Positions 1 through 64,000 of a stretch of DNA of 64,000 nt are shown here, one piece after another. The stretch comes from Macrocystis pyrifera (lineage: Eukaryota; Sar; Phaeophyceae; Laminariales; Laminariaceae): contig JASSKH010000030.1 in the NCBI GenBank assembly GCA_031763025.1, positions 6,067,495 through 6,131,494 on the forward strand. Direction: 5' to 3'. The translations under genes and the position numbers were made by a program. The first letter of the stretch is position 1. Every line of letters starts with the position of its first letter. The notes under the pieces were generated by a model. The model searched no databases. It was not told where the DNA came from and worked only from the letters and a program-made list of their open reading frames with translations.

Positions 1-1240
1 CTAAAAATACTGGAATATAAAGTTTTTGTGAATGTGATGGGTCCTGATTACTATCGTACCTGTCGTTGTGCAAACGTTGTGCGAGATCTGTAACATAGTA
101 CCGATCCGACCCAGGAAACTTTGTCCCAGATCGTGCCGCGTGTTTCTACACTCCCCACCCGGCACCATGAGCTATATAATATATTTTCAATCAGACTACG
201 CAAGATCAGGAACACACATAAAACCCGTAGTACGCGCGGTGGAAGTATCACTAGTACACTACTGTAGTATCACACACAGCTTGCTAATATGAGCTTCGAG
301 GAAACCCTCGATCTCACAGCTGTTGTTTTTTTTGTTGTATATGTGGAAGAGAGGGTCGCCGGACCGGTGTTGAACTCCCGTGTTTGCTCAATAGGTCGGC
401 TATAAGGAACGGATGCAAGCACATAAAGGCTGATGTGTCTCGATCCGACATATCAACGCCTTACTTCCTAAACTAGTCATCCCGCTGACCGCCACAAGAC
501 CATCCCTAGCTAAGATGGACTTGAGGCGAACAAAAAGGGGGGCGATGTGGAAGACAGGGTCGGAGAGATACCTATCGTAGATCTCGTAACACGCACGCGC
601 GAAGGACACGTCACCGGTCAAGCAATATCAAATCTCGGGTCACGAGCCGTCTCACGTCATTGACGGTGTTGACCCGTCCCCGGGAGATAGCTATCGGGAG
701 ATTATTCCACCGCAAGACTTCAGGGGGACCTAAGTCCTCCCCACTGAGTCAGACTTGGTCTAGTATCTCCTTGCTAAATATCAACGAAGAATTCTGCTCG
801 GCGTACGTCGGCCGCAACGACGGATACAGGGGACCCTCGCCTCGCGACCTCACCACGGCGACTTCTCCGCGACTTATTGCCGGCGATGTCTCCGCGACTA
901 CATCGGTACGAACGACGAGCACAGGATCTTCATATATATAATATATATACCTGGTATGAAGTATATAGATTGCTCTAAAAAAATCATAGATCATGCGGAT
1001 TGTTTCCGCGGCTCCCCATCCGGCAATATCCAACTATATCTCAGGCGGATCAGGAATGTATCTGCGACCCTGAGCGGTCTGCATCACGGAGTGGGAATAC
1101 ATTGTATGTCCGAGCTGTGAATGAACTGTTTCTTCCGTGACAGATGAAAGAACGTGTGCCGAAAAAGCGAAAAACATGTCACGACTGACACACATGACCG
1201 ACGGCTACGTATATACGTATCATTCGAAAAGGCATTTCAA
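1..1240. other. No gene recognised
   Basis: Open frames on both strands here are short, overlap each other and show no domain, splice-compatible chain or codon bias that I can recognise. Positions 30-60 resemble a decayed end of the TA-inserting MITE family (GGTCCTGATTACTATCG). One TACCTGGTA 9-mer lies at 948-956 inside an AT-rich stretch. Confidence 0.4.
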
Positions 1241-1246
1241 ACTTGA

Positions 1247-1290
1247 TCACCCCCCCCCCCCCCCGCCCCCCCCCACCCTCCCCTCCGATC
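1247..1290. repeat. Poly-C tract
   Basis: Almost pure C run broken by single G and A bases. It is one of more than fifteen long C or G runs in the window, several of which end dispersed repeats. Confidence 0.9.
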
Positions 1291-1765
1291 CCCCGTTACA
1301 CCAAACTACTCCCCGTAATATAAATAATACGCTGCAAAACACAGTTCGACGCGAGTCGACGATAGAAGGAAGGACTGCTGTCTTTCTCGCGATAAAAAAT
1401 GCCTGCCGAGGCATGAACCGTCCGTATCGGGGAGGGGGGCTAAGCTAAGAGCTTATTATGTGACGCCGAACCTGAGCTACTACTATTGCATATAGGATGG
1501 AGAGAAAAGGAGGGCGAAGACGAAAAATGGGATAGAAACGAAAAAGAAGAAAAGCGGTACTACTGCCGCCGCTCCTGAGACCCTCACAGCATGTACTACA
1601 TACAGCAGTAGCAAGAAAGCGAGAGAGAGGCCAGGTTCAGTGCCGACATTTTCACGCATCGAACAGATTTTATAGGTCATTGATTCCCACGGCATGATCC
1701 AGATCTTCCCACAGGGGAGATATATTCGATTCCTGCTTTTGCACGACCTACATACAGCATAACAC

Positions 1766-2022
1766 CCTGGGTGATAAGATAACACACCTCCTCGGACGAT
1801 TTTTAAAGCCGGGTTTCTTTCTCGACAACGGGGAGGGCGTACTGAGTACGACGAGCGGGGGAGGGCGTACCGAGTACGACGAGCGATGCGTCTATTCAAC
1901 CTTCTCGACGAAATCCTAAATCCACCAGTTTCGTTGTGTGCGCTCCCCCACGTTTTGGAGGAAACCGGGTCTGAAATTCGTCTCGGGGGGGGGGGGGGGG
2001 GGGGGGTGATATCTTATCACCC
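1766..2022 (+). mobile_element. Foldback element, family F5, copy 1
   Basis: The left end (GATAAGATAACACACC near 1772) and the right end (GGTGATATCTTATCACC near 2006) are inverted relatives. Inner arm segments, GGGTTTCTTTCTCGAC near 1810 and GGAAACCGGG near 1960, also pair. A second copy in the opposite orientation lies at 13582-13770. Non-autonomous, no coding content. The inner segment carries GTACTGAGTACGACGAGCG twice. Confidence 0.6.
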
Positions 2023-2181
2023 GTGTGATACGGTAGCTCATACTACCGGGCGGGAGGAGCCGTATATTCTGCTCGATACGTCTGTAATTCGTCTCGGGGG
2101 GGGGGTGTGATATCTTATCACCCGTGTGATACGGTAGCTCATACTACCGGGCGGGAGGAGCCGTATATTCTGCTCGATACG
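1970..2181. repeat. Tandem duplication, two ~105-bp units with poly-G
   Basis: Unit 1 (1970-2080) and unit 2 (2081-2181) both run from CTG(A/T)AATTCGTCTCGGGG through a G run, GATATCTTATCACCCG and CGTATATTCTGCTCGATACG. They differ mainly in the length of the poly-G run, so the duplication looks recent. Confidence 0.9.
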
Positions 2182-2246
2182 TAAGATATGTTTCCTGGGT
2201 TGGGTCTGTACTAGACAGACGCTGTACAACACACGTGTCATGCCGG

Positions 2247-2605
2247 CAGGCAAGGGATCTACAGACGGTGTAGATGGTCTAGATGACCTAGATGATCTAT
2301 CTGTGGACGATGTAGATGGTATATCTGTCGATGATCTGGATTATCTTCCTGTAGATGATGTAGATGATCTGGATGTTCTAGAGGATGTATCTGTCGATCA
2401 TCTAGATGATTTATCTGTAGATCATCTAGGCGATCTATCTGTAGATGATTAGAGGATCTAGATGATCTATCTATCTGTAGAAGATCTAGATGATTTAGAT
2501 GATCTGCCTGTGGAAGATTTGTTAATAGATAATCTATCTGTAGATGATGTAAAATGATTTAGATAATCTCTCTGTAGATGATTTAGATCGTGATCTGTCC
2601 GGCGT
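2247..2605 (+). repeat. Minisatellite of GATGAT/CTAGAT/CTGTA units
   Basis: Degenerate tandem array built from about 18-nt modules such as CTATCTGTAGATGATCTA. Part of it (2240-2452) stays open in one frame and would encode an Asp/Leu/Val-rich peptide, but the array continues past stops in the same style. The sequence behaves as a repeat rather than an exon. Confidence 0.8.
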
Positions 2606-2890
2606 GCGAATGGTTTAAGGTGCTGCTGGTGCTGCTGGTGCTGCTGGTACCGGTGGTGCTGCTGGTGCTGTTCCTGAGGCCTTCACAGCACAAAGCAAGA
2701 AAGCAAGAGAATGCTAGGCTATTTTCGATCGTAGAATATTGTGTTATACCCTAGTATCTGGTACTTCACACTAGCTCATGGCGGCGGCATCGTTTTCTTC
2801 ACGTGGCGGGTGTGCCTGCTCTGTATCACCCCCGTCAAGCACTGTTTCCACTCCTCCTTCCTGCGCCACATCACGTGTGCCGTCTATTAG

Positions 2891-3000
2891 GTGGATGGCA
2901 GTTCAGCGCCAACCTGCGGTCGTGGAAAGGACTGCAGTACCTGCGCTTCGACACGGGATCGGGTCTGGAGAACAAGGACGAGGTTTTAGACGCGCTTGAA
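2891..3000 (+). CDS. Gene A, most upstream exon seen
   Basis: A pyrimidine-rich tract ending CTATTAG precedes the exon and a strong donor, GAA|GTGAGT, follows it. After two bases that complete a split codon it reads 36 codons (GWQFSANLRSWKGL, then QYLRFDTGSGLENKDEVLDA). The L..W..L..L.F spacing faintly resembles one leucine-rich repeat, which is only a suggestion. It ends in phase 0 and joins in frame to the exon at 3903. Earlier exons are expected, because the acceptor needs a phase-1 donor, but I could not find them among the repeats upstream. Confidence 0.55.
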
Positions 3001-3424
3001 GTGAGTGATTAACTCAAACTTGCGTTATATAGAGAGTGCATGCCATATAGCTTGGGAAGAGCGAAAAAAAAAATGTGTTGCGAGCTGTCGAACGAGAAGT
3101 GGTGTGCCAGATTGGTTGTTGTGCGTATTGTATGATGGGAAGCGCGTTTACTGCTCCGCGGGTATTTAGACCATTGACAGGTCGTTGATACATACGATCA
3201 AAATTTATGTTTTGTTTTGTGGTCATACATCACGTCTGATATGTAGCTGGGTTCCTATATATGTGGCTAAGGGCCTCTTCTGCGTAATGCCTCACATCGG
3301 CCGTCCTCGCATAATGTCGGGCCTTTTGGCGAAGATAGTGGCAGCTGTCGCTACATACATACTTTCGTAGGAACTTGCGCATCACGATGCTTGTAACTGC
3401 CCGTAACTTTTTTGTGTGCGTTGG

Positions 3425-3608
3425 TGGATCCCGGTCGGTATGTCGGTCCGTCGGTCGGTCGGTAGGTAGGTATACCGATCGGTCGGTCGGTCGGTCGGTG
3501 TGTCAGTCGGTTGGCCTGTGTTTCGGTCGGTCTATCGGTCGGTCGATATGTCGGTATGTCGGTCGGTCGTCATGTCGATCGGTTGGTCGGTCGACCGATC
3601 GGTCGCTA
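3425..3608. repeat. Tetranucleotide-like (TCGG)n array
   Basis: Imperfect TCGG/TCGA/TATG repeats in a gene A intron. Open frames through it encode only Arg-Ser-Val-Gly repeats and are artefacts. Confidence 0.9.
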
Positions 3609-3902
3609 GGAACTCGCGAATCACGATGTTTGTAACTGTCGACAAGTTGTGTGTGTGCGGACGGTGTAGTTACGTACGTACTCGAAAGAGGTCTCTACTG
3701 TTCTTGGCGCCGTCTTGGTTAGAAACTCGCAATGCATTTCTCTCCTAGTAAAATATTCAGTTGCCTATGTACGTACGGCAGTAGCTCCATCTGCCGACTC
3801 GAACGTGTTGGTTTCATACATATTGGTACATACATTAGCATCCAGCGCCAACAGACGACCCTTTCGTTTACTTTCTCCTGTCGTGGCATGCACATTTTGT
3901 AG

Positions 3903-3982
3903 GTAGCTCGCAGAGAGGCCCAGGAGGAGAGAGAGCGCATCGCGGAGATTAGACGTCAGCGAGAGATTGCCAAACGAAAAAG
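3903..3982 (+). CDS. Gene A, exon 2: charged coiled coil
   Basis: Acceptor TTTTGTAG (ends 3902), donor AAAAAG|GTGGGT. The 80-nt exon encodes 26 residues rich in Arg, Glu, Ala and Ile (VARREAQEERERIAEIRRQR and on), a clear single-helix or coiled-coil pattern. Phase 0 in, phase 2 out. The split codon AG|G completes Arg with the next exon at 7886, and both sides of that junction carry the same heptad-like charge pattern, which supports the join. The following intron is 3.9 kb and holds poly(C)-ended repeats, MITEs and microsatellites. Confidence 0.7.
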
Positions 3983-4075
3983 GTGGGTTGCGTTTGTTTG
4001 GAACCGTTGTTCGCACCTCCGACAGATAGATCATCTACAGATCATTCCCACACTTCATGATCCAGATCTTTCAGG

Positions 4076-4269
<194 letters not shown>

Positions 4270-4301
4270 ACCTGATCTGTATGATCTGGCTCTCGTTGCG
4301 G

Positions 4302-4840
4302 CGGGGGGAAGGGGTGTACTCGATAGGAGAGATGTACTCGATCTCATGCATGGCCGTAGTCGTGTGACCATAGACCCTCTCATCTCTACAATGCCGGGAC
4401 GGAGCATGTCGGGTTTTCACCGACCAGACAGACATTGCTTGCACCAAGCTTTGCGAAGCGCCGTGAGGTGTCCGGTGAATCGTATGGAGGGTGAGCTGCA
4501 TCCCACTAAGAACCGCTTGTGAGGCGGACTTGCACATGGATGACAATTTCGATGAGTTAATTTAATTTTCGGTGTAGCCACTTCCAGAGGCAGCAATGGG
4601 AGTACTATGTATCTGCCTCTTGGGTGATTCACCATAAACACTACGTGATACGATCATTCCCCTTGTGCGGAGGAAAGGTTCTTCACCTCGCACAAGTGAT
4701 CTAACTCGACCACCAGCTGTGACCGACCGCCACAAAAAAAAAAAACATAAAAAATGCGTTACCCTGGTTGTCTACTGGTTAGTGAGCGGCATGTTTTACG
4801 GTGTCGTTGCCAACCGATGCAAACCCAACCTATATATAAT
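4302..4840 (-). mobile_element. Poly(C)-ended repeat PC1, near full-length copy
   Basis: Read on the minus strand it runs from GGTTGGGTTTGCATCGGTTGG through a poly-T tract, CACTACGTGATACG..., GCTGTCTCTGGAAGTGG, GCGGTTCTTAGTGGGATGC, CGACTACGGCCATGCATG and GAGTACA to a C-rich end. Two other long copies are at 16679-17215 and 31719-32243. I see no coding content, terminal inverted repeats, or A and B boxes. Confidence 0.8.
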
Positions 4841-4997
4841 GCTAGGGGGGGGGGATGCATGATCTACATAGGACATGTTTGCTGGGTTGGATCTGTACTT
4901 TACAGATTCTGCACAGCATCTCATCAAGGCGGGTTATAGTCTACAGTAGGTGATGATCTAGATCATGATCTATCTGATCTGTCCGACGTGTGTTGTA

Positions 4998-5112
4998 ACC
5001 CTTCTAGGGCAAAAAAACGGCAGTCAGTCCCGTTTTGGGGGACAAAACTACTTAGAATTTGACTGGTTCGTCCCCAAAACGGGACTACTGCAGTTTGCCT
5101 CGAGAAGGGTTA
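4998..5112. mobile_element. Hairpin MITE, family F2
   Basis: Inverted arms: CCCGTTTTGGGGGACAAA on the left and TTCGTCCCCAAAACGGGAC on the right, with outer ends ACCCTTCTAGG and CGAGAAGGGTTA. One of ten F2 copies. Non-coding. Confidence 0.85.
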
Positions 5113-5149
5113 AACCAGTGTCGGAAGGAACCGACGTGCCGCACCGAAA

Positions 5150-5357
5150 CACCCCCCCTCCCCCCATGCGCGCTCGCCCAACACCTCACGGCACTTCGCG
5201 CTTGGTGCAAGCAATGTCTGCCTGGTATATGTGAAAACCCGACGTGCTCCCTCCGTCCCGGCATTGCAGGGATGCCAGGGTCAATGGTCATACGACTACG
5301 GCCATGCATGATATCGAGTACATCTTTCCTATCGAGTACACCCCCCCCCCCCCCCCC
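5150..5357 (+). mobile_element. PC1 repeat, 3' part
   Basis: Begins inside the consensus (GCTCGCCCAACACCTCACGG) and ends at ATCGAGTACACCCC plus a poly-C run. Directly followed by a copy of the second poly(C)-ended family. Confidence 0.8.
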
Positions 5358-5698
5358 GTACAAGGAGGAACGGGATGTGTTGGAAGAGGAGATGAGGGAA
5401 ATAGACGAATGTGACATGCAGGAGTTTGATATATTAGATAGCAGCGAGAAAACGATCGCTATCCTAGGAGATAGATGGTGGCCACAGTCGGCCAAACAGG
5501 AAGGGGATAAGATCAACAAAAAAAAACTATGTAATACATTGGAAACAAGGTAATGAGCGCCCAATTGTAGGAGGTGTCGCTATTGGGAGTAGGAACGGTG
5601 CTCCATCTCGGAAGGGATGCGTGGTCAAGGGTCAAATGACTAAGGCAGGCAACAAATGAGTACGCCCCCCCGCCCCCGCCCCCCCCCCCCCCCCCCCG
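5358..5698 (+). mobile_element. Poly(C)-ended repeat PC2, copy 1
   Basis: Opens with GATGTGTTGGAAGAGGAGAT and ends AACAAATGAGTACGCCCC plus a poly-C run. The first 120 bases read DVLEEEMREIDECDMQEF then SSEKTIAI. The related copy at 44315 keeps that frame, so PC2 may derive from a coding sequence. Confidence 0.65.
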
Positions 5699-6057
5699 GA
5701 TGTACACTCCCCAACAACAAGCGCTACGTACAGGGTGCGGCGTTAATTTCCTATTTTGCACGCCCCTTCCTTGCTCTCAGCATTATATATCGCGATATAG
5801 GATGCGTGGTACGTAGCCCTTCTCTCGCCTAAAATGTTTCTGACTTGACGAGCTCCTCGATCAAAACTGGGGGAATTGACTACCCAAAAATCGCAGGGAT
5901 TTCCGTTTGTGTGTGTCAAGACTCCCTTTCGGACTCGTACTCCTCCCGTTGTGGGCACAAAAACACTTGGAATTAGTATAGGATTTTAGTTTATGTACTT
6001 TTTTTTTTGTCGCGTCTCTTCCCGTTTTTTTTTTTTTCATCTCTCTCCTTCCTACTA

Positions 6058-6163
6058 TTGTGGGGGACCATAGTAAATAGGACCAAATATGGTTAGTAAA
6101 AATAGGTAAATGTATAGGTGTTTGTGGGTACCGTAGGTCCTATTTACTCTGGTCCTCCGTAGT
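6058..6163 (+). mobile_element. TA-inserting hairpin MITE, family F1
   Basis: Left arm GGGGGACCATAGTAAATAGG, right arm CCGTAGGTCCTATTTACT. Flanked by TA or near-TA. F1 consensus is about 105 bp with inverted arms of about 27 bp. Confidence 0.85.
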
Positions 6164-6302
6164 AGTAGTCGTAAACTCAGACCGGGGTGTTCATTTGTTT
6201 TATCGCGGGAAGACTTGCGCCATTCCTTCCCTCGCCAACTCGCACCGAATTAAGCAGTGTGGGAAGAACGGTCAAAATTTTCATGTTTCGTTCTTTTCGT
6301 GG

Positions 6303-6411
6303 TACGGAGGGCCAAAGTAATCAGGACCCGTCATTTACACAAAAACCTATATATTCCACTATCTTTAGAAGGCAAATTTGGTCCTGATAACTACTGTACG
6401 TTCCCCGGTAA
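6303..6411 (-). mobile_element. F1 MITE, degenerate copy
   Basis: Recognisable but old: GGAGGGCCAAAGTAATCAGG on the left, the core ACACAAAAACCTATATATTC, and TTTGGTCCTGATAACTACTG on the right. Confidence 0.6.
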
Positions 6412-6675
6412 TGGGATTTTGTTTGTCGGATTGTTGCCAATTTCCGTTTTTCTCGAGGTCAGTTTGTTGACTCACTAGTAGTGCAGAGCTCCTTAAGATG
6501 AAAAAAATACTCAAGAACCCCCCCCCCCCATCAAGAAGGCCTCCATCATGGGCTGTGGCAGAGGCGCAGCAAAGAGGATGATGCCGACCAAGCTTTGTCC
6601 GCCGCGGTGATTTGTTTTTTTCGTCGTCTTTTTTATGTGGATGGGTATCATACGTACGTAAAAAGAAAAAGAGAG

Positions 6676-6774
6676 CTTTTTAGGACCGCAGTTCCGATTA
6701 GGGGACAAACTATTCAGAAATTGAGCGGGTTGCCCCCAAAACGGGACTGTAGTTAAGTAGTTCTAAAAGGGTTA
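6676..6774. mobile_element. F2 MITE
   Basis: Left arm TTTTTAGGACCGCAGTTCCG, right arm CCCCCAAAACGGGACTGTAG, end CTAAAAGGGTTA. Confidence 0.8.
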
Positions 6775-7392
6775 AGAGCTCACCACACTTTCCCCAGATT
6801 ATGTCCCCCCTCATTCTGTACCGGACTCACATCCTTCATGAAACCGTAAAAAAAAAAAAAAAACGTAGCATTGAACGCGTGATCGAAGCATCGCACGCAG
6901 CTTGCAAGAATATGAAGTTTCGGCGAAATCCTCAATCTCTCACCCAGCTGACGCATTTTTAGTATTATTATTTTTTATTTATTTATATATTTATTTTTTT
7001 TGCTAGTGACCCATGTTTGAAGTCACGTGGACCCTCGTTGCCCTTTCATGCCATGTGGATGGCATGATCGGAGTAGGCGCTTGCACATTGTCATATGGCA
7101 GATGGAAGAATTACCTACTGTATATATATTTAGCTGTGTCGTGTGTCCATTCAACTCTGCAGCACACAAACCATCGTTGCGTTGCCCAACGGTGAGGCTT
7201 TCAATATGCTCACCACACTTCCACCTACCAAGGCATATAATGCGTGTCGCGTGTCGACTTTACGGTAGCTCTGTTGCAGCACCCTTCGGCCGAGCTGCCG
7301 TAGCGAAACGGCAATGGCGGATGAGCCCCACCTTCCTCAACTACCTGATGGAGGGTGTGGGTGGCGTGAATTAATCAATCGTTGGTTTTCTA

Positions 7393-7501
7393 TTACGGGG
7401 GACAACAGTAAATAGGACCAAATATTGTTAGTAAAAATATGTACGTACACATGTAAGTTTTTGTGTGTACCGTAGGTCCTATTTACAATGGTCCCCCGTA
7501 A
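7393..7501 (+). mobile_element. F1 MITE
   Basis: TA-flanked: TA at 7391-7392 and after GTAA at 7502-7503. Arms TTACGGGGGACAACAGTAAA and CAATGGTCCCCCGTAA. Lies in the long gene A intron. Confidence 0.9.
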
Positions 7502-7885
7502 TAGGAGACAGCACGTTGCACAGGGATGAAAGCAAGATTTTTGTGTTCTTAGGATAGAGAAGTACCGTATGCGAAGCACAACGAGAGCAAACAATCGGCT
7601 GTGAGCGCGCGAAATAAGTAAATTAAATGACTTGAGCTATTAACTATAGGAATTGATGAAGGAGTACGGGCGGAGTGACGTTAATATTAGTTGATGACTC
7701 GAGTTATTAACAGCGTGAATTACTTAATAGTATGCAATTGTCTTTTCTTTAGCAGAGTAAGTTAATGAATGAAATACTTGATTAATAAAGTAGTTTTGTT
7801 GTTTTTTTCTCAAGGAGACGATGTGGGCTGGACGACCGTTTACCCCCCACCCTTTTATTTTAATTGCTCCCCTATCCAACAAAAG

Positions 7886-8074
7886 GTTGGAGGAAGAGCT
7901 GCGCCGGCAGGAAGAGGCGGAACGCCTGCAGTGGATGCGGGAGACCGAAGAGCGGAGACGTCTCGTGCAGCAGCACATGGCTAACCTCAAGCGGCAGCGG
8001 GCACTCGAGGCGGAGAGGAGCCGCATGGCCAAGGAAGAGGCCCTGGCGTGGGCCTTGGTTCGCGAGGAAGAGAG
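7886..8074 (+). CDS. Gene A, exon 3: coiled coil
   Basis: Acceptor CCAACAAAAG after a T/C-rich tract, donor GAAGAGAG|GTGCGG. After one base completing the split Arg, 62 codons read LEEELRRQEEAERLQWM and onward, through RRRLVQQHMANLKRQRALEA to VREEE. Composition is Glu, Arg, Leu, Ala and Gln with no Pro or Gly, typical of a long helix. GC content is well above the flanking introns. Phase 2 out: AG|A completes Arg with exon 4. Frame and helix register continue across the join. Confidence 0.75.
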
Positions 8075-9074
8075 GTGCGGTGGCCGCGCAAGACAGCCGT
8101 AGGAGCGCATGGGTCTCGGCCTTCGTGATGAAGAACATGCCCACGGCGAGGGAAGAATCCGTAGCCTAGGCCTTGGTTTTTGTGACGAAAACAGGTACCT
8201 AGAGCGAAATAGGTCGGTCAAAAAGCCCCCCTCATCATGACCTTTTGCAAAGCGCGCTAATGCACTCCCCCGTACGGATGCTGAAAAGGGGCCGAGTAAA
8301 GTTCAGTATCGGGGTTTCTCCTGGCCCCTCCTCCCCGAGCGAGAGGTGGTACACAAGTAATCGAACACGTTTCGATTTTGCAAAGTACCGTTTTTTCTTT
8401 GGTTTCTTTCGCCTTTTCTCTCTTTCAACGCATGTGGATTGCTAGAATGTGTATGTCGTGCCTGTCGTATCCAGTACGATGACAAGACATAGCGTTGTCT
8501 GCTCTGCTCTACTGCATCACAATGTACTGTAGTATCTCTGTGGCGTAGTTTTGTGACCACAGAACTTGTATCTCTCTAGGATTGAAGCATCGGCACGGAC
8601 ACTGGTTGTTGTGCTGGATGTCGACGGGTAGAAAGAACGGTGTATCGTGAAGAACACACACACCGGGCGTAACATTTCCATGATGGAGAGTCGGCTATAT
8701 AACACCATCCCATCCTCCAGTCGTAGCCACCGAACGGGGCTATCAAACCTCCGTCTCCTTTGCCTCTTTGTTGCCTTCCATCATGGATCAAAAACAACTT
8801 TGAACAACCCTGGTAAATATAATATCATACCACTCTATTGGATCTGGGATGTCGACCGATTTTTTCAAGGGTTTTGCCTAGGATGTATGGTGTTGACGGT
8901 TCGTAGATGTTTCTCATTACTGCGCCTCGTACATACGTTTCGTTTTTTATTGGGACAAACTGCCACGAAAATCCAAATCACGACCGCTCCGCCATTGGGG
9001 CGGAGAGACCCGTTCTAATCCCTAGCGTCTATACACACACGTGTGCGTGCTGTACGTGTAATTTTTTTCCCAAG

Positions 9075-9657
9075 ACTGGTGGAGATACGGCTAGCCGAAG
9101 AAGCCGCACAGGCCGAGGAGGATCGCGCCCGAAAGCTAGAGGTAGAGGCGGCGGCTGCGGCGGCTGCGGAGGCCGACCGTCGGTTGAACGCAGAAATCGA
9201 GGCGATGGCCGAAGAAGATAGACGGTCCCGGGAGGTCGAAGGCGAGAGGCGCGCGGCGGAGGCCGTCGTGAGAGAGCGAGAGGAGTACCTCAGAGACCTC
9301 TACACCTCCTTCGACCCCTTGTGGGGAGCAGCCGCGTGGGACAACGACGCCGCCGCGTCGAAGGGCATTGTGGAAGACGGCGCCGTCGTCTCCGTCGAAG
9401 GTGGTGGTGTCGAGGGGGAGAACGATAATAAGCCCACGGGGTGGTGGAGGGGGGCCGACGCACCGCACATATGGGCGGGGCCGAAGACACCGCGTCTGCG
9501 TGCTCCCAGACTGAGCCCCGGGTCGAGGTTCGTCCCGCACGCGCAAGCGGTGCTCGACGGCCTCGAGCCGCAGGCTGTGAGCGTGGGGAGGCTGTCGCGC
9601 GAGTACCTGGTGCTCTTGGGCTTGCCTCACGAGTCGGTCCAGGACATGTACGACAAG
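9075..9657 (+). CDS. Gene A, exon 4: coiled coil then unrecognised C-terminal region
   Basis: Largest exon of gene A (583 nt, 194 full codons). The acceptor is TTTTTTTCCCAAG. The first ~75 residues continue the coiled coil (Ala-run, EADRRLNAEIEAMAEEDRRS, then REREEYLRDLY). Next comes an aromatic patch (FDPLWGAAAW), an acidic/Gly linker, WWRGADAPHIWAGP, and a helical end, SREYLVLLGLPHESVQDMYD. I recognise no named family. The donor reads GACAAG|GCAAGT, a textbook GC-AG donor, leaving phase 0. No GT donor fits the frame nearby, and the open frame beyond it becomes hydrophobic, unlike the exon. The assembled visible protein is about 386 residues, probably intracellular and structural or scaffold-like; that role is inference. 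Confidence 0.75.
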
Positions 9658-9873
9658 GCAAGTTCCGCGCTGTACGTACTGCCTGCTATACGGGGCCTTC
9701 TTTTCTGTATGATGTGGACAGAGCTTTATTCTCGTGTCTGTTGTTATTGGTGTCTGATGTACAGCACTTTTGTGCACGAGGTGATATGTGGAGACCGCAC
9801 ACTGTTTCCTAAGAGTTGTTTATTTTTTCATCGACATGGTAAAAGCCCTGTTGGTTAGATAGCACTCTACATA

Positions 9874-9977
9874 TTAGGGGGTCCATAGTAAATAGGACCT
9901 GTGGTGTACATAAAAACCTATATATTTACCTGTTTTTACTAACAATATTTGGTCCTATTTACTATGGTCCTCCGTAA
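9874..9977 (-). mobile_element. F1 MITE
   Basis: Minus-orientation copy within the GC-AG intron of gene A. Right end ACTATGGTCCTCCGTAATAG, core ACCTATATATTTACCTG. Confidence 0.9.
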
Positions 9978-10036
9978 TAGTCATTCCAGTGAGTATAGTG
10001 CTACACAACCAACACAATGAGTACCCCCCATCCCCC

Positions 10037-10122
10037 CCCTTCACGTCCTGTACTCCCCCCCCCCCCCCCTCCCTCCTCTTGACGTCCTGTATCGCCCCCC
10101 CCCCCCCCCCCCCCCCCCCCCC
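10037..10122. repeat. Poly-C runs in gene A intron
   Basis: Three long C runs separated by short spacers containing GTCCTGTA; the longest is about 28 C. Open frames across it are homopolymer artefacts. Confidence 0.9.
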
Positions 10123-10225
10123 GTATCCGTGTTTCCCGACCACCATGCACTCTTTTTCTTGACCTATATACACCGGTGCATACTTGTTGTGCTTGGATGG
10201 GCTCCATAACCACCACGAAGAACAG

Positions 10226-10426
10226 GGGACGTGCACGGTGAAAGACGGAGACGCGATGGTGGGCGACATTCAACTGGGCAGAGTGTACACGATGTTCGAG
10301 AAAGACGAGGTGATCGCCACCACCACTTTGAGAGAGCAACGCACTGCCGTACGCGGTGTAAAGAAGCGTCGTTCTAAGCGCCGTTCTCTTCTGCGTACCA
10401 ACCGTAGGTTCGCAGCACCTGCCTGA
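10226..10426 (+). CDS. Gene A, terminal exon
   Basis: Phase 0 acceptor ACGAAGAACAG after a pyrimidine-rich stretch (TCTTTTTCTTGACC near 10150). It reads GTCTVKDGDAMVGDIQLGRV, then YTMFEKDEVIATTTLREQ, and a strongly basic tail (KKRRSKRRSLLRTNRR) to a TGA at 10424-10426. The other acceptor three to five bases upstream would hit a stop at once in phase 0, which favours this one. The basic tail could be a nuclear or nucleic-acid-binding signal (inference). The intron before it (9658-10225) contains a MITE and long poly-C runs. Confidence 0.5.
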   Translation, partial: GTCTVKDGDAMVGDIQLGRVYTMFEKDEVIATTTLREQRTAVRGVKKRRSKRRSLLRTNRRFAAPA

Positions 10427-10534
10427 CTGCTGTAGACGTTCCAATATCGACCAACGACGCACGAAAAAGGATAACAAATGGGCTGGAAAAAAATGACAAA
10501 ATGATAAGAATGACAAAAACGACGGCGAATACTA

Positions 10535-10639
10535 TTACGGGGGTCCATAGTTAGCAGGACCTATGGTGTAAATAAAAACCTATATATTTGCCTATTTTTA
10601 CTAACAAAATTTGGTCCCGTTAACTATGGACCCCCGTAA
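10535..10639 (-). mobile_element. F1 MITE, TTAAC arm subtype
   Basis: About 110 bp downstream of the gene A stop. Arms GGGGGTCCATAGTTAGCAGG and CCCGTTAACTATGGACCCCC. TA flanks on both sides. Confidence 0.9.
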
Positions 10640-10754
10640 TATTAATACGACAGGGATGAGACCTAACCCTTTATTGGGCTCCTTCCTCACTGGCGTTCTA
10701 CGTCTCCTTACCCCAAAAAATGACTTTTTACTAAAAGTGTACGTTTAATTAAAA

Positions 10755-10846
10755 CCCCTTCAGTACTGCGGTCCCATCTAGGGGGCAAACTACTCTAACT
10801 CCAACTGTTTTGTCCCCAAAACGGGACAGCTGTACCAAAAAGGTTA
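10755..10846. mobile_element. F2 MITE
   Basis: Left CCCCTTCAGTACTGCGGTCC, right TTTTGTCCCCAAAACGGGAC. Ends in AAAAAGGTTA. Confidence 0.8.
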
Positions 10847-12060
10847 ACCCGATGAGCTATCGAATCCCATGGGCTACTACATTCGAGGTCTATCTTCGAA
10901 AAATATATTAAAAAAAAAAAACGGCCTCAAGACGTGCCTCTTTATAGGGTAGTGTTGTCAGTTGAGAAAAGCCCCACCAGCCAGAACTTTTGACTTGCAA
11001 GGCAAAAAAAAATGCTACGAGGCCATAAGTAAGGCACGCCCCCCATCGTAGCACGTGTCCAACTGTGTGTTTCCTGATTTTTGTGTTGTAGCTGGAAAGG
11101 TCCGACAAGCAATAAAAGGAGGCGATTCCCAAGTGGGAGCTCTGAGAGGCCAGGGATGTACCAATGGAGCACGCTCAGAGGTCGAGATATCTATAAGTAG
11201 TTCTTTATCTTCCAACTGCATACATACGTACACTTACAGTAGCTTTTGATTTGAAACCTGTGATGGCCGCGTGAGGAGCTTGATATTTTGAAGCACGGCA
11301 GACTCATGCTACGCTGCGGTGCGGTGCGGTACGGTACGGTACGGTACGGGCTGCAGTTGTTGAGGCAACCAATTTCTCACTCGCGGTTCTCCTGAGGTGA
11401 GGAGCCTATATAGACTTGTTTGTGTACAATATCGATCGACCTCTGAGAGAGCCCCCTTTTCCTTGGCTACTTTTAATAGGATTAACAGCTCGGAAAAAAA
11501 ACTCCGTTATGTCGAGCCCTCACCGTGTCTTTGGAATCATGTTCTTTGGACACCTGGTAATATTGCAGTTCGACATATATTGTATATATATACCAGATAC
11601 AGCAGTACAACAGCAGCGAAAAATGTGGCCACGCGCTGTCAATACGTGAACTGGGATTGGTTCCTCTAGATACAATACTACTCCTGTATCTCAAAGGTTT
11701 TGGTCTTTGGGCCCAAGGGCGGAAATAAATGATGACGTACGGATTTCCGTCTCTGGACTGTATCGTGTACGAATTCTGTATCATGTACTGTACCACCTAC
11801 CTAGTGCCTGTACGGTATCTGCACAGTACGGATCCCAGGTCTGGCAAAGTAAGCGTCAAACCTGTGTACACAAAAGCGCTCCCTCATTTTCGACGGACAC
11901 TATTCCGTCCCACCCCAAGCATATACTATTAAAATTGCTGATGATGCGCATGTACTGCTGTGGTACCATACATAGCTCGTCGTGGACGTTGCACTAAAAG
12001 TACGCATTAAATAGAATGGCATTTTCCTGAACATGCGCATACCAGTAGGATTTACGACCT
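10847..12060. other. No gene recognised
   Basis: Small overlapping open frames on both strands, without domains or a compatible exon chain. A short GGTAC/GGTGC run occurs near 11320-11348. Nothing else supportable. Confidence 0.4.
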
Positions 12061-12068
12061 CCCCTCCG

Positions 12069-12095
12069 AATATATATATATATATATATATATAT
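12069..12095. repeat. (TA)n microsatellite
   Basis: Perfect TA dinucleotide run of about 13 units. Confidence 0.95.
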
Positions 12096-12600
12096 CTGTC
12101 GTCGTTGTCCTGCGAACGATGTATTTAGATGCTCTCCTTTAGATACGTAATTTACAAGTAGTACTACTGCTGTAGCCCTACGAGCTGCTGGACCTCCGAG
12201 ATCAAAGCGCAGCGGGTTCGACCCTACGGCCTTTAGGCATTGCACTGCCTACTCCTTTCTATCGTCGTTGTCCTGCGTATCTTTGGGATCGTTTCCTTTC
12301 ACAGCAGCACCGGTACCACACCGGGGGGGGGAATGCACGTATAGATAGACGCAGTTTACGGATTCGGTGGCTGACCAGTACGAGTAGAATTTAGAAGCTG
12401 CCCTATCATGTTATTAGAAGCCCGCCGGGAAAGGGAGAAAATATAGCGAGCGGCCAAGCGATACGGCGATGACGGTCACAAAAACCGCGTTGGGTTGAGG
12501 CTGCTGCTGCTGCTGTTGCTGCTACTGCTGCTCGCTGCTGTAATTATGGGGGCGAGAGCGCCCCGTCCACAATCGAACAGACTTCGAATGACAGAAAGAG

Positions 12601-12960
12601 ATGGAGGCAAAGGGGCAAAATTACTCGCATGTTGCGTCGCGTAAAGCCAGACGGATACGGAGCTCCACATGGTGCTTTCAGCCCATATCAGTACGGAAAG
12701 CTCTGTGTAAAGGTGTAGGGAGCAAGCAGGGTGTAGGATCTTCGTATTATTCTCTGCCCGACCTGTCTATCCATGGAAGTTTTCTCGATGCACCTCTTTT
12801 TGGCAAGACTGCGTCGCACTTTTACGGCCTCGATTTTCCGACATCCTCGACCAGTTCCGGGCATGCGCGGAGCCGCAGGCGGGCGTCAGCCCGCCGCGGC
12901 GAAGCCCCCTTTCGTACTTACCTAATGCATTTTTGGGTCCGATGTGCTTTTTGCAAATAA
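12601..12960 (+). CDS. Hypothetical ORF, 119 residues
   Basis: ATG-initiated single open frame with mixed composition, a middle part SYYSLPDLSIHGSFLDAPL and a basic stretch RSRRRASARRGEAPF near the end. The basic stretch is encoded by a GC-rich hairpin, GGCGGGCGTCAGCCCGCC. No family is recognised and no splice sites or neighbours support it. The length is only marginally above chance in this sequence, so it may be spurious. Confidence 0.2.
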   Translation: MEAKGQNYSHVASRKARRIRSSTWCFQPISVRKALCKGVGSKQGVGSSYYSLPDLSIHGSFLDAPLFGKTASHFYGLDFPTSSTSSGHARSRRRASARRGEAPFRTYLMHFWVRCAFCK

Positions 12961-13017
12961 GTTTTTGTCGAATAACTACGAGTACGGTAGCCCTTGTGTA
13001 CGTACGGGAAGTACTAT

Positions 13018-13123
13018 TTACGCGGGACCATAGTAAATAGGACCAAATATTGTTAAGAAAAAATAGGTCAATGTATGGGTTTTTGTGTGTACCGTAGGTC
13101 CTATTTACTATGGGCCCCCGTTA
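13018..13123 (+). mobile_element. F1 MITE
   Basis: Arms TTACGCGGGACCATAGTAAA and TTACTATGGGCCCCCGTTA. Core GGTTTTTGTGTGTACCGTAG. Confidence 0.88.
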
Positions 13124-13272
13124 TACGGCGTGAACACAGCAGCAATCAGAACCAAACAAGGTGTGTGAAAACAGGGACATATGCCTGGGAATGCCTGGTT
13201 GTTGGGGTCCATCGTGGGTTGTGATTAGTATGTATATCCCCTTACCCCAACCTCGTCCCCGGCGATATAAAC

Positions 13273-13492
13273 CCGCCTCAAAAGCGGTTCTTAGTAGGAT
13301 GTAGCTCGCCCTTCATGCGACTCGCCCCACGCCTCACGGCGCTTCGCGCTTGGTGCAAGCGTAATTGTCTGCCTGATCCGTGAAAACGCGTTGTGCTTCG
13401 TCCCGGCACTGTACGAAGGGAGGGGATGTGAGGGTCTGTGATAATACGGCTATGCATGACATGACATGAGTCACGAGTAACCCCCCCCCCCC
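13273..13492 (+). mobile_element. PC1 repeat, 3' part
   Basis: Runs from CGCCTCAAAAGCGGTTCTTA to a poly-C run of ten. The junction before the C run is altered (GAGTCACGAGTAACCC instead of GAGTACACCC). Confidence 0.8.
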
Positions 13493-13581
13493 TGTGATAC
13501 ATAGCTTACAGATTGCTGTTATTATCGAGTTCGATTGTTACGGTGGTATGGAATAGAGTTCTTATGCCGTGTACTACGGTC

Positions 13582-13770
13582 AAGATAACACACCCCCTCG
13601 GACAAATTTCAAACCCGGTTTCCCCCAAAGCATGGGGAGGGCACACGCACAACAAAAAATGGTGGCTTCGTCGAGAAGGTTGCGTAGACGCATCGCTCGT
13701 CGTACTCAGTTGTCGAGAAAGAAACCCAGCTTTGAAAATCGTCCAAGGGGGTGTGTTATCTTATCACCCT
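13582..13770 (-). mobile_element. Foldback element, family F5, copy 2
   Basis: Inverted relative of 1766-2022: AAGATAACACACCCCCTCGG on the left, GGGGGTGTGTTATCTTATC on the right. The inner part keeps GCGTAGACGCATCGCTCGTC in opposite orientation to copy 1. Confidence 0.65.
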
Positions 13771-13875
13771 GGTGTGATAGTGTGATGCGGTACTATATTC
13801 AAGCGAAGAGACTCAGAAGAATTAGGCGCTCTACTAACGTATATCCCTCGACCATGGACGCATCGGCGTTGTGAA

Positions 13876-13983
13876 TTACGGGGGACCATACTAGTAAATA
13901 GGACCAAATATTGTTGGTAACAATAGCGAAATACATAGGTTTTTGTGTGTGCCCTAGGTCCTATTTAATATGCCCCCCCGCAA
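13876..13983 (+). mobile_element. F1 MITE
   Basis: TTACGGGGGACCATACTAGT at the left with a small insertion in the arm; the right arm AATATGCCCCCCCGCAA is diverged. Confidence 0.85.
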
Positions 13984-13989
13984 TACTAG

Positions 13990-15580
13990 CATTTCCCGGT
14001 GATACTTTATTGGCTGAAAGAAATCTGACGGACGGGCTCCTTGAGGAACTGAAGAACTCGCCTGTAACCCAATGTCACTTGGGAATACCATTTTTGGTGT
14101 CCGAAAAACAAAAATAAAACACTTTTGTGTACCCAAGCCCTTAGATTGTTGGTCGGGTTAAGCCCTGGGATTATTGGTCGAGGGTTAAACGTTTCAGTTT
14201 TTTTTTTTTTTTTTTAGCTCGGTTTTCGTGTGAGGCACGAAGCTCCTCCAGTGAGGTAGGTGCCGCAGAAATTTGTAGGTGCACCCTTACCATTGTGTAC
14301 TCGCTCGAGAAGCTTTGCCGACGAACGCGGAGGGGCGAAGGATTAATTGCACCCCATCCATCCCTGCAAGCGAGCAAGCAAGTGGCACTGCATCGCGCTC
14401 ATACTGTGTAAATACCAGTACGTTTTTTCACTGAAGAAAAGCCGCATTTTTTTCTCTGTGTGGTAAAAGAAGGAAACGATGCCTGCCGTGTCCACGAAAA
14501 TAACATTATCTCCTCATCAAAGAAAAGGTCCTGTTTCTGAGGCGGCAAAGAAAAAGTCCTGCGTGTGAGGCGGCATGGACCCAACCAGCCCTCCACACTT
14601 TTTGTTTTCGCCCTAAAAAGTCGCGCAGTTGTCCGTCGTTTTTGAATGGTACTTGAATGGTAATTCAACGGTACTTCAACGGCACTTCAAGGGTTGACGG
14701 ATGCATTTCTTCCATACGAATTAACAACCTTGAGAGTACCATACGAAACCGTAGTGAGCACAACATAAAAACACCCTTACCTCTACATGTCCTTGAACAT
14801 TGTGCCCTCTACACAACTATTGAAGGTGCGGAACCTTCTCACTCCCGCGGTGCGAAGCTCGGGAACGCGGCAACAATCCGGCAGGTGCACCAACAACAAC
14901 CACCGCCACCACCACCACCACAACCTCGAGCGGCGAAGCACGACGCAAAACGCCGCAACATCGAGAGAACCACCACCACCACGGCGAGAGCGGAGCAACC
15001 GCCCGCTCTCGTGGCAAGGCGGCGGACTGCCGCTGTCGTCCTCTAAGACGAAAGAAAAGGGGGGCAAAAAAGATCAAGGAAACGGGAAAACTCACCACGA
15101 CAAGACGCGAGGGGGGGCTCGTATCGTGAGTTTCCCTGTCTGCAGTAGCATCAGTGACGGTGGCACCATGGGGAAACGGTGTGGGCGAGAACGAGGGGGT
15201 GGGGGGCGCGCAAAAAAAAAAAAAAACGGACAACTGAGGCGGTGGTTGTGACTGGTTTGGCTCGGACGCATGACGAATACGGGGGCGACGACTTCGCGAC
15301 GGTGGCGACACCCCCGAACAATCCGGTCTTGGGACGGGTGCGCGGCGGGCGTACGGAGTCACAGTCGGGAATCCACGCTGGAGGAAGAGAGCGTAGTACG
15401 TACAAGCATCATCCTCATCATCACCATCCTCATGACTTTTCGCGGACGGGGTCAGAGCCGAAGATGAACACCGGTAACGGAAGTCAGCGGTACACGCATC
15501 AGTTTTCGTTATCGACGCCATTTTTAGGCATCGTCGAGAGAGCCCCTCCTGCCACCACCACGACGATGGTAGCGACCGCG
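13990..15580. other. Low-complexity region without a supportable gene
   Basis: Open frames up to 234 residues exist on both strands between 14817 and 15521, but they overlap head on and are built from CAC, ACC, CCG and poly-A/G tracts (His-, Pro-, Arg- and Val-runs). No domain is seen. An exon could be hidden here; the sequence alone does not decide. Confidence 0.35.
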
Positions 15581-15588
15581 ATGACCAG

Positions 15589-15980
15589 GACCACCGCTGT
15601 CTCTGTGGTCGCCGGGAACGACGACGACGACGACGACGAGAAGGGGGGGAGGAGGAGGAGGAGGAAGAGGAGGAGGAGGAGGAGGCGGAGGAGGAGGAGG
15701 AGGAGGAGGAGGAGGCGCTAAAAACTGTGAGAAAGCTCCGTCTACATTGTCCTCGTTGTCAGAGAGGCCGCCACGGCGCAGCAAGGCAAAGGGAAAGCCG
15801 GGTGTTGCTGTTGCAGCAGGGCAGCCCCCGCCACAAGAGCACTTGAAGTGGGGGGGTTTCGGGCCCAGTCACGTGCCGCGATTCTTCCGCGGGAGGTTCG
15901 GTGTTGCAGGCGAAAAGAAGAGGCTGAGTGGTCGGAGAGCTGATGGTGTTGGTGGGTCGGATAGCGAAGCTGTACTGTAG
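15589..15980 (+). CDS. Possible exon with Gly run, ending in a stop
   Basis: After ATGACCAG, which could be an acceptor, one frame stays open through an (AGG)n run read as poly-Gly. It then reads AKNCEKAPSTLSSLSERPPR, FGPSHVPRFFRGRFGVAG and RADGVGGSDSEAVL to a TAG. The last ~75 residues look protein-like and not repetitive, but the opposite strand is also open (15742-16107). No function is recognised. Confidence 0.2.
15645..15717. repeat. (AGG)n microsatellite
   Basis: About 24 units of AGG with a few GCG and AAG interruptions. Confidence 0.95.
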
Positions 15981-16375
15981 AGGAGAGTGGTATCAATATG
16001 TACGGAATCAGCTGGTCAAACGATGGTTGATTGCCTTCTAGCCAACGACGGGGTACCGTGGGTACCCCGATTTTAAGGTGGGGTGCAGCAGTGGGTAAGA
16101 GAAGCACCCCGTGCTGCGATATAGACGAAGCACTTTAGTGGTCCAAAACATTTCTGGTTGACGGGGGCTTTCTTAACCGAGGGATTTTTCCCCAAGAATA
16201 TCGTCGGAAAGCCATGACGATTTCTCAAATAAGGCGTGTCTTATCAAGTGTGTATCGAGGCCATGGGTTTCGTAATCTTGACAGTATATTTTGGTGACAG
16301 CTCTGCATGATCTAGCTCATGTTGCTGGGTGGGCACATACAACGGGCACTCCACCCCCCCCCCCCCCTTAAAGCT

Positions 16376-16670
16376 CCACCTCCAAAGCGGTTCTTAGTAA
16401 GATGCAGCTAACCCCCATCATGCGACTCGCCCAACACCTTACTGCGCTTGCGCGCTTGGTGCAAGCCATGTCTGCCTGGTCGGTGAAAACCCGACGTGCT
16501 TCGTCCCGGCATTGTAGGGAGACGAGGGTCTATGGTCATAAGACTAGGGCCATGCATGATATCGAGTATACCCCGCCCCCCCTGCAGCTCACTCGTCATA
16601 CGATTCGCCGAATACCTCACGTTTCGATTTCGCTCTTGGTAAGCAAAAGCCTGCCTGGTTGGTGAAAACT
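16376..16670 (+). mobile_element. PC1 repeat, 3' part plus a second partial unit
   Basis: First unit from TCCAAAGCGGTTCTTAGTAA to GAGTATACCCCGCCCCCC (16581). It is followed by CTGCAGCTCACTCGTCATAC...CCTGCCTGGTTGGTGAAAAC, the start of another unit that stops at a TACCTGGTA 9-mer (16670-16678). Confidence 0.8.
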
Positions 16671-16678
16671 ACCTGGTA

Positions 16679-17395
16679 TATGGGTTGGGTTGGCGTCGGT
16701 CGGCAACGACACTGTAAAACATGCCGCTCACTACGTGAGCTAGACATCCAGGGTACCGTTTTTTTTTTTTTTTTTTTGGCGGTCGCCCACAGCTGGTCGT
16801 CTAGTTAGATCATTTGTGCGAAGTAAATAACCTTTACTCTGCACAAGCGAATTGATCGTATCACGTAGTGTTTTAGGTACGGCACCCAAGAGGCAGTTAC
16901 ATAGTACTCCCATTGCTGTCTCTGGAAGTGGCCATACCGGAAATTAAACTAACTCATTGAAGCTGTCATCCGTATGCAAGTCCGCCTCACAAGCGGTTCT
17001 TAGTAGGATGCAGCTCGCCCTTCATGCGACTCGCCGGACACCTCACGGCGCTTCGCGCTTGGTGCACGCAATGTCTGCCTGGTCGGTGAAAACCCGACAT
17101 GCTCCGTCCCGGCATTGTAGGGATGCGAGGGTCTATGGTCATACGACTACGGCCATGCATGAGATCGAGTACATCTCTCCTATCGAGTACACCCCCCCCC
17201 CCCCCCCTGCAGCTCACTCGTCCTACGATTCGCCGAATACCTCACGTTTCGATTTCGCTCTTGGTAAGCAAAAGCCTGCCTGGTTGGTGAAAACCTGACG
17301 TGCTCGGTCCCGGCATTGTAGAGATGCGGGGGTCCATGGTCATACGACTACGGCCAAGCATGATGTCGAGTACACCCCCCACCCTCCCACCCTCA
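16679..17395 (+). mobile_element. PC1 repeat, full-length copy plus tandem partial unit
   Basis: The full unit, 16679-17206, matches the long copies at 4302 and 31719, including the internal poly-T (16758-16778) and GCTGTCTCTGGAAGTGG. After its poly-C run a second 3' unit follows (17207-17395), starting CTGCAGCTCACTCGTCCTAC and ending GTCGAGTACACCCCCC. The same CTGCAGCTCACTCGTC junction occurs at 16582, so the two-unit arrangement was itself duplicated. Confidence 0.8.
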
Positions 17396-17534
17396 CCCCT
17401 ACGGTGCATGTTTTCATTACTTTATTGTCACGGTGCCTGTCTTCATATTCCTTCCCCGTCGACTCGTGTGGAATAAGAGCCGCTGACCGCGTGAAAATAG
17501 TGTAAGCAATACCAGGTACAAGGTATAAACTACG

Positions 17535-17564
17535 ATAATGATGATGATGATGATGATGATGATA
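17535..17564. repeat. (ATG)n microsatellite
   Basis: About ten perfect ATG/GAT units. Confidence 0.95.
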
Positions 17565-17659
17565 GCGATCTCACACTAGCTCCTTCGACCGAAATCTACT
17601 ATCCCGTGGTCACAAAACAATAGAGCTAGGAGACAGCACGACATAAGTCACCAACTAAT

Positions 17660-17975
17660 TATTAGTCGGGCTACCGTAAAGAGTTAGTCGTTCCACGGAG
17701 GTGTCGACGTATCCGACTTATCGGCTTTCTAGACTCGGACTATTCTGTAGGAAGGATGGTTTGTTGGATGCTGGAGGCATTTTTTCTACTTCTTGTTTGG
17801 GCAGGGAGGGCTGTGATTTGACTCGCTTCGCTCGCTCTACTTCAAGTCGGCAAGTCGGCTGACCATCAGCTCTGGGTTTAGGCCGACTTGCCGATTAAAG
17901 TCGGTTAGTCAGTCGGCTACAGTCATCTACCGATTAGTTGTTAGTCGTGAGAAGCTACCGAGTCACATCTCTACA
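17660..17975 (+). repeat. Dispersed repeat F7, copy 1
   Basis: Shares order and sequence with 25790-26090: GGAGGT(G/A)..GAC, TGTAGGAAGGAT, GGGCAGGG, CTCGCTTCGCTC, then CGACTTGCCGA(C/T)TAAA and TTTAGTCGTGA-like ends. Contains short inverted AGTCGG/CCGACT pairs. No coding content. Confidence 0.65.
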
Positions 17976-17979
17976 AAAC

Positions 17980-20365
17980 ATGCGACAATCGCCGTCCCGA
18001 TCGAAGAAAAACAAGCACGAGTACCAGGTATATATACACACAGTAATAGACGCGTGCCACAATCGGCACAGCACTTTTTCGCTTTTTTTTTTTCTGACTG
18101 CTTGGTCTCCTTGACCCGAAACCGTCGGAATGCCATGTTTTTTTTTTGCAGTATGACTTTTTGTGCTTAGGCCTTGGGAGTATTCATCGGGTTGTAAACT
18201 CTTTTTTTTCTCTAAATCGGTTTTTGGGTGAGATACATACCAGGTAGCTTCTTTAGGTCAAGACAGGAACCCCAGAAAACACTGGTACACCTCTACCCTC
18301 AAGCACGACGTGAGATTATGTTAGTTCCGAAAGAACCGCATGGAAACACGTCACGAAAGACTGCGTGCCGACTACCAGTTAAACGCGTCCGGGCGCCTCA
18401 CACCGCAATCGCATACCTTAGCACCTTGTTACTGTCGGAGAGGTTTGGAAATTCGTACACGATGTTCCCACGGGACAACCAACGGTGGCAGAAGCCCTAA
18501 TGAACTAGGCTACAAGTTTCGGGACATTAAGGAAGAGAAAGAACCCGCAGAAAGGATACGAGTTAAACGAGCGACGACATTGAGATAAGAGGAGGGTCAA
18601 CAAGTATGGGCGTGACCTCATGCCGCTGCAGGGAGACCTCGTTGACCCCAAACTATATACGAATTAACCTACGACGCGATGTTACGACAGTACTCTGAAA
18701 CAGAAAGAGGGGACGCCCGCAGGGTGGATCCCTCTTCGAGAAAGCCTCATCGTTGTACTAAGGGCCAGCGATTGAGTATCACTCCGTGAGCGATGTCGCA
18801 GCTCTACAACGGCACGACAAAGCAGAAGGAAGTTAGGAAAAAACAGGCCTTCCCGCCCGCCCGACAACAGCGACGTCAGTTTCTGTTAGTGCTTATTTTA
18901 CCGGGGTACCCACTCTCTGTGACAAGGTGCCGCGTTGATTGCCAGACAAATTAACGCGGGAGTAGTAACCCCGAGCGAGAGTCTCCGCGCTGGTCGCAGC
19001 AGGAGACATCACTGATCCCAAGCTATATACCAGGTACGAAACAACCTACGACGCGATTTTATAGCAGTACACCTCTACCTTGAGTGTGTGTCAACACGTG
19101 CACCGCAGTATCAGTGTGCGGTAGCGGAACGGAAATACTACGACGGGCTGTAGTATAAATACACCGTCGTTCCGTATCACTCGCAAATAACAAAAAAAAT
19201 CCCCGGAGAATATCCATGGTGTGCGTACCGTATTATACCCGAAAAAAGAAAAACACGGAGCAACAGGGTCAAGAGGGTCTCTCTAGACCCACCCACGCAC
19301 GTACCCACCCACCCACCCACCAGCCACGATCCAGGCAAGGTCAAGCACAAGCATTTCTCCCCGGCGGGGCTCCTCAATTTTCTATCCGATATATATATGT
19401 ATATATATGTTTTTTAAAGCAATACCAAAAAGGGAGATAAGCTCGCACAAGGGGTACGTGCGGTCGTTTGGATGAGCGCTCGTTTTTCTCTCGACAACAA
19501 ACGGTGCGGCTTGCTAAATTAATGTCCGAAAAAAAAAGTTTACTACTTTCGGAAGGCTCTAACTCGACCAGATCATTCTGCGAAGAAAAAACGCCGTATT
19601 GTTCGGTGTTAGCAAAAAAAATTTCCCCCCGTTATTCTGGAAACATCCCGCGCTGAGAAAAAAAAAACAAAAACAATCGCACCCCCCCCCTTGCACGACC
19701 TCTTTCGTATAAGGTATTACTGGCTGTTGATAGGCACCTATGTGGATTAACCCCCCATCGCGTGTGTCGGGGGGCGGGGGGTGACTTTTACGCATGTTGT
19801 TTCTCGAAAAAGCCGGTTGTTGGGGTAAGGGTCTTTTCAAAGGCCCCTCGAGTGAGCATGCCTCAGAAACCTTGCTACTGTACAGTATGTGCTATGTACG
19901 CCTACAGTACCGCAGCACAATTACTACCTGGTATATGGTACACCACTCTGGACGGGAATATAAGAGCCCTTGAGTGTTCTTAGTGTTTTTGAACAAACGA
20001 TCCAAATGTTTCTGCCCGTATAGCGGTATTCCGTCTCCCTACTGCGGTTCGTTTCATGTAAGTATTGGATTGGATGAGGCCTCCTGCGCCGGAAGGGCGG
20101 ATATCGTCGCCTGGTAAGCCCCCACCCACGCGCGCTGCGGTGGGCGCTTGGCTGGCGTATCGTATGTTCAGCGCGCAGTTAGTGCATGCTCGTACAGTAT
20201 CTTGGTGATGCTATTGGGAACAAGAACATGTTAACGTCGCGCGCTGACATCGCTACCGAATCGAGAAACTGGACACACAGAGAAAACCTTCGGCTGTGGC
20301 GAATGAGAACACAAGCCGTGTGCACCTCACGTCCAAACAACAACAGCTCTCGAGCATCACTGCTA
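17980..20365. other. No gene recognised; short repeats
   Basis: 18105-18230 resembles 38215-38345 (CGTCGGAATGCC, TTTTTGTG, CATCGGG). A ~60-bp segment recurs at about 18640-18690 and 19015-19065 (CCCAA(A/G)CTATATAC, CCTACGACGCGAT, ACAGTAC). Four TACC(A/T)GGTA 9-mers lie at 18022, 18238, 19028 and 19925. 19938-19980 is a left-end fragment of the F3 MITE. Open frames are short and unsupported. Confidence 0.45.
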
Positions 20366-20369
20366 CTGC

Positions 20370-20373
20370 TCGC

Positions 20374-20434
<61 letters not shown>

Positions 20435-20446
20435 GCTGTTGTTGTT
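20370..20446. repeat. (GTT)n microsatellite
   Basis: About 25 units. It makes poly-Val, poly-Leu, poly-Cys and poly-Gln frames on the two strands, none of which are taken as genes. Confidence 0.97.
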
Positions 20447-20699
20447 TGTTGCGGTGCACTGCCGCAGAGTTTTCACTGCTCATAACGCGTACTTTCTTGT
20501 TTGCAGTTGGGCGCGTGCAACTAACTGTCTGCTGTCGTTATGCATACCTGCCATACATCCTGCAGATTCGAGTTGTACGTACATGCGTAGTACTATGTAC
20601 AGCGTACAAACTCCGCAGCACACAAGGAACGATTGGTGCGGTTCGTCCGGGACGATGTTCTTCTTGAAACGCATGCTTGTACCTGGTACTGGTGCTAAA

Positions 20700-22210
20700 C
20701 ATTGAGCTATTTCCTCACAAGCGCGATGCTACTACAATAGTAGCGGCGAACGGCAACGGTAAAAAATACTAGACTGCTGCTGCAGTAGAGCTCTGTTAAC
20801 AGCGACAACGGGCCTGTATATCACGCACAGCATATATACGGCTGTATAAAGCTGAAAGTTCTCGGATGTTTCCATGGGTCGGTCCAGGATAAACAGCCAG
20901 GGGAGAGGAGTGAAATGTTGCCCTGATTTTGTTGTTATTGTTGTCGTTGGCTGTTGATACAGGTAGCGAAGAGAGCTACAGCCTTCGCGACAACGGGTCT
21001 ACATACATACCGCGCACAACCACATCATCCGGCAAGCTCAAATTGTTGGATTTTTATCGTCGGTGTAGGGTAAACAACCCCGGGGCGCGCGCGGGGGGGG
21101 GGGGGGGGGGGGGTGTACTCGATATCATACATGGCCGTAGTCGTCAAGTGGGGGGGGGGGTGGTGCAATGTTGTATTTGTTTTGTCGTTGTTGTTGTTGT
21201 TATCGTTGCCGTTAGCTGTTGATAGCGTCAGCGAAGGGAGCTAAACCTCTCAAGACAACGGGAGGAAACATCGCGCACAAACATCGGGCAATAGGTCTGT
21301 GTAGGATAAACAACCGGAGTGTGTGTATGAAGGAAATGTTGTATTTGCTATCATTGTTTGTCGTTGGTTGTTGGTGGCGAGTGGTAGCGGAGGGTATTGC
21401 TTGCCGATGCTGCCGGTACGCACCATAAACAAAGATAGCTTGCTTCGGTTCTTACTTCGTTTTCAACCCCCCCTCCGTCGGATGGATTCGGGGCACATAC
21501 AGACAAAATTATTCTCCGACTACGACGCACCTGGTATACAACGCAGTAGGTTATTTTTCGTTGAAACGGCACAGCAGTAGTAGGCGCGTGCCGGCATGAA
21601 CAGAAATATCGACAAAAGTCGGTACAACTTTTGCGATGGTGGTGATGATGGTGATGATGATGACGATGATATAACTTTCTTCGCAGTGATGAAAACGAAC
21701 CTGTCAGATTGTCTGTTTTCTTGCTGTCACGTACCAGGTACCAGACATTTACATATTGGGTTCGCCCAGCAGCGTACCACACCCTTGTGCACCCCTTGCG
21801 CACCACCCCCCGCGGCAGTCTGCCACGTGCGTTTTATCTTTTGATTTTTGGTGGGCACTTATGCCCCGGTCTAAGAGCGAGCGCTCCGTGGCAAGCCTAA
21901 GCAAGCACTCCTTGACGACAGGATTGCTCTTATCTGTGGCGGACAGCATGTATTTTGTTTTTTAGACGGAAGCCGTCAGATCGAAAACATACTCAAAAGT
22001 CATATTTGTAAGCTTGGTGTGATACTATTAATAGTGATCATTCGATCGCGCGTTCCACGGGGCGTGCACGTAGGTTTTTCAGAATTGTCTACAAAATGAA
22101 TCCAGGTTCCAAAGCGACTGAATCGCCACCTACCAAGCATGCCACACAGGTGGCATAGGTTTTAGAATACAGGCGGGACATGCCGATTCGGCTACACTCT
22201 GAAAATCCCG
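20700..22210. other. No gene recognised; GTT-rich repeats and poly-G
   Basis: Two related segments around 20915-21000 and 21160-21260 share GTTGTTATTGTTGTCGTTG-like runs, a GCTGTTGATA core and AGCGAAG(A/G)GAGCTA. A third diverged one is at 21330-21400. 21088-21150 has two poly-G runs around TGTACTCGATATCATACATG, a minus-strand PC1 end fragment. A GATGATG repeat is at 21637-21670. Confidence 0.5.
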
Positions 22211-22215
22211 AACTA

Positions 22216-22318
22216 TTACGGGGGACCTATAGTAAATAGGACCAAATATTATGATTAAAATACGGTAGGTAAATATATAGGTTTTTGTGTGTACCGTAGG
22301 TCCTATTTAAATGGTCGC
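22216..22318 (+). mobile_element. F1 MITE, right end decayed
   Basis: Left TTACGGGGGACCTATAGTAA. The right arm stops at CCTATTTAAATGGTCGCAC, so the terminal CCCCCGTAA is lost. Confidence 0.85.
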
Positions 22319-22437
22319 ACACATGGGGGTGCGGTGGTCATCTTTCAGCGCTCGATTTTACCAAAACCTAGGAAGGTTGCTTTCCGGGAAGACCTGGTCG
22401 AGGCAGATAGGTAGAGAGCCTTCCCGAAGACATACCA

Positions 22438-22563
22438 TTACGGGGGACTATAGTAAATAGGACCAAATGTTGTGAGTAAAAATAGATGAATATATATATA
22501 TATATATATAGGTTTTTAGTGCGTACCGTAGGTCCTATTTACCATTAATATGGTCCCCCGTCA
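22438..22563 (+). mobile_element. F1 MITE with internal (TA)n expansion
   Basis: Arms TTACGGGGGACTATAGTAAA and ATATGGTCCCCCGTCA. The internal TATATA of the consensus has grown to about 22 bases, making this copy longer. Confidence 0.88.
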
Positions 22564-22979
22564 TAGTAGGGTTCGAATTTTTGGGCACCATCACCACCGT
22601 TCCTATCGAGAAAACGAGAGAGCGCTTAAAAACGATCGCACCCCTCACTGCTGTGCGAACTCGACACTATTCTTTGCGGAAAGCTACTGCTGCAGCTTTG
22701 TCTGTGGTGGGCAACCCATACCAGGTGCAATACCTGGTACGAACAGTATTTTAGTATATATACAGGCGGGACATGCCCATCTGGCCGCTCTGAAATTCCC
22801 GAACTATCGTCTTTAGTCTTATCTTTTTATCCAATGGGTCTCTATTGAAAGAGGCGTTCCCACTAACTGCTCCCCCTTTGGCGCTTCGTTCGGAGCGGGA
22901 CCGCGTGCCACGATGCGTGGGGTATCAGCACTTTTTCGGCCTTCGGCTAAACTATTCCTGGCATGACCGGGCTCCTCAA

Positions 22980-23069
22980 CCCCTTCAGGACTGCAGTCCC
23001 GTCTCGGGGACAAACCAGTCAAATTCTAAGTAGTTTGTCCCCAAAACTGGACTGCAGTCCTATGAGGGC
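22980..23069. mobile_element. F2 MITE
   Basis: Left CCCCTTCAGGACTGCAGTCC, right CCCCAAAACTGGACTGCAGT. Outer ends CCCCTTCAGG and CCTATGAGGG pair. Confidence 0.88.
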
Positions 23070-24000
23070 TATTTCCGATATCGTTGTAATACCGTATCTG
23101 GTAGGCGTTTTCACTATATTATTCGTGATATACCTATGTACGGTACAGCATAAGCTTTTGGAGCTTTCATCGTGTTGCACTATTAATAGCTATTTTCAAT
23201 ATCATAGAGCTGGGCACTTGGCAGATCCAGTCTGCAGCGATTGCACTGTCGTCAAAATCTATCGGTACACTGGCTTGTAGGAGTATTCTGGCTTGCAGGA
23301 GTATTCTGGCTTGCAGGAGTATACTGGCTTTGGGAGTGTTCATCGGAACGCACTACGTAGCCATTCTAAAAAAAAACAATTGGGTGTGCTATAGAGCCCC
23401 TATACTATAATCAAGTGAGGAGCCCCAGAAAAACTAGATGCCATCTTTACAATGTACCCGTCACGGGGGGGGGGGCATGATATCCACTGTGCGGCATACG
23501 ATCACGGAGGCCCATGGTAAATAGGCGCAAAACAAGCCCAAATCATTCCGCTTCGGGGCGTTTGTGTCTCAAGAAACCACTACTGCGTGAATCGGGAATT
23601 CTGTCCGTTATCTCAAGTGCAAGGTTGATGATAGGGGCTTCTATCGATGCTTCATGGTGGTTTGTATTCTCCAGAAATAAATTGGGAAAACCTCATTTCC
23701 CTCGTTTTATTGCCTATATATTAGGGGCCACCGTGATGGCTGTTCTCAAAATCAGATCTTGAGTGAGGTACAGAGTTCCTATACTATAATCAAGTGATGA
23801 GCCTCAGAAAAATTAAATGCCACCTCTACAGTGCACCCGTTAGGAGGGGGGGGAGGGGTATGATAACCAGTGCGCCGCGTACGATTTCGCTGGTGTTTCA
23901 TTTGCGACTGGCGAAAAAATCTCGTGCCGACGGTAGTGCTGAGGTAGTTTCGTTGAGCGAAGAGGAAAGCAAAAGGCAGAGTATTCATCCGCTTCGTTCC
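23070..24000. other. No gene recognised; local duplications
   Basis: A 20-bp unit TCTGGCTTGCAGGAGTATTC repeats about four times at 23262-23325. A ~110-bp block recurs at 23392-23505 and 23768-23885 (CCTATACTATAATCAAGTGA, GCC(C/T)CAGAAAAA, poly-G, CGTACGAT). 23512-23527 is a short F1 end fragment. Confidence 0.55.
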
Positions 24001-25078
24001 CAGCGCTATAGCCTGATAGCCTGCTACCCCAGCACTAGAAGGGGTACTCCGCTAGCCTAGCCCACTTAGGCAGCGTTAGAAGGGGTCCTCTACTAGCCTA
24101 AACTACTCAGTCAGCGCTGCAAGGGATAGCTTACTAACGTAGTCTACCCAGCCAGCGTCGACTGAGTAGTCTAAGCTAGCAGGTGATCCCTTCTGCTTGT
24201 AGCGATAACTGACTCGTCGAGGCTAGTAGGTTATTTATACCTTCTAGCGCCGACTGAGTAGGCTAAGCTAGTAGAGCACACCTTCTAGCGCTGACTGGGT
24301 AGTCTAGGCCAGTAGGGTACCCCTTCTAGGGCTGACTGAGTAGTCTGAACCAGTAGGCTACCCCTTCTACTTATAGCGCTGTCTGAGTAGTCTAGGCCAG
24401 TAGGCACCGTTCTAAGGCTGACTGAGTAGTCTAGGCTAGTAGGCTGCCCCCTTCTAGCGCTGACAGAGTAGTTTAGGCAAGTACGGTACTCTTTCTAGCG
24501 CTGACTGAGTAGTCTAGGCCAGTAGGGTAACTCTTCTAGCGCTGACTGGGTAGTCTAGGCCAGTAGGCTACCCCTTCTATTTACAGCGCCGTCTGAATAG
24601 TCTAGGCCAGTACGGTACCCCTTCTAGTGCTGATTGAGTAATCTAGGCTATTAATATTAATAGTACGATATCCCTAGTTTTGGCGCTGTCTGAATAGCCT
24701 AGGTCAGTAGGGTACCCTTCTTGCGCTGACTGAGCAGTCTAGGCTAGTACGATATCCCTATTTATAGCGCTGTTTGAGCAGTCTATGCTACTGTAGTGAG
24801 CTACCTCTTCTAGCGCTGACTGAGTAGTCTAGGGTATCCCTTCTAGCGCTGACTGAGTAGTCTAGGTAACTAGGATATCCCTTCTAGCGCTGACTGCGTA
24901 GTCTAGGCCATTAGGGCACCCCTTCTAGCGTCGATTGAGTAGTATGGGCCAGTAGGGTGCCCCTTATAGCGCTCACTGAGTAGAGTAGGCTAGTAGGCTA
25001 CCCCATCTATTACACAGCGCCGTCTGAGTAGTCGAGGCCAATAGAGTACCCCTTCTAGCGCTGACTGAGTAGACTTAT
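24000..25078. repeat. ~41-bp minisatellite with head-to-head inversion
   Basis: About 25 degenerate units of CTTCTAGCGCTGACTGAGTA plus GTCTAGGCCAGTAGGGTACC. From about 24000 to 24155 the units are in the opposite orientation (CACTAGAAGGGG, CTACTCAGTCAGCGCT). From about 24160 to the end they are forward. The switch lies at CCAGCCAGCGTCGACTGAGT. Non-coding. Confidence 0.9.
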
Positions 25079-25079
25079 A

Positions 25080-25785
25080 CGATTATCTCTTTTCAAACCA
25101 ACAGGCATAGCCACATACGGCATATTTCAGTATATATTGAGCGGCCACCCTCATGCTTTTCACAATAGGCACTCTTTCGGGTGCCACCGGCGATACTGCA
25201 GTAGTACGGATTCATGCGCGTTAAAGCTCTTTTCGAGGCCGAAGAAAAAAAAAAACTATTTTCGGCAACACTCTCATATCACGCGTTCGGGGAAATCCTG
25301 CGCATAAGTGACTCAAGGCTAGGCACGATAACATGGACGGGACCTTTGAAAGCTCGATAATGCCGAGGGGGGACGCGAGCGTGGCAAAAAAGTCACACTC
25401 GTCCGCTCCTACGCCGACGTTTTGTCTCAAGCCCCCCATCGTGCAATATCATCTCTTGGCCACCGGCGACAATCTTCTATTCAAAGTAGAGAAGCTATAG
25501 CCTGTACGCCACGAGGTGAGGCAGTAGCAGCTTTTCCGTTCCACGGCCCGTCCTTTCAACAGCTTTGCTCTTGTGGCGCTGGTCGTAAATATAACGACCG
25601 ATTGATATGCATATTAATGTCTAAACAGTTCTTACATTTCCACCCAGAGAGAAATTGTTTATCGTCTGCCACCTTCCTCTCCGCGACCGTGAGCCGCCGC
25701 CGTCGCCGCCGCCCCCGCTGCGCTTCCGACATAATTTGACCTGTGAGACAGCACGGCTAAAGCCACTAAATAGATACTATTAACA
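25080..25785. other. No gene recognised
   Basis: A plus-strand open frame at 25422-25739 ends in an Arg run (CGCCGCCGTCGCCGCC) and has no recognisable domain. A minus-strand frame at 25221-25439 is also open. Neither has supporting splice or context evidence. Confidence 0.35.
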
Positions 25786-25789
25786 GCAC

Positions 25790-26090
25790 TACGATAGCAG
25801 CTGGTCGTTTCCCGGAGGTACCGACTATCCGACTACATATTGGGTTTCCGTACTTGTAGGAAGGATCGCTGAGTGCGGCATACATGTTTTGTTTTTTTTC
25901 GGGCAGGGCCTCCTCGGCCGGGGAGGGCTGGTTTATCTCTCGCTTCGCTCTCGCCCGACTTAAGTCGGCTGGTTCATCAGCTGGCTTCGCACAACCTCGA
26001 CTTGCCGACTAAAATCAGATGGTTGGTTTAGAGTCACATACCGATTATTCATTTAGTCGTGAAATCCTGCCGAATCTCGGCTCTAAAAAC
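25790..26090 (+). repeat. Dispersed repeat F7, copy 2
   Basis: Related to 17660-17975: TTGTAGGAAGGAT, TCTCGCTTCGCTCTCG, CTTAAGTCGGCTGG, GACTTGCCGACTAAAATCAG, ATTTAGTCGTGAAA. Slightly shorter and diverged. Confidence 0.65.
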
Positions 26091-26239
26091 TGGTCTATCA
26101 AGTCTAGAGCGCCGTTCATCACAGCAGTGTCTCCGGACAAATTTACCACTCCCCCTCCCCCCCTTGGCCTTCAAAGAGCGCCGCGCCTTTTTTTTTTTTT
26201 TCGGGTGGGAGTACTCGTGGTGTGCCCCCCCCCCCCCCA

Positions 26240-26387
26240 AACGTTTCTATGTAATATATGGAAACAACGTAATGAGCGCCCAATTGTTGAAGGTGTCTCT
26301 AATAGGATTAGGAATGGTGCTAGGAACGGTGCTCCGTCTCCAAAGAGGTGCGTGTTCAATGGTCAAATGACTTAAGGCAAGCAACAA
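26240..26387 (+). mobile_element. PC2 repeat, 3' part
   Basis: TATGTAATATATGGAAACAA to GCAAGCAACAAA, after a C run. The frame WKQRNERPIVEGVS and onward, seen in the two longer PC2 copies, is also open here. Joins directly to PC1 at CCCATTGCTGTCTCTGG. Confidence 0.7.
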
Positions 26388-26657
26388 AACCCATTGCTGT
26401 CTCTGGAAGCGGCCACACTAGAAAATAAACCAATTCATTGATGCTGTCATCCATTTGCAAGAAAATCCGCCTCTAAAGCGGTTCTTAGTAGGATGCAGCT
26501 CACCCTTCATGCGCCTCGCCCAACACCTCACGGCGCTTCGCGCTTGGTGCAAGCAATGTCTGCCTGGTCGCTGAAAAACCGACGTGCTCCGTCCCGGCAT
26601 CGTAGGAATGCGAGGGTCTATGATCACACGACCACGGCCATGCATGACAATGAGTAC

Positions 26658-26693
<36 letters not shown>
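26388..26693 (+). mobile_element. PC1 repeat, 3' two thirds
   Basis: Starts at the internal GCTGTCTCTGGAAGCGG and ends GAGTACACCCC with a 35-base poly-C run, among the longest in the window. Confidence 0.85.
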
Positions 26694-26695
<2 letters not shown>

Positions 26696-26767
26696 CCTCC
26701 GCGAGCGATATTCGTCTTTTTTTTCGGGCAGAAGCGTTTTTCCTACGAGCAGCAGCGCTCTCTTGAA

Positions 26768-26864
26768 GTACACCACTCTGTCCGTAAATGTGAGGACTTT
26801 TAGGGTATTAAATATATGAATATAAAATCACACGCGCTCCTTAAAATTCCGGACAGAGTGGTAC
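26768..26864. mobile_element. Hairpin MITE, family F3
   Basis: Left CACCACTCTGTCCGTAAATG, right TTCCGGACAGAGTGGTAC. The arms pair over about 16 bp and share the CTCTGTCC/GGACAGAG termini with other F3 copies. Confidence 0.8.
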
Positions 26865-26869
26865 TTCGC

Positions 26870-27700
26870 ACATAAGTGTACCTAGTATATAACAGGTATA
26901 CGTTTGTGTGCTCTCCTCGTTTTTGACTTGTGGTCGTCAGATCAGGGCGTTTTTTATTTTCATTATTATTTTTTCCGCATTGCGTTCGTGTACAACATGC
27001 ATTCCGCATGTTTGTTTTTGTGAGTGAATCGCCGTCTGCGAGTTGTGGAGGTGTGGGAGCAGTTTATTATAGCGCCTCATCTTGGGTTCGTTCTCCGGAT
27101 TCTCCACACGGAAGTCATTTTCCTCCAGATTTTTCTGTTTATATATTTACATATACATCCGCACCGACGGCCCTTTCAAGGTGGGCTGGTGTTGTATGAT
27201 AGTAATTCCTCATTTAGGCGTGGTCGTCCCTCTGAGGACGAGGATCCCTCGTATCCTCTCCGCTTATGCTCAGAAGACATAAAAAGGTGAGACTATGGGT
27301 AGAACCGAACACATGTACACACGTGGTACGAAGCATTTGTTGGTATTATATACCAGGTGCCAGGTTGGTTTTTGTGCATATATGATGGATCCTGTTCAGT
27401 CCGGGCCCCCCGCAATAAATCATTTGGGGCTTCACTTGGTTGTACGTAGTATAGGAGGAAAAATTGCCTGGAAAAGCGCTGTGTACCCAACTGATATTAT
27501 ACGATGTGAAACGCCGTTAGCTCAAGCTTTATTTTTACCAATCCGCCGGAGGATAAAAGTAAACTGAAACAAAATAGTTTTTACTCTTCGGAAGAGCTTC
27601 GATTTATCAGCAGTTAAAAACATATTTTGTTCGCTTTTAAGCTGAGAAGGAGTTAGGTGACCTCTGATCGGTGCATGTATAATGTAGATCCGGTAGTGTA
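26870..27700. other. No gene recognised
   Basis: AT-rich, with small open frames. 27525-27560 (TTTTTACCAATCCGCCGGAG) is an inverted match to 39480-39505, so a further low-copy repeat end is likely. One TACCAGGTG variant lies at 27351. Confidence 0.4.
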
Positions 27701-27707
27701 TAATGTG

Positions 27708-28075
27708 TACCAGGTAATGTATAATGTACGCGTACTACATACCAGTACCTCGTACCATTCGAGTATGCGCGTCAGCTTGTTCCTGCCGATACCTGTGGTA
27801 CGTTTTGACAGGGCTCTGGTCACACACGATGAAAGAACAGGTGTCAGGTGGCGAACGTAACTACAACAACATACATTATGTATACATTATACCTGGTATA
27901 CATTATGTATACATTATATACATTATGTATACATTATGTGTACCTGGTACCTTACATACACCTTATATATGCATTAAATATACCTTATATATGCCTTATA
28001 TATAAATTATATGTACATTATATATAAATTATACGAGTATACGAAGTATACATTATACATACTTGATACCCTGGT
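27708..28075. repeat. TATACATTATG minisatellite with embedded 9-mers
   Basis: Irregular array of about 10-11-bp units (CATTATGTATA and variants). It is interrupted by TACCAGGTA (27708), TACCTGGTA (27890) and TACCTGGTA (27941); the 27890 copy sits exactly at a TA of the array. Confidence 0.85.
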
Positions 28076-28184
28076 ATCAACAGTAGGTTTTTAACCGTAG
28101 TTGTGTTCTTGTCTTTTCTGTGGTGTCGGTATGACTGATGAGTGATCGACGTGTGAGTGCTTTGCTGAACAACGCCATCGTAGG

Positions 28185-28436
28185 GACTTTTTCTTGCATA
28201 AAAGAGTTTGATTAGCGGAAAGCGCGAGAGCGTGAGTTAGCTACATTCGATGAAAATCGACGAGCAGTGGGAATGCTGAACCCTATGCGCGATAAAAAAT
28301 AAAGGCACGTACCGAGGGGGAAAAGGGAAGACACCTGTGACCACGGCTTGTCCAGAAGGTCGTCGAGGGTAAAACCTCTTACGAATTAGGCTGGAAAGTG
28401 AAAGTGATGAGTAAAAAAAAAAGAATAAAAAAAAAC
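28185..28436 (+). mobile_element. SINE1, 5'-truncated copy
   Basis: Starts inside the body at TAGGGACTTTTTCTTGCATA, lacking the tRNA-like head. It keeps GCGGAAAGCGCGAGAGCGTG, GACACCTGTGACCACGGCTT and the tail GTGATGAGTAAAA. The 5' truncation fits LINE-type priming from the 3' end. Confidence 0.88.
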
Positions 28437-28439
28437 ATA

Positions 28440-29720
28440 AATATATACACCGGATACTGTCGGATTTCAGACAAAGAAACGTGGTGATTTATTGTTGTCG
28501 CCATGATATATAGCCCTCCAACAATATGTGGCTCAAAACCTCAATCACTCTGTTGTTAGAGATGCGCCATGACCACTAAAAGTGAGCTCTTACGAAAGTA
28601 GCCAGCGCTGACTACTGTCAATAGCTCAGTCGGAACGGTGTTGTCTCTAGCCAAAAGCACAATGCGGTGTCCAGACTTCCTTTTAAACCTGGATCCGAGA
28701 TTGTGCTCTCGACGAAAGTACACCTTGCCATACGTAGCTATTTCAGCAGTCAGCCTGGACCCTGGACCCCAGATTATGCTTGAGTTGGAGACGCACTCTA
28801 GCCACTGAGCTACTGCTGTAGCTGTCAGCGCTGACTGCTGCCAAAGCTTCTGGTGGTATAGCCTACAATCGTTCCGCTAACAATCAGCGATGACTGCTAG
28901 GTCGAGGGTAAGAACCCTATCAAAGCTTGTCAGCACTGATTGCTATTGTGGCTTTCGGTGGTGTAAACGGCAGCCGCTTAGCTAACGAGCAGTGCCGACC
29001 GCAACGCAGTCCAGCGGTATGAAACCCAACCACCGAGCTAGGTCAGTCAGCGATGACTTCTACTAATAGGTAGCTCAGTGATTACGGTGTACCTGGTATT
29101 ATGGTTTTTCTCCAAACCAAAATTTACAATTTGAGAGTCCAGGCTAAGCAGTCGTGGACAGGCGGGCAGAACCCCCATAATATTGTACTTTTTTGTTGCG
29201 AAGAAATGTTTTGAGCTATTTTTATTATTAATAGTAGTCGGCGCTGACCGTTGGCTAGCTCAACGGTAGTGTATGCCGTATCTCGAACACACTCATATAG
29301 CCTGTATTTTAGGCGCAAGAACCCCCCCCCCGCGCGCAGAAAAAAAAAGTTGTTGTACGTAACTGTTGACAGAACACAAAAAGCGCATATCATGCACATA
29401 TACTTCGAACACTGCAAGTGCCACGAGTACACTCGCATATGAACCCAGGGACTATATACAACGATAAACAAAGCGCGCGGTCTCATCATGCATCATCCGC
29501 TGCGAGTGCTCGTGCGAGTTTTGAGCCTCGGGCACCAGACGCTACACAACGAAACAGAAAAAGCGCAGTCCTTCCTCTCACCAACCCCGTTCACGACTCT
29601 GTCCCTGAAAACATGCAGAACATTCTGACGAAAAAACATTAATGCACTAAAACCGCCGTTACAGTTTGGGGCCATTCTATCCCCACATGTAACTACCGCT
29701 TGTACATTATTTTTCAATTA
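28440..29720. repeat. Degenerate repeats with AGCGCTGACT and AGCTCAGT motifs
   Basis: Between 28600 and 29260, CAGCG(C/A)TGACT(G/A)CT-like motifs recur about eight times with GTAGCTCAGT or GAGCTA motifs, at spacings of about 60-110 bp. The same AGCGCTGACT core forms the 24-25 kb minisatellite. No gene recognised. One TACCTGGTA is at 29090. Confidence 0.5.
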
Positions 29721-29754
29721 AAAAGTTTCTTATACTTTGGGACAGAGTGGTAGT
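29720..29754. mobile_element. F3 MITE, right-end fragment
   Basis: CTTATACTTTGGGACAGAGTGGTAG matches the F3 right terminus. No left partner nearby. Confidence 0.6.
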
Positions 29755-29889
29755 TGACAGCAGGGCGAGAATGAATGAAGAGCGATCTGCAGCAGCAGGA
29801 GCAGTAGGTGCGAGTACAGAATCGTGGTTGACCCTCTTTTTAGTACTGCACCATCCCTTAAACATGTACCAGGTATACGGATCCAACTT

Positions 29890-29935
29890 CAAGTGGCTTG
29901 TCCCCAGAATGACAGTACAGTCCTGAAAGGAGTTA
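29890..29935. mobile_element. F2 MITE, right half
   Basis: CTTGTCCCCAGAATGACAG and CAGTCCTGAAAGGAGTTA. The left half is replaced by unrelated sequence with a TACCAGGTA (29867). Confidence 0.65.
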
Positions 29936-30042
29936 TTACGGGGGGACCATAGTAAATAGGACCAAATACTGTCAGCAAAAAAATGTAAATATATAGGTTT
30001 TTGTTTGTACCGTAGGTCCTATTTACTATAGGTCCCCCGTAA
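29936..30042 (+). mobile_element. F1 MITE
   Basis: Abuts the F2 fragment at a shared TA. Arms TTACGGGGGGACCATAGTAA and TACTATAGGTCCCCCGTAA. Confidence 0.92.
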
Positions 30043-30205
30043 TAGTTGATACCAGAGGGGGAGAGGGGTGTTGTTTAAGCTCCTTTGAAGTACGTACAGC
30101 AGTGCTGATTATCCTTAAGGGCTGCTCTGCTGGTCGCTCGTATAAGTCGCCGCGGACTGCCGTTGTACCACTCTGTCCACAAATATATGGACCGTTCTGA
30201 TACTA

Positions 30206-30547
30206 TTACGGGGGTCCATAATTAATAGGACCTATGGCCGGCGTCCCCGGTGGCTTGGTAGGTCCGCGTGCCTGTCAAGATCAATTTCGTGGGTTCAAGT
30301 CCCACCGAGTGCATGCTCATAGGGACTTTTTCTTGCATAAAAAATTGATAAGCGGAAAGCGCGAAAGCGTGAGTTGGCTACATTCGATGAAAATCGACGA
30401 GCAGTGGGAATGCTGAACCCTATGCGCGACAAAAAATAAAGGCACGTACCGGGGGGGAGAAGGGACGACACCTGTGACCACGGCTTGTCCAGAAGATCGT
30501 CGAGGGTAAAAACCTCCTACGAGTGGGCTGGGAAGTAAAAGTGATGG

Positions 30548-30589
<42 letters not shown>

Positions 30590-30662
30590 TATACATAGAA
30601 ACCTATATATTTAACTATTTTTACAAACAAAATTTGGTCCCATTAACTATGGACCCCCGTAA
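30206..30662 (-). mobile_element. F1 MITE split by SINE1
   Basis: TA at 30204-30205 and 30663-30664. Left arm TTACGGGGGTCCATAATTAA (to 30236). Right remainder from TGGTATACATAGAAACC to TTAACTATGGACCCCCGTAA. The two parts rejoin to the family consensus at ...CCTATGG/TATACATA. Confidence 0.92.
30237..30586 (+). mobile_element. SINE1, full-length copy
   Basis: Head GCCGGCGTCCCCGGTGGC with an A-box-like GGTGGCTTGGTAGGT and a B box GGGTTCAAGTCCCACC. The arm GCCTGTCAAG resembles a tRNA-Asp(GUC) anticodon loop (inference). The body includes ATTCGATGAAAATCGACGAG and TGTGACCACGG. The tail is GTGATGGCT plus about 36 A. Confidence 0.92.
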
Positions 30663-31051
30663 TAATATTCAATCGAAACGTTCCCGATTTTCAAGGACAG
30701 AGTGCATGGTAGTTGTTGCCGTATCACACGGGTGATATATACGATAACACATTTCTCGACAAAAAATGGCAGGCCGGAGGTGTACCAAAAAAAAAAAACT
30801 GGGAAATTTCTAAGGATCCTCCCCTTGAGAAGCTCTTTTAATATCGCCTACAAAACGGATTTAACAAAAAAAAGGTGTATACATACGGTTCAACCCCCAT
30901 GCATGAGCGATCCCATCGCCTGCAAGTCTTATCTAAAAAAAGTTGGGTAGTTCCTCAACGGAGAAGAGCTGTTGCCTCTAAAGGCTAAACTATTGCCTCC
31001 AAAGGCAAGAAAGGTGCTGCGTATATACCCTTAGTGTAGCGCGGCGGCGTC

Positions 31052-31078
31052 GGAGAGAGAGAGAGAGAGAGAGAGAGT
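31052..31078. repeat. (GA)n microsatellite
   Basis: About thirteen perfect AG units. Confidence 0.95.
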
Positions 31079-31123
31079 GCAGACAGACGACCGAGCGCCG
31101 AGCGAGCGATGCGCCACACGACT

Positions 31124-31220
31124 ATTACGTACGGTACACCCAAAAATCTACCAGGTATACTTGTAACCTTTCCTATTTTTACAAACAATATTTGGTCCTA
31201 TGTACTATAGTCCCTCGTAA
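31124..31220 (-). mobile_element. F1 MITE, left arm deleted, with embedded TACCAGGTA
   Basis: The right arm TTTGGTCCTATGTACTATAG is intact. The left arm is reduced to TTACG followed by TACGGTACACCC. The core normally reads AAAACCTATATATTTACC; here it reads AAAATCTACCAGGTATAC, that is CCAGG plus a repeated TA at a TA (31149-31157). Confidence 0.8.
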
Positions 31221-31270
31221 CATTATAGATAGATCATACAGAACCCGATGTTCACCCAAAAAGCACGTAT

Positions 31271-31297
31271 TTATGGGGGACCATAGTAAATAGGACT
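31271..31297 (+). mobile_element. F1 MITE, left-end fragment
   Basis: TTTATGGGGGACCATAGTAA and ATAGGAC only; the rest is replaced by GGGTACACTCC-containing sequence. Confidence 0.7.
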
Positions 31298-31369
31298 CCT
31301 CTCCCCGGGTACACTCCTTGCATTGTATCGTATGTATGCCCCGGGTACACTCCTCTCCCCCCCCCCCCC

Positions 31370-31700
31370 TGCTGCTGTCTCTGGAAGTGGCCACACCAGA
31401 AAAAAAAACGAATCCATTCGTTCGAAGCTGTCAAAAACCCATTTATTGCACGTTCGCATACACAACAAGCGGTCCCTGCTGTAGCAGGATGCAGCTCACC
31501 CTTTCCACGCAGACACACCCGACGCCTCACGTTTCGCTTCGCTAGAGCTTGGGTGCGAGCAGAGTCTGCCTGGTCGGTGAAGAACCCGGCGTGCTCTCAT
31601 CTGTCCCGGTATAGTAGGGATTACGAGGGTCTATGGTCACACGACTACGGCCATGCATGCATTAGATGATTAGATGGGTACACTCTACCCCCCCCCCCCC
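31370..31700 (+). mobile_element. PC1 repeat, diverged copy
   Basis: From GCTGCTGTCTCTGGAAGTGG to TGGGTACACTCTACCCC plus poly-C. More diverged than the neighbouring copy (GTTTCGCTTCGCTAGAGCTT replaces GGCGCTTCGCGCTT). Confidence 0.8.
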
Positions 31701-31718
31701 TATATTATATACCTGGTA

Positions 31719-32243
31719 TAAATATGGGTTGGGTTGGCGTCGGTTCGCGACGACGTTGTAAAACACGCCTCTCACTGCGTGAGCTAGACAGCCAGGGTCT
31801 CGTTTTTTTGTTTTTTTGGCGGTTACCACGGCCGGCGGTCAAATTAGACCATTTTTTGTGCGGGGAGAACCTTCACTCCGCACAAGGGGGATGATCGTAT
31901 CACGTGGTGTGTATATGGTGAGGCACCCACGAGGCAGTTACATAGTAACCCCATTGCTGTCTCTGGAAGTGGCCACACCAGACATTGAATTAATTCACTG
32001 ATGCTGTCATCCATATGCAAGAAAATCCGCCTCTAAAGCGGTTCTTATTAGTAGTAGGATGCAGCTCACCCTTCATGCGACTCGCCGGACACCTCATGGC
32101 GCTTCGCGCTTGGTGCAAGCAATGTCTGCCTGGTCGGTGAAAACCCGACGGGCTCCGTCCCGGCATTGTAGGGATGGCGAGGGTCAATGGTTATACGACT
32201 ACAGCCATGCATGATAATGAGTACCCCCCCCCCCCCCCCCCCC
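31719..32243 (+). mobile_element. PC1 repeat, full-length copy
   Basis: From ATATGGGTTGGGTTGGCGTC, just after a TACCTGGTA (31710), through the internal T run, CATTGCTGTCTCTGGAAGTG and GCGGTTCTTATTAGTAG, to ATAATGAGTACCCC and about 18 C. Confidence 0.88.
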
Positions 32244-32398
32244 GCTTGCCCCTTAGCAACCGCGGCTGCTTGCTTCGTGAGACCAATGCTATACTCGTCA
32301 CTTGTTTTGGACAGTTTTCATACGTCAGGCAGACAGAAAGATCATCATCTATCTAGATCATCTACTGCATAGATCATCTACTAAACCATATATCAAAC

Positions 32399-32512
32399 AC
32401 CACTCTGTCCCATAATATAAGCACCGTTTTTACACTCTGTCCCATAATATAAACTACGGTTTTACACTAAATTGTGAACCAAACGGTGTAATTATATTTC
32501 GGGACAAAGCAG
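32399..32512. mobile_element. F3 MITE with duplicated left end
   Basis: CACTCTGTCCCATAATATAA occurs at 32401 and again at 32433. The single right end is TTTCGGGACAAAGCAGTAG. Confidence 0.75.
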
Positions 32513-32794
32513 TAGATCCTTTACCTGCCGCCATGAGGTGCTGCGCAGAATTATGTGCAGCACAGATTCAACTCAGGAAACATGTCCTGGTACATCTATT
32601 CAGATCATGCAGATTCTACGGCTAACCCTTCCCACCCGGCAGCTCGGGCTGCTACGCACGGTAGATCACACAGATCATACCGATCAGGAAGGTACCTGCC
32701 CTGAATAGCCCTGAACGATCTAGATCATAAACTGTGGGAGTCGACGACTTGCCCGAGGTGAGGACACTTTCTTCTTCTTCCCCCCCCCCCCGCC

Positions 32795-32869
32795 CGTCTC
32801 GAAAGGGATGCGTTGTCAATGGTCAATTGACTAAGGCAAGCAACAAATGAGTACCCCCCCCCACCCCCC
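32795..32869 (+). mobile_element. PC2 repeat, 3' end
   Basis: CGTCTCGAAAGGGATGCG to AACAAATGAGTACCCCC and a C run. Immediately followed by a PC1 3' part. Confidence 0.75.
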
Positions 32870-32872
32870 CTG

Positions 32873-33070
32873 CAATGTCTACCCGGTCGGTGAAAACCCG
32901 ACGTACTCTGTCCCGGCATTGTAGGGACGCGAGGGTCTACGGTCATACGTCTACGGCCATGCATAATAGCGAGTACCCTCCCCCCCCCCCCCCCCCCCTT
33001 GACGTCATACGACTACCACCATGCATGAGATCGAGTACATCTCTCCTATCTACTGTAGTACACCCCCCCT
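32873..33070 (+). mobile_element. PC1 repeat, two consecutive 3' fragments
   Basis: First fragment GCAATGTCTACCCGGTCGGT to GCGAGTACCCTCCCC (about 33000). Second starts GACGTCATACGACTACCACC and ends GTAGTACACCCCCC. Confidence 0.75.
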
Positions 33071-33176
33071 CTACATCGAAAGGGATTAAGCGCTCGAACA
33101 CGGGTGGGTGACCGATGCCTCGAAGGTTGTAAAACTTCTTCTAAATGTCCGAGCGAAAGTGGCCGTAAAAGTACTA

Positions 33177-33281
33177 TTACGATGGACCATAGTAAATAGG
33201 ACCTACGGTACTCACAAAAACCTATACATTTCCCTATTTTTACTGAAAATATTTGGTCCTGTTTTCTACGCCCCCCCGGAA
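33177..33281 (-). mobile_element. F1 MITE
   Basis: TTACGATGGACCATAGTAAA at the left; the right arm GTTTTCTACGCCCCCCCGGAA is diverged. Confidence 0.88.
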
Positions 33282-33474
33282 TAGAGCGTTGAGGTTCGCG
33301 CTCACAGGAGTGTGCTACGATCGTTTTTCGGCGCTTGTTCATTGATTTTTTTTTTTCAGCCAACTGTACGAAAGGGTGCCGCTATACATACTTTCGGCAG
33401 CCTCCCCCCCGACCAGAACTTTCCGAAAAAGCCTTGTTCGGTATTAGCAAAATCTTTGACCTCCCTATGATATA

Positions 33475-33561
33475 GCCCCGCTCTGTCTCTGAATATAAGG
33501 ATCGGTTGTACAATAATATTTATACTATAGCGGTCCTTATGCTTGAGGACAGAGCGGGGTT
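33475..33561. mobile_element. F3 MITE
   Basis: CCCCGCTCTGTCTCTGAATA at the left, TTGAGGACAGAGCGGGGTTC at the right. Inner AAGGATCG/CGGTCCTT also pair. The best-preserved F3 hairpin in the window. Confidence 0.88.
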
Positions 33562-33691
33562 CTGGGAAAAATCGAGCGCTAAGAACCGTTCGATCACGCC
33601 TCCTGTGCGAACTCAACGCCCTTTCGGCGGTATACCTGGTATAAGCTTAACGTATACGGCGGTGCATACCACACCCCGGTGATAAGTTGTT

Positions 33692-33826
33692 GCGGTAGCA
33701 GCAGCAGTAGTAGCAGTAGTGGTAGTAGCAGTAGTAGTAGTAGTAATAGTAGTAATAGCAGTGGCAGTAGTAGTAGTAGTAGTAGTAGTAGTAGCAGCAG
33801 TAGTGGTAGTAGTGGTAGCAGAGCTG
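33692..33826. repeat. (TAG/CAG)n array
   Basis: AGCAGTAGTAGCAGTAGTGG-type trinucleotide repeats. Poly-Leu frames across it are artefacts. Confidence 0.95.
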
Positions 33827-34131
33827 TGAGTTTGGGGTGGCTGACTATGTAAAAGTCGCCGACGATCAATTGCGGTAGTTATTGAGTCAGCTACGATAAA
33901 AGGGGATATTTACACAGCGGTTGGTTACGTGCGTGCGTGTGGTAAATTTGCGGACTTGTGTGTGTGTTTGTGTTTTTTTTTTTTTTCGGCACGTTAATAC
34001 CTGCTGTCAGTCATGTCGATCCCTTTCAAAATTATCACAAACATTTGCCAGGCACGCACGTTTGCTGCGAGCGTCTGGATAACTGCTCACCACGGTGATC
34101 ATGTTTTCGCACCTAAAATTACTACAAATAT

Positions 34132-34455
34132 ATGTACTGGTACACGTCACCTGCGAGTGAGCGTGAGTTCGACCGATTGAATGGTTTGATAACTCATATA
34201 TGGGTTCTGAAAGTGAATATTTATTTTGACTGTAGTGTTAAGTACGTTATCCCCTTCTATTGTAACCAATCAGCAATTGTCACGGGAATTTGGCATGCCG
34301 TGGCTGGACCCGACGACAACTACAGTAAACAGGCGTGTTTTGGTCTTTATTCAGAAGGACAAATTTACCCAGACTTTTCGGGAGATAATGAGTCCACAGG
34401 AAAATCGGCTTTGTCACGAGAAACAAACTACTTGAAGTGCATGGTCAGTAGCTGA
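34132..34455 (+). CDS. Hypothetical ORF, ~107 residues
   Basis: Open frame of ordinary, non-repetitive composition (for example IVTGIWHAVAGPDDNYSKQA then CFGLYSEGQIYPDFSGDNES). A second plus frame (34226-34435) is open over the same bases, so coding status is unresolved. The listed start is TTG or ATG near 34132 and may instead follow an acceptor. No domain is recognised. Confidence 0.2.
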   Translation: MYWYTSPASEREFDRLNGLITHIWVLKVNIYFDCSVKYVIPFYCNQSAIVTGIWHAVAGPDDNYSKQACFGLYSEGQIYPDFSGDNESTGKSALSRETNYLKCMVSS

Positions 34456-34548
34456 AAGATAGCATATACCGTGCTATTATATTGGAGAGGAGACCAAGTT
34501 TTATCGTATCGAACCCCGGTGCGGTTTTTCTGTTTGCAGAATACTACG

Positions 34549-34736
34549 GTTTGGTTCGGTTCGGTTCGGTTCGGTTCGGTTCGGTTCGGTTCGGTTCGGT
34601 TCGGTTCGGTTCGGTTCGGTTCGGTTCGGTTCGGTTCGGTTCGGTTCGGTTCGGTCCGGTTCGGTTCGGTTCAGTTCGGTTCCGTTCGGTTCCGTTCGGT
34701 TCCGTTCGGTCCCGTTCGGTTCCGTTCGGTTCGGTT
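34549..34736. repeat. (TTCGG)n pentanucleotide array
   Basis: About 37 units of TTCGG; the right third carries TTCCG and TCCCG variants. Because 5 is not a multiple of 3, all frames give a periodic 5-residue peptide (SVRFG), and both strands stay open. Not taken as coding. Confidence 0.97.
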
Positions 34737-34909
34737 CAGCCGCGCCGAACCTCACACCGCACCGTAAGAAAACACCGCATTGCGAAAAATCCTGGAATAC
34801 TCCCCACCAGCGGCCCCGGCTTTCTTCGGCTGGTCGATACGCTGAGTGCTATCATACGATACCGTCACTCTTGTTTTCGACACTTTTTTTTTTGTTGCCC
34901 CTCTTTTAG

Positions 34910-35019
34910 CCCTTCTTGGACTGACTGCAGTCCCGCCTTTGGGGGGCAGTTGAGGGACAAATCACTTGGAATTTGAGCATTTTGTCCCCAAAACAGGACT
35001 GCAGTTTCTCAAAAGGTTA
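34910..35019. mobile_element. F2 MITE
   Basis: GCCCTTCTTGGACTGACTGC at the left, TTTGTCCCCAAAACAGGACT at the right. A small insertion lies in the left arm. Confidence 0.82.
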
Positions 35020-35558
35020 AGGGGCTCGCCTCGGTTTCCTCAAAGCAGTTCGAAGAGCGCTCCGTCCCGAAAGACAGGGACCCTTTTGCACGATGATATT
35101 GCTTCGCGCTGATACTAAATTATTGTTATTATAGTGCTTGCCATCCGACAGCGCGTGCAGCATGAGCTTTCGACGTTGAGACCCCCCCGAAACATTGCTG
35201 ACAGACGAAAACCACGGAAAAACAAACGAAACCTATGAACAAGGAAGGTCTACCTACCTTCTTCTTATGTCTATAATTGCTGCTAGTGTTCTCGCCATCC
35301 GACGATGTGTACCATTTCATGGCGTGGGCGTCAACGTCGATCACTCGAAAGCACCCCGCGAGAAGAAAACCACACGGGAAGCGAATAGAAACCTATATCT
35401 GTCTATCTAGGCAAAAAGTGTAACTCCCTTCTGTACAGTACTCACTTCCGGCTTTTGAGCTCTCCATCTACTCCATTTTTCGCTGTCCTTTTGCTTTTCT
35501 TCCTTTTCTTGAAATTAAACCCACATATTTCAATGCGGAGAGATTTATGCGTACTGTA

Positions 35559-35663
35559 TTACGGGGGGCCATAGTAAGTAGGACCAAGTATTGTTATAAA
35601 AAATGGGTGAATATATAGGTTTTTGTGAGCACCGCAGGTCCTATTTACTATGGGCCCCCGTAA
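35559..35663 (+). mobile_element. F1 MITE
   Basis: TA-flanked, TTACGGGGGGCCATAGTAAG to TTACTATGGGCCCCCGTAA. Confidence 0.92.
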
Positions 35664-35813
35664 TAGTGTCCATACGCACACACGGGTGTTTCCGTCGCAC
35701 ATTGTTGTCCGTGCAGCGGTATCAGCGCTTTAGATTGATACTACTGCTTCGGTCGTCACTGGTTTTTATCCTCTGGCGTGCGTTCGGTGTTTCGATACTA
35801 CTATTAATATCTA

Positions 35814-35922
35814 TTACGGAAGACCACATTAAATAGGACCTACGGTACTCACAAAAACCTAAATATGTCGCTATTAATACCAACGATATTCGGTCCTATT
35901 TACTGTGTGTGGTCCCCCGTAA
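35814..35922 (-). mobile_element. F1 MITE
   Basis: TTACGGAAGACCACATTAAA to GTGTGTGGTCCCCCGTAA. Followed after five bases by another copy in the opposite orientation. Confidence 0.88.
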
Positions 35923-35927
35923 TACTA

Positions 35928-36032
35928 TTACGGGGGTCCATAGTTAACGGGACCAAATATTGTTAGTAAAAATACCTAAATGTATAGGTTTTTGTGTATG
36001 CCATAGGTCCTGTTAACTATAGACCGCCGTAA
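35928..36032 (+). mobile_element. F1 MITE, TTAAC subtype
   Basis: TTACGGGGGTCCATAGTTAA to CCTGTTAACTATAGACCGCC. The arms match each other at the subtype positions (AGTTAAC pairs with GTTAACT). Confidence 0.92.
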
Positions 36033-36386
36033 TACTACTACTAATCAGAACCAACGATGTGAATGTTAAGGTCTTAATCCGTTGAGCTAAACGTGAAAGG
36101 CTAACCAATCTAAGCCTTACAACACTCCCCCCCCCCCTGGAACGGACCGGATATACGGGTCGACGTGTGACATCAACACGCACGCGGTTCCAATTTCTGG
36201 GGATCCAGGAAAAAGAGTATTTTTTCAGATTCTTGACGATGAGGAGATCCGCTTTTTTTGTTTTAAAAAAGCGATTTCATGGTGGAGGTGAGGTTCGAAA
36301 GTCACGACCAACCGATAACGACCCATGTACTGCCGCCGACGCCATTTGTTAAGGTCTTAGTCCGCTGGGCTAAAGGTGACACGTTG

Positions 36387-36479
36387 ACCCCTTTAGTACC
36401 GCAGTCCCGATTTGGGGACAAACCAGTCTAACTCCAAGTGATTTGTCCCCAAAACAGGACTGCGGGTACTAAAAGGGCG
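36387..36479. mobile_element. F2 MITE
   Basis: ACCCCTTTAGTACCGCAGTC to AGGACTGCGGGTACTAAAAG. Very regular hairpin. Confidence 0.9.
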
Positions 36480-36689
36480 AATTTAACCACGTTCTCTCGC
36501 CTACCCAATCTATAACCCTCACAACAGTGAAGCCAAAAATCAGGTATCCCCCCCATGCGCACACGCAAAAGCCATTTTTGGTTCTCTGGCTGACTTATGT
36601 TCCCCCGAAGTCACTACCATGATGCTACGTATCAATATGATGATATCAATGCTGACGGTGCTGACGGCGTGTAACGTATAGCGTGTACC

Positions 36690-36716
36690 TTGCTGCTGCT
36701 GCTGCTGCTGCTGCTC
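36690..36716. repeat. (GCT)n microsatellite
   Basis: Nine perfect CTG/GCT units followed by a short TC run. Confidence 0.95.
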
Positions 36717-36769
36717 TCTCTCTCTATCTTTGTTTAGCGCGTTAGGGCATCAATAATACGTGCGTACCG

Positions 36770-37150
36770 ATACCTATCGTACCAGTACCGGGTGTAAGTT
36801 TTCAAGCAGATGTCATGATGGCGATGGCGCGGGGCGTGGCATGTACATAGATGGGGGCGGGGCGGCGGCGGGAGCGGGGCGGGGGGGGGGGGGGGGGGGA
36901 GTGAAATGAAATGTAGACGCGCAGTAGGACAAACGGCGACCATAGATAGACAGAACAATCTTGTTCAGCTTGTTAGGGTATATATAATACGTACGTACCA
37001 ATACGTACTATCTGGGACCAGGTATTTCGAAGCAGATGATAACAACATGATGATGATAATGCTGGCGTGGTGTGGTGGCATGTAGGTTGTTGGTGAGGGC
37101 GGGGGGGGGGGGGGGGGGGGGGGGGCGCGGGGGGGGGGGGGCTGGCATGC
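36770..37150. repeat. Tandem ~230-bp duplication with poly-G runs
   Basis: Two related blocks, 36740-36960 and 36970-37190, share TACGTACC(G/A)ATAC, AAGCAGATG, GTGGCATGTA, GGGCGGGG plus long G runs, GCGCAGTAGGACAAACG and ATAGACAGAACAAT. The right block has a G run of about 28. Confidence 0.75.
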
Positions 37151-37512
37151 AAATGCGCAGTGCGCAGTAGGACAAACGCATATATAGACAGAACAATGCG
37201 TCACGTACGTACGTACGTGCGTAACACAAAAGGAAGGGCGGCACACGTGCTTCACGGCGCGATTCAAGTGCGTACACGCGCACACAGAAAGGTGAAAGGA
37301 GGGGGCCGCGGGGAAGAGCGATGGTGTTTCTCGATGCGCTGGTTTTTGTCGGCTTTTGTGACGTCACGTGCAATAAATACTTGCTTCTAAAGACGGGACA
37401 CAACACAAAACGTAATTCTAGATACGACAGACAGGGGTACAGACCTCGTACTAATAGCATTTTTTTTTTTGTCGAAACATCCGAAACAAAAGCCGCGGGG
37501 CTCGCGTCCTAA

Positions 37513-37663
37513 TCCCTTTTTTTGAGAACTGCACTCCAGTTTTGAGAACAAATGGGGGGGGAAAGTTACTTGGAATTAGAGTTAGACGGTCCCGTTTGGG
37601 GGACAAACTACTTGGAATTAGACTGGATTGCGCCCAAAACGGGACTGCGGTACTAAAAGGGTT
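37513..37663. mobile_element. F2 MITE with partially duplicated left arm
   Basis: Two left-arm versions occur (CTGCACTCCAGTTTTGAGAA at 37530 and GGTCCCGTTTGGGGGACAAA at 37588), then one right arm, CCAAAACGGGACTGCGGTAC. Confidence 0.75.
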
Positions 37664-37718
37664 GGAACACCATGTTTATTTTGCTTTTGTTATTATTCGT
37701 TGATATACCTATGTCATA

Positions 37719-37850
37719 TAGGGATTATCCTGGGCCGTGGGTAATCGATCGATCAATTTTCCCCTAGACATAGCTCAGTAGATAACACCTTCACACCTGG
37801 CGTCGTCGGCAGGATACGGGCTCGAACCTCACTTCGGACGTAGGTAACAT
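37719..37850 (+). repeat. tRNA-related repeat, TAGCTCAG family, copy 1
   Basis: GGATTATCCTGGGCCGTGGG, ATCGATCGATCA, then an A-box-like TAGCTCAGTAGATAACACC and a B-box-like GGCTCGAACCTC. Related units at 54911 and 55187. The acceptor stems do not pair, so this is not a tRNA gene. Confidence 0.6.
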
Positions 37851-37998
37851 ATATACCTTCACACCTACTCTGGGCCATCGGGTTTCGGACTCTTTTTTTT
37901 TTCTCCCTCAAGAGACGCGCGCTACGATAGAGGGAGGTATACGAGGCACATTTCGGTAAAAAAACAAAAACAAAATGTGAATGACGGGGGCTCCTTAA

Positions 37999-38213
37999 GC
38001 TTTTTAGAACTGCACTTCCGTTTTGGGGACGAAACCGCTCAAGTGTTCAAGTATTGCGGAGGGCCATACTCGTAGTAAATAGCACCTGCGGTACACACAA
38101 AAACGTGTGTGTATATTTCCCCATTTTTACTAACAAAATTTGGTCCCATTTTACTATGTATGGTCCCCCGTAACATAGTCTGTCCCCGAAACGGGACTGC
38201 AATCCCGAAACTT
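37999..38213. mobile_element. F2 MITE split by an F1 MITE
   Basis: The left half TTTTTAGAACTGCACTTCCG ends at 38051. The right half GTCTGTCCCCGAAACGGGAC starts at 38178. The F1 copy fills the gap. Confidence 0.82.
38054..38175 (-). mobile_element. F1 MITE inside an F2 MITE
   Basis: Flanked by TA at 38052-38053 and 38176-38177. Arms TTGCGGAGGGCCATACTCGT and TATGGTCCCCCGTAAC. Core TTTTTACTAACAAAATTTGG. Confidence 0.88.
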
Positions 38214-38432
38214 GGTCAACCCAAAATCGTCGGAATGCCTTCCTTGTTTCGCAAAAAATGACTTTTTTGTGTGCTCAAGGTCATGGGACTCAACCATCGG
38301 GTAGCACTCTTCATTTTTGTGCAAAAGTCGTTTTTTTGGAGCTCCTCGGGAAACGGATGATGCACCTCTGATGTAGCATGCGCGAAAATATATATATATC
38401 ATTGTTCTTGGTAAGAGGTGGGTGTGGAGCTA

Positions 38433-38643
38433 CTACGGGGGACCATAGTAAACAGGACCAAATTTTGTTATTGCGGGGGACCATAGTTAACAGGACCAAA
38501 TATTGTTAGTGAAAATAGGTAAAAATATAGGGTTTTGTGTGTACCGTAGGTCCTATTAACTATGGACCACCGTAATAGTAAAAATGGGTAAATATATAGG
38601 TTTTGTGTGCACCGTAGGTCCTATTTACTACGGTCCTCCGTAA
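38433..38643 (+). mobile_element. F1 MITE split by another F1 MITE
   Basis: Outer copy: TACGGGGGACCATAGTAAAC up to TTTTGTTA (38470), resuming at GTAAAAATGGGTAAATATAT (38578) and ending ACTACGGTCCTCCGTAA. Confidence 0.93.
38471..38575 (+). mobile_element. Inner F1 MITE with clear TA duplication
   Basis: TTGCGGGGGACCATAGTTAA to CTATGGACCACCGTAA. TA at 38469-38470 and 38576-38577. The outer copy consensus has a single TA here, so the target duplication is TA. Confidence 0.95.
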
Positions 38644-38649
38644 TAGCTA

Positions 38650-40560
38650 GCTCCTGATGCAAGGAGCCCCACAAGCAACGGGGATGAACCCCCCGCCCCC
38701 CCTCCACCCCCCCCCCCGTCGTACGTATATACACATACATATGGCATGTGTCTCTACTACATTGGACTGAATTTACGCGCTGTACATGATTATCGGAAGC
38801 CAAATGGGCGGTAACATAAGGACCGTATAGAGATCAATATGAATGACAAGTGGTGCTTATATTTAGATCCAGAGTGGTGCAGTTTAACCCCCTTGAGCCT
38901 TCAGCGAGGAACATTGATGATGAGATGAAAAGTGACGACCACCTACACAGCAAACGGCCACGACTATAGACCTGGGAGGGGGAGAACGATGCAGATTTGT
39001 GTCCGCGAGTCACGATGCAACAAGGAATCGTATCGTGCGGCACGGCGCGCCACATGGTCCCGTTGATTACACGTACTCTACTGCTGTTGCTGGGCGCTCC
39101 CGCTTGCCCTCGTAGACGGCCGATGACACCAAAGGTTTTGTCGTTGTGTTGGTCGGTCGCTTTGTGTTGGCCGGTCACTACGTCGGGATCCCCTCCGAAT
39201 GGTTCACAACGATGATGATATCGAAAATACTAACTAACGACCGACCCCTATCAAAAGAAAAAGAAGCCCTTCAAGAAACTCACACCCCGAAATTTCCGAG
39301 AGAACAGGAAATTCGGGAGCGATTTCTTAGGCAAAAGAAGAGGACGTGCGCTGCGACATAGGGGCAACAACAGAACATTTTGGCCGGAACATTTCTGAGC
39401 GACCGAAGAGTTATTCAATGAGGCTGGAAAAACCTCTGTTCGTAATCTACATGCAGCGTGATTAGTTTTTTTTTTTTTTTAAATCCTCCGGCGGGTTTGG
39501 TAAAAGTATAGCGTAAGCTTACCACACTTCTACGTTTAGAATACCTTTCGTGTGCCAATTTTACCCGTCGCTCCCGTTGCAACATCAGTTACAGCAGTTG
39601 TACAGTGGGTACCCCGCAATAAAGCAGCCAGTGATACGACCAAAGGTAGAGATGAGGCAGGGGCCCGGTCGGCTCTTGTCCCGATTTAAAATTCAATATA
39701 TATCGTGTCCAAGCGGTTTCTCCCGCTTCCTTTAAAGACCGGTTTCGGCCTTTCCCCCGAGTTGAGGCATGCGGGGCCTTGAATCGGGACAACGGAAAAA
39801 AGTAGCAATAGTAGGTTAAAGCTCGTGACTACGGACGCCAAGACCATGCTTTCGAGTGCGGCCAGTCCTGAGGCAGATGTTTTGCTTGCGAAAAAAGTTG
39901 CAGAAAGCGCCTATTATTAATCTCAGCGTTAGTTTGCAATTTTTTAAGCACTAAGACAAGTTCAACTGCCTTGTCCCGTACCTGCCTTGCCGCGGGGGTA
40001 CCCATGGTATAGCAAACCCATGGGGATTTGTTCATTTTTTGTTTTGCTTCTTCGAGTTTTTTTTTATCAAAAGTCGGCTTTTGGGCGAAAAGGTAGAAAA
40101 AAAGAGTTGTGTTCATTGTTTACTTTTAAAAATGTCAAATTCGTTTTTCAAGGTTTTTCCCCCGACAATGTCCAGCTCATGTTGTCTCGATCACTCAAAA
40201 CTCCAGTCGACCGCCATCAAGACAGAAGAAAATGTCAAAGCTGAAATCGAACAGGGCAAGGAAGCCGTGTTGTACGCGCGCACTTAACTTACATGTTTCA
40301 CAGTGTTTTTTGGTTTCTATGTACCAGCCTCCGGCCTGAAATCGATTTTCTCTTCTTACTGCCTTGTCTCTCATGGCCACTTAATATACCCTACGGTTTT
40401 GCCTCCCCAGCCCAGACTCCATCCCTAAGCCATGACTGTAAACCTGTCACCCCCCGCCCCGCCCCCCCGCACGCGCTCCTTCCAATCTCCTGGGAACCCC
40501 AGAATAGGAGTTCAAAGCAAGGCGCCCTCCTCGAGATGACTACCTGTGTGGTAACCGAGA
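38650..40560. other. No gene recognised
   Basis: Overlapping open frames on both strands at 38834-39361 lack recognisable domains; one plus frame ends in a charged stretch (PREQEIRERFLRQKKR). 39466-39480 is a T run followed by CCTCCGGCGGG, matching inverted sequence at 27525. 39700-39790 contains hairpin-like GC-rich sequence. Confidence 0.4.
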
Positions 40561-40734
40561 CTACAGGCAAGAAAGAGGCTCTCCTTGAAAAAATCCTTCA
40601 TGGCAAGGGGACTGCCATCCCCCCCCCCCCCCCCCCCTCCCTCCCCCCAGTACGTTTGCCGCAGCTGACCGGTGAAGCTTCTCCATTCCACCCCGAGATA
40701 CCCCAAAAAGAAAATCCACCGCGGAAGTGGCGAG

Positions 40735-43700
40735 TTCGAAGCCGACACTCGTCGACGGACGCCTTTTCGTGTCCCGGACGAGCACAGTGTTGGCGCTCGC
40801 GCGCCTCGGGGATAGTAGAGACAGCCGATAGGTCGTTGTCAGGGTTGGTTGCCGCCGCGAAGTAGGTGTTCCGTCCCCGCTTTTTAGGGTCTGCGTGGGA
40901 CACTCACCCAGCACGGTGGCCTTGTCTCGGTACTCGCGGTGTCGGTCCCTCCCAACAAACCTCCTCTCGTGGTGATGACGATGTCCACTTCCTCAGGTTC
41001 CGGTCCGCCGTAAAGACTTACAGTACTTTCGACTTTCTGATCAGGGATCCCAAGCCGTTTCGACCGTACTGCGGAAGATCGCCTGGAGAAGAACGGGGGG
41101 CTGGTGCTGGTTCACGATGCTGCCCGGGTTTTGGGGGGGGGGGGCAGCGGCGGCGTGCGTGTCGCGTGTCCACGTCCGACTGCATCATCGCAGCAGGGAC
41201 ACGTCGCCTCTACATTCCTACTCGTCAACACCCACCGTTCGGCTTGCTTATCCCCACGGAGTCTGAGGAAGGTATGACCTCGGAGCCGCGGCGGAAGGCA
41301 GGCGGCAGCTCCTCCGACCCTCTGTAGACAACAGTAGGAGCAGCGTTGGTGGAGGCTCTTGCTTTTTCATCCCCTTTAGTTCGTTGGGTTGTGCCCTGAG
41401 GCAAACGGTAGCGCCTCCAACCCCCTGCACTCCTGTTGCGAGAAGCCTTGGCGAAGGCTCTTGTCTCCATGCCCCCTAGCGGGCAGTCCGGTCCCGGCGG
41501 GCGGACCATCTCTGGCAGCTGGTACAGAAAAGATGTGTGCGCGCCCGGTTGGCGAGCTTGCCCAACTTTTTGTTGAGCTTTCCGGGAGTCACTTGTGATC
41601 GCGTCGAGCGCGCCGTCAGCATGTCGACCTCTGGGCGCCACGGGAGCGGCGTCCTCCTCCGTACCGAGACCCCAGCCCAGCCTAAACTCAGGGACGATGC
41701 TAGACATCGCCTCCTTTGAGAATCCACCATGTGTCTCGAATCTACCTCAGGCTGGTTCCGAGCTAGGCGATGATGCTCGATTCGAAGAGCCCATTCATCT
41801 ATTAGGTCTCTCAACGGGCCGGCAAGGTCCGCCAGAACCTCCAGTAATATCCCGACCCCGCTCTCAATAGGAGCGGGCGACCTCCTAGATCTCGTCGGTG
41901 CCACCTCCCTCCCGGAAGAACGGTTGTGCCTCCGCCGCTCCCGGCAGCGGTACGTAAGTCGATGCTTCTCTTCGTATACCCACGCGTCGCGCCCCGTTCA
42001 TCGTTCTTCGCTCTCCTTGCGCTCTTCAAGGGATGAAATCGTTTCAATAAAACACGCTTGGGGTAGCTTGCAAGACACCCTCGAGGTAGCGGTGTCCTAT
42101 GCCCGACGGATTGGATGGGGGTGAAAGCCGCCACTTCCCTGTCCGGCGTGTCAGCGAGGCAGCGCGCGAGGCAGTCGTCCGCGCCTCCGTCTTTCACAAC
42201 CCCCCATGGTTCTCCGTGCCGACCGGAGGGGGAGTGCCCACCACCGTCACCTTCATGTCGATGCGGACGTCGGCTTTTTGCAGGCGCGAAATCTCCTCCC
42301 CCGCCGGAGGTAACAACCCTAACCGTAAAAACCGCGACACTCATAAGGTCGACATATATATGTATGTCCTCCATACTTTTCAAGTATTTTTGCTCATTCT
42401 CCCTCAAACTCCCCGCCGGACGTGCTTCAGCCCCGGTCGCAGCGTGAGGCAGAACGTCGCCGACCCCATAGAGTCCCGCTGCTTCTGGACCCTGCCGGAG
42501 CAAAAGCGACCATCCGGGTCTCCCCGGAGTCCGTCCGGGATAGCGCGCCACCTGGTCTCGCACCATAACAGTTCGCCAAAATAAACGGCGTCAGCGCTAG
42601 CACGCAGTTGGCAGTCTCCTCAAGCACAGCAGTCCTGTTAACTGGGTTGAAGGCGTTGGAGCGGTCGGTCAGAACGAACCTATTTCCCGGGTCGTGTAGC
42701 GCTCGTGCCCTCATCCCCACGTGGTCCACCCCTCCCGGCACCGCGACCCCAAACCACCTCGCCTCGCGATTGAACCCCTCTAGCCGCGGCCACCACTACA
42801 TCACAACCCCCGCGGCAAAGAGCCACCCCCACAAAAGCCAACGCAAACCGATCGACGCTTTTACCCTGAAAAGCCCTGAAAAGCGCGGTGAGGCTCGACT
42901 GCAAGAGGCGGGAGCGCGTCCGGCTCGTCAACGATTCCCCGCTAGGTTTTTTGTCAATGCTCGCGCCTAACTCCGCCCGCCTGATGTCGGTGTGGATGAC
43001 GGACAGCGGACAGCAGGTGCGCGAACCTTTGATTTTTTTTTTTCTGGGGTCCGATAAAGCGCTACAAGAGCCGACGATATAGAAAATTACCTGGGGGGCG
43101 TAGTATTCCTCGTCCGGGCGTCACGGAGGGAGCATTTCCTTACTCCACTTAGGTAGCACTCGCCGGCGCTGCAGCCACCGCGGCCGTGGAGACGGTGACG
43201 TGATATTCGGTTGGGAGTTTGGCCACCAGCGTGGCCCACACCTCCTCGTTGCCTGCCTCAAGCGCGACTCTGCCAGAAGGGTGCGCCCTGCGACTTTCAC
43301 CATCTTCCCGCGTGCCCACACGCCGACGACGCACATTCGATCATTGCCTCCTCCGAAGCTTCTTGGGCGGCACCCCGCTCCCCTGTGTCCCCTTCCCTCG
43401 AGTACGAGATCAGCCACGGGAGCACGAGGACTATGTCGCCGCTCTCTATATACCACCAACCCGAACCTCTGTTGCCTCTTGATGCGGCCGTCTGGTGAGG
43501 GCAGCAGGGCCAGCAGGACGTGCCACAGCGTGATCGCCCGCAGGAGCGAGCACCAAAGTTCCAGTTCGGCCGGTGTTCTCCTAAGTCCTAGTTGATGATT
43601 TCAAACCCGTGAACGCTCAAGCGCGTGTGCATGCGTGCCTGCCAGGTTCGTCTGCAACTTTCACCTTTTCTCGAAGAGTTGCTGCAGGTCATCCAGAGAA

Positions 43701-45120
43701 AACGGCATATAATGCTGGTCCCATACACGCAGACGGTACTGGTCCCATCTGTGTCACAACCCGCCTGTGCCCCCCCCCATTCGTTCGCTCTGCCCGATCG
43801 CGAAGACCCCGGTCCGCTTCAGGACCGCTGCCTCTAACGCGCCCCTTCTTGTGTGCCGGGCACCGCATTCTGCTTCCGGACAGCGGAGTGGTGCCGGTGC
43901 CGCACCTCTCGCGAGGGCCTCCACCGCGCAACGCGTTTGGAACACGTGGCTTTCTTGCTCCCACGAAAGACGTGCCAGCCTGCGCCCGTGATGGAGGGGC
44001 ACACGACAGACCCCGCACGGTACTTCTGCCCGGGTGCCGCCCAGGGAGACACTAGGGCGCGTCGCGTTCCCGGGCCCTATCCCCTGTTCCTTGGGGGGGG
44101 CTCCAGCTAGTGCCGTGCGGGATGGTAACGCAGGACCGCTACGACCTCCTTCCGGTTCTTCTCCCTCCGCGTGTTTTAGCGCTCCGCTTTCCCTCCTCCC
44201 CCCCATCTGCCGGTTCACGTCTCGCCCTTTCCCGTTGTTCCACCTCCCTCGCTACCCCCCCCCCCTCTCTGCTACGTGCGAACCCTGTAAACCGACCCCC
44301 CCGGCCTGGAGTAACGAGATGTGTTACAAGAGGAGATGAAGGAAATATGCGAATGCGACATCGAGGAATGTGGTACGCTAGATGGCAGCGAGAAAACGAT
44401 CGCTATCATAAGAAATAGTGGCGGGCAAAAAGTGTCTTATGTAATATATGGAAGCAACGTATTGAGCGCCTAAATGTTAGAGGTTTCTCTATTAGAAGTA
44501 GGAACGGTGCTCCGTCTCGAAAGGGGTGCGTGGTCAATGGTCGAATGACTACGGCAAGCAACAAATTAGTACCCCCCCCCCCCCCCCCCCCCCACTCTGT
44601 GCCTGCCGGCCCACGCCCCCCTCCCCCACCCCTGCCTGCGGACGCAGGCGGTAGACCTCCCCCGGGCTGCGGCTTCGCTCCCTGCTCGTGACGACCCCCT
44701 TCCCCGCACTTGATGACCATGTTCCCCTCCCAGATACTCTCGACCGGCCTCGTCTACCCCTTTCGACCGATCATCCCCCCCGTCGCTGCTGTAGGTAGGT
44801 ATAGTCGTTGCCGCCCCGGGTGTTGCATCCAGGCGACCCTAGGCCTTTTATGCGGGAGGTTCTCGATTGTCCCGCTGGCGAGGTATTCCTGTCCTCGGCG
44901 GTCTGCCGGCTCTCTGTGTGGAACCCGGAAGAGCGCCTCCCTGACGAAGCTGCTCCTCCGTAATAACGGATCGCTTTCCAGCACCGTGCCCGTTCCCTCC
45001 ACCGACGGCGAAGAAGGCAGCGCGTCATCTCCTTCCCATGCGTTTTGGACCCCCCGAGCGTCCATCTTTTCAGAGGTGTTCCTCCGCCACTCGGCGTCGA
45101 GGCCTGCTACGCACGTGAGG
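40735..45120 (-). pseudogene. Decayed non-LTR-type retroelement: RING-like finger, reverse transcriptase, CCHC and endonuclease-like C terminus
   Basis: Read on the minus strand, frames break often but the order is preserved. A RING-like finger (CGVC, then H, CAVEAL, C and C spacing) is at 44020-43860. A conserved pre-RT segment, EAGNEEVWATLVAKLPTEYH, lies near 43260. The RT palm starts with GGVDHVGMRARALHDPGNRF, then LTDRSNAFNPVNRTAVLEE and DSGETRMV (42741-42470). It continues in a shifted frame as DSMGSATFCLTLRPGLK near 42430. EEISRLQKADVRID...VTVVGTP is near 42300 and VLADLAGPLRD near 41830. A CCHC-like finger and VNQHQP, ADRNL, EYRDKA, ARERQHCARPGH pieces run from 41190 to 40740. The intact frame at 55297-56151 carries the same C-terminal motifs, so both belong to one family. 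At least four frameshifts and several stops make it non-functional. A PC2 repeat is inserted at 44315-44593. Confidence 0.8.
44315..44593 (+). mobile_element. PC2 repeat inserted in the retroelement
   Basis: GATGTGTTACAAGAGGAGAT to AACAAATTAGTACCCC plus about 18 C. Frame DVLQEEMKEICECDIEEC, then GSEKTIAI, parallels the copy at 5358. Confidence 0.75.
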
Positions 45121-45328
45121 TCTAGTAATGTAGCAGTCGTGCTTGCTACAGCTAGTAAATTCTACATTTATTTTCCTCCGTGGTTGCCATTACCACAAAT
45201 ACGTATACAGGCAGTTGTCGTGCTGCTGTGTTTTCTGGGTTGCTGTTAGGTTGTTGATATGCTCAGTTGCTACGCTTGTTGTTGCTGCTGCTGTCGTCTT
45301 GCATCTTGTATGTATGCATACTATTAAT

Positions 45329-45620
45329 ATTGTCTCGTATTGTATGTCAAGTATTTGTCTTACATTAATAACCTACCTGATACTAAATATGACTCTGAAG
45401 TCTGAAGTACGCCGGTATGTACTATTAATACTGTATTTAGGTGGGACCATAGTAGATAGATAATCAATATAATATTGTCTCGTATTTTATGTCACAATGC
45501 ATTGTCTTATTATACATTAATAACCTACCTGATACTAAATATGACTCATGAAGTCTGAAGTACGCCGGTACGTACTATTAGTACTGTATATACGGGGGAC
45601 CATAGTAAAAGTAAGTAAAT
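45329..45620 (+). repeat. ~140-bp tandem duplication including an F1 MITE end
   Basis: Unit 1 45329-45465 and unit 2 45466-45612 share TATTGTCTCGTATT(G/T)TATGTCA, CATTAATAACCTACCTGATA, TGAAGTCTGAAGTACGCCGG and end in a (G)GGGACCATAGTA MITE left arm. Confidence 0.85.
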
Positions 45621-45652
45621 ATATAGATTTTTGTGTATAACAAAGGTCCTAC

Positions 45653-45688
<36 letters not shown>

Positions 45689-46023
45689 CCATCACTTTTA
45701 CTTTCCAGCCCACTCGTAGGAGGTTTTACCCTCGACGATCTTCTGGACAAGCCGTGGTCACAGGTGTCGTCCCTTCTCCCCCCCGGTGTACGTGCCTTTA
45801 TTTTTTGTCGCGCATAGAGTTCAGCATTCCCACTGCTCGTCGATTTTCATCGAATGTAGCCAACTCACGCTTTTTTCGCGCTTTCCGCTTATTATTATCA
45901 ATTTTTTATGCAAGAAAAAGTCCCTATGAGCATGCACTCGGTGAGACTTGAACCCGCCAAATTGATCTTGACAGGCACGCGGACCACCTACCAAGCCACC
46001 GGGGACGCCGGTCCCCCGTGGTA
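45590..46023 (+). mobile_element. F1 MITE split by SINE1
   Basis: Left part TATACGGGGGACCATAGTAA through GTCCTACTTAC. The right terminus GGTCCCCCGTGGTA reappears at 46010. An internal deletion removed part of the left arm. Confidence 0.8.
45657..46010 (-). mobile_element. SINE1, full-length copy
   Basis: Starts with a T run of 30 (the poly-A tail) and ATCCATCACTTTTACTTTCC; ends at the tRNA-like head, GCCACCGGGGACGCC. B box on the complement: GGGTTCAAGTCTCACC. Confidence 0.93.
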
Positions 46024-46116
46024 TATACCTGGCAAGATTTTGAAACTGGTTGGTTGGTTGGTTGGTTGTGCTGCATGATCGATGGTTGGTTATTATGGGT
46101 ACAGCAGTGTCTACCA

Positions 46117-46221
46117 TTACGGGGGGGCATAGTAAATAGGACCAAATATTGCTGGTAAAAATATCGAAGTATATGGGTGTTTGTGTGCACCGTAGGTCCT
46201 ATTAACTATGGTCCCCCGTAA
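46117..46221 (+). mobile_element. F1 MITE, mixed arms
   Basis: The left arm is the TAAATAGG type, the right arm the ATTAACTATGG type. The two subtypes are combined in one copy. Confidence 0.9.
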
Positions 46222-46229
46222 TACCATAC

Positions 46230-47130
46230 TGCTGTTGGTAGCATATATACCTGGTACGGCAAGACATAATAATGCTTCTTCTCCCCAAAGGAAGGATGAA
46301 AAAAAAAGCCGTTGCCATCAAGTCTACAAGGAGAAGATGTGAAGAGAGATGCATGCGCATACAGAGTACGTGTAGTACATACATACGCATGTTCTACTCT
46401 ACAGGCAGTACCTGCCTTGGTATCACACACCACACACACATCGTGTTTGACCACGGAGTAGGTGTTGTACAGGATCGTCACCAATCCTGACATATTTTCC
46501 ATTCTCATTTCTTTGTCGTGTGTGTTGCCACCGCCGCACACCATACCAGCTATAGTTTAGAACTTACATTGGTACCAGGTAACACGCAAGAATACAAGAT
46601 TACAAATACAACGTGAACACCCCCCCCCCCCCCCGCTTCCTCTGTATTGCATGTACGATATGCATGGAAAGATTTCCACAACGATATCTTTCCGAAGCCA
46701 CCGTTCATGATATTTATACCACTCACTCCAGGCGGAAGCATAAGGAACGTTTAATTGTTAATGTAAACATCAAGCGGTCATTATATTCACGTCCACAATG
46801 AATGGAATTTTCTTTCGTGTGTGCCCTCTCGTGTCTTGGAGAATGCTCGGGTCCGAAAAATATCCCAGCCAGGGTGCGTGCGTTGGCTTGCTTGCTTGTT
46901 TTTGCTTGCTTGCGTGTTGTTATACCCTCACTCGTCGTGTGGCAGTTGGCTTATTCCAATGTATTGTATGTGCGTGTCCGTGTATGCTGCCCCACACATT
47001 TCGAGTATTATTATTGGTATAAATAGTATCGCTTTAAATTCGTACCAGGTATACGGAGGTTTTTATAAATAGTAGTAGCAGTAGTAGTATTAATAGTAGT
47101 AGCAGTCTAGTGGTGTGGTAGTAGTAGTTG
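46230..47130. other. No gene recognised
   Basis: Three TACC(A/T)GGTA 9-mers (46248, 46573, 47043) and a 14-base C run at 46620. Open frames at 46797-47072 in three plus frames overlap one another and are Cys/Leu-rich (tyg-cty repeats); I do not accept them. Confidence 0.4.
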
Positions 47131-47135
47131 TAGTA

Positions 47136-47240
47136 TTACGGGGGCCCATAGTTAATAGGACCTATGGTAAACAAAAAAAACTATATAATTACCTATTTTT
47201 ACTAGCAATATTTGGTCCTGTTTACTACGGTCCCCGGTAA
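47136..47240 (-). mobile_element. F1 MITE
   Basis: TTACGGGGGCCCATAGTTAA to TTTACTACGGTCCCCGGTAA. Sits in a GTA trinucleotide-rich stretch (47070-47400). Confidence 0.92.
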
Positions 47241-47278
47241 TAGTGGTGGTGGTAGTAGTAGTAGTAGAAGTAGTAGTA

Positions 47279-47383
47279 TTACGGGGGTCTATAGTTAACA
47301 GGACCTATGGCATACATAAAAACCTATATATTTAGGTATTTTTACTAACAATATTTGGTCCTGTTTACTATGGTCCCCCGTAA
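47279..47383 (-). mobile_element. F1 MITE
   Basis: TTACGGGGGTCTATAGTTAA to TTTACTATGGTCCCCCGTAA. Same orientation as and 38 bp from the previous copy; both in the (GTA)n tract. Confidence 0.92.
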
Positions 47384-47428
47384 TAGTAGCAATAGCAGTA
47401 GTAATCAGTTTCCCAGGCACCAGTGTAT

Positions 47429-47769
47429 GCCGGCGTCCCCTGTGGCTTGGTAGGTGGTCCGCGTGCCTGTCAAGATCAATTTCGTGGGTTCAAGTCTCAC
47501 CGAGTGCATGCTCATAGGGACTTTTTCTAGCTTACAAAATTGATAAGCGGAAAGCGCGAAAGCGTGAGTTGGCTACATTCGATGAAAATCGACGAGCAGT
47601 GGGAATGCTGAACCCTATGCGCGACAAAAAATAAAGGCACGTACACCGGGGGGGAGAAGGGACGACACCTGTGACCACGGCTTGTCCAGAAGATCGTCGA
47701 GGGTAAAACCTCCTACGAGTGGGCTGGAAAGTAAAAGTGATGAAAAAAAAAAAAAAAAAAAAAAAAAAA
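47429..47769 (+). mobile_element. SINE1, full-length copy
   Basis: Head GCCGGCGTCCCCTGTGGCTT, A-box-like GGCTTGGTAGGTGGTCCG, B box GGGTTCAAGTCTCACC, tail GTGATG plus about 27 A. Confidence 0.95.
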
Positions 47770-47863
47770 GTGTCAGTCAGTCGTTGTTTTGTGTCTGTTA
47801 CTCCCCGTGGATGGGCATTTTTTTTCATAGGAGATAAAAATATACATACCAGGTATTATATAC

Positions 47864-48200
47864 GCCGGCGTCCCCGGTGGCTTGGTAGGTGGTTCGCGAG
47901 CCTATCAAGATCAATTTCGTGAGTTCGAGTCTCACCGAGTGCATGCTCATCGGGACTTTTTCTTGGATAAAATTGATTAGCGGAAAGCGCGAGAGCGTGA
48001 GTTAGCTGTACATTCGATGAAAGTCGACGAACAGCGGGAATGCTGAACCCTACGCGCGATAAAAACTAAGGGCACGTACCGGGGGGGAGAAGGGACGACA
48101 CCTGTGACCACGGCTTGTCCAGAGGATCGTCGAGGGTAAAACCTCCTACGAGTGGGCTGGAATGAAAGTAAAAGCGATGATGAAAAAAAAAAAAAAAAAA
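47864..48200 (+). mobile_element. SINE1, full-length copy
   Basis: Same orientation, 94 bp after the previous copy. B box GAGTTCGAGTCTCACC is closer to the canonical Pol III B box. Body GCGGAAAGCGCGAGAGCGTG. The tail of about 18 A is followed at once by TACCTGGTA (48201). Confidence 0.95.
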
Positions 48201-48440
48201 TACCTGGTATATATAATCTGAGGCCGACGCGGATGTCGGCTACCTCGTATGAGGATGCCTGGCACGATACGGACAGTGGTAGTATAACGAGCACGTAATA
48301 AAATCTGCACGTATCGTGTACATATACGCACGCACGGAATTTTACGGCGTATACATAAGAATACACGACATGAATGCTCGTTGTTGGGTGTCACCTTTGC
48401 TGACACGTATACGGGCAGGGAGAATAAAAGAAGGGGCAAA

Positions 48441-49301
48441 TGCCAAAATCAGGTATACCTGATCCGTTTGAGCCAAAATAAGGTACATACTAAAACCAAG
48501 TAAAAAACGCGCGCCACGAGCGGTGTGATGTCCATGACAATCCGGAAAAAAAAAGAATGCGCCTAGTAAAGCATTAAGCGTGCCACACGGCCTCCAAAAT
48601 CTGAATTGTTTTGTGTTCTTCAGGGTGTAGGTACCACGGGCTCCAATTGGACCTGCAAAGAGTCACTACTAATATGCTTCGTTTATTTCGCCACGGCGGG
48701 AGCGCCAAGAGTATATACTCTGGCGCCCCCCCGCCGTTGGCAGCTTCAAAGCTTCCAGACCGTCCTCGCGGAACCGCCTGCTCGGCACGAAACTATCTTG
48801 CCGTACCAAACCTGAGACCACCTCGATGCGGGGTGGTGCAGACGAAACGCCGAGTATCCATGGTGCTGTAAAGACTGATGTGAACATAGAAAGCAACAGA
48901 GCAGTACACACGATAACTAACTGAAGCACATCGTACACTTCAAAGGAGAAAAAGTGAGACCAGCGTACGCATGTATGCATGTATATACGTGCTTTTACGT
49001 ACGACGTACGAGTACAGAGTTTATACGTCAATACAGAAGAAATTCAACCGAGGGAGGGCAGACGCATACGGAGAGAAAAAACAGTGTACGTATGGCCTCT
49101 CTGATTGGTTCAAAGTTGGCCAAAATCAGTTGAAAGCTAGACAGAGTAGAAAAAATCAGGTGTACCTTGGCCTTTTCGTGCCAAAATCAGTTACAATATC
49201 AGCTTGGCCAATAGCAGGGTTCCTGGTGTGTGTGTTCGTACTTGATTTCAGTATGTAACTGTTTTTGGCACGAAAGTGGCCAGGTATACCTGATTTTGGC
49301 A
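48441..49301 (+). mobile_element. TIR element F6, left arm of a large inverted repeat
   Basis: Begins TGCCAAAATCAGGTATACCT and ends with its inverted relative CAGGTATACCTGATTTTGGC. Terminal similarity extends about 65 bp (GTACATACT.AAA.C.AAGTA). 861 bp, no recognisable transposase. Homologous in opposite orientation to 53845-54713. Confidence 0.85.
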
Positions 49302-49315
49302 AAAACCCTAAAAGA

Positions 49316-49741
49316 AGACACCTGGTGACCATGGATCGCTGAGGGTAAAATCTTGGTTTAGATTCAAAGCAATAGTAGTAATGAAAATAATAATAAAAAA
49401 GTCTCAGCCGGTCGCTCCCGTGGTTCAGTGGTACCCTCGAACGTTGATTCCATGAGTTCAAATCCCACCCACGGTTGAGAATTTCAGAATTTCTTTATTT
49501 GAAAAGAAAAAGGAATCAACTGCTGAGAACGCGTAGCGTGGGTAGTAGTACGTAGCGGGTAGGCGCAAGTAGACGCCAGTCGACGAAAAAAAAAAAAACG
49601 GCTGGCGCCTTGTCGCGATAAAAATGTAGGCACGAACAGCAGTAGTGGGGAGGGGGGAGAAGAGCCTGTTATGTATGTGTGACCCCGCATCTGAGTTACG
49701 ACTACCAAGAAGCGAGGGAAATAAATGGTAAGAAAAAAAAA
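49316..49741 (+). mobile_element. SINE2 with a preceding SINE tail fragment
   Basis: 49316-49399 is a SINE tail (GACACCTGGTGACCATGG, GAGGGTAAAAT, ending AATAATAATAAAAAA). From about 49408 a complete second SINE follows: A-box-like CCGTGGTTCAGTGGTACC, B-box-like GAGTTCAAATCCCACCC, body GTCGCGATAAAAATGTAGGC, GTGTGACCCCGC, tail GGTAAGAAAAAAAAA. The insertion interrupts the left arm of the large inverted repeat. Confidence 0.75.
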
Positions 49742-50138
49742 CAATACATACCAGTAGATACACCAATATATATATATATATAAAATATATGCCCAACCAC
49801 TAAAAACACTATAATCACTACTACATGCAGGTGTTTTCATTTGAGGATGTCACTTTTGCTTTAGGATCTGCCAATTGTTGTGTTCAAAGAACCAAGACAA
49901 CAATGCACAAGCCGTTTTTTTTCCAACGATGCCCTGACTAAATACGATAATTCGCGTTCTGGATTGTTTTTACTTTTGTTTCCGCTTCTTGGTATATCCT
50001 ATTGCAGGTACTTTGTAACACCGTCCGTCAACAGGTTATGAGCCTCGGTGTGTTTGGCGCTGTACCTAGAGCTGCTGTCCATCAGGTACGTCAAGCATCG
50101 AATACGCCTGAGGTTCAAGCTGCTACTATTAATGCATA

Positions 50139-50230
50139 ACCCTTTTAGGACTACAGTTCTGTTTTGGGGACAACTACTTAGAATTAGAGTCGTTGGTCCC
50201 CAAAATGGGACTGCGGTTCTACAAGGGTTA
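50139..50230. mobile_element. F2 MITE
   Basis: ACCCTTTTAGGACTACAGTT to CTGCGGTTCTACAAGGGTTA. Confidence 0.9.
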
Positions 50231-53200
50231 AACTCGCGCATACACCAGATACCAGGTTTTGCTGTGAGTTCCTTCGCAGAGCTTCGGTGATCATCACCAT
50301 TTGCTAGGAGCTGCTGCTACGAAGGACAAGGTCTACCTCCCCGCAGAGCTGCCGAGCAAGGTCATAGTCACCTGGAGCTGCTGCTGTGGTGCTGCGACGT
50401 GCCAGATACTCGATTTCTATAGGGACCTACCTGCTGCAAGCGTCGTAAGTACTACCACTTACCGGTGCTACAATACATCGACGGACGGCACGCTGCACGA
50501 GACATAGCGTTCGAGTGTCGAATACGACGACTACGATGATGGGAGACTCCAACGTAATCGGCAACATCATCAACGCCGTGAGGGTGTTTGTCGTGGGGCA
50601 AGGCGAGTCTAGGTCGACCGAGGATATGGGAAGTGCGGGAGGACGGGATCGTAAAAGAGCGACTTCGCCGTGCCTTGAGAGAACAAGAAGAAGCGGCGCA
50701 ATAAACGAAGAGAAAAGCCGATCATCGACGACGGCTTTAAGGTCGTCTTCCAGTCTAAGGGCGCATGAATCCCGGAAGAAAGAAGAATTATACTCTTTGG
50801 GATTGCTGGAGCAACGTCATCATTGTCTGGGATCGCCATCATCATCATAATATCGTCTCGTGGGGTGCTGGAGCTTCGTATTGCCTAGGGTCGCTCATGG
50901 CGAGGTTGCCGGAACGCGGTTGTTGGAATCACGGCACAATTATAGTGGGATCGTTGGAGGAACGTCCTCTGGGATCGGTCCACAGTACCATCATCTACAA
51001 CAACAGGAGCCGCCGGAGTATCATCACCACCATGAGCTGCTTGACGCGGCGTCTTCGGGAAGACGTTTTCGGGACCGCTCAAACATAGTCCTGCGAGATT
51101 GCCAACAATGCAACTTTCGGAGTCGCTGCAGCACTGCTGTTCGATGAGATTGTCGGAGCTTCCGGAGATCGCGATAATATCCGAAGTGTCTTTCGGGATC
51201 GGTCCACAGTATAATATGTGATGGGGTCACCGGGGGAGAACGTCTTCTGGGATTACCGCATCATCATATGGGTTGAGGACCGCTGGAACACCGCTTTTGG
51301 GGTCGCTGAACATCATAATCGGTTGGGGCTGCTGGGACATCGTTTCTGCGGTCGCTGTACCATCATCATTTGAATCTCCAAGAGGGGAACGTCTTCATCG
51401 CCCGGGATCGCACCAGCTCAATGGCATGATTAGTCTTATCGCGGTGCCGCACGTCTTCTGTGTACAGGCGGGGCAGGAACGTGGTAGGCTGCTTCGTATA
51501 TATTTCCTCCGTGTTCTTGACCAGCAAACTGATAATCGAAACATTGTTTATCCCTGAGATGCAGTCGCGATTTTTTGCAGTAATACATATGTTGCCTACA
51601 CCATGGCTGTGTTGAATGTGTTCAAAGGCAACTTGTGATAGTTAGGACTGCTGTTCGACTGGTGTCCTTTCAGAAGTAAAACCTACGGCTGATTGCGGTG
51701 TCGTGGTATCAAACGCACGGAGAAATATATCGTATCGAGTTTGTCTGTCTCGTATATGTATCGTGAGACCCGCGCGGGGTCCAAGGGCTGTCGGTGATAT
51801 GTGTGCGGTTTGTATGCTTGCCCTTGCTTCAAACCTGTCACAATATTACGCCTATACGTTGCCAAGTTACGCGTAGCTGTTGCGTTACTAGCTGTAGAAG
51901 GATTGATCACCTGTGGTGAGCGAAGGAGGAACGGTTGATGTTGAAGCGGCGCGGCGAAGGATTATTCGATCTTTTGCTGCGACAAACCACAGGCAGTAAC
52001 GGATTCCACACGTAAATATGCAGACAAGTGAAGTACACGAAGTAACAACAATAACTAATTATGGGAGTTGTCGAGATATCAACAATATAGGAAGTACGCT
52101 ATATAAGATGTAGTAGTCAGTTGCCGTTAGTATCAAGCACGAGTGTGAGTACGTTACGTTATACCAAGCTGACACCAGTTACGTTACACTGTTAAGATAG
52201 GCTCGGGACACTTGGTCGACTGAATAAGTACAATAGTTCGATGGTTATAACAGTGATTTAGAATTTTCTCCCTCCATCGAGGGGTCGTGTTGATTTAGGC
52301 ACTTTGTTATTAAAGCTGCAGTAACCTGTATCCTACCTAGTCGCTGATGGGTAACAATGTCGTCTTATAGTAGCAGGTAGTAGGGATATAGATACTAGCC
52401 CATCCATCTTGAAAATGTCAATTTTGGATCTTCACCGGAAATGTTATTGTAAGGATATGTAATAATAGTAATAATAATATATCGTACTGCAAAAACGAAA
52501 AAAAACAATCGAGAACGCGATTTTCCATTTATACTCAGGGCATCGTTGGAAACAAAAACGACGTGTGAATTGTTGTATTTTGATGCTTTTGTGAAGTGGG
52601 GTGAAGAGATAAAAGCTGGTAAGGGGACAAGAATGTCGGTGCTGGGTAGAGCACGCTGCTTGCAGTTCACGAACTTCCTGTCAATGCTCCTCAAGTGAGT
52701 TGAGAGGAAGGGAAAGAACTCGAGTGAGCGATAGTGGGCTTCGCCAGGAACACAGCTCGGCCCAGACGTCGACCAAAACCAACCTGCATGCACATACAGT
52801 CTATCGGGACGTTGTCATACAGAAGATTCCCAACTATAACAGAATGTTCACTACCGGGACGTTGTCATACAGAAGGTCCCCAGACTTATAACATAATGTT
52901 CTGTGGGCAAAGGGGATGTCTTGAACTGCTCCACTGAATATTCCGTAAGAGCTATGTAGAACTATATAGTATTCGCCTGCAGATATTTCCCTACGTGTCT
53001 ACATACAACCATATCATATTCGTCTACAGGTATGTCTGATATCTGCAAAGAACTACGTGCAACCATACGAGGAACCGCATACGGGTATATGCGTTCCTAT
53101 ACAATGGATGTGCTACTCCATCACATTAGCCCCCCCTGAATAGTCGTAGATGCAGATCACATGGCGATGAAAGGATGATGACCACATCATCCCAAAATCG

Positions 53201-53750
53201 GGAAGAGGGATCGAAGTTGCGGCTATTCAACACAGAAAAAAGGTGATAGGTCTACCCCACACCTCGTAGTGAGGCTTCGACGCCTCATTCAAGAAATAAC
53301 CGAATATCCGGAAGGGGAAAAACTAAAATGGAAGAAACCAGACTAGGCGCAAATAAAACGGAAGAAACCAGACAAGGCGCAAGGGCTCGAAAGAAAACGA
53401 AGGCGAAAGACAATACGTTGGCGGGAAGTACGCCGCAAAGCTTGGAAGAGAACGAAAACGGGGTCTACAACGTGGGGCCTCGAGGCTGACAAGAACGTGA
53501 AGCCAATAGACTAAGGCGTGGAACCCTGAGCGGTCAGCTGGTAAACACTGTAGCGCAAGCGGGAAAGTGACACGGTCTTTTTCTCCGAAAATGCATACCC
53601 TAAAAAGGGCGAGGGCATTAGGGAATGCCCCGTATACTGCAAGGCAAACAGCAAATCGCGGGTCGTAACAAGGCCAGTCGCGGCTAAGACAAGGACGTTA
53701 ATCAAAAGGGGGCCAAAGAAACACCTGGAAAACGGCAACAGAAGCATGGA
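50231..53750. other. Interior of the inverted repeat; no gene recognised
   Basis: 50800-51420 is a degenerate ~60-bp array (GGAACGTC.TCTGGGATCG, CATCATCAT). 52815-52905 duplicates CCGGGACGTTGTCATACAGAAG with ACAGAATGTTC. A 53-codon ATG frame at 53328 (METRLGAN-type repeats with KKTKAKDN) and a 132-codon minus frame at 52395-52793 are unrecognised. No transposase or reverse transcriptase is visible. Confidence 0.45.
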
Positions 53751-53844
53751 ATCTAGAACACAACAATTGGCAGAAGAGATATAGATCCTTGAGCAAAAAG
53801 TGAATTCTCAAATGAAAACCCCTATATATTTTTTAAGGGTTTTA

Positions 53845-54713
53845 GCCAAAAGCAGGTATACCTGGCCACTTTTCGGCCAAAATCAGTTACATGCTGAAAA
53901 CAAGTAAAAAACACACCCCAAGAGCCCTGCTATTTGCCAGGCTGACATCGAAACTGATTTTGGTTTGAAAAGGCCCAAAAGGTATACCTGACTTTTTCTA
54001 CTCTGTATAGCTGTTCAAATGATTTTGGCCAACTTTGAACCAATCAGAGAGGCCACATACGTACACTGTTTTTTCTCTCTGTATGCGTCTGCCCTCCCTC
54101 GGTTTAAATTCTTCTGTGTTGACGTATAAACTCTGTACTCGTACGTCGTACGTAAAAGTACGTATTTATACAAGCATACATCATGTGTACGCTGGTTTCA
54201 CTTGTTCTTTGGGGTGTGCGATGTGCTTCAGTTATAATAGTTGTTGTGGTGTGTACTCTGTCGTTTTCTATGGTCACAGCAGTCTATACAGCACCATGGT
54301 CACACTGCATTTCGTCTGCACCACCCCGCGTCGAGGTGCTCTCAGGTTTGGTACGGCAAGATAATTTCGTACCGAGCAGGCGGTTCCGCGAGGACGATCT
54401 AGAAGCTTAAAGCTATCAACGGGGGGGAGGGGGCAGAGTAAATACTCTTGGCGCTGGCGCTGTGGCGAAACAAAGCATATTGATAGTGACTCTCTGCAGG
54501 TCCAAGTGGAGCCTGTGGTACCTACACCCGGAAGAAAACAGAGCAATTAAGATTTTACAGGCCATGTGGCACGCTTACAATGCTTTAGGTGCATTCTTTT
54601 TTCACCAAATTTTCATGGACATGAATGACACCGCTCGTGGCGCGCGTTTTTTACTTGGTTATAGCATGTACCTGATTTTGGCTCAAACGGATCAGGTATA
54701 CCTGATTTTGGCA
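53845..54713 (-). mobile_element. TIR element F6, right arm of a large inverted repeat
   Basis: Inverted copy of 48441-49301 (GCCAAAAGCAGGTATACCTG at the inner end, CAGGTATACCTGATTTTGGC at the outer end). Homology continues inward: CAACAATTGGCAG and TCTCAAATGAAAAC at 53759-53817 match inverted sequence at 49826-49890. Confidence 0.85.
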
Positions 54714-54910
54714 TTTCCCCTTTTTTTACTACAATACTCCAAAAAAGAGGGTTTAATCACACATACTACCTGGAAAAACGACTAATACAGAAACAAGTAA
54801 CCAGTCAACACAACACACACCAAACACAAAAACCCAGGGCATTCCTCGGGACGCTTTTTCGACCCCGGGACGACATCCCGCGGGATTCAGTTACCCCGCT
54901 TGTTCCTGTG

Positions 54911-55275
54911 TTATAAGGATTACACTCGGCTGGGTAAGTGATCGATCTTTTACCCCTGTAGCTCAGTATGGGCAACACCTTCATATTTGACGTCGTCCAG
55001 GTCACGGGTTCGAACCTCACTTCCAACGTTTCTTTTGCAAAACGCTTGCGCGTGCCTTGGCAAATAAAAAGAACACGTCTCCCCGGTTCCCCAGGTAATG
55101 AAACGAAGCGGGTAGGTCAGCGTCCAGACGTATACGGCGGTTCTGACGCCCCAAAGATCCCGCCGTTCAGAGGGGGGGAGAGTGTTACAAGGATTACTCT
55201 GGGCTGGATAGTTGATCGATCGTTTGCCCCTCCCTATAGCTCAGTTGGTAACACCTACACATTCTAAGACCAACT
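54911..55275 (+). repeat. tRNA-related repeat, TAGCTCAG family, two tandem units
   Basis: Unit 1 from AAGGATTACACTCGGCTGGG, with TAGCTCAGTATGGGCAACACC and B box GGGTTCGAACCTCACTTCC. Unit 2 from AAGGATTACTCTGGGCTGGA, with TAGCTCAGTTGGTAACACC, is cut off at about 55275, where the retroelement fragment begins. No complete tRNA cloverleaf. Confidence 0.65.
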
Positions 55276-55279
55276 AGTA

Positions 55280-56393
55280 ATAAGTATTTGTATGGGATGT
55301 GTGGCCGTCACGGGTCGGCTGTGTCAGTGCGGGAACGGGATTTACCCTTTTTTTTCCGTGACGTGGGAGCGGAGCACTGTATTTTGTGCGGGAGGCGCGT
55401 TTGTTTGCGTTGCCACAAGAATTCACATTTATTTATCACGGGACCACGGTTTTATTGCTGCTGCGAAGCGACGGATGTCACCACGCGTCACGCGCGCACA
55501 TGCCACCGAGCAGGAGCGCAGGTAAACCAGCATCAGCCGCTAGTCCACGCGCTGTCCCGCACCTTCAAGCGGTTGTCCATCCGCCATCAAACGGAAAGCG
55601 GAGCGCCCTTCAACGCCGACAGAAACCTCCGCATGGATATAGCGATCGAGAGGGGAGGCCTCCGAGACGCTACGTCGTCAGAGTACCGTAACAAGGCGAT
55701 ACTCCTCGACATCACGCACGCAGACCCCCAAGCGAGAGTCCACATGCGGGCTGGCAGCGCTGATCGAGACGGATCAGCTGCCTCCACTTCCGAGGCGCGA
55801 AAGCGCAACCACTACGCTCGTGCAGGACAAGTGTCCTTCGACGAGCGCAGCCATAAACTTGTCACCCTCGCGGTGGAAAGCTTTGGACGCCTCGGGAAGG
55901 AAGGCAGCGATTTCATTGACCAGCTGGCAACGAGCATCATCGGAGGAACGGACGGGGGACCTCTAGCAAGAAAAGGGGTTTGTAAGGAGCATCTTGTCCA
56001 GATCATATCGGTGACCACCCAGGTCGCGATCTCGCGCCGGGTGCACCGATATAAGCTCGCCCTGCGAGACCGCCAGGCCGCCAGGGGGAGAAGAGAGGAG
56101 GAGGGAGGACTACTTCCAATGGCGTGGGGATGGAATGTAGATGCGGAGTAGGACGCAGGGCGTATAGGTACATAGTCGGTGAAAATATATCGGTAAAAGG
56201 TAGTACGTATTCAATAGAGTACACGCAAGGAAGGAGAAAAGGTTGGATAAAATTGAGGGTGTTCGACGAATTATGTTAGTTTTTTCATCTTGAATGAATA
56301 ACGCTCTGCACATTGTCAGAAGGCAAATAATAATAAAAAATAAAAAAATAAAAAATTAAATTAAATTAAATCAAAATAAAAAAATTGGTTAAC
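55280..56393 (+). mobile_element. 5'-truncated retroelement copy with A-rich tail
   Basis: The reading frame is followed by about 175 bp of untranslated sequence and then an A-rich tail (AATAATAAAAAATAAAAAAA and AAATTAAATTAAATC, 56326-56393). The 5' boundary is uncertain because related TTGTGCGGGA text recurs at 56575-56760. Confidence 0.7.
55297..56151 (+). CDS. C-terminal part of a non-LTR retroelement protein (CCHC finger plus endonuclease-like domain)
   Basis: An uninterrupted frame from ATG 55297 (also open a few codons upstream) to TAG at 56149. In this frame a finger, CCCEATDVTTRHARTC (Cys-Cys, His, Cys), is followed by AGAQVNQHQPLVHALSRTFK. Then come NADRNLRMDIAIERGGL, EYRNKAILLDITHADPQ, STSEARKRNHYARAGQVSFD, LAVESFGRLGKEGSDFIDQL and VTTQVAISRRVHRYKL. 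The D...LLD arrangement and the place after the finger suit the restriction-endonuclease-like domain found at the C terminus of some non-LTR elements. It lacks the reverse transcriptase, so it is a 5'-truncated insertion even though the frame itself is unbroken. The minus-strand relic at 40735-45120 carries matching pieces. It may represent a young insertion. Confidence 0.8.
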   Translation: MCGRHGSAVSVRERDLPFFFRDVGAEHCILCGRRVCLRCHKNSHLFITGPRFYCCCEATDVTTRHARTCHRAGAQVNQHQPLVHALSRTFKRLSIRHQTESGAPFNADRNLRMDIAIERGGLRDATSSEYRNKAILLDITHADPQARVHMRAGSADRDGSAASTSEARKRNHYARAGQVSFDERSHKLVTLAVESFGRLGKEGSDFIDQLATSIIGGTDGGPLARKGVCKEHLVQIISVTTQVAISRRVHRYKLALRDRQAARGRREEEGGLLPMAWGWNVDAE

Positions 56394-56984
56394 CATTTGT
56401 GGCTTCGACTACTGTAGTCACTGCTGCTTTGCTGTGCTGTGCCGACGCCTTCACACAACCCAGAAAAAACGTAACCCAGTTTCGTTTTTTTTGTGGGTTT
56501 TGTTGCGGGGAGCTGTTGTTGTTACTAGTGTCCGCAAGAAGTGGAAGTGCAAACCTTCCGTTTGGGGTTGTCTTTTTAGTCTCTTTTTTTGTGCGGGACG
56601 TGTTTTTGTGTGCAGGAACGGTATCTTATCATTTGTGCGGGATGACGCGTTTTTTATGTGCGGGAACGGGATTCATTGACACTTTTTTCCATGGCGTGGG
56701 GGGAGCGGGGGGGTATATACTTACTACCATTTGTGCGGGACGCGTTTGTGCGGGTACGTGCGAGGTTTCACATTTGGTCCGCAACGGACAGAGGATAATC
56801 GTATCGACTCTCTGTTATGAAGCTTAGATTGGGCAGGCGATTGGTTAACCTTTTACCTTTAGCCCGGACTATTAATAAGACCTTAACGAATGGCGACGAC
56901 GGCATAACATGGGTCGTTGGTCGTGAGTTCGAATCTCACGTCCACCATAAAATCGCTTTTTTTTAGGAGATACCATAACCATGA

Positions 56985-56986
<2 letters not shown>
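56394..56986. other. GTGCGGGA-rich repeats; tRNA-like B-box fragment
   Basis: 56570-56760 repeats GTGCGGGA(C/A)(G/C)(C/G) five or six times, like 55330-55400. 56895-56950 holds GTGAGTTCGAATCTCACGTCCACCA, a perfect T-arm with a B box. No matching D arm or acceptor stem precedes it, so it looks like a SINE head remnant. No gene recognised. Confidence 0.5.
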
Positions 56987-57015
<29 letters not shown>

Positions 57016-57029
57016 GTGATCATCCCTTT

Positions 57030-58209
57030 CAAGGGTGTGTTCGGTACGGTACTACCGAGGCCTACCGGCGGTAAAATACCGCCGGTATACCTGTACCGAG
57101 AGGATTCGGTACGTTCGGTCTGGAGTTCTATACCGTACCGACAATTTCGGTACGTTCGGTCTGGAGTTCTATACCCTACCGAACATTTCGGTACGTTCGG
57201 CACGATGTCCGTACCCTTACCGGCGGTATCGGTATGATACACCGTACCGATACCGAGAAGCTCGGTATGTTCGGTACGATGCCCATACCGGTACCGAGAA
57301 TTTCGGTACGTTCGGTACCATGTCCATACCCTTACCGAGAACCTCGGTACGTTCGGTACCATGTCCATATCGTACCGGCGGTATCGGTATGACACAACGT
57401 ACCGATACCGAGCTTATACCCTACCGAGAGTTTAGTATCCGCGTAACCTTCTGTAGCAGGCAAGTTCAGGGGTTCGAATCCCAGCGGCAGCGCCTTTTTT
57501 CTCATGTTATGAGTTTTTTTCCTCTCGTTGTCGTGTCTTGCCGGTGGATAGCGCGCAAGCGTGTGTACACAGTGGGAAAGAGGTGGCTGGAACTCTTCTC
57601 GCAATAAAAATTTCAGTCAGTACCGCAGGAGGATGGGAGTGGGGGCCTCAGGGAGAGGAGCCTTCTGTGTGACCACGGTTTAGACGTTCAGGCAAGACAA
57701 ATAATACCCGGTGTGGTAAGGCGCCCATCGAACTCTGGAAATGAATGTGATGACAAAACAAAAAAAAAAAAAAAACTGTCGCAGACACACACATTCTTGA
57801 TGGGCAATACCATGGTACTGCTGTGGAGCGACGCTCGGTTTGACAAATACCGCTGGTATCTGCGGTACGGTACCGGTATGGAGGTCTATACCGTACCGAG
57901 AATTTCGGTACGTTCGGTATGGAGTTCTAAATCGTACCGAGAATTTCGGTACGTTCGGTCTGGAGTTCTATACCCTACCGAAAACTTCGGTACGTTCGGC
58001 ACGATGTCCGTACCCTTACCGGCGGTATCGGTATGATACACCGTACCGATACCGAGAAGCTCGGTGTGTTCGGTACGATGCCCATACCGGTACCGAGAAT
58101 TTCGGTACGTTCGGTACCATGTCCATACCCTTACCGAGAATTTCGGTACGTTCGGTACCATGTCCATACCGGTACCGAGCGTACCCGTACCGTACCGAAC
58201 ACACCCTTG
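57030..58209. mobile_element. Non-autonomous hAT-like foldback element with 8-bp target duplication
   Basis: Termini CAAGGGTGTGTTCGGTACGG and CCGTACCGAACACACCCTTG are perfect inverted repeats of at least 20 bp. ATCCCTTT stands on both sides (57022-57029 and 58210-58217). An 8-bp duplication and a CAAGGGTGT end are hAT-type hallmarks (established knowledge). The inside is a palindromic minisatellite around ACCGAGAATTTCGGTACG. A ~230-bp block is present twice in direct orientation (about 57110 and 57900). No transposase. Confidence 0.88.
57441..57775 (+). mobile_element. SINE3 inside the hAT-like element
   Basis: B box GGGGTTCGAATCCCAGC near 57469. Body CGCGCAAGCGTGTGTACAC, CTCGCAATAAAAATTTC, TGTGTGACCACGG; tail GTGATGACAAAAC plus A run. 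The A-box part is missing or too diverged to see. Confidence 0.8.
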
Positions 58210-58528
58210 ATCCCTTTTACTTTCCAGCCCACTCGTAGGAGGTTTTACCCTCTTACCCTCGACGATCTTCTGGACAAGCCGTGGACACAGGTGTCGTCCC
58301 TTCTCCCCCCCGGTACGTGTCTTTATTTTTTGTCGCGCATAGGGTTCAGCATTCCCACTGCTCGTCGATTTTCATCGAATGTAGCTAACTCACGCTCTCG
58401 CGCTTTCCGCCAATCATTTTTTTTATTCAAGAAAAAGTCCCTGCGAGCGTGCACTCGGTGAGACTCGAACTCACGAAATTGATCTTGATAGGCTCGCGGA
58501 CCACCTACCAAGCCACCGGGGACGCCGG

Positions 58529-60950
58529 CTACCTTATAGTAGATACATCTCTCAAGGCATATATATCTATTCCCAATATTTGTATGATCTTGACATTGTT
58601 CGCTCATGTTGCCGGGTGGGACCCACCGGTGTACACACATTAATCTGCGTTATTATATATATATGATCTTCTTGTAGTTCATACCTGGTATTTACTACTG
58701 TGGGTTGAATCTATCTGCACTACGATATGCAGACCCTGCATATATAACATCACACAACGACAGGTGAGGAATCACACATACATACTCTTGATTGAGTATT
58801 ATTATATATAGTAGATGATATTCTAATACTACAACATACACTATTAATAAATGCAGATAGATCATCACATGATCTGTCCAAGGTGTGCACTTACTTATCA
58901 CAGGACCACGAGATATTATGTTATATCCCCAATCTCGCACAAAACCACGGGACGGGTAAATCCCGCGGGAAAAATCCCGGGGAATGCCCTGCAGAAAAAC
59001 AAAACCGGACGTATCATACGTACAAACGAAACCACACAACCAACCACCACAGAAAAATGCACCACAACCCACAACTCGTCAAAGAAAAAGTCTCGCCGCT
59101 GTTGTTGCTGTATATCAGGTACCAGCTTTTACTTGTGTGTCTCTTCGATCGAAAAGCTCATTCAGGAAAGAGCAGATGCGGTCAGGCCTCTTGAAGCCAG
59201 AGCCAGAAATATAAAAAAAAATACCGAATGCGAAAGACACCGGAGCGACACGCCGGCCGAGACGCCGACAAAACGCACAACCAACCAAACAAACGTAGAA
59301 ACGCAAAACACGATGAAAACAACCATCATCATCAGCATCACCATCAGCATCACCATCATCATCATCATCATCATCATGGTCGGTGCGGGCTCGAGAATGT
59401 GTAAGTAAGTGTGGCACGTGGCAAGACGGCAGGACTGACTGCAGTGAAGCACACCGAGAGTCGGTGTGCCTGTGCCCCGGCATAGGGATGGGAGGGTTCG
59501 GAAGTATTTTCATGAAATACGGATTATGGATAGGCAGAAACCAGGATACAGCAGTAGTTCTGATTTTTTCATCGCTGCATCGTACTTGTCTGTGTAGCTA
59601 TGACATGATGTACGCAAGAAGTTCCCGAAACAATTCCGAGTTGCGGCAGCAAATCACTACCTCTGGCACTCTGTACAAGATATGTTTTTCCAGCTGTAAA
59701 AAGCCTAAAACCTCTCCTCCAAGTCCGAAAAGCACCAAAACATCACCGTGATTCAACCTTCCTGATTGGCCGTGAATGACAGTCCCGCCGATCCAAATGG
59801 TCAGCTGCCAAAAAAGCGGAGCCACTTGGCATCCAGCATGGTCCGGCTCCGAGCCCTAAACGTAGATAGATGTGCGGGTTGGGTCCGGGATTGAAGGTGA
59901 GAGCAAGGGGGGGTAGGTGAGCGATGTGAGTCAGAGGAGGACTTCGGTTCGAGAGTTGGCGCCACTCGTGCGCACGCAGCACCACGCGCCGAGCGCGCTG
60001 CTTGGCGCTCGCAAGCGAGTAGTGGAGGGAGGAGAACGCAAATATCCGAACAGACCAACGACCCCTTGTATCCCTAAAGATTTCCATTCTGATGGCAGTA
60101 CCAATATTAGTATTTTTAGATTTTGTCAGCATCTTTTGCCTCAAAGATAATTCTCCAAAGTACAGCAGCAGCAGGCATCCTCGTCCATCTCTCTCTCCGC
60201 GAGGTAAATCATACCTGTGGTATTCTGCACAGCAGTATAAGGGATACAATAGCTTGCAGAAAAGGCCTGCAGGCAGGCTGGTTTTCATTGTAGAGGACTG
60301 TTTCTTCTGCGCGTGCTCATCGTCGATGTCGCGGAGTCTCTCGCCCGTCAGCTCGACTTATCCCTCCGGCGAGCCTGCGGGCGCACGATAGCTTTGGAGC
60401 TTGGGCTGTGGAGATATCATAGATGCAAAAAAAGGAGAATTCGTACACACAGCAAGATTCTGTGATTGCACGCGAGAACACCGAACAAGACAGAAACAGG
60501 TGTCGCTTTTCACAAGATAAAATCCTTGCCAGGTGTCCCTAGTCCCAAATATTTCAGGAAAAGAAAACAATTCGCACTTTTTGGGAGCATTTTAAATTTT
60601 GGGAGATTCGACATTTTCATGAAAGACCTGAGAATTTTTGTCGGGCATAGATAGGCAACATAGGCAACCGAAACAGCCCACACGCGGGGGGGCGGAAACC
60701 GAGACAGGCAGTAACCTAGGAAGAGCTGTCGGCGTACTCGAACGGGTTGGGGCCGATAACATTGAGGTGATGACACTGCGCCCAGATCTGTTGAACGTTG
60801 GTGGTGGAGCTCCTACCGAACGCGTGAGAGGATAGCTACAGATTGGCGGCTCATCATTGCTTGGTTTTTCTTTGCCAGGTTGGTTCGCGCTTCTGCTATA
60901 CAGGGTACTACTACCACTGCTGGTGTGCAGCTGTGCTGCTGTGCTGGCTG
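58529..60950. other. No supportable gene
   Basis: A minus frame of 181 residues (59743-60288) and plus frames at 58851-59408 and 59383-59751 overlap and show no domain. (CAT)n/(ATC)n at 59325-59378 is a microsatellite. TACCTGGTA is at 58682. Upstream regulatory sequence of gene B probably lies in the right part, but no specific element can be named. Confidence 0.35.
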
Positions 60951-60951
60951 G

Positions 60952-61164
60952 ATGGGCGATGAGCCGCCGCGCACGCGACGTGCCACGTTCTCCCGGCAGC
61001 CCCGGCCGCTGCCACCGCCCAACGAGTCGTCGTCCACCCTGTCCGCGGATGGAAGCAGCTGCAGAAGCTCGATCGCCGCCGCCGCCACAACCGCCGCAGC
61101 AGCGCCTGCTGGGCCAGGCAAGCGGAGGTCAACTGCCTCGCCGCCCTCTGGAACTTCATCGAAC
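60952..61164 (+). CDS. Gene B, first coding exon seen (Zn2Cys6-type regulator)
   Basis: ATG 60952 opens 71 codons: MGDEPPRTRRATFSRQPRPL, then PPPNESSSTLSADGSSCRSS, an Ala run and GKRRSTASPPSGTSSN, ending at a strong donor AAC|GTACGT in phase 0. The composition (Pro, Ser, Ala, Arg; low complexity) is that of a disordered N terminus. The exon at 62664 starts in phase 0, so the join is in frame. An upstream 5' non-coding exon is possible because CTATACAG at 60902 could be an acceptor. Confidence 0.55.
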
Positions 61165-61647
61165 GTACGTTGCGAAAGCGCTGTGATACATCATAGGTAT
61201 CAAAAAGCTGCTTGAAAAACAAGTAAAAACGACCTGATTTTTTTTTGCACGGCCTATTCTATATAAAAAATGACTGAGATGATGACGCGACGCTTTTTTT
61301 GTTTTCGTTCAACAACTTGTCGACAAAGTTCCAACACCCCGCCGCCGCCGCCGCCGACCACACCGACGGTTTTTTTTTTTTTTTGTGCCCCATGAACTCC
61401 CAAAATTCCCGAGTCATGAAGATTTAGCGTGCGACCGCCACGAGTGGTCGCCCCAACCGGTAGCCAGCAGTAGCCAGTCCCTAATAAAAGTCTCGCGGAG
61501 TGGTCCATGTTTGTTTTTTGTGTGCATCGCTTTTTTTGCAACGTGCTTTTTTTGCTTGGTCCGCGGAGAAACTCTCCACACTTCCCACAATAATTTTGTT
61601 GTTGTTGATGTTCTCTTTTCTCAGATTGAACTCGGCTGCCGCTGATT

Positions 61648-61648
61648 C

Positions 61649-61718
<70 letters not shown>
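61648..61718. repeat. (CTG)n microsatellite
   Basis: About 23 perfect CTG units. On the two strands it gives poly-Leu and poly-Ser frames, which are artefacts. Lies within the proposed gene B intron. Confidence 0.97.
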
Positions 61719-61720
<2 letters not shown>

Positions 61721-62581
61721 GCTCCTGTACATATTATACATATAGACAGCAGTAATATCATGCGTAGAGGTAGGCGGGGGCCGTAGACGAGCGGTTGAAA
61801 GCAAAAAGGGCAACGTGTATGTACATACGTTTGTATCCACAGCTTGTAGCATGCGTGTACGTATTATATCTTTCAAGCCCGACTACTACTGCATCGTACA
61901 CCTGTGCAGGTTGACTCTACTATTACATAGCAAGTGCATACGCTCGTACATTTCGATATGTTGAATAGCTTCTCCCTCCGCAGAGAGGTAGATTGCCCTA
62001 AAAAGCGAGCAGGAGCATTATTATAATAGTACTACGGTATTTCAAAATTTATAAAATAGTACTACGGTATAATATCAATACTCGAACAAGTATCCTGTAT
62101 ACTCGACTCGACTTCGGTGTACAACTGGTATACATAACCGTCCCCGGCCACGAACGTAGCAAGTAAGTTTGGTGGCCGTGCTCGCTGGTGGTGTGGTGAT
62201 TTGCTGGGCTTGTTAAACTGGGGCACTGGACAGGAGGAGCATTATTAATGTTTTGAAGCGACGTCGATACAACCGTCCTCAGGCTGCTCCCTTCGGTCCG
62301 TGACAAAAAAAAAGTAGGCAACTCGTACTCTGTGCCAGGTACGTACTGACTACTTGTGTCAGAGGCCGAGAAGAAGGGGCCTGTCGCCCTGCAGCAGTTA
62401 CGCACTCACATACATACGTACATGCTGCTGCTGCTACCAGAAGAAGACCATACATATTTATTCAAACAAACTGAGGGGCAGAAAAACGTTCCGCGAGGAA
62501 ATAAGACCTCCAGTAGGTAACATCATTTCGCACTTTTTTTTGGGCGTGATCTTCCGGTGCTTCTGTGCGTGTGCGCTGCGC

Positions 62582-62620
62582 GCCCATCCCATCCATCCAT
62601 CCATCCATCCATCCATCCGT
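62582..62620. repeat. (CATC)n microsatellite
   Basis: About eight CATC units, about 45 bases before the gene B acceptor. Confidence 0.93.
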
Positions 62621-62663
62621 TCATCTTATCGGCATCCTGGTGGTGATGGTGGTGGTTGAACAG

Positions 62664-62782
62664 GCGGGCGACGATGAACAGACGCCCCCAGCAGGAGAAC
62701 ACAAGATGCGGAAAAGCTGCGACTACTGCGTGAGGATGAAGCGAGCGTGTGATGGCAAGACTCCTTGCGAGCTCTGCACAAG
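62664..62782 (+). CDS. Gene B, Zn(II)2Cys6 DNA-binding exon
   Basis: The acceptor GTTGAACAG is followed by AGDDEQTPPAGEHKMRKS and CDYCVRMKRACDGKTPCELC. The cysteines follow C-x2-C-x6-C-x5-C-x2-C, the first five ligands of a fungal-type binuclear zinc cluster, with the basic RMKR between Cys2 and Cys3 where the family contacts DNA. The donor TGCACAAG|GTGGGT cuts in phase 2 before the sixth ligand. Such clusters act as sequence-specific regulators in the nucleus (established for fungi). They also occur in some stramenopile and other protist genomes. The gene continues beyond this exon. Confidence 0.8.
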
Positions 62783-64000
62783 GTGGGTGGGGATTTGCAT
62801 TAATTTCTCATGAAATAGAGGGAGAGGTCGTGGATAAGGCTGAAGAGAGGCTATGAAGCGCCTGGGGGCGTGTGATCCCCTATTACTGATTTAATGTGTT
62901 TTCTGACTTGAAGGTTTGGGTAGTGTTTTGGAAATTGAGAGTTTGATTTTTGGTTCTTGAAAAATTGTGTTTCTGGATTTGAAACGATTTGGTCATAATA
63001 TTAGATGTTTCAACCATTGTGTTTTGCTTGCAACAAGCCTCTCTCATCATCACTTTCTTTACTTCAGTTTTTTTTTTTTTTGCGATTTTTTATTTTTTTT
63101 ACTTTTTATTCTTTATTCTGTTTTTGGTCTCCCCAAATCTATGTGTGAAATGTGTCTATTAATACTACAGCAGTACGAGTTGTCAATACAGCTGTAGGTA
63201 TTCACCAGCACGAGCGAGTCTTCGAACGTGTTCACTTTCGTGTGTGTGCTTGTTTTGAGTTAATATATATGCGCAAGAGGTTTGTTTATGTACAGCCCAG
63301 CTCTTGCGCCCACCCCGCGGTGCGCTCGGACCAAGGGGTGCCGCGACGGTCACATCTTACTCCTTCCTGCACGGGGACTCTGGGCGTTGGATTGGATAAG
63401 AACGCTCTGTCGGGGTACGGTAAGAAGGTGTCCGAATTGCCCGTCGTCGGCTGTCGGCGTGCAACGGTTATGGCAGTTGTAGTTTTTTTTTTTCTCTGCG
63501 GTTTCAACAAGTCATGAAAAGACAACGGCGACACAAAATGAGTGACACAGCAGCAATCGATATCCCAGGTCAGGTATGCATGTACCAGTACAAAAAATTA
63601 CGTACGCGGTGACAAGACCACACAAAACAAGAAAGCGCAGAACGTCTCGAGCAAAATTTAAATAACAGCGAACACGGCGGTACGGCATTTTGGCCTCGGG
63701 CAGATCGCTCGCACACGGGAGACCAAAACCATAGGCCAGGGCCATTTTGTGTCGATTAGGCGGTTCCCCCCCCCCACCCCCACCACCCACCCACCCGCCC
63801 ACAACCCATTTCTGTTCCCGACACGTTTGATTGATATCTTCCGATGATTACTATGCCACATTCTCGACTACGATGGCTGCTCGTTCCTCTTGCTTGACTA
63901 TTTACCAGAATTCTGCCCGACCGCTCGGGTTTTCCCCCCCCCTTTCCTTCCTTTTCTTCGTTGGATAAGTAATCACAGCCAGCATGTGCGGGACTAAAAT
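62783..64000. other. Intron or downstream sequence of gene B
   Basis: Apart from the tentative exon at 63301, this AT-rich stretch shows T runs (63068-63110) and a C run at 63767-63780 with CCCACC repeats. No MITE or SINE copy seen. Confidence 0.4.
63301..63419 (+). CDS. Gene B, possible next exon
   Basis: Acceptor TACAGCCCAG and donor GGTACG|GTAAGA frame a phase-2-compatible exon: SSCAHPAVRSDQGVPRRSH, then LTPSCTGTLGVGLDKNALSG. It would supply a cysteine three residues after the fifth ligand pair, shorter than the usual six or more. An acceptor five bases earlier gives another frame with a cysteine at a longer distance (PALAPTPRC). Either is tentative; the true next exon may lie beyond the window. 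Confidence 0.25.

Follow-up and report, generated by a model that had tools for sequence, protein, structure and literature searches.

TACCWGGTA in the Macrocystis pyrifera genome: insertion of CCWGG at TA, probably as the excision footprint of a transposon

At five sites anchored in repeats of the Macrocystis pyrifera genome, a plain TA has become TACCWGGTA by insertion of the five bases CCWGG and duplication of the TA, and the same motif occurs 121,279 times in the 537 Mb of the genome, about 50 times as often as its reversed control word ATGGWCCAT (2,421). We consider it probable, at roughly 0.6, that these motifs are footprints left on excision by a cut-and-paste transposon that targets TA and whose ends begin near CCAGG; the remaining copies would have arisen in the same way as the five. 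A limited literature check on the 9-mers and the insertion retrieved nothing evidently on this motif.

In the window, the whole stretch of 64,000 nucleotides analysed, all 24 starts that an earlier note had listed for the 9-mers TACCTGGTA and TACCAGGTA are exact matches (Table 1), and its chance figure of about 0.5 agrees with the mean of 0.53 (largest 4) in 100 dinucleotide shuffles. Twenty 10-kb stretches outside the window, picked at fixed spacings, hold another 49 copies; in the 264-kb sample composed of the window and these stretches, 73 copies stand against 2.29 and 2.26 expected under two Markov models, and the genome-wide count, for which the note had proposed such a comparison, is likewise not near expectation. 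The window is denser than the genome mean (24 versus 14.4, p = 0.013). No other spacer variant of TACC-x-GGTA, for x between 0 and 4 bases, approaches the TACCWGGTA count in the 264-kb sample. That the centre is A or T is borne out insofar as both 9-mers are present, but TACCTGGTA is the reverse complement of TACCAGGTA, one sequence in two orientations, so that the central base reports orientation only and was dropped as proof of an A:A mismatch; a central C/G form also exists at about one tenth of the frequency (12,109 versus 2,024 for its control genome-wide, and 1 versus 73 in the 264-kb sample).

Table 1. The 24 TACCWGGTA sites of the window, with their setting and the observation made at each.
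Positions	Motif	Setting	Observation
948..956	TACCTGGTA	putative insertion scar	exact match
16670..16678	TACCTGGTA	divergent repeat edge; related copies have ATATAT there, without clean empty site	
17510..17518	TACCAGGTA		exact match
18022..18030	TACCAGGTA		exact match
18238..18246	TACCAGGTA		exact match
19028..19036	TACCAGGTA		three empty (TA) paralogous sites; alignments start at window 18624, L010 707 and L010 1060
19925..19933	TACCTGGTA		exact match
20680..20688	TACCTGGTA		exact match
21732..21740	TACCAGGTA		exact match
22731..22739	TACCTGGTA	12 bp downstream of the one-base variant TACCAGGTG	exact match
27708..27716	TACCAGGTA		exact match
27890..27898	TACCTGGTA	within a tandem array of 11-bp period, ATACATTATAT-like	
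27941..27949	TACCTGGTA	same 11-bp-period array as 27890, 51 bp further	
29090..29098	TACCTGGTA		exact match
29867..29875	TACCAGGTA		exact match
31149..31157	TACCAGGTA	within a copy of the F1 MITE (earlier note's name)	TA in three other copies
31710..31718	TACCTGGTA	insertions/deletions here in the related L023 copies, without clean empty site	
33633..33641	TACCTGGTA		exact match
46248..46256	TACCTGGTA		exact match
46573..46581	TACCAGGTA		exact match
47043..47051	TACCAGGTA		exact match
47847..47855	TACCAGGTA		exact match
48201..48209	TACCTGGTA		exact match
58682..58690	TACCTGGTA		exact match

Twenty sites have homologues in other repeat copies and could be aligned within repeat families, and at five of these TA faces TACCWGGTA, ungapped across the site. 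All five have empty copies only, with plain TA in three homologues each at 31149 and 19028 of the window, in six at L007 2917 and in one each at L019 1055 and L027 7602; the other 15 comprise six sites with an intact homologue and nine without a clean answer. Control 9-mers of the form TAnnnnnTA showed empty copies only in 8 of 288 cases (p = 0.0006 versus 5/20) and any empty copy in 15 of 288 (p = 0.006). The replacement of TA by TA-CC(A/T)GG-TA, earlier read from the F1 MITE and from a TATACATTATG array at 27890, thus holds where it is cleanly testable, the MITE included; in the array it fits by eye, but the sole alignment is uninformative.

In line with the earlier note, the flanks of the sampled copies share no longer repeat, and since they are unrelated among copies, one longer repeat family and an ordinary dispersed repeat or MITE were ruled out. 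What they do have in common is a weakly conserved palindromic target, approximately TAAnnnRTAYnnnTTA; T at position -7 reaches 47% versus 27% (chi-square 43), and positions -6, -5, -3, -2 and -1 give weaker signals. The target around TA is AT-rich, its symmetry being given by construction of the count, in which both arms were pooled, and a palindromic AT-rich target is what one would expect if a dimeric transposase acts on TA. The clustering of copies noticed earlier was reproduced (variance/mean 2.5 per 10 kb in 26 bins), with nine neighbouring pairs closer than 100 bp versus 2.75 simulated, a number reached in 2 of 2,000 simulations; this local clumping fits local hopping. Their supposed absence from exons, on the other hand, was not established: open frames of at least 150 aa, which are not gene models, cover 27.5% of the 264-kb sample and hold 13 of its 73 copies (p = 0.07).

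If the motifs are excision footprints, a longer element with ends starting CCWGG or similar would once have been present. Such a transposon would insert at TA and duplicate it, and would later be excised by staggered cleavage a few bases in from its ends; when end joining then closed the gap, five bases of the near-identical inverted ends (CCAGG) would stay between two TAs, where overhang annealing would yield the near-palindrome. A near-palindrome such as CCAGG, which has a chance of 1 in 16, is as two inverted ends would give. Given steady germ-line excision, scars could by argument build to the present number, because a neutral scar would become fixed with the ordinary probability. The motif has decayed by roughly 2-8% per site, which suggests that the scars accumulated over time; genome-wide, the single-base variants of TACCWGGTA outnumber their controls by thousands, in keeping with decay. 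The second C seemed at first never to mutate, but the genome-wide counts did not bear this out, and the count of TATCTGGTA is inflated by tandem copies about 183 bp apart on contigs C2, C15 and C17. The product is very uniform and no family of variable footprints was seen, though there may be a minor TACCGGTA class beside the dominant motif.

The proposal that a TA-duplicating transposon was excised imprecisely fits these observations, but the search for an element with TACC...GGTA ends and its transposase, suggested together with it, returned neither a TACCWGG...CCWGGTA element with convincing inverted repeats in 288 kb or 362 kb of the 537 Mb nor a separation of scar from ultra-short insertion; 362 kb is a tiny fraction of the genome, and a search of that size could overlook a parent present in as many as some hundreds of copies. 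When TACC or TACCWGG ends in 288 kb were paired as inverted repeats, 45 pairs resulted, rejected as mostly pieces of the F1 MITE, long inverted repeats of the window, satellite and neighbouring scars, and the pair at L014 2746-9615 had the appearance of an LTR element enclosed by an inverted duplication. The only candidate from 362 kb, a weak one of 51 bp (L012 3771-3821), was followed by a 19-base pattern with 21 exact matches and 3,535 with at most two mismatches (control 184). Of 72 one-mismatch matches listed, 37 were intact TACCWGGTA scars sharing that AT-rich tail, the other 35 not; through contig C193 there were six exact matches (TG) against those 37, a ratio not far from the 14 TACCWGGTG to 146 intact scar arms of the 264-kb sample, and the candidate, though still conceivable, was therefore not upheld. 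No parent was seen in a one-sided repeat-boundary search. A CTG-flanked inverted pair at L017 1112-4472 was observed to run beyond the CTG.

Transposase frames do exist in the genome. The DDE_1 (pogo-type) profile has at least 39 matches, including open transposase frames, two of which were examined: both carry DDE_1, and one carries HTH_Tnp_Tc5 just above cut-off. The transposase of the scars would belong to the IS630-Tc1-mariner-pogo group, with DDE_1 as a candidate only. DDE_3 and Transposase_1 gave no match in the genome (controls matched in 3/14 and 0/14 genomes), whereas DDE_Tnp_4 has at least 145 matches; its family A, alike over at least 6.7 kb, was rejected as source because it begins near ATAATAGACC and not CCWGG. 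From the sample, 277 open frames were kept, and two domain scans of 60 and 10 of them (partly the same frames) detected, besides LTR-retroelement domains, only weak unrelated matches.

The uniformity of the 7-bp product, the missing parent and a copy number far beyond that of the transposase matches would also suit an enzyme that puts CCAGG and a duplicated TA straight into TA without a long intermediate, be it a transposase that uses short pieces of element ends or a polymerase of break repair. We regard this as unlikely, as we know of no enzyme that does so and the missing parent weighs less with the small part of the genome searched; somewhat less likely still is its full consequence, namely more than 100,000 7-bp insertions made directly at TA by an undescribed kind of enzyme, the shortest dispersed 'mobile' sequence known. 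Spread of a tandem unit (TACCWGG)n is highly improbable. It could draw on the 5,620 doublets TACCWGGTACCWGGTA (control 0) and some longer arrays, yet no more than 11,240 of the 121,279 sites can belong to doublets, so that copies are mostly single and not, as in a microsatellite, mainly tandem, and single units at unrelated sites would need prior insertion. Doublets are the product expected from insertion into a scar's own TA; they are 5.7 times as frequent as the roughly 990 estimated for independent insertion, and among 100 of 524 places listed there are 36 triples, of which 28 are uniform in orientation and 8 are not, so that tandem duplication is probably a further source of copies.

A protein-binding motif that selection has maintained or multiplied, for which near-palindrome and non-random spacing could speak, is just as improbable, since the motif, where traceable, arises by precise 7-bp insertion inside decayed repeats and its single-base variants are as would be expected from decay. 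Improbable, if slightly less so, are target sites of PIF/Harbinger-like elements (PHIS, NuwaI, Harbinger3_DR-like), in which CWG would be duplicated within ACCWGGT and restored by precise excision. The DDE_Tnp_4 matches would suit such elements, as would the CWG duplicated by NuwaI (reported in PMC4482050) and the target AAACACCWGGTCTTT given for Harbinger3_DR (PMC3016246). They are contradicted by empty sites that are TA and not ACCWGGT, the whole CCWGG being new: the insert holds CWG once, flanked by the duplicated TA. The target-site model also leaves the arrival of ACCWGGT without explanation, and no CWG-flanked TIR element was recognised among the pairs listed (8 of 19 CAG, 8 of 12 CTG).

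If the motifs are footprints, the genome keeps a legible archive of about 120,000 excisions, minus tandem and segmental duplicates, from which one could measure how often, how long ago and at which targets cut-and-paste transposition took place, without the transposon itself, and a TA-specific transposase this active would be of interest as a tool; if the parent never existed, the mechanism would be new. To our knowledge, repeat finders are not designed to report dispersed 7-bp units, so that similar records may be overlooked elsewhere.

Among known systems, the internal eliminated sequences of Paramecium are bounded by TA and resemble the present sites as very numerous, TA-bounded events at precise positions. 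At least 45,000 of them are given in PMC3894167; they are, however, germ-line inserts that are retained and removed in somatic development, while here only scars are seen, in a gametophyte assembly. NuwaI and Harbinger3_DR of the PIF/Harbinger group share the ACCWGGT core, but there CWG is the duplicated target, whereas at the present sites the duplicated TA encloses a CCWGG insert. Closest are the footprints of Tc1/mariner/pogo elements such as Stowaway, Sleeping Beauty and ZB, with TA as duplicated target, few bases between two TAs and an AT-rich palindromic target; for ZB, a Tc1/mariner element, the palindromic target ATATATAT is reported (PMC7913693), and Mariner/Stowaway excision is described as leaving the target duplication and terminal bases (PMC4561436). 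Unlike the usual Tc1/mariner footprints of 2-4 bp (PMC7913693), those considered here would hold five element bases, with a single sequence predominating across about 120,000 places and a parent not found in 288-362 kb.

Every one of the 24 positions at which the earlier note had placed the 9-mer TACC(A/T)GGTA carries TACCTGGTA or TACCAGGTA exactly, and as these are reverse complements, they represent a single sequence in two orientations. The chance count of about 0.5 claimed for the window was reproduced by 100 dinucleotide shuffles (mean 0.53, maximum 4). In a 264-kb sample, consisting of the window and twenty 10-kb stretches taken at fixed spacings, 73 copies stand against 2.29 and 2.26 expected under second- and third-order Markov backgrounds respectively, and when words with 0 to 4 bases between TACC and GGTA are compared, a large excess is seen for a single central A/T alone. 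The sampled DNA has a G+C content of 50.0%. Throughout the assembly (537,376,219 bases in 223 contigs, one of 26.5 Mb) the motif occurs 121,279 times versus 2,421 for the same word reversed, and the interest of the motif rests on this count, which is about 50 times that of the control.

The clustering noted earlier was borne out, with 0 to 8 copies per 10 kb (variance/mean 2.5) and nine pairs of neighbours less than 100 bp apart versus 2.75 simulated. Doublets which have a TA in common number 5,620 (control 0), 5.7-fold above the approximately 990 expected when every TA, at a density of 11,039 per 200 kb, is given the average chance of a scar. Triples amounted to 36 among 100 of 524 places listed, with a single orientation in 28 and mixed orientation in 8, as judged by eye. 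Because of the doublet excess and the mostly uniform orientation of triples, tandem duplication probably contributes some of the copies. Doublets with the middle TA read as TG or CA (TACCAGGTGCCAGGTA) were seen at three places, two full and one partial, for comparison with three intact doublets in 264 kb. The word TACCGGTA, perhaps a minor footprint class devoid of the central base, has 16 copies in 264 kb versus 3.9 expected, 4 in a minisatellite of the window and 12 elsewhere (stretches L011, L012, L014, L015, L018, L019, L021, L023 and L028). Of the 73 copies, 13 fall within open frames of at least 150 amino acids, which make up 27.5% of the sequence; this deficit is not significant (p = 0.07).

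How the motif came about can be read from repeats. When the 80-bp flanks of each copy were joined around one TA and ungapped matches were sought elsewhere in all the DNA examined, a homologue spanning the site was found for 20 of 84 sites, of which five had exclusively empty homologues with a plain TA, six an intact homologue, in some cases in duplicated neighbouring DNA, and nine neither in clean form. Among 981 other TAnnnnnTA 9-mers treated identically, 288 had homologues, with an intact one in 194, an empty one in 15 and empty ones only in 8. The difference holds for empty copies only (p = 0.0006, or 0.0004 without the control case at L027 7595, which overlaps a true motif) and for any empty copy (p = 0.006). 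Flank identities of about 72-88% between filled and empty pairs mark these as old repeats. The proposed replacement of TA by TA-CCWGG-TA is thus confirmed at five repeat-anchored sites, where a TA received a seven-base insertion and was itself duplicated in the process; for the other copies we infer the same origin.

Motif sites with empty homologues only, and other repeats observed in the window and in further stretches of the same genome (L numbers)
Stretch	Position	Feature	Detail
Window	19028	Empty-homologue site	3 copies with plain TA
Window	31149	Empty-homologue site, in the repeat family F1 MITE	3 copies with plain TA
L007	2917	Empty-homologue site	6 copies with plain TA
L019	1055	Empty-homologue site	1 copy with plain TA
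L027	7602	Empty-homologue site	1 copy with plain TA
Window	27351	Doublet with TG/CA middle	
L014	4318	Doublet with TG/CA middle	
L018	9296	Doublet with TG/CA middle	
Window	24240-25072	Minisatellite	41-bp period
Window	57105-58179	Minisatellite	41-bp period, sequence differs from the former
Window	45640-48200	Nested inverted repeats around 46-48 kb	up to 234 bp, 94% complementary
Window	48427-54727	6.3-kb stretch bounded by inverted repeats	repeats ~900 bp, 85% identical, with ATCAGGTATACCTGAT, a palindrome, and related repeats in them; interior devoid of long open frames
Window	4300, 16676-17207, 26676, 32243, 32997	G-run repeat family	G run, then TGTACTCGATA or similar word in most copies shown; copies mostly 70-79% identical
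L037	1558	G-run repeat family	

With the insert removed and both arms pooled, the flanks of 83 aligned sites favour T at -7, A at both -6 and -5, and a purine at -1. Counting 126 arms of the 264-kb set, which leaves out sites beside another scar, the chi-square (3 degrees of freedom) for the excess at -7 is 43, and positions -6, -5, -3, -2 and -1 give weaker signals. A transposase dimer acting on TA would give a preference common to both arms.

Single-change variants, less their reversed control and relative to the exact-copy excess (121,279 less 2,421), amount to about 8.5% for the centre changed to C/G (12,109 copies versus 2,024), 6.4% per arm for the first C to T and 2.3% per arm for the second, rough values, as the reversed control does not supply a matched expected count and some of the figures are raised by tandem copies. 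Such proportions suggest that the copies built up gradually and did not all come from a single recent burst.

The best supported explanation, to which we assign a probability of roughly 0.6, is that the motif is an excision footprint: a staggered cut by a TA-targeting transposon would leave five terminal element bases on each flank, and end joining of the near-palindromic overhangs would yield TA-CCWGG-TA. An element flanked by inverted repeats with TACCWGG ends was not found in the DNA examined (288 kb in one search, 362 kb in another). Direct placement of CCAGG plus a duplicated TA at a TA, with no long intermediate, would account for this missing parent as well as for the uniform product, but we know of no enzyme that performs such an ultra-short insertion, and we regard this route as improbable.

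As for transposases which might have left such footprints, the genome gave no match to DDE_3 (Tc1-type; 3 of 14 control genomes matched) or Transposase_1 (mariner-type; 0 of 14), at least 39 matches to DDE_1 (pogo-type) and at least 145 to DDE_Tnp_4 (PIF/Harbinger). Among six DDE_1 loci examined, L042-L046 match one another at about 98-99.6% along most of their length, possibly a recent expansion, and L041 is a distant relative (72% alike); L042 carries DDE_1 and, barely above cut-off, HTH_Tnp_Tc5, L041 DDE_1 alone. Contig C194 carries one of the five similar copies about 11 kb from its end, and DDE_1 matches of similar score are present on further contigs. The best-scoring DDE_Tnp_4 family was rejected as source, its start not being CCWGG. 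The DDE_Tnp_4 family at L029-L036 is at least 6.7 kb long, with copies about 92-99.7% identical and a start near ATAATAGACCACTTGC.

According to two publications, excision of mariner and Stowaway elements leaves footprints of this kind while PIF/Harbinger elements usually excise precisely (PMC4561436), and Tc1/mariner footprints measure 2-4 bp (PMC7913693). A five-base scar would therefore be a longer variant of an excision footprint. The scar of Sleeping Beauty, TAC(A/T)GTA, is the three-base analogue of TA-CCWGG-TA.
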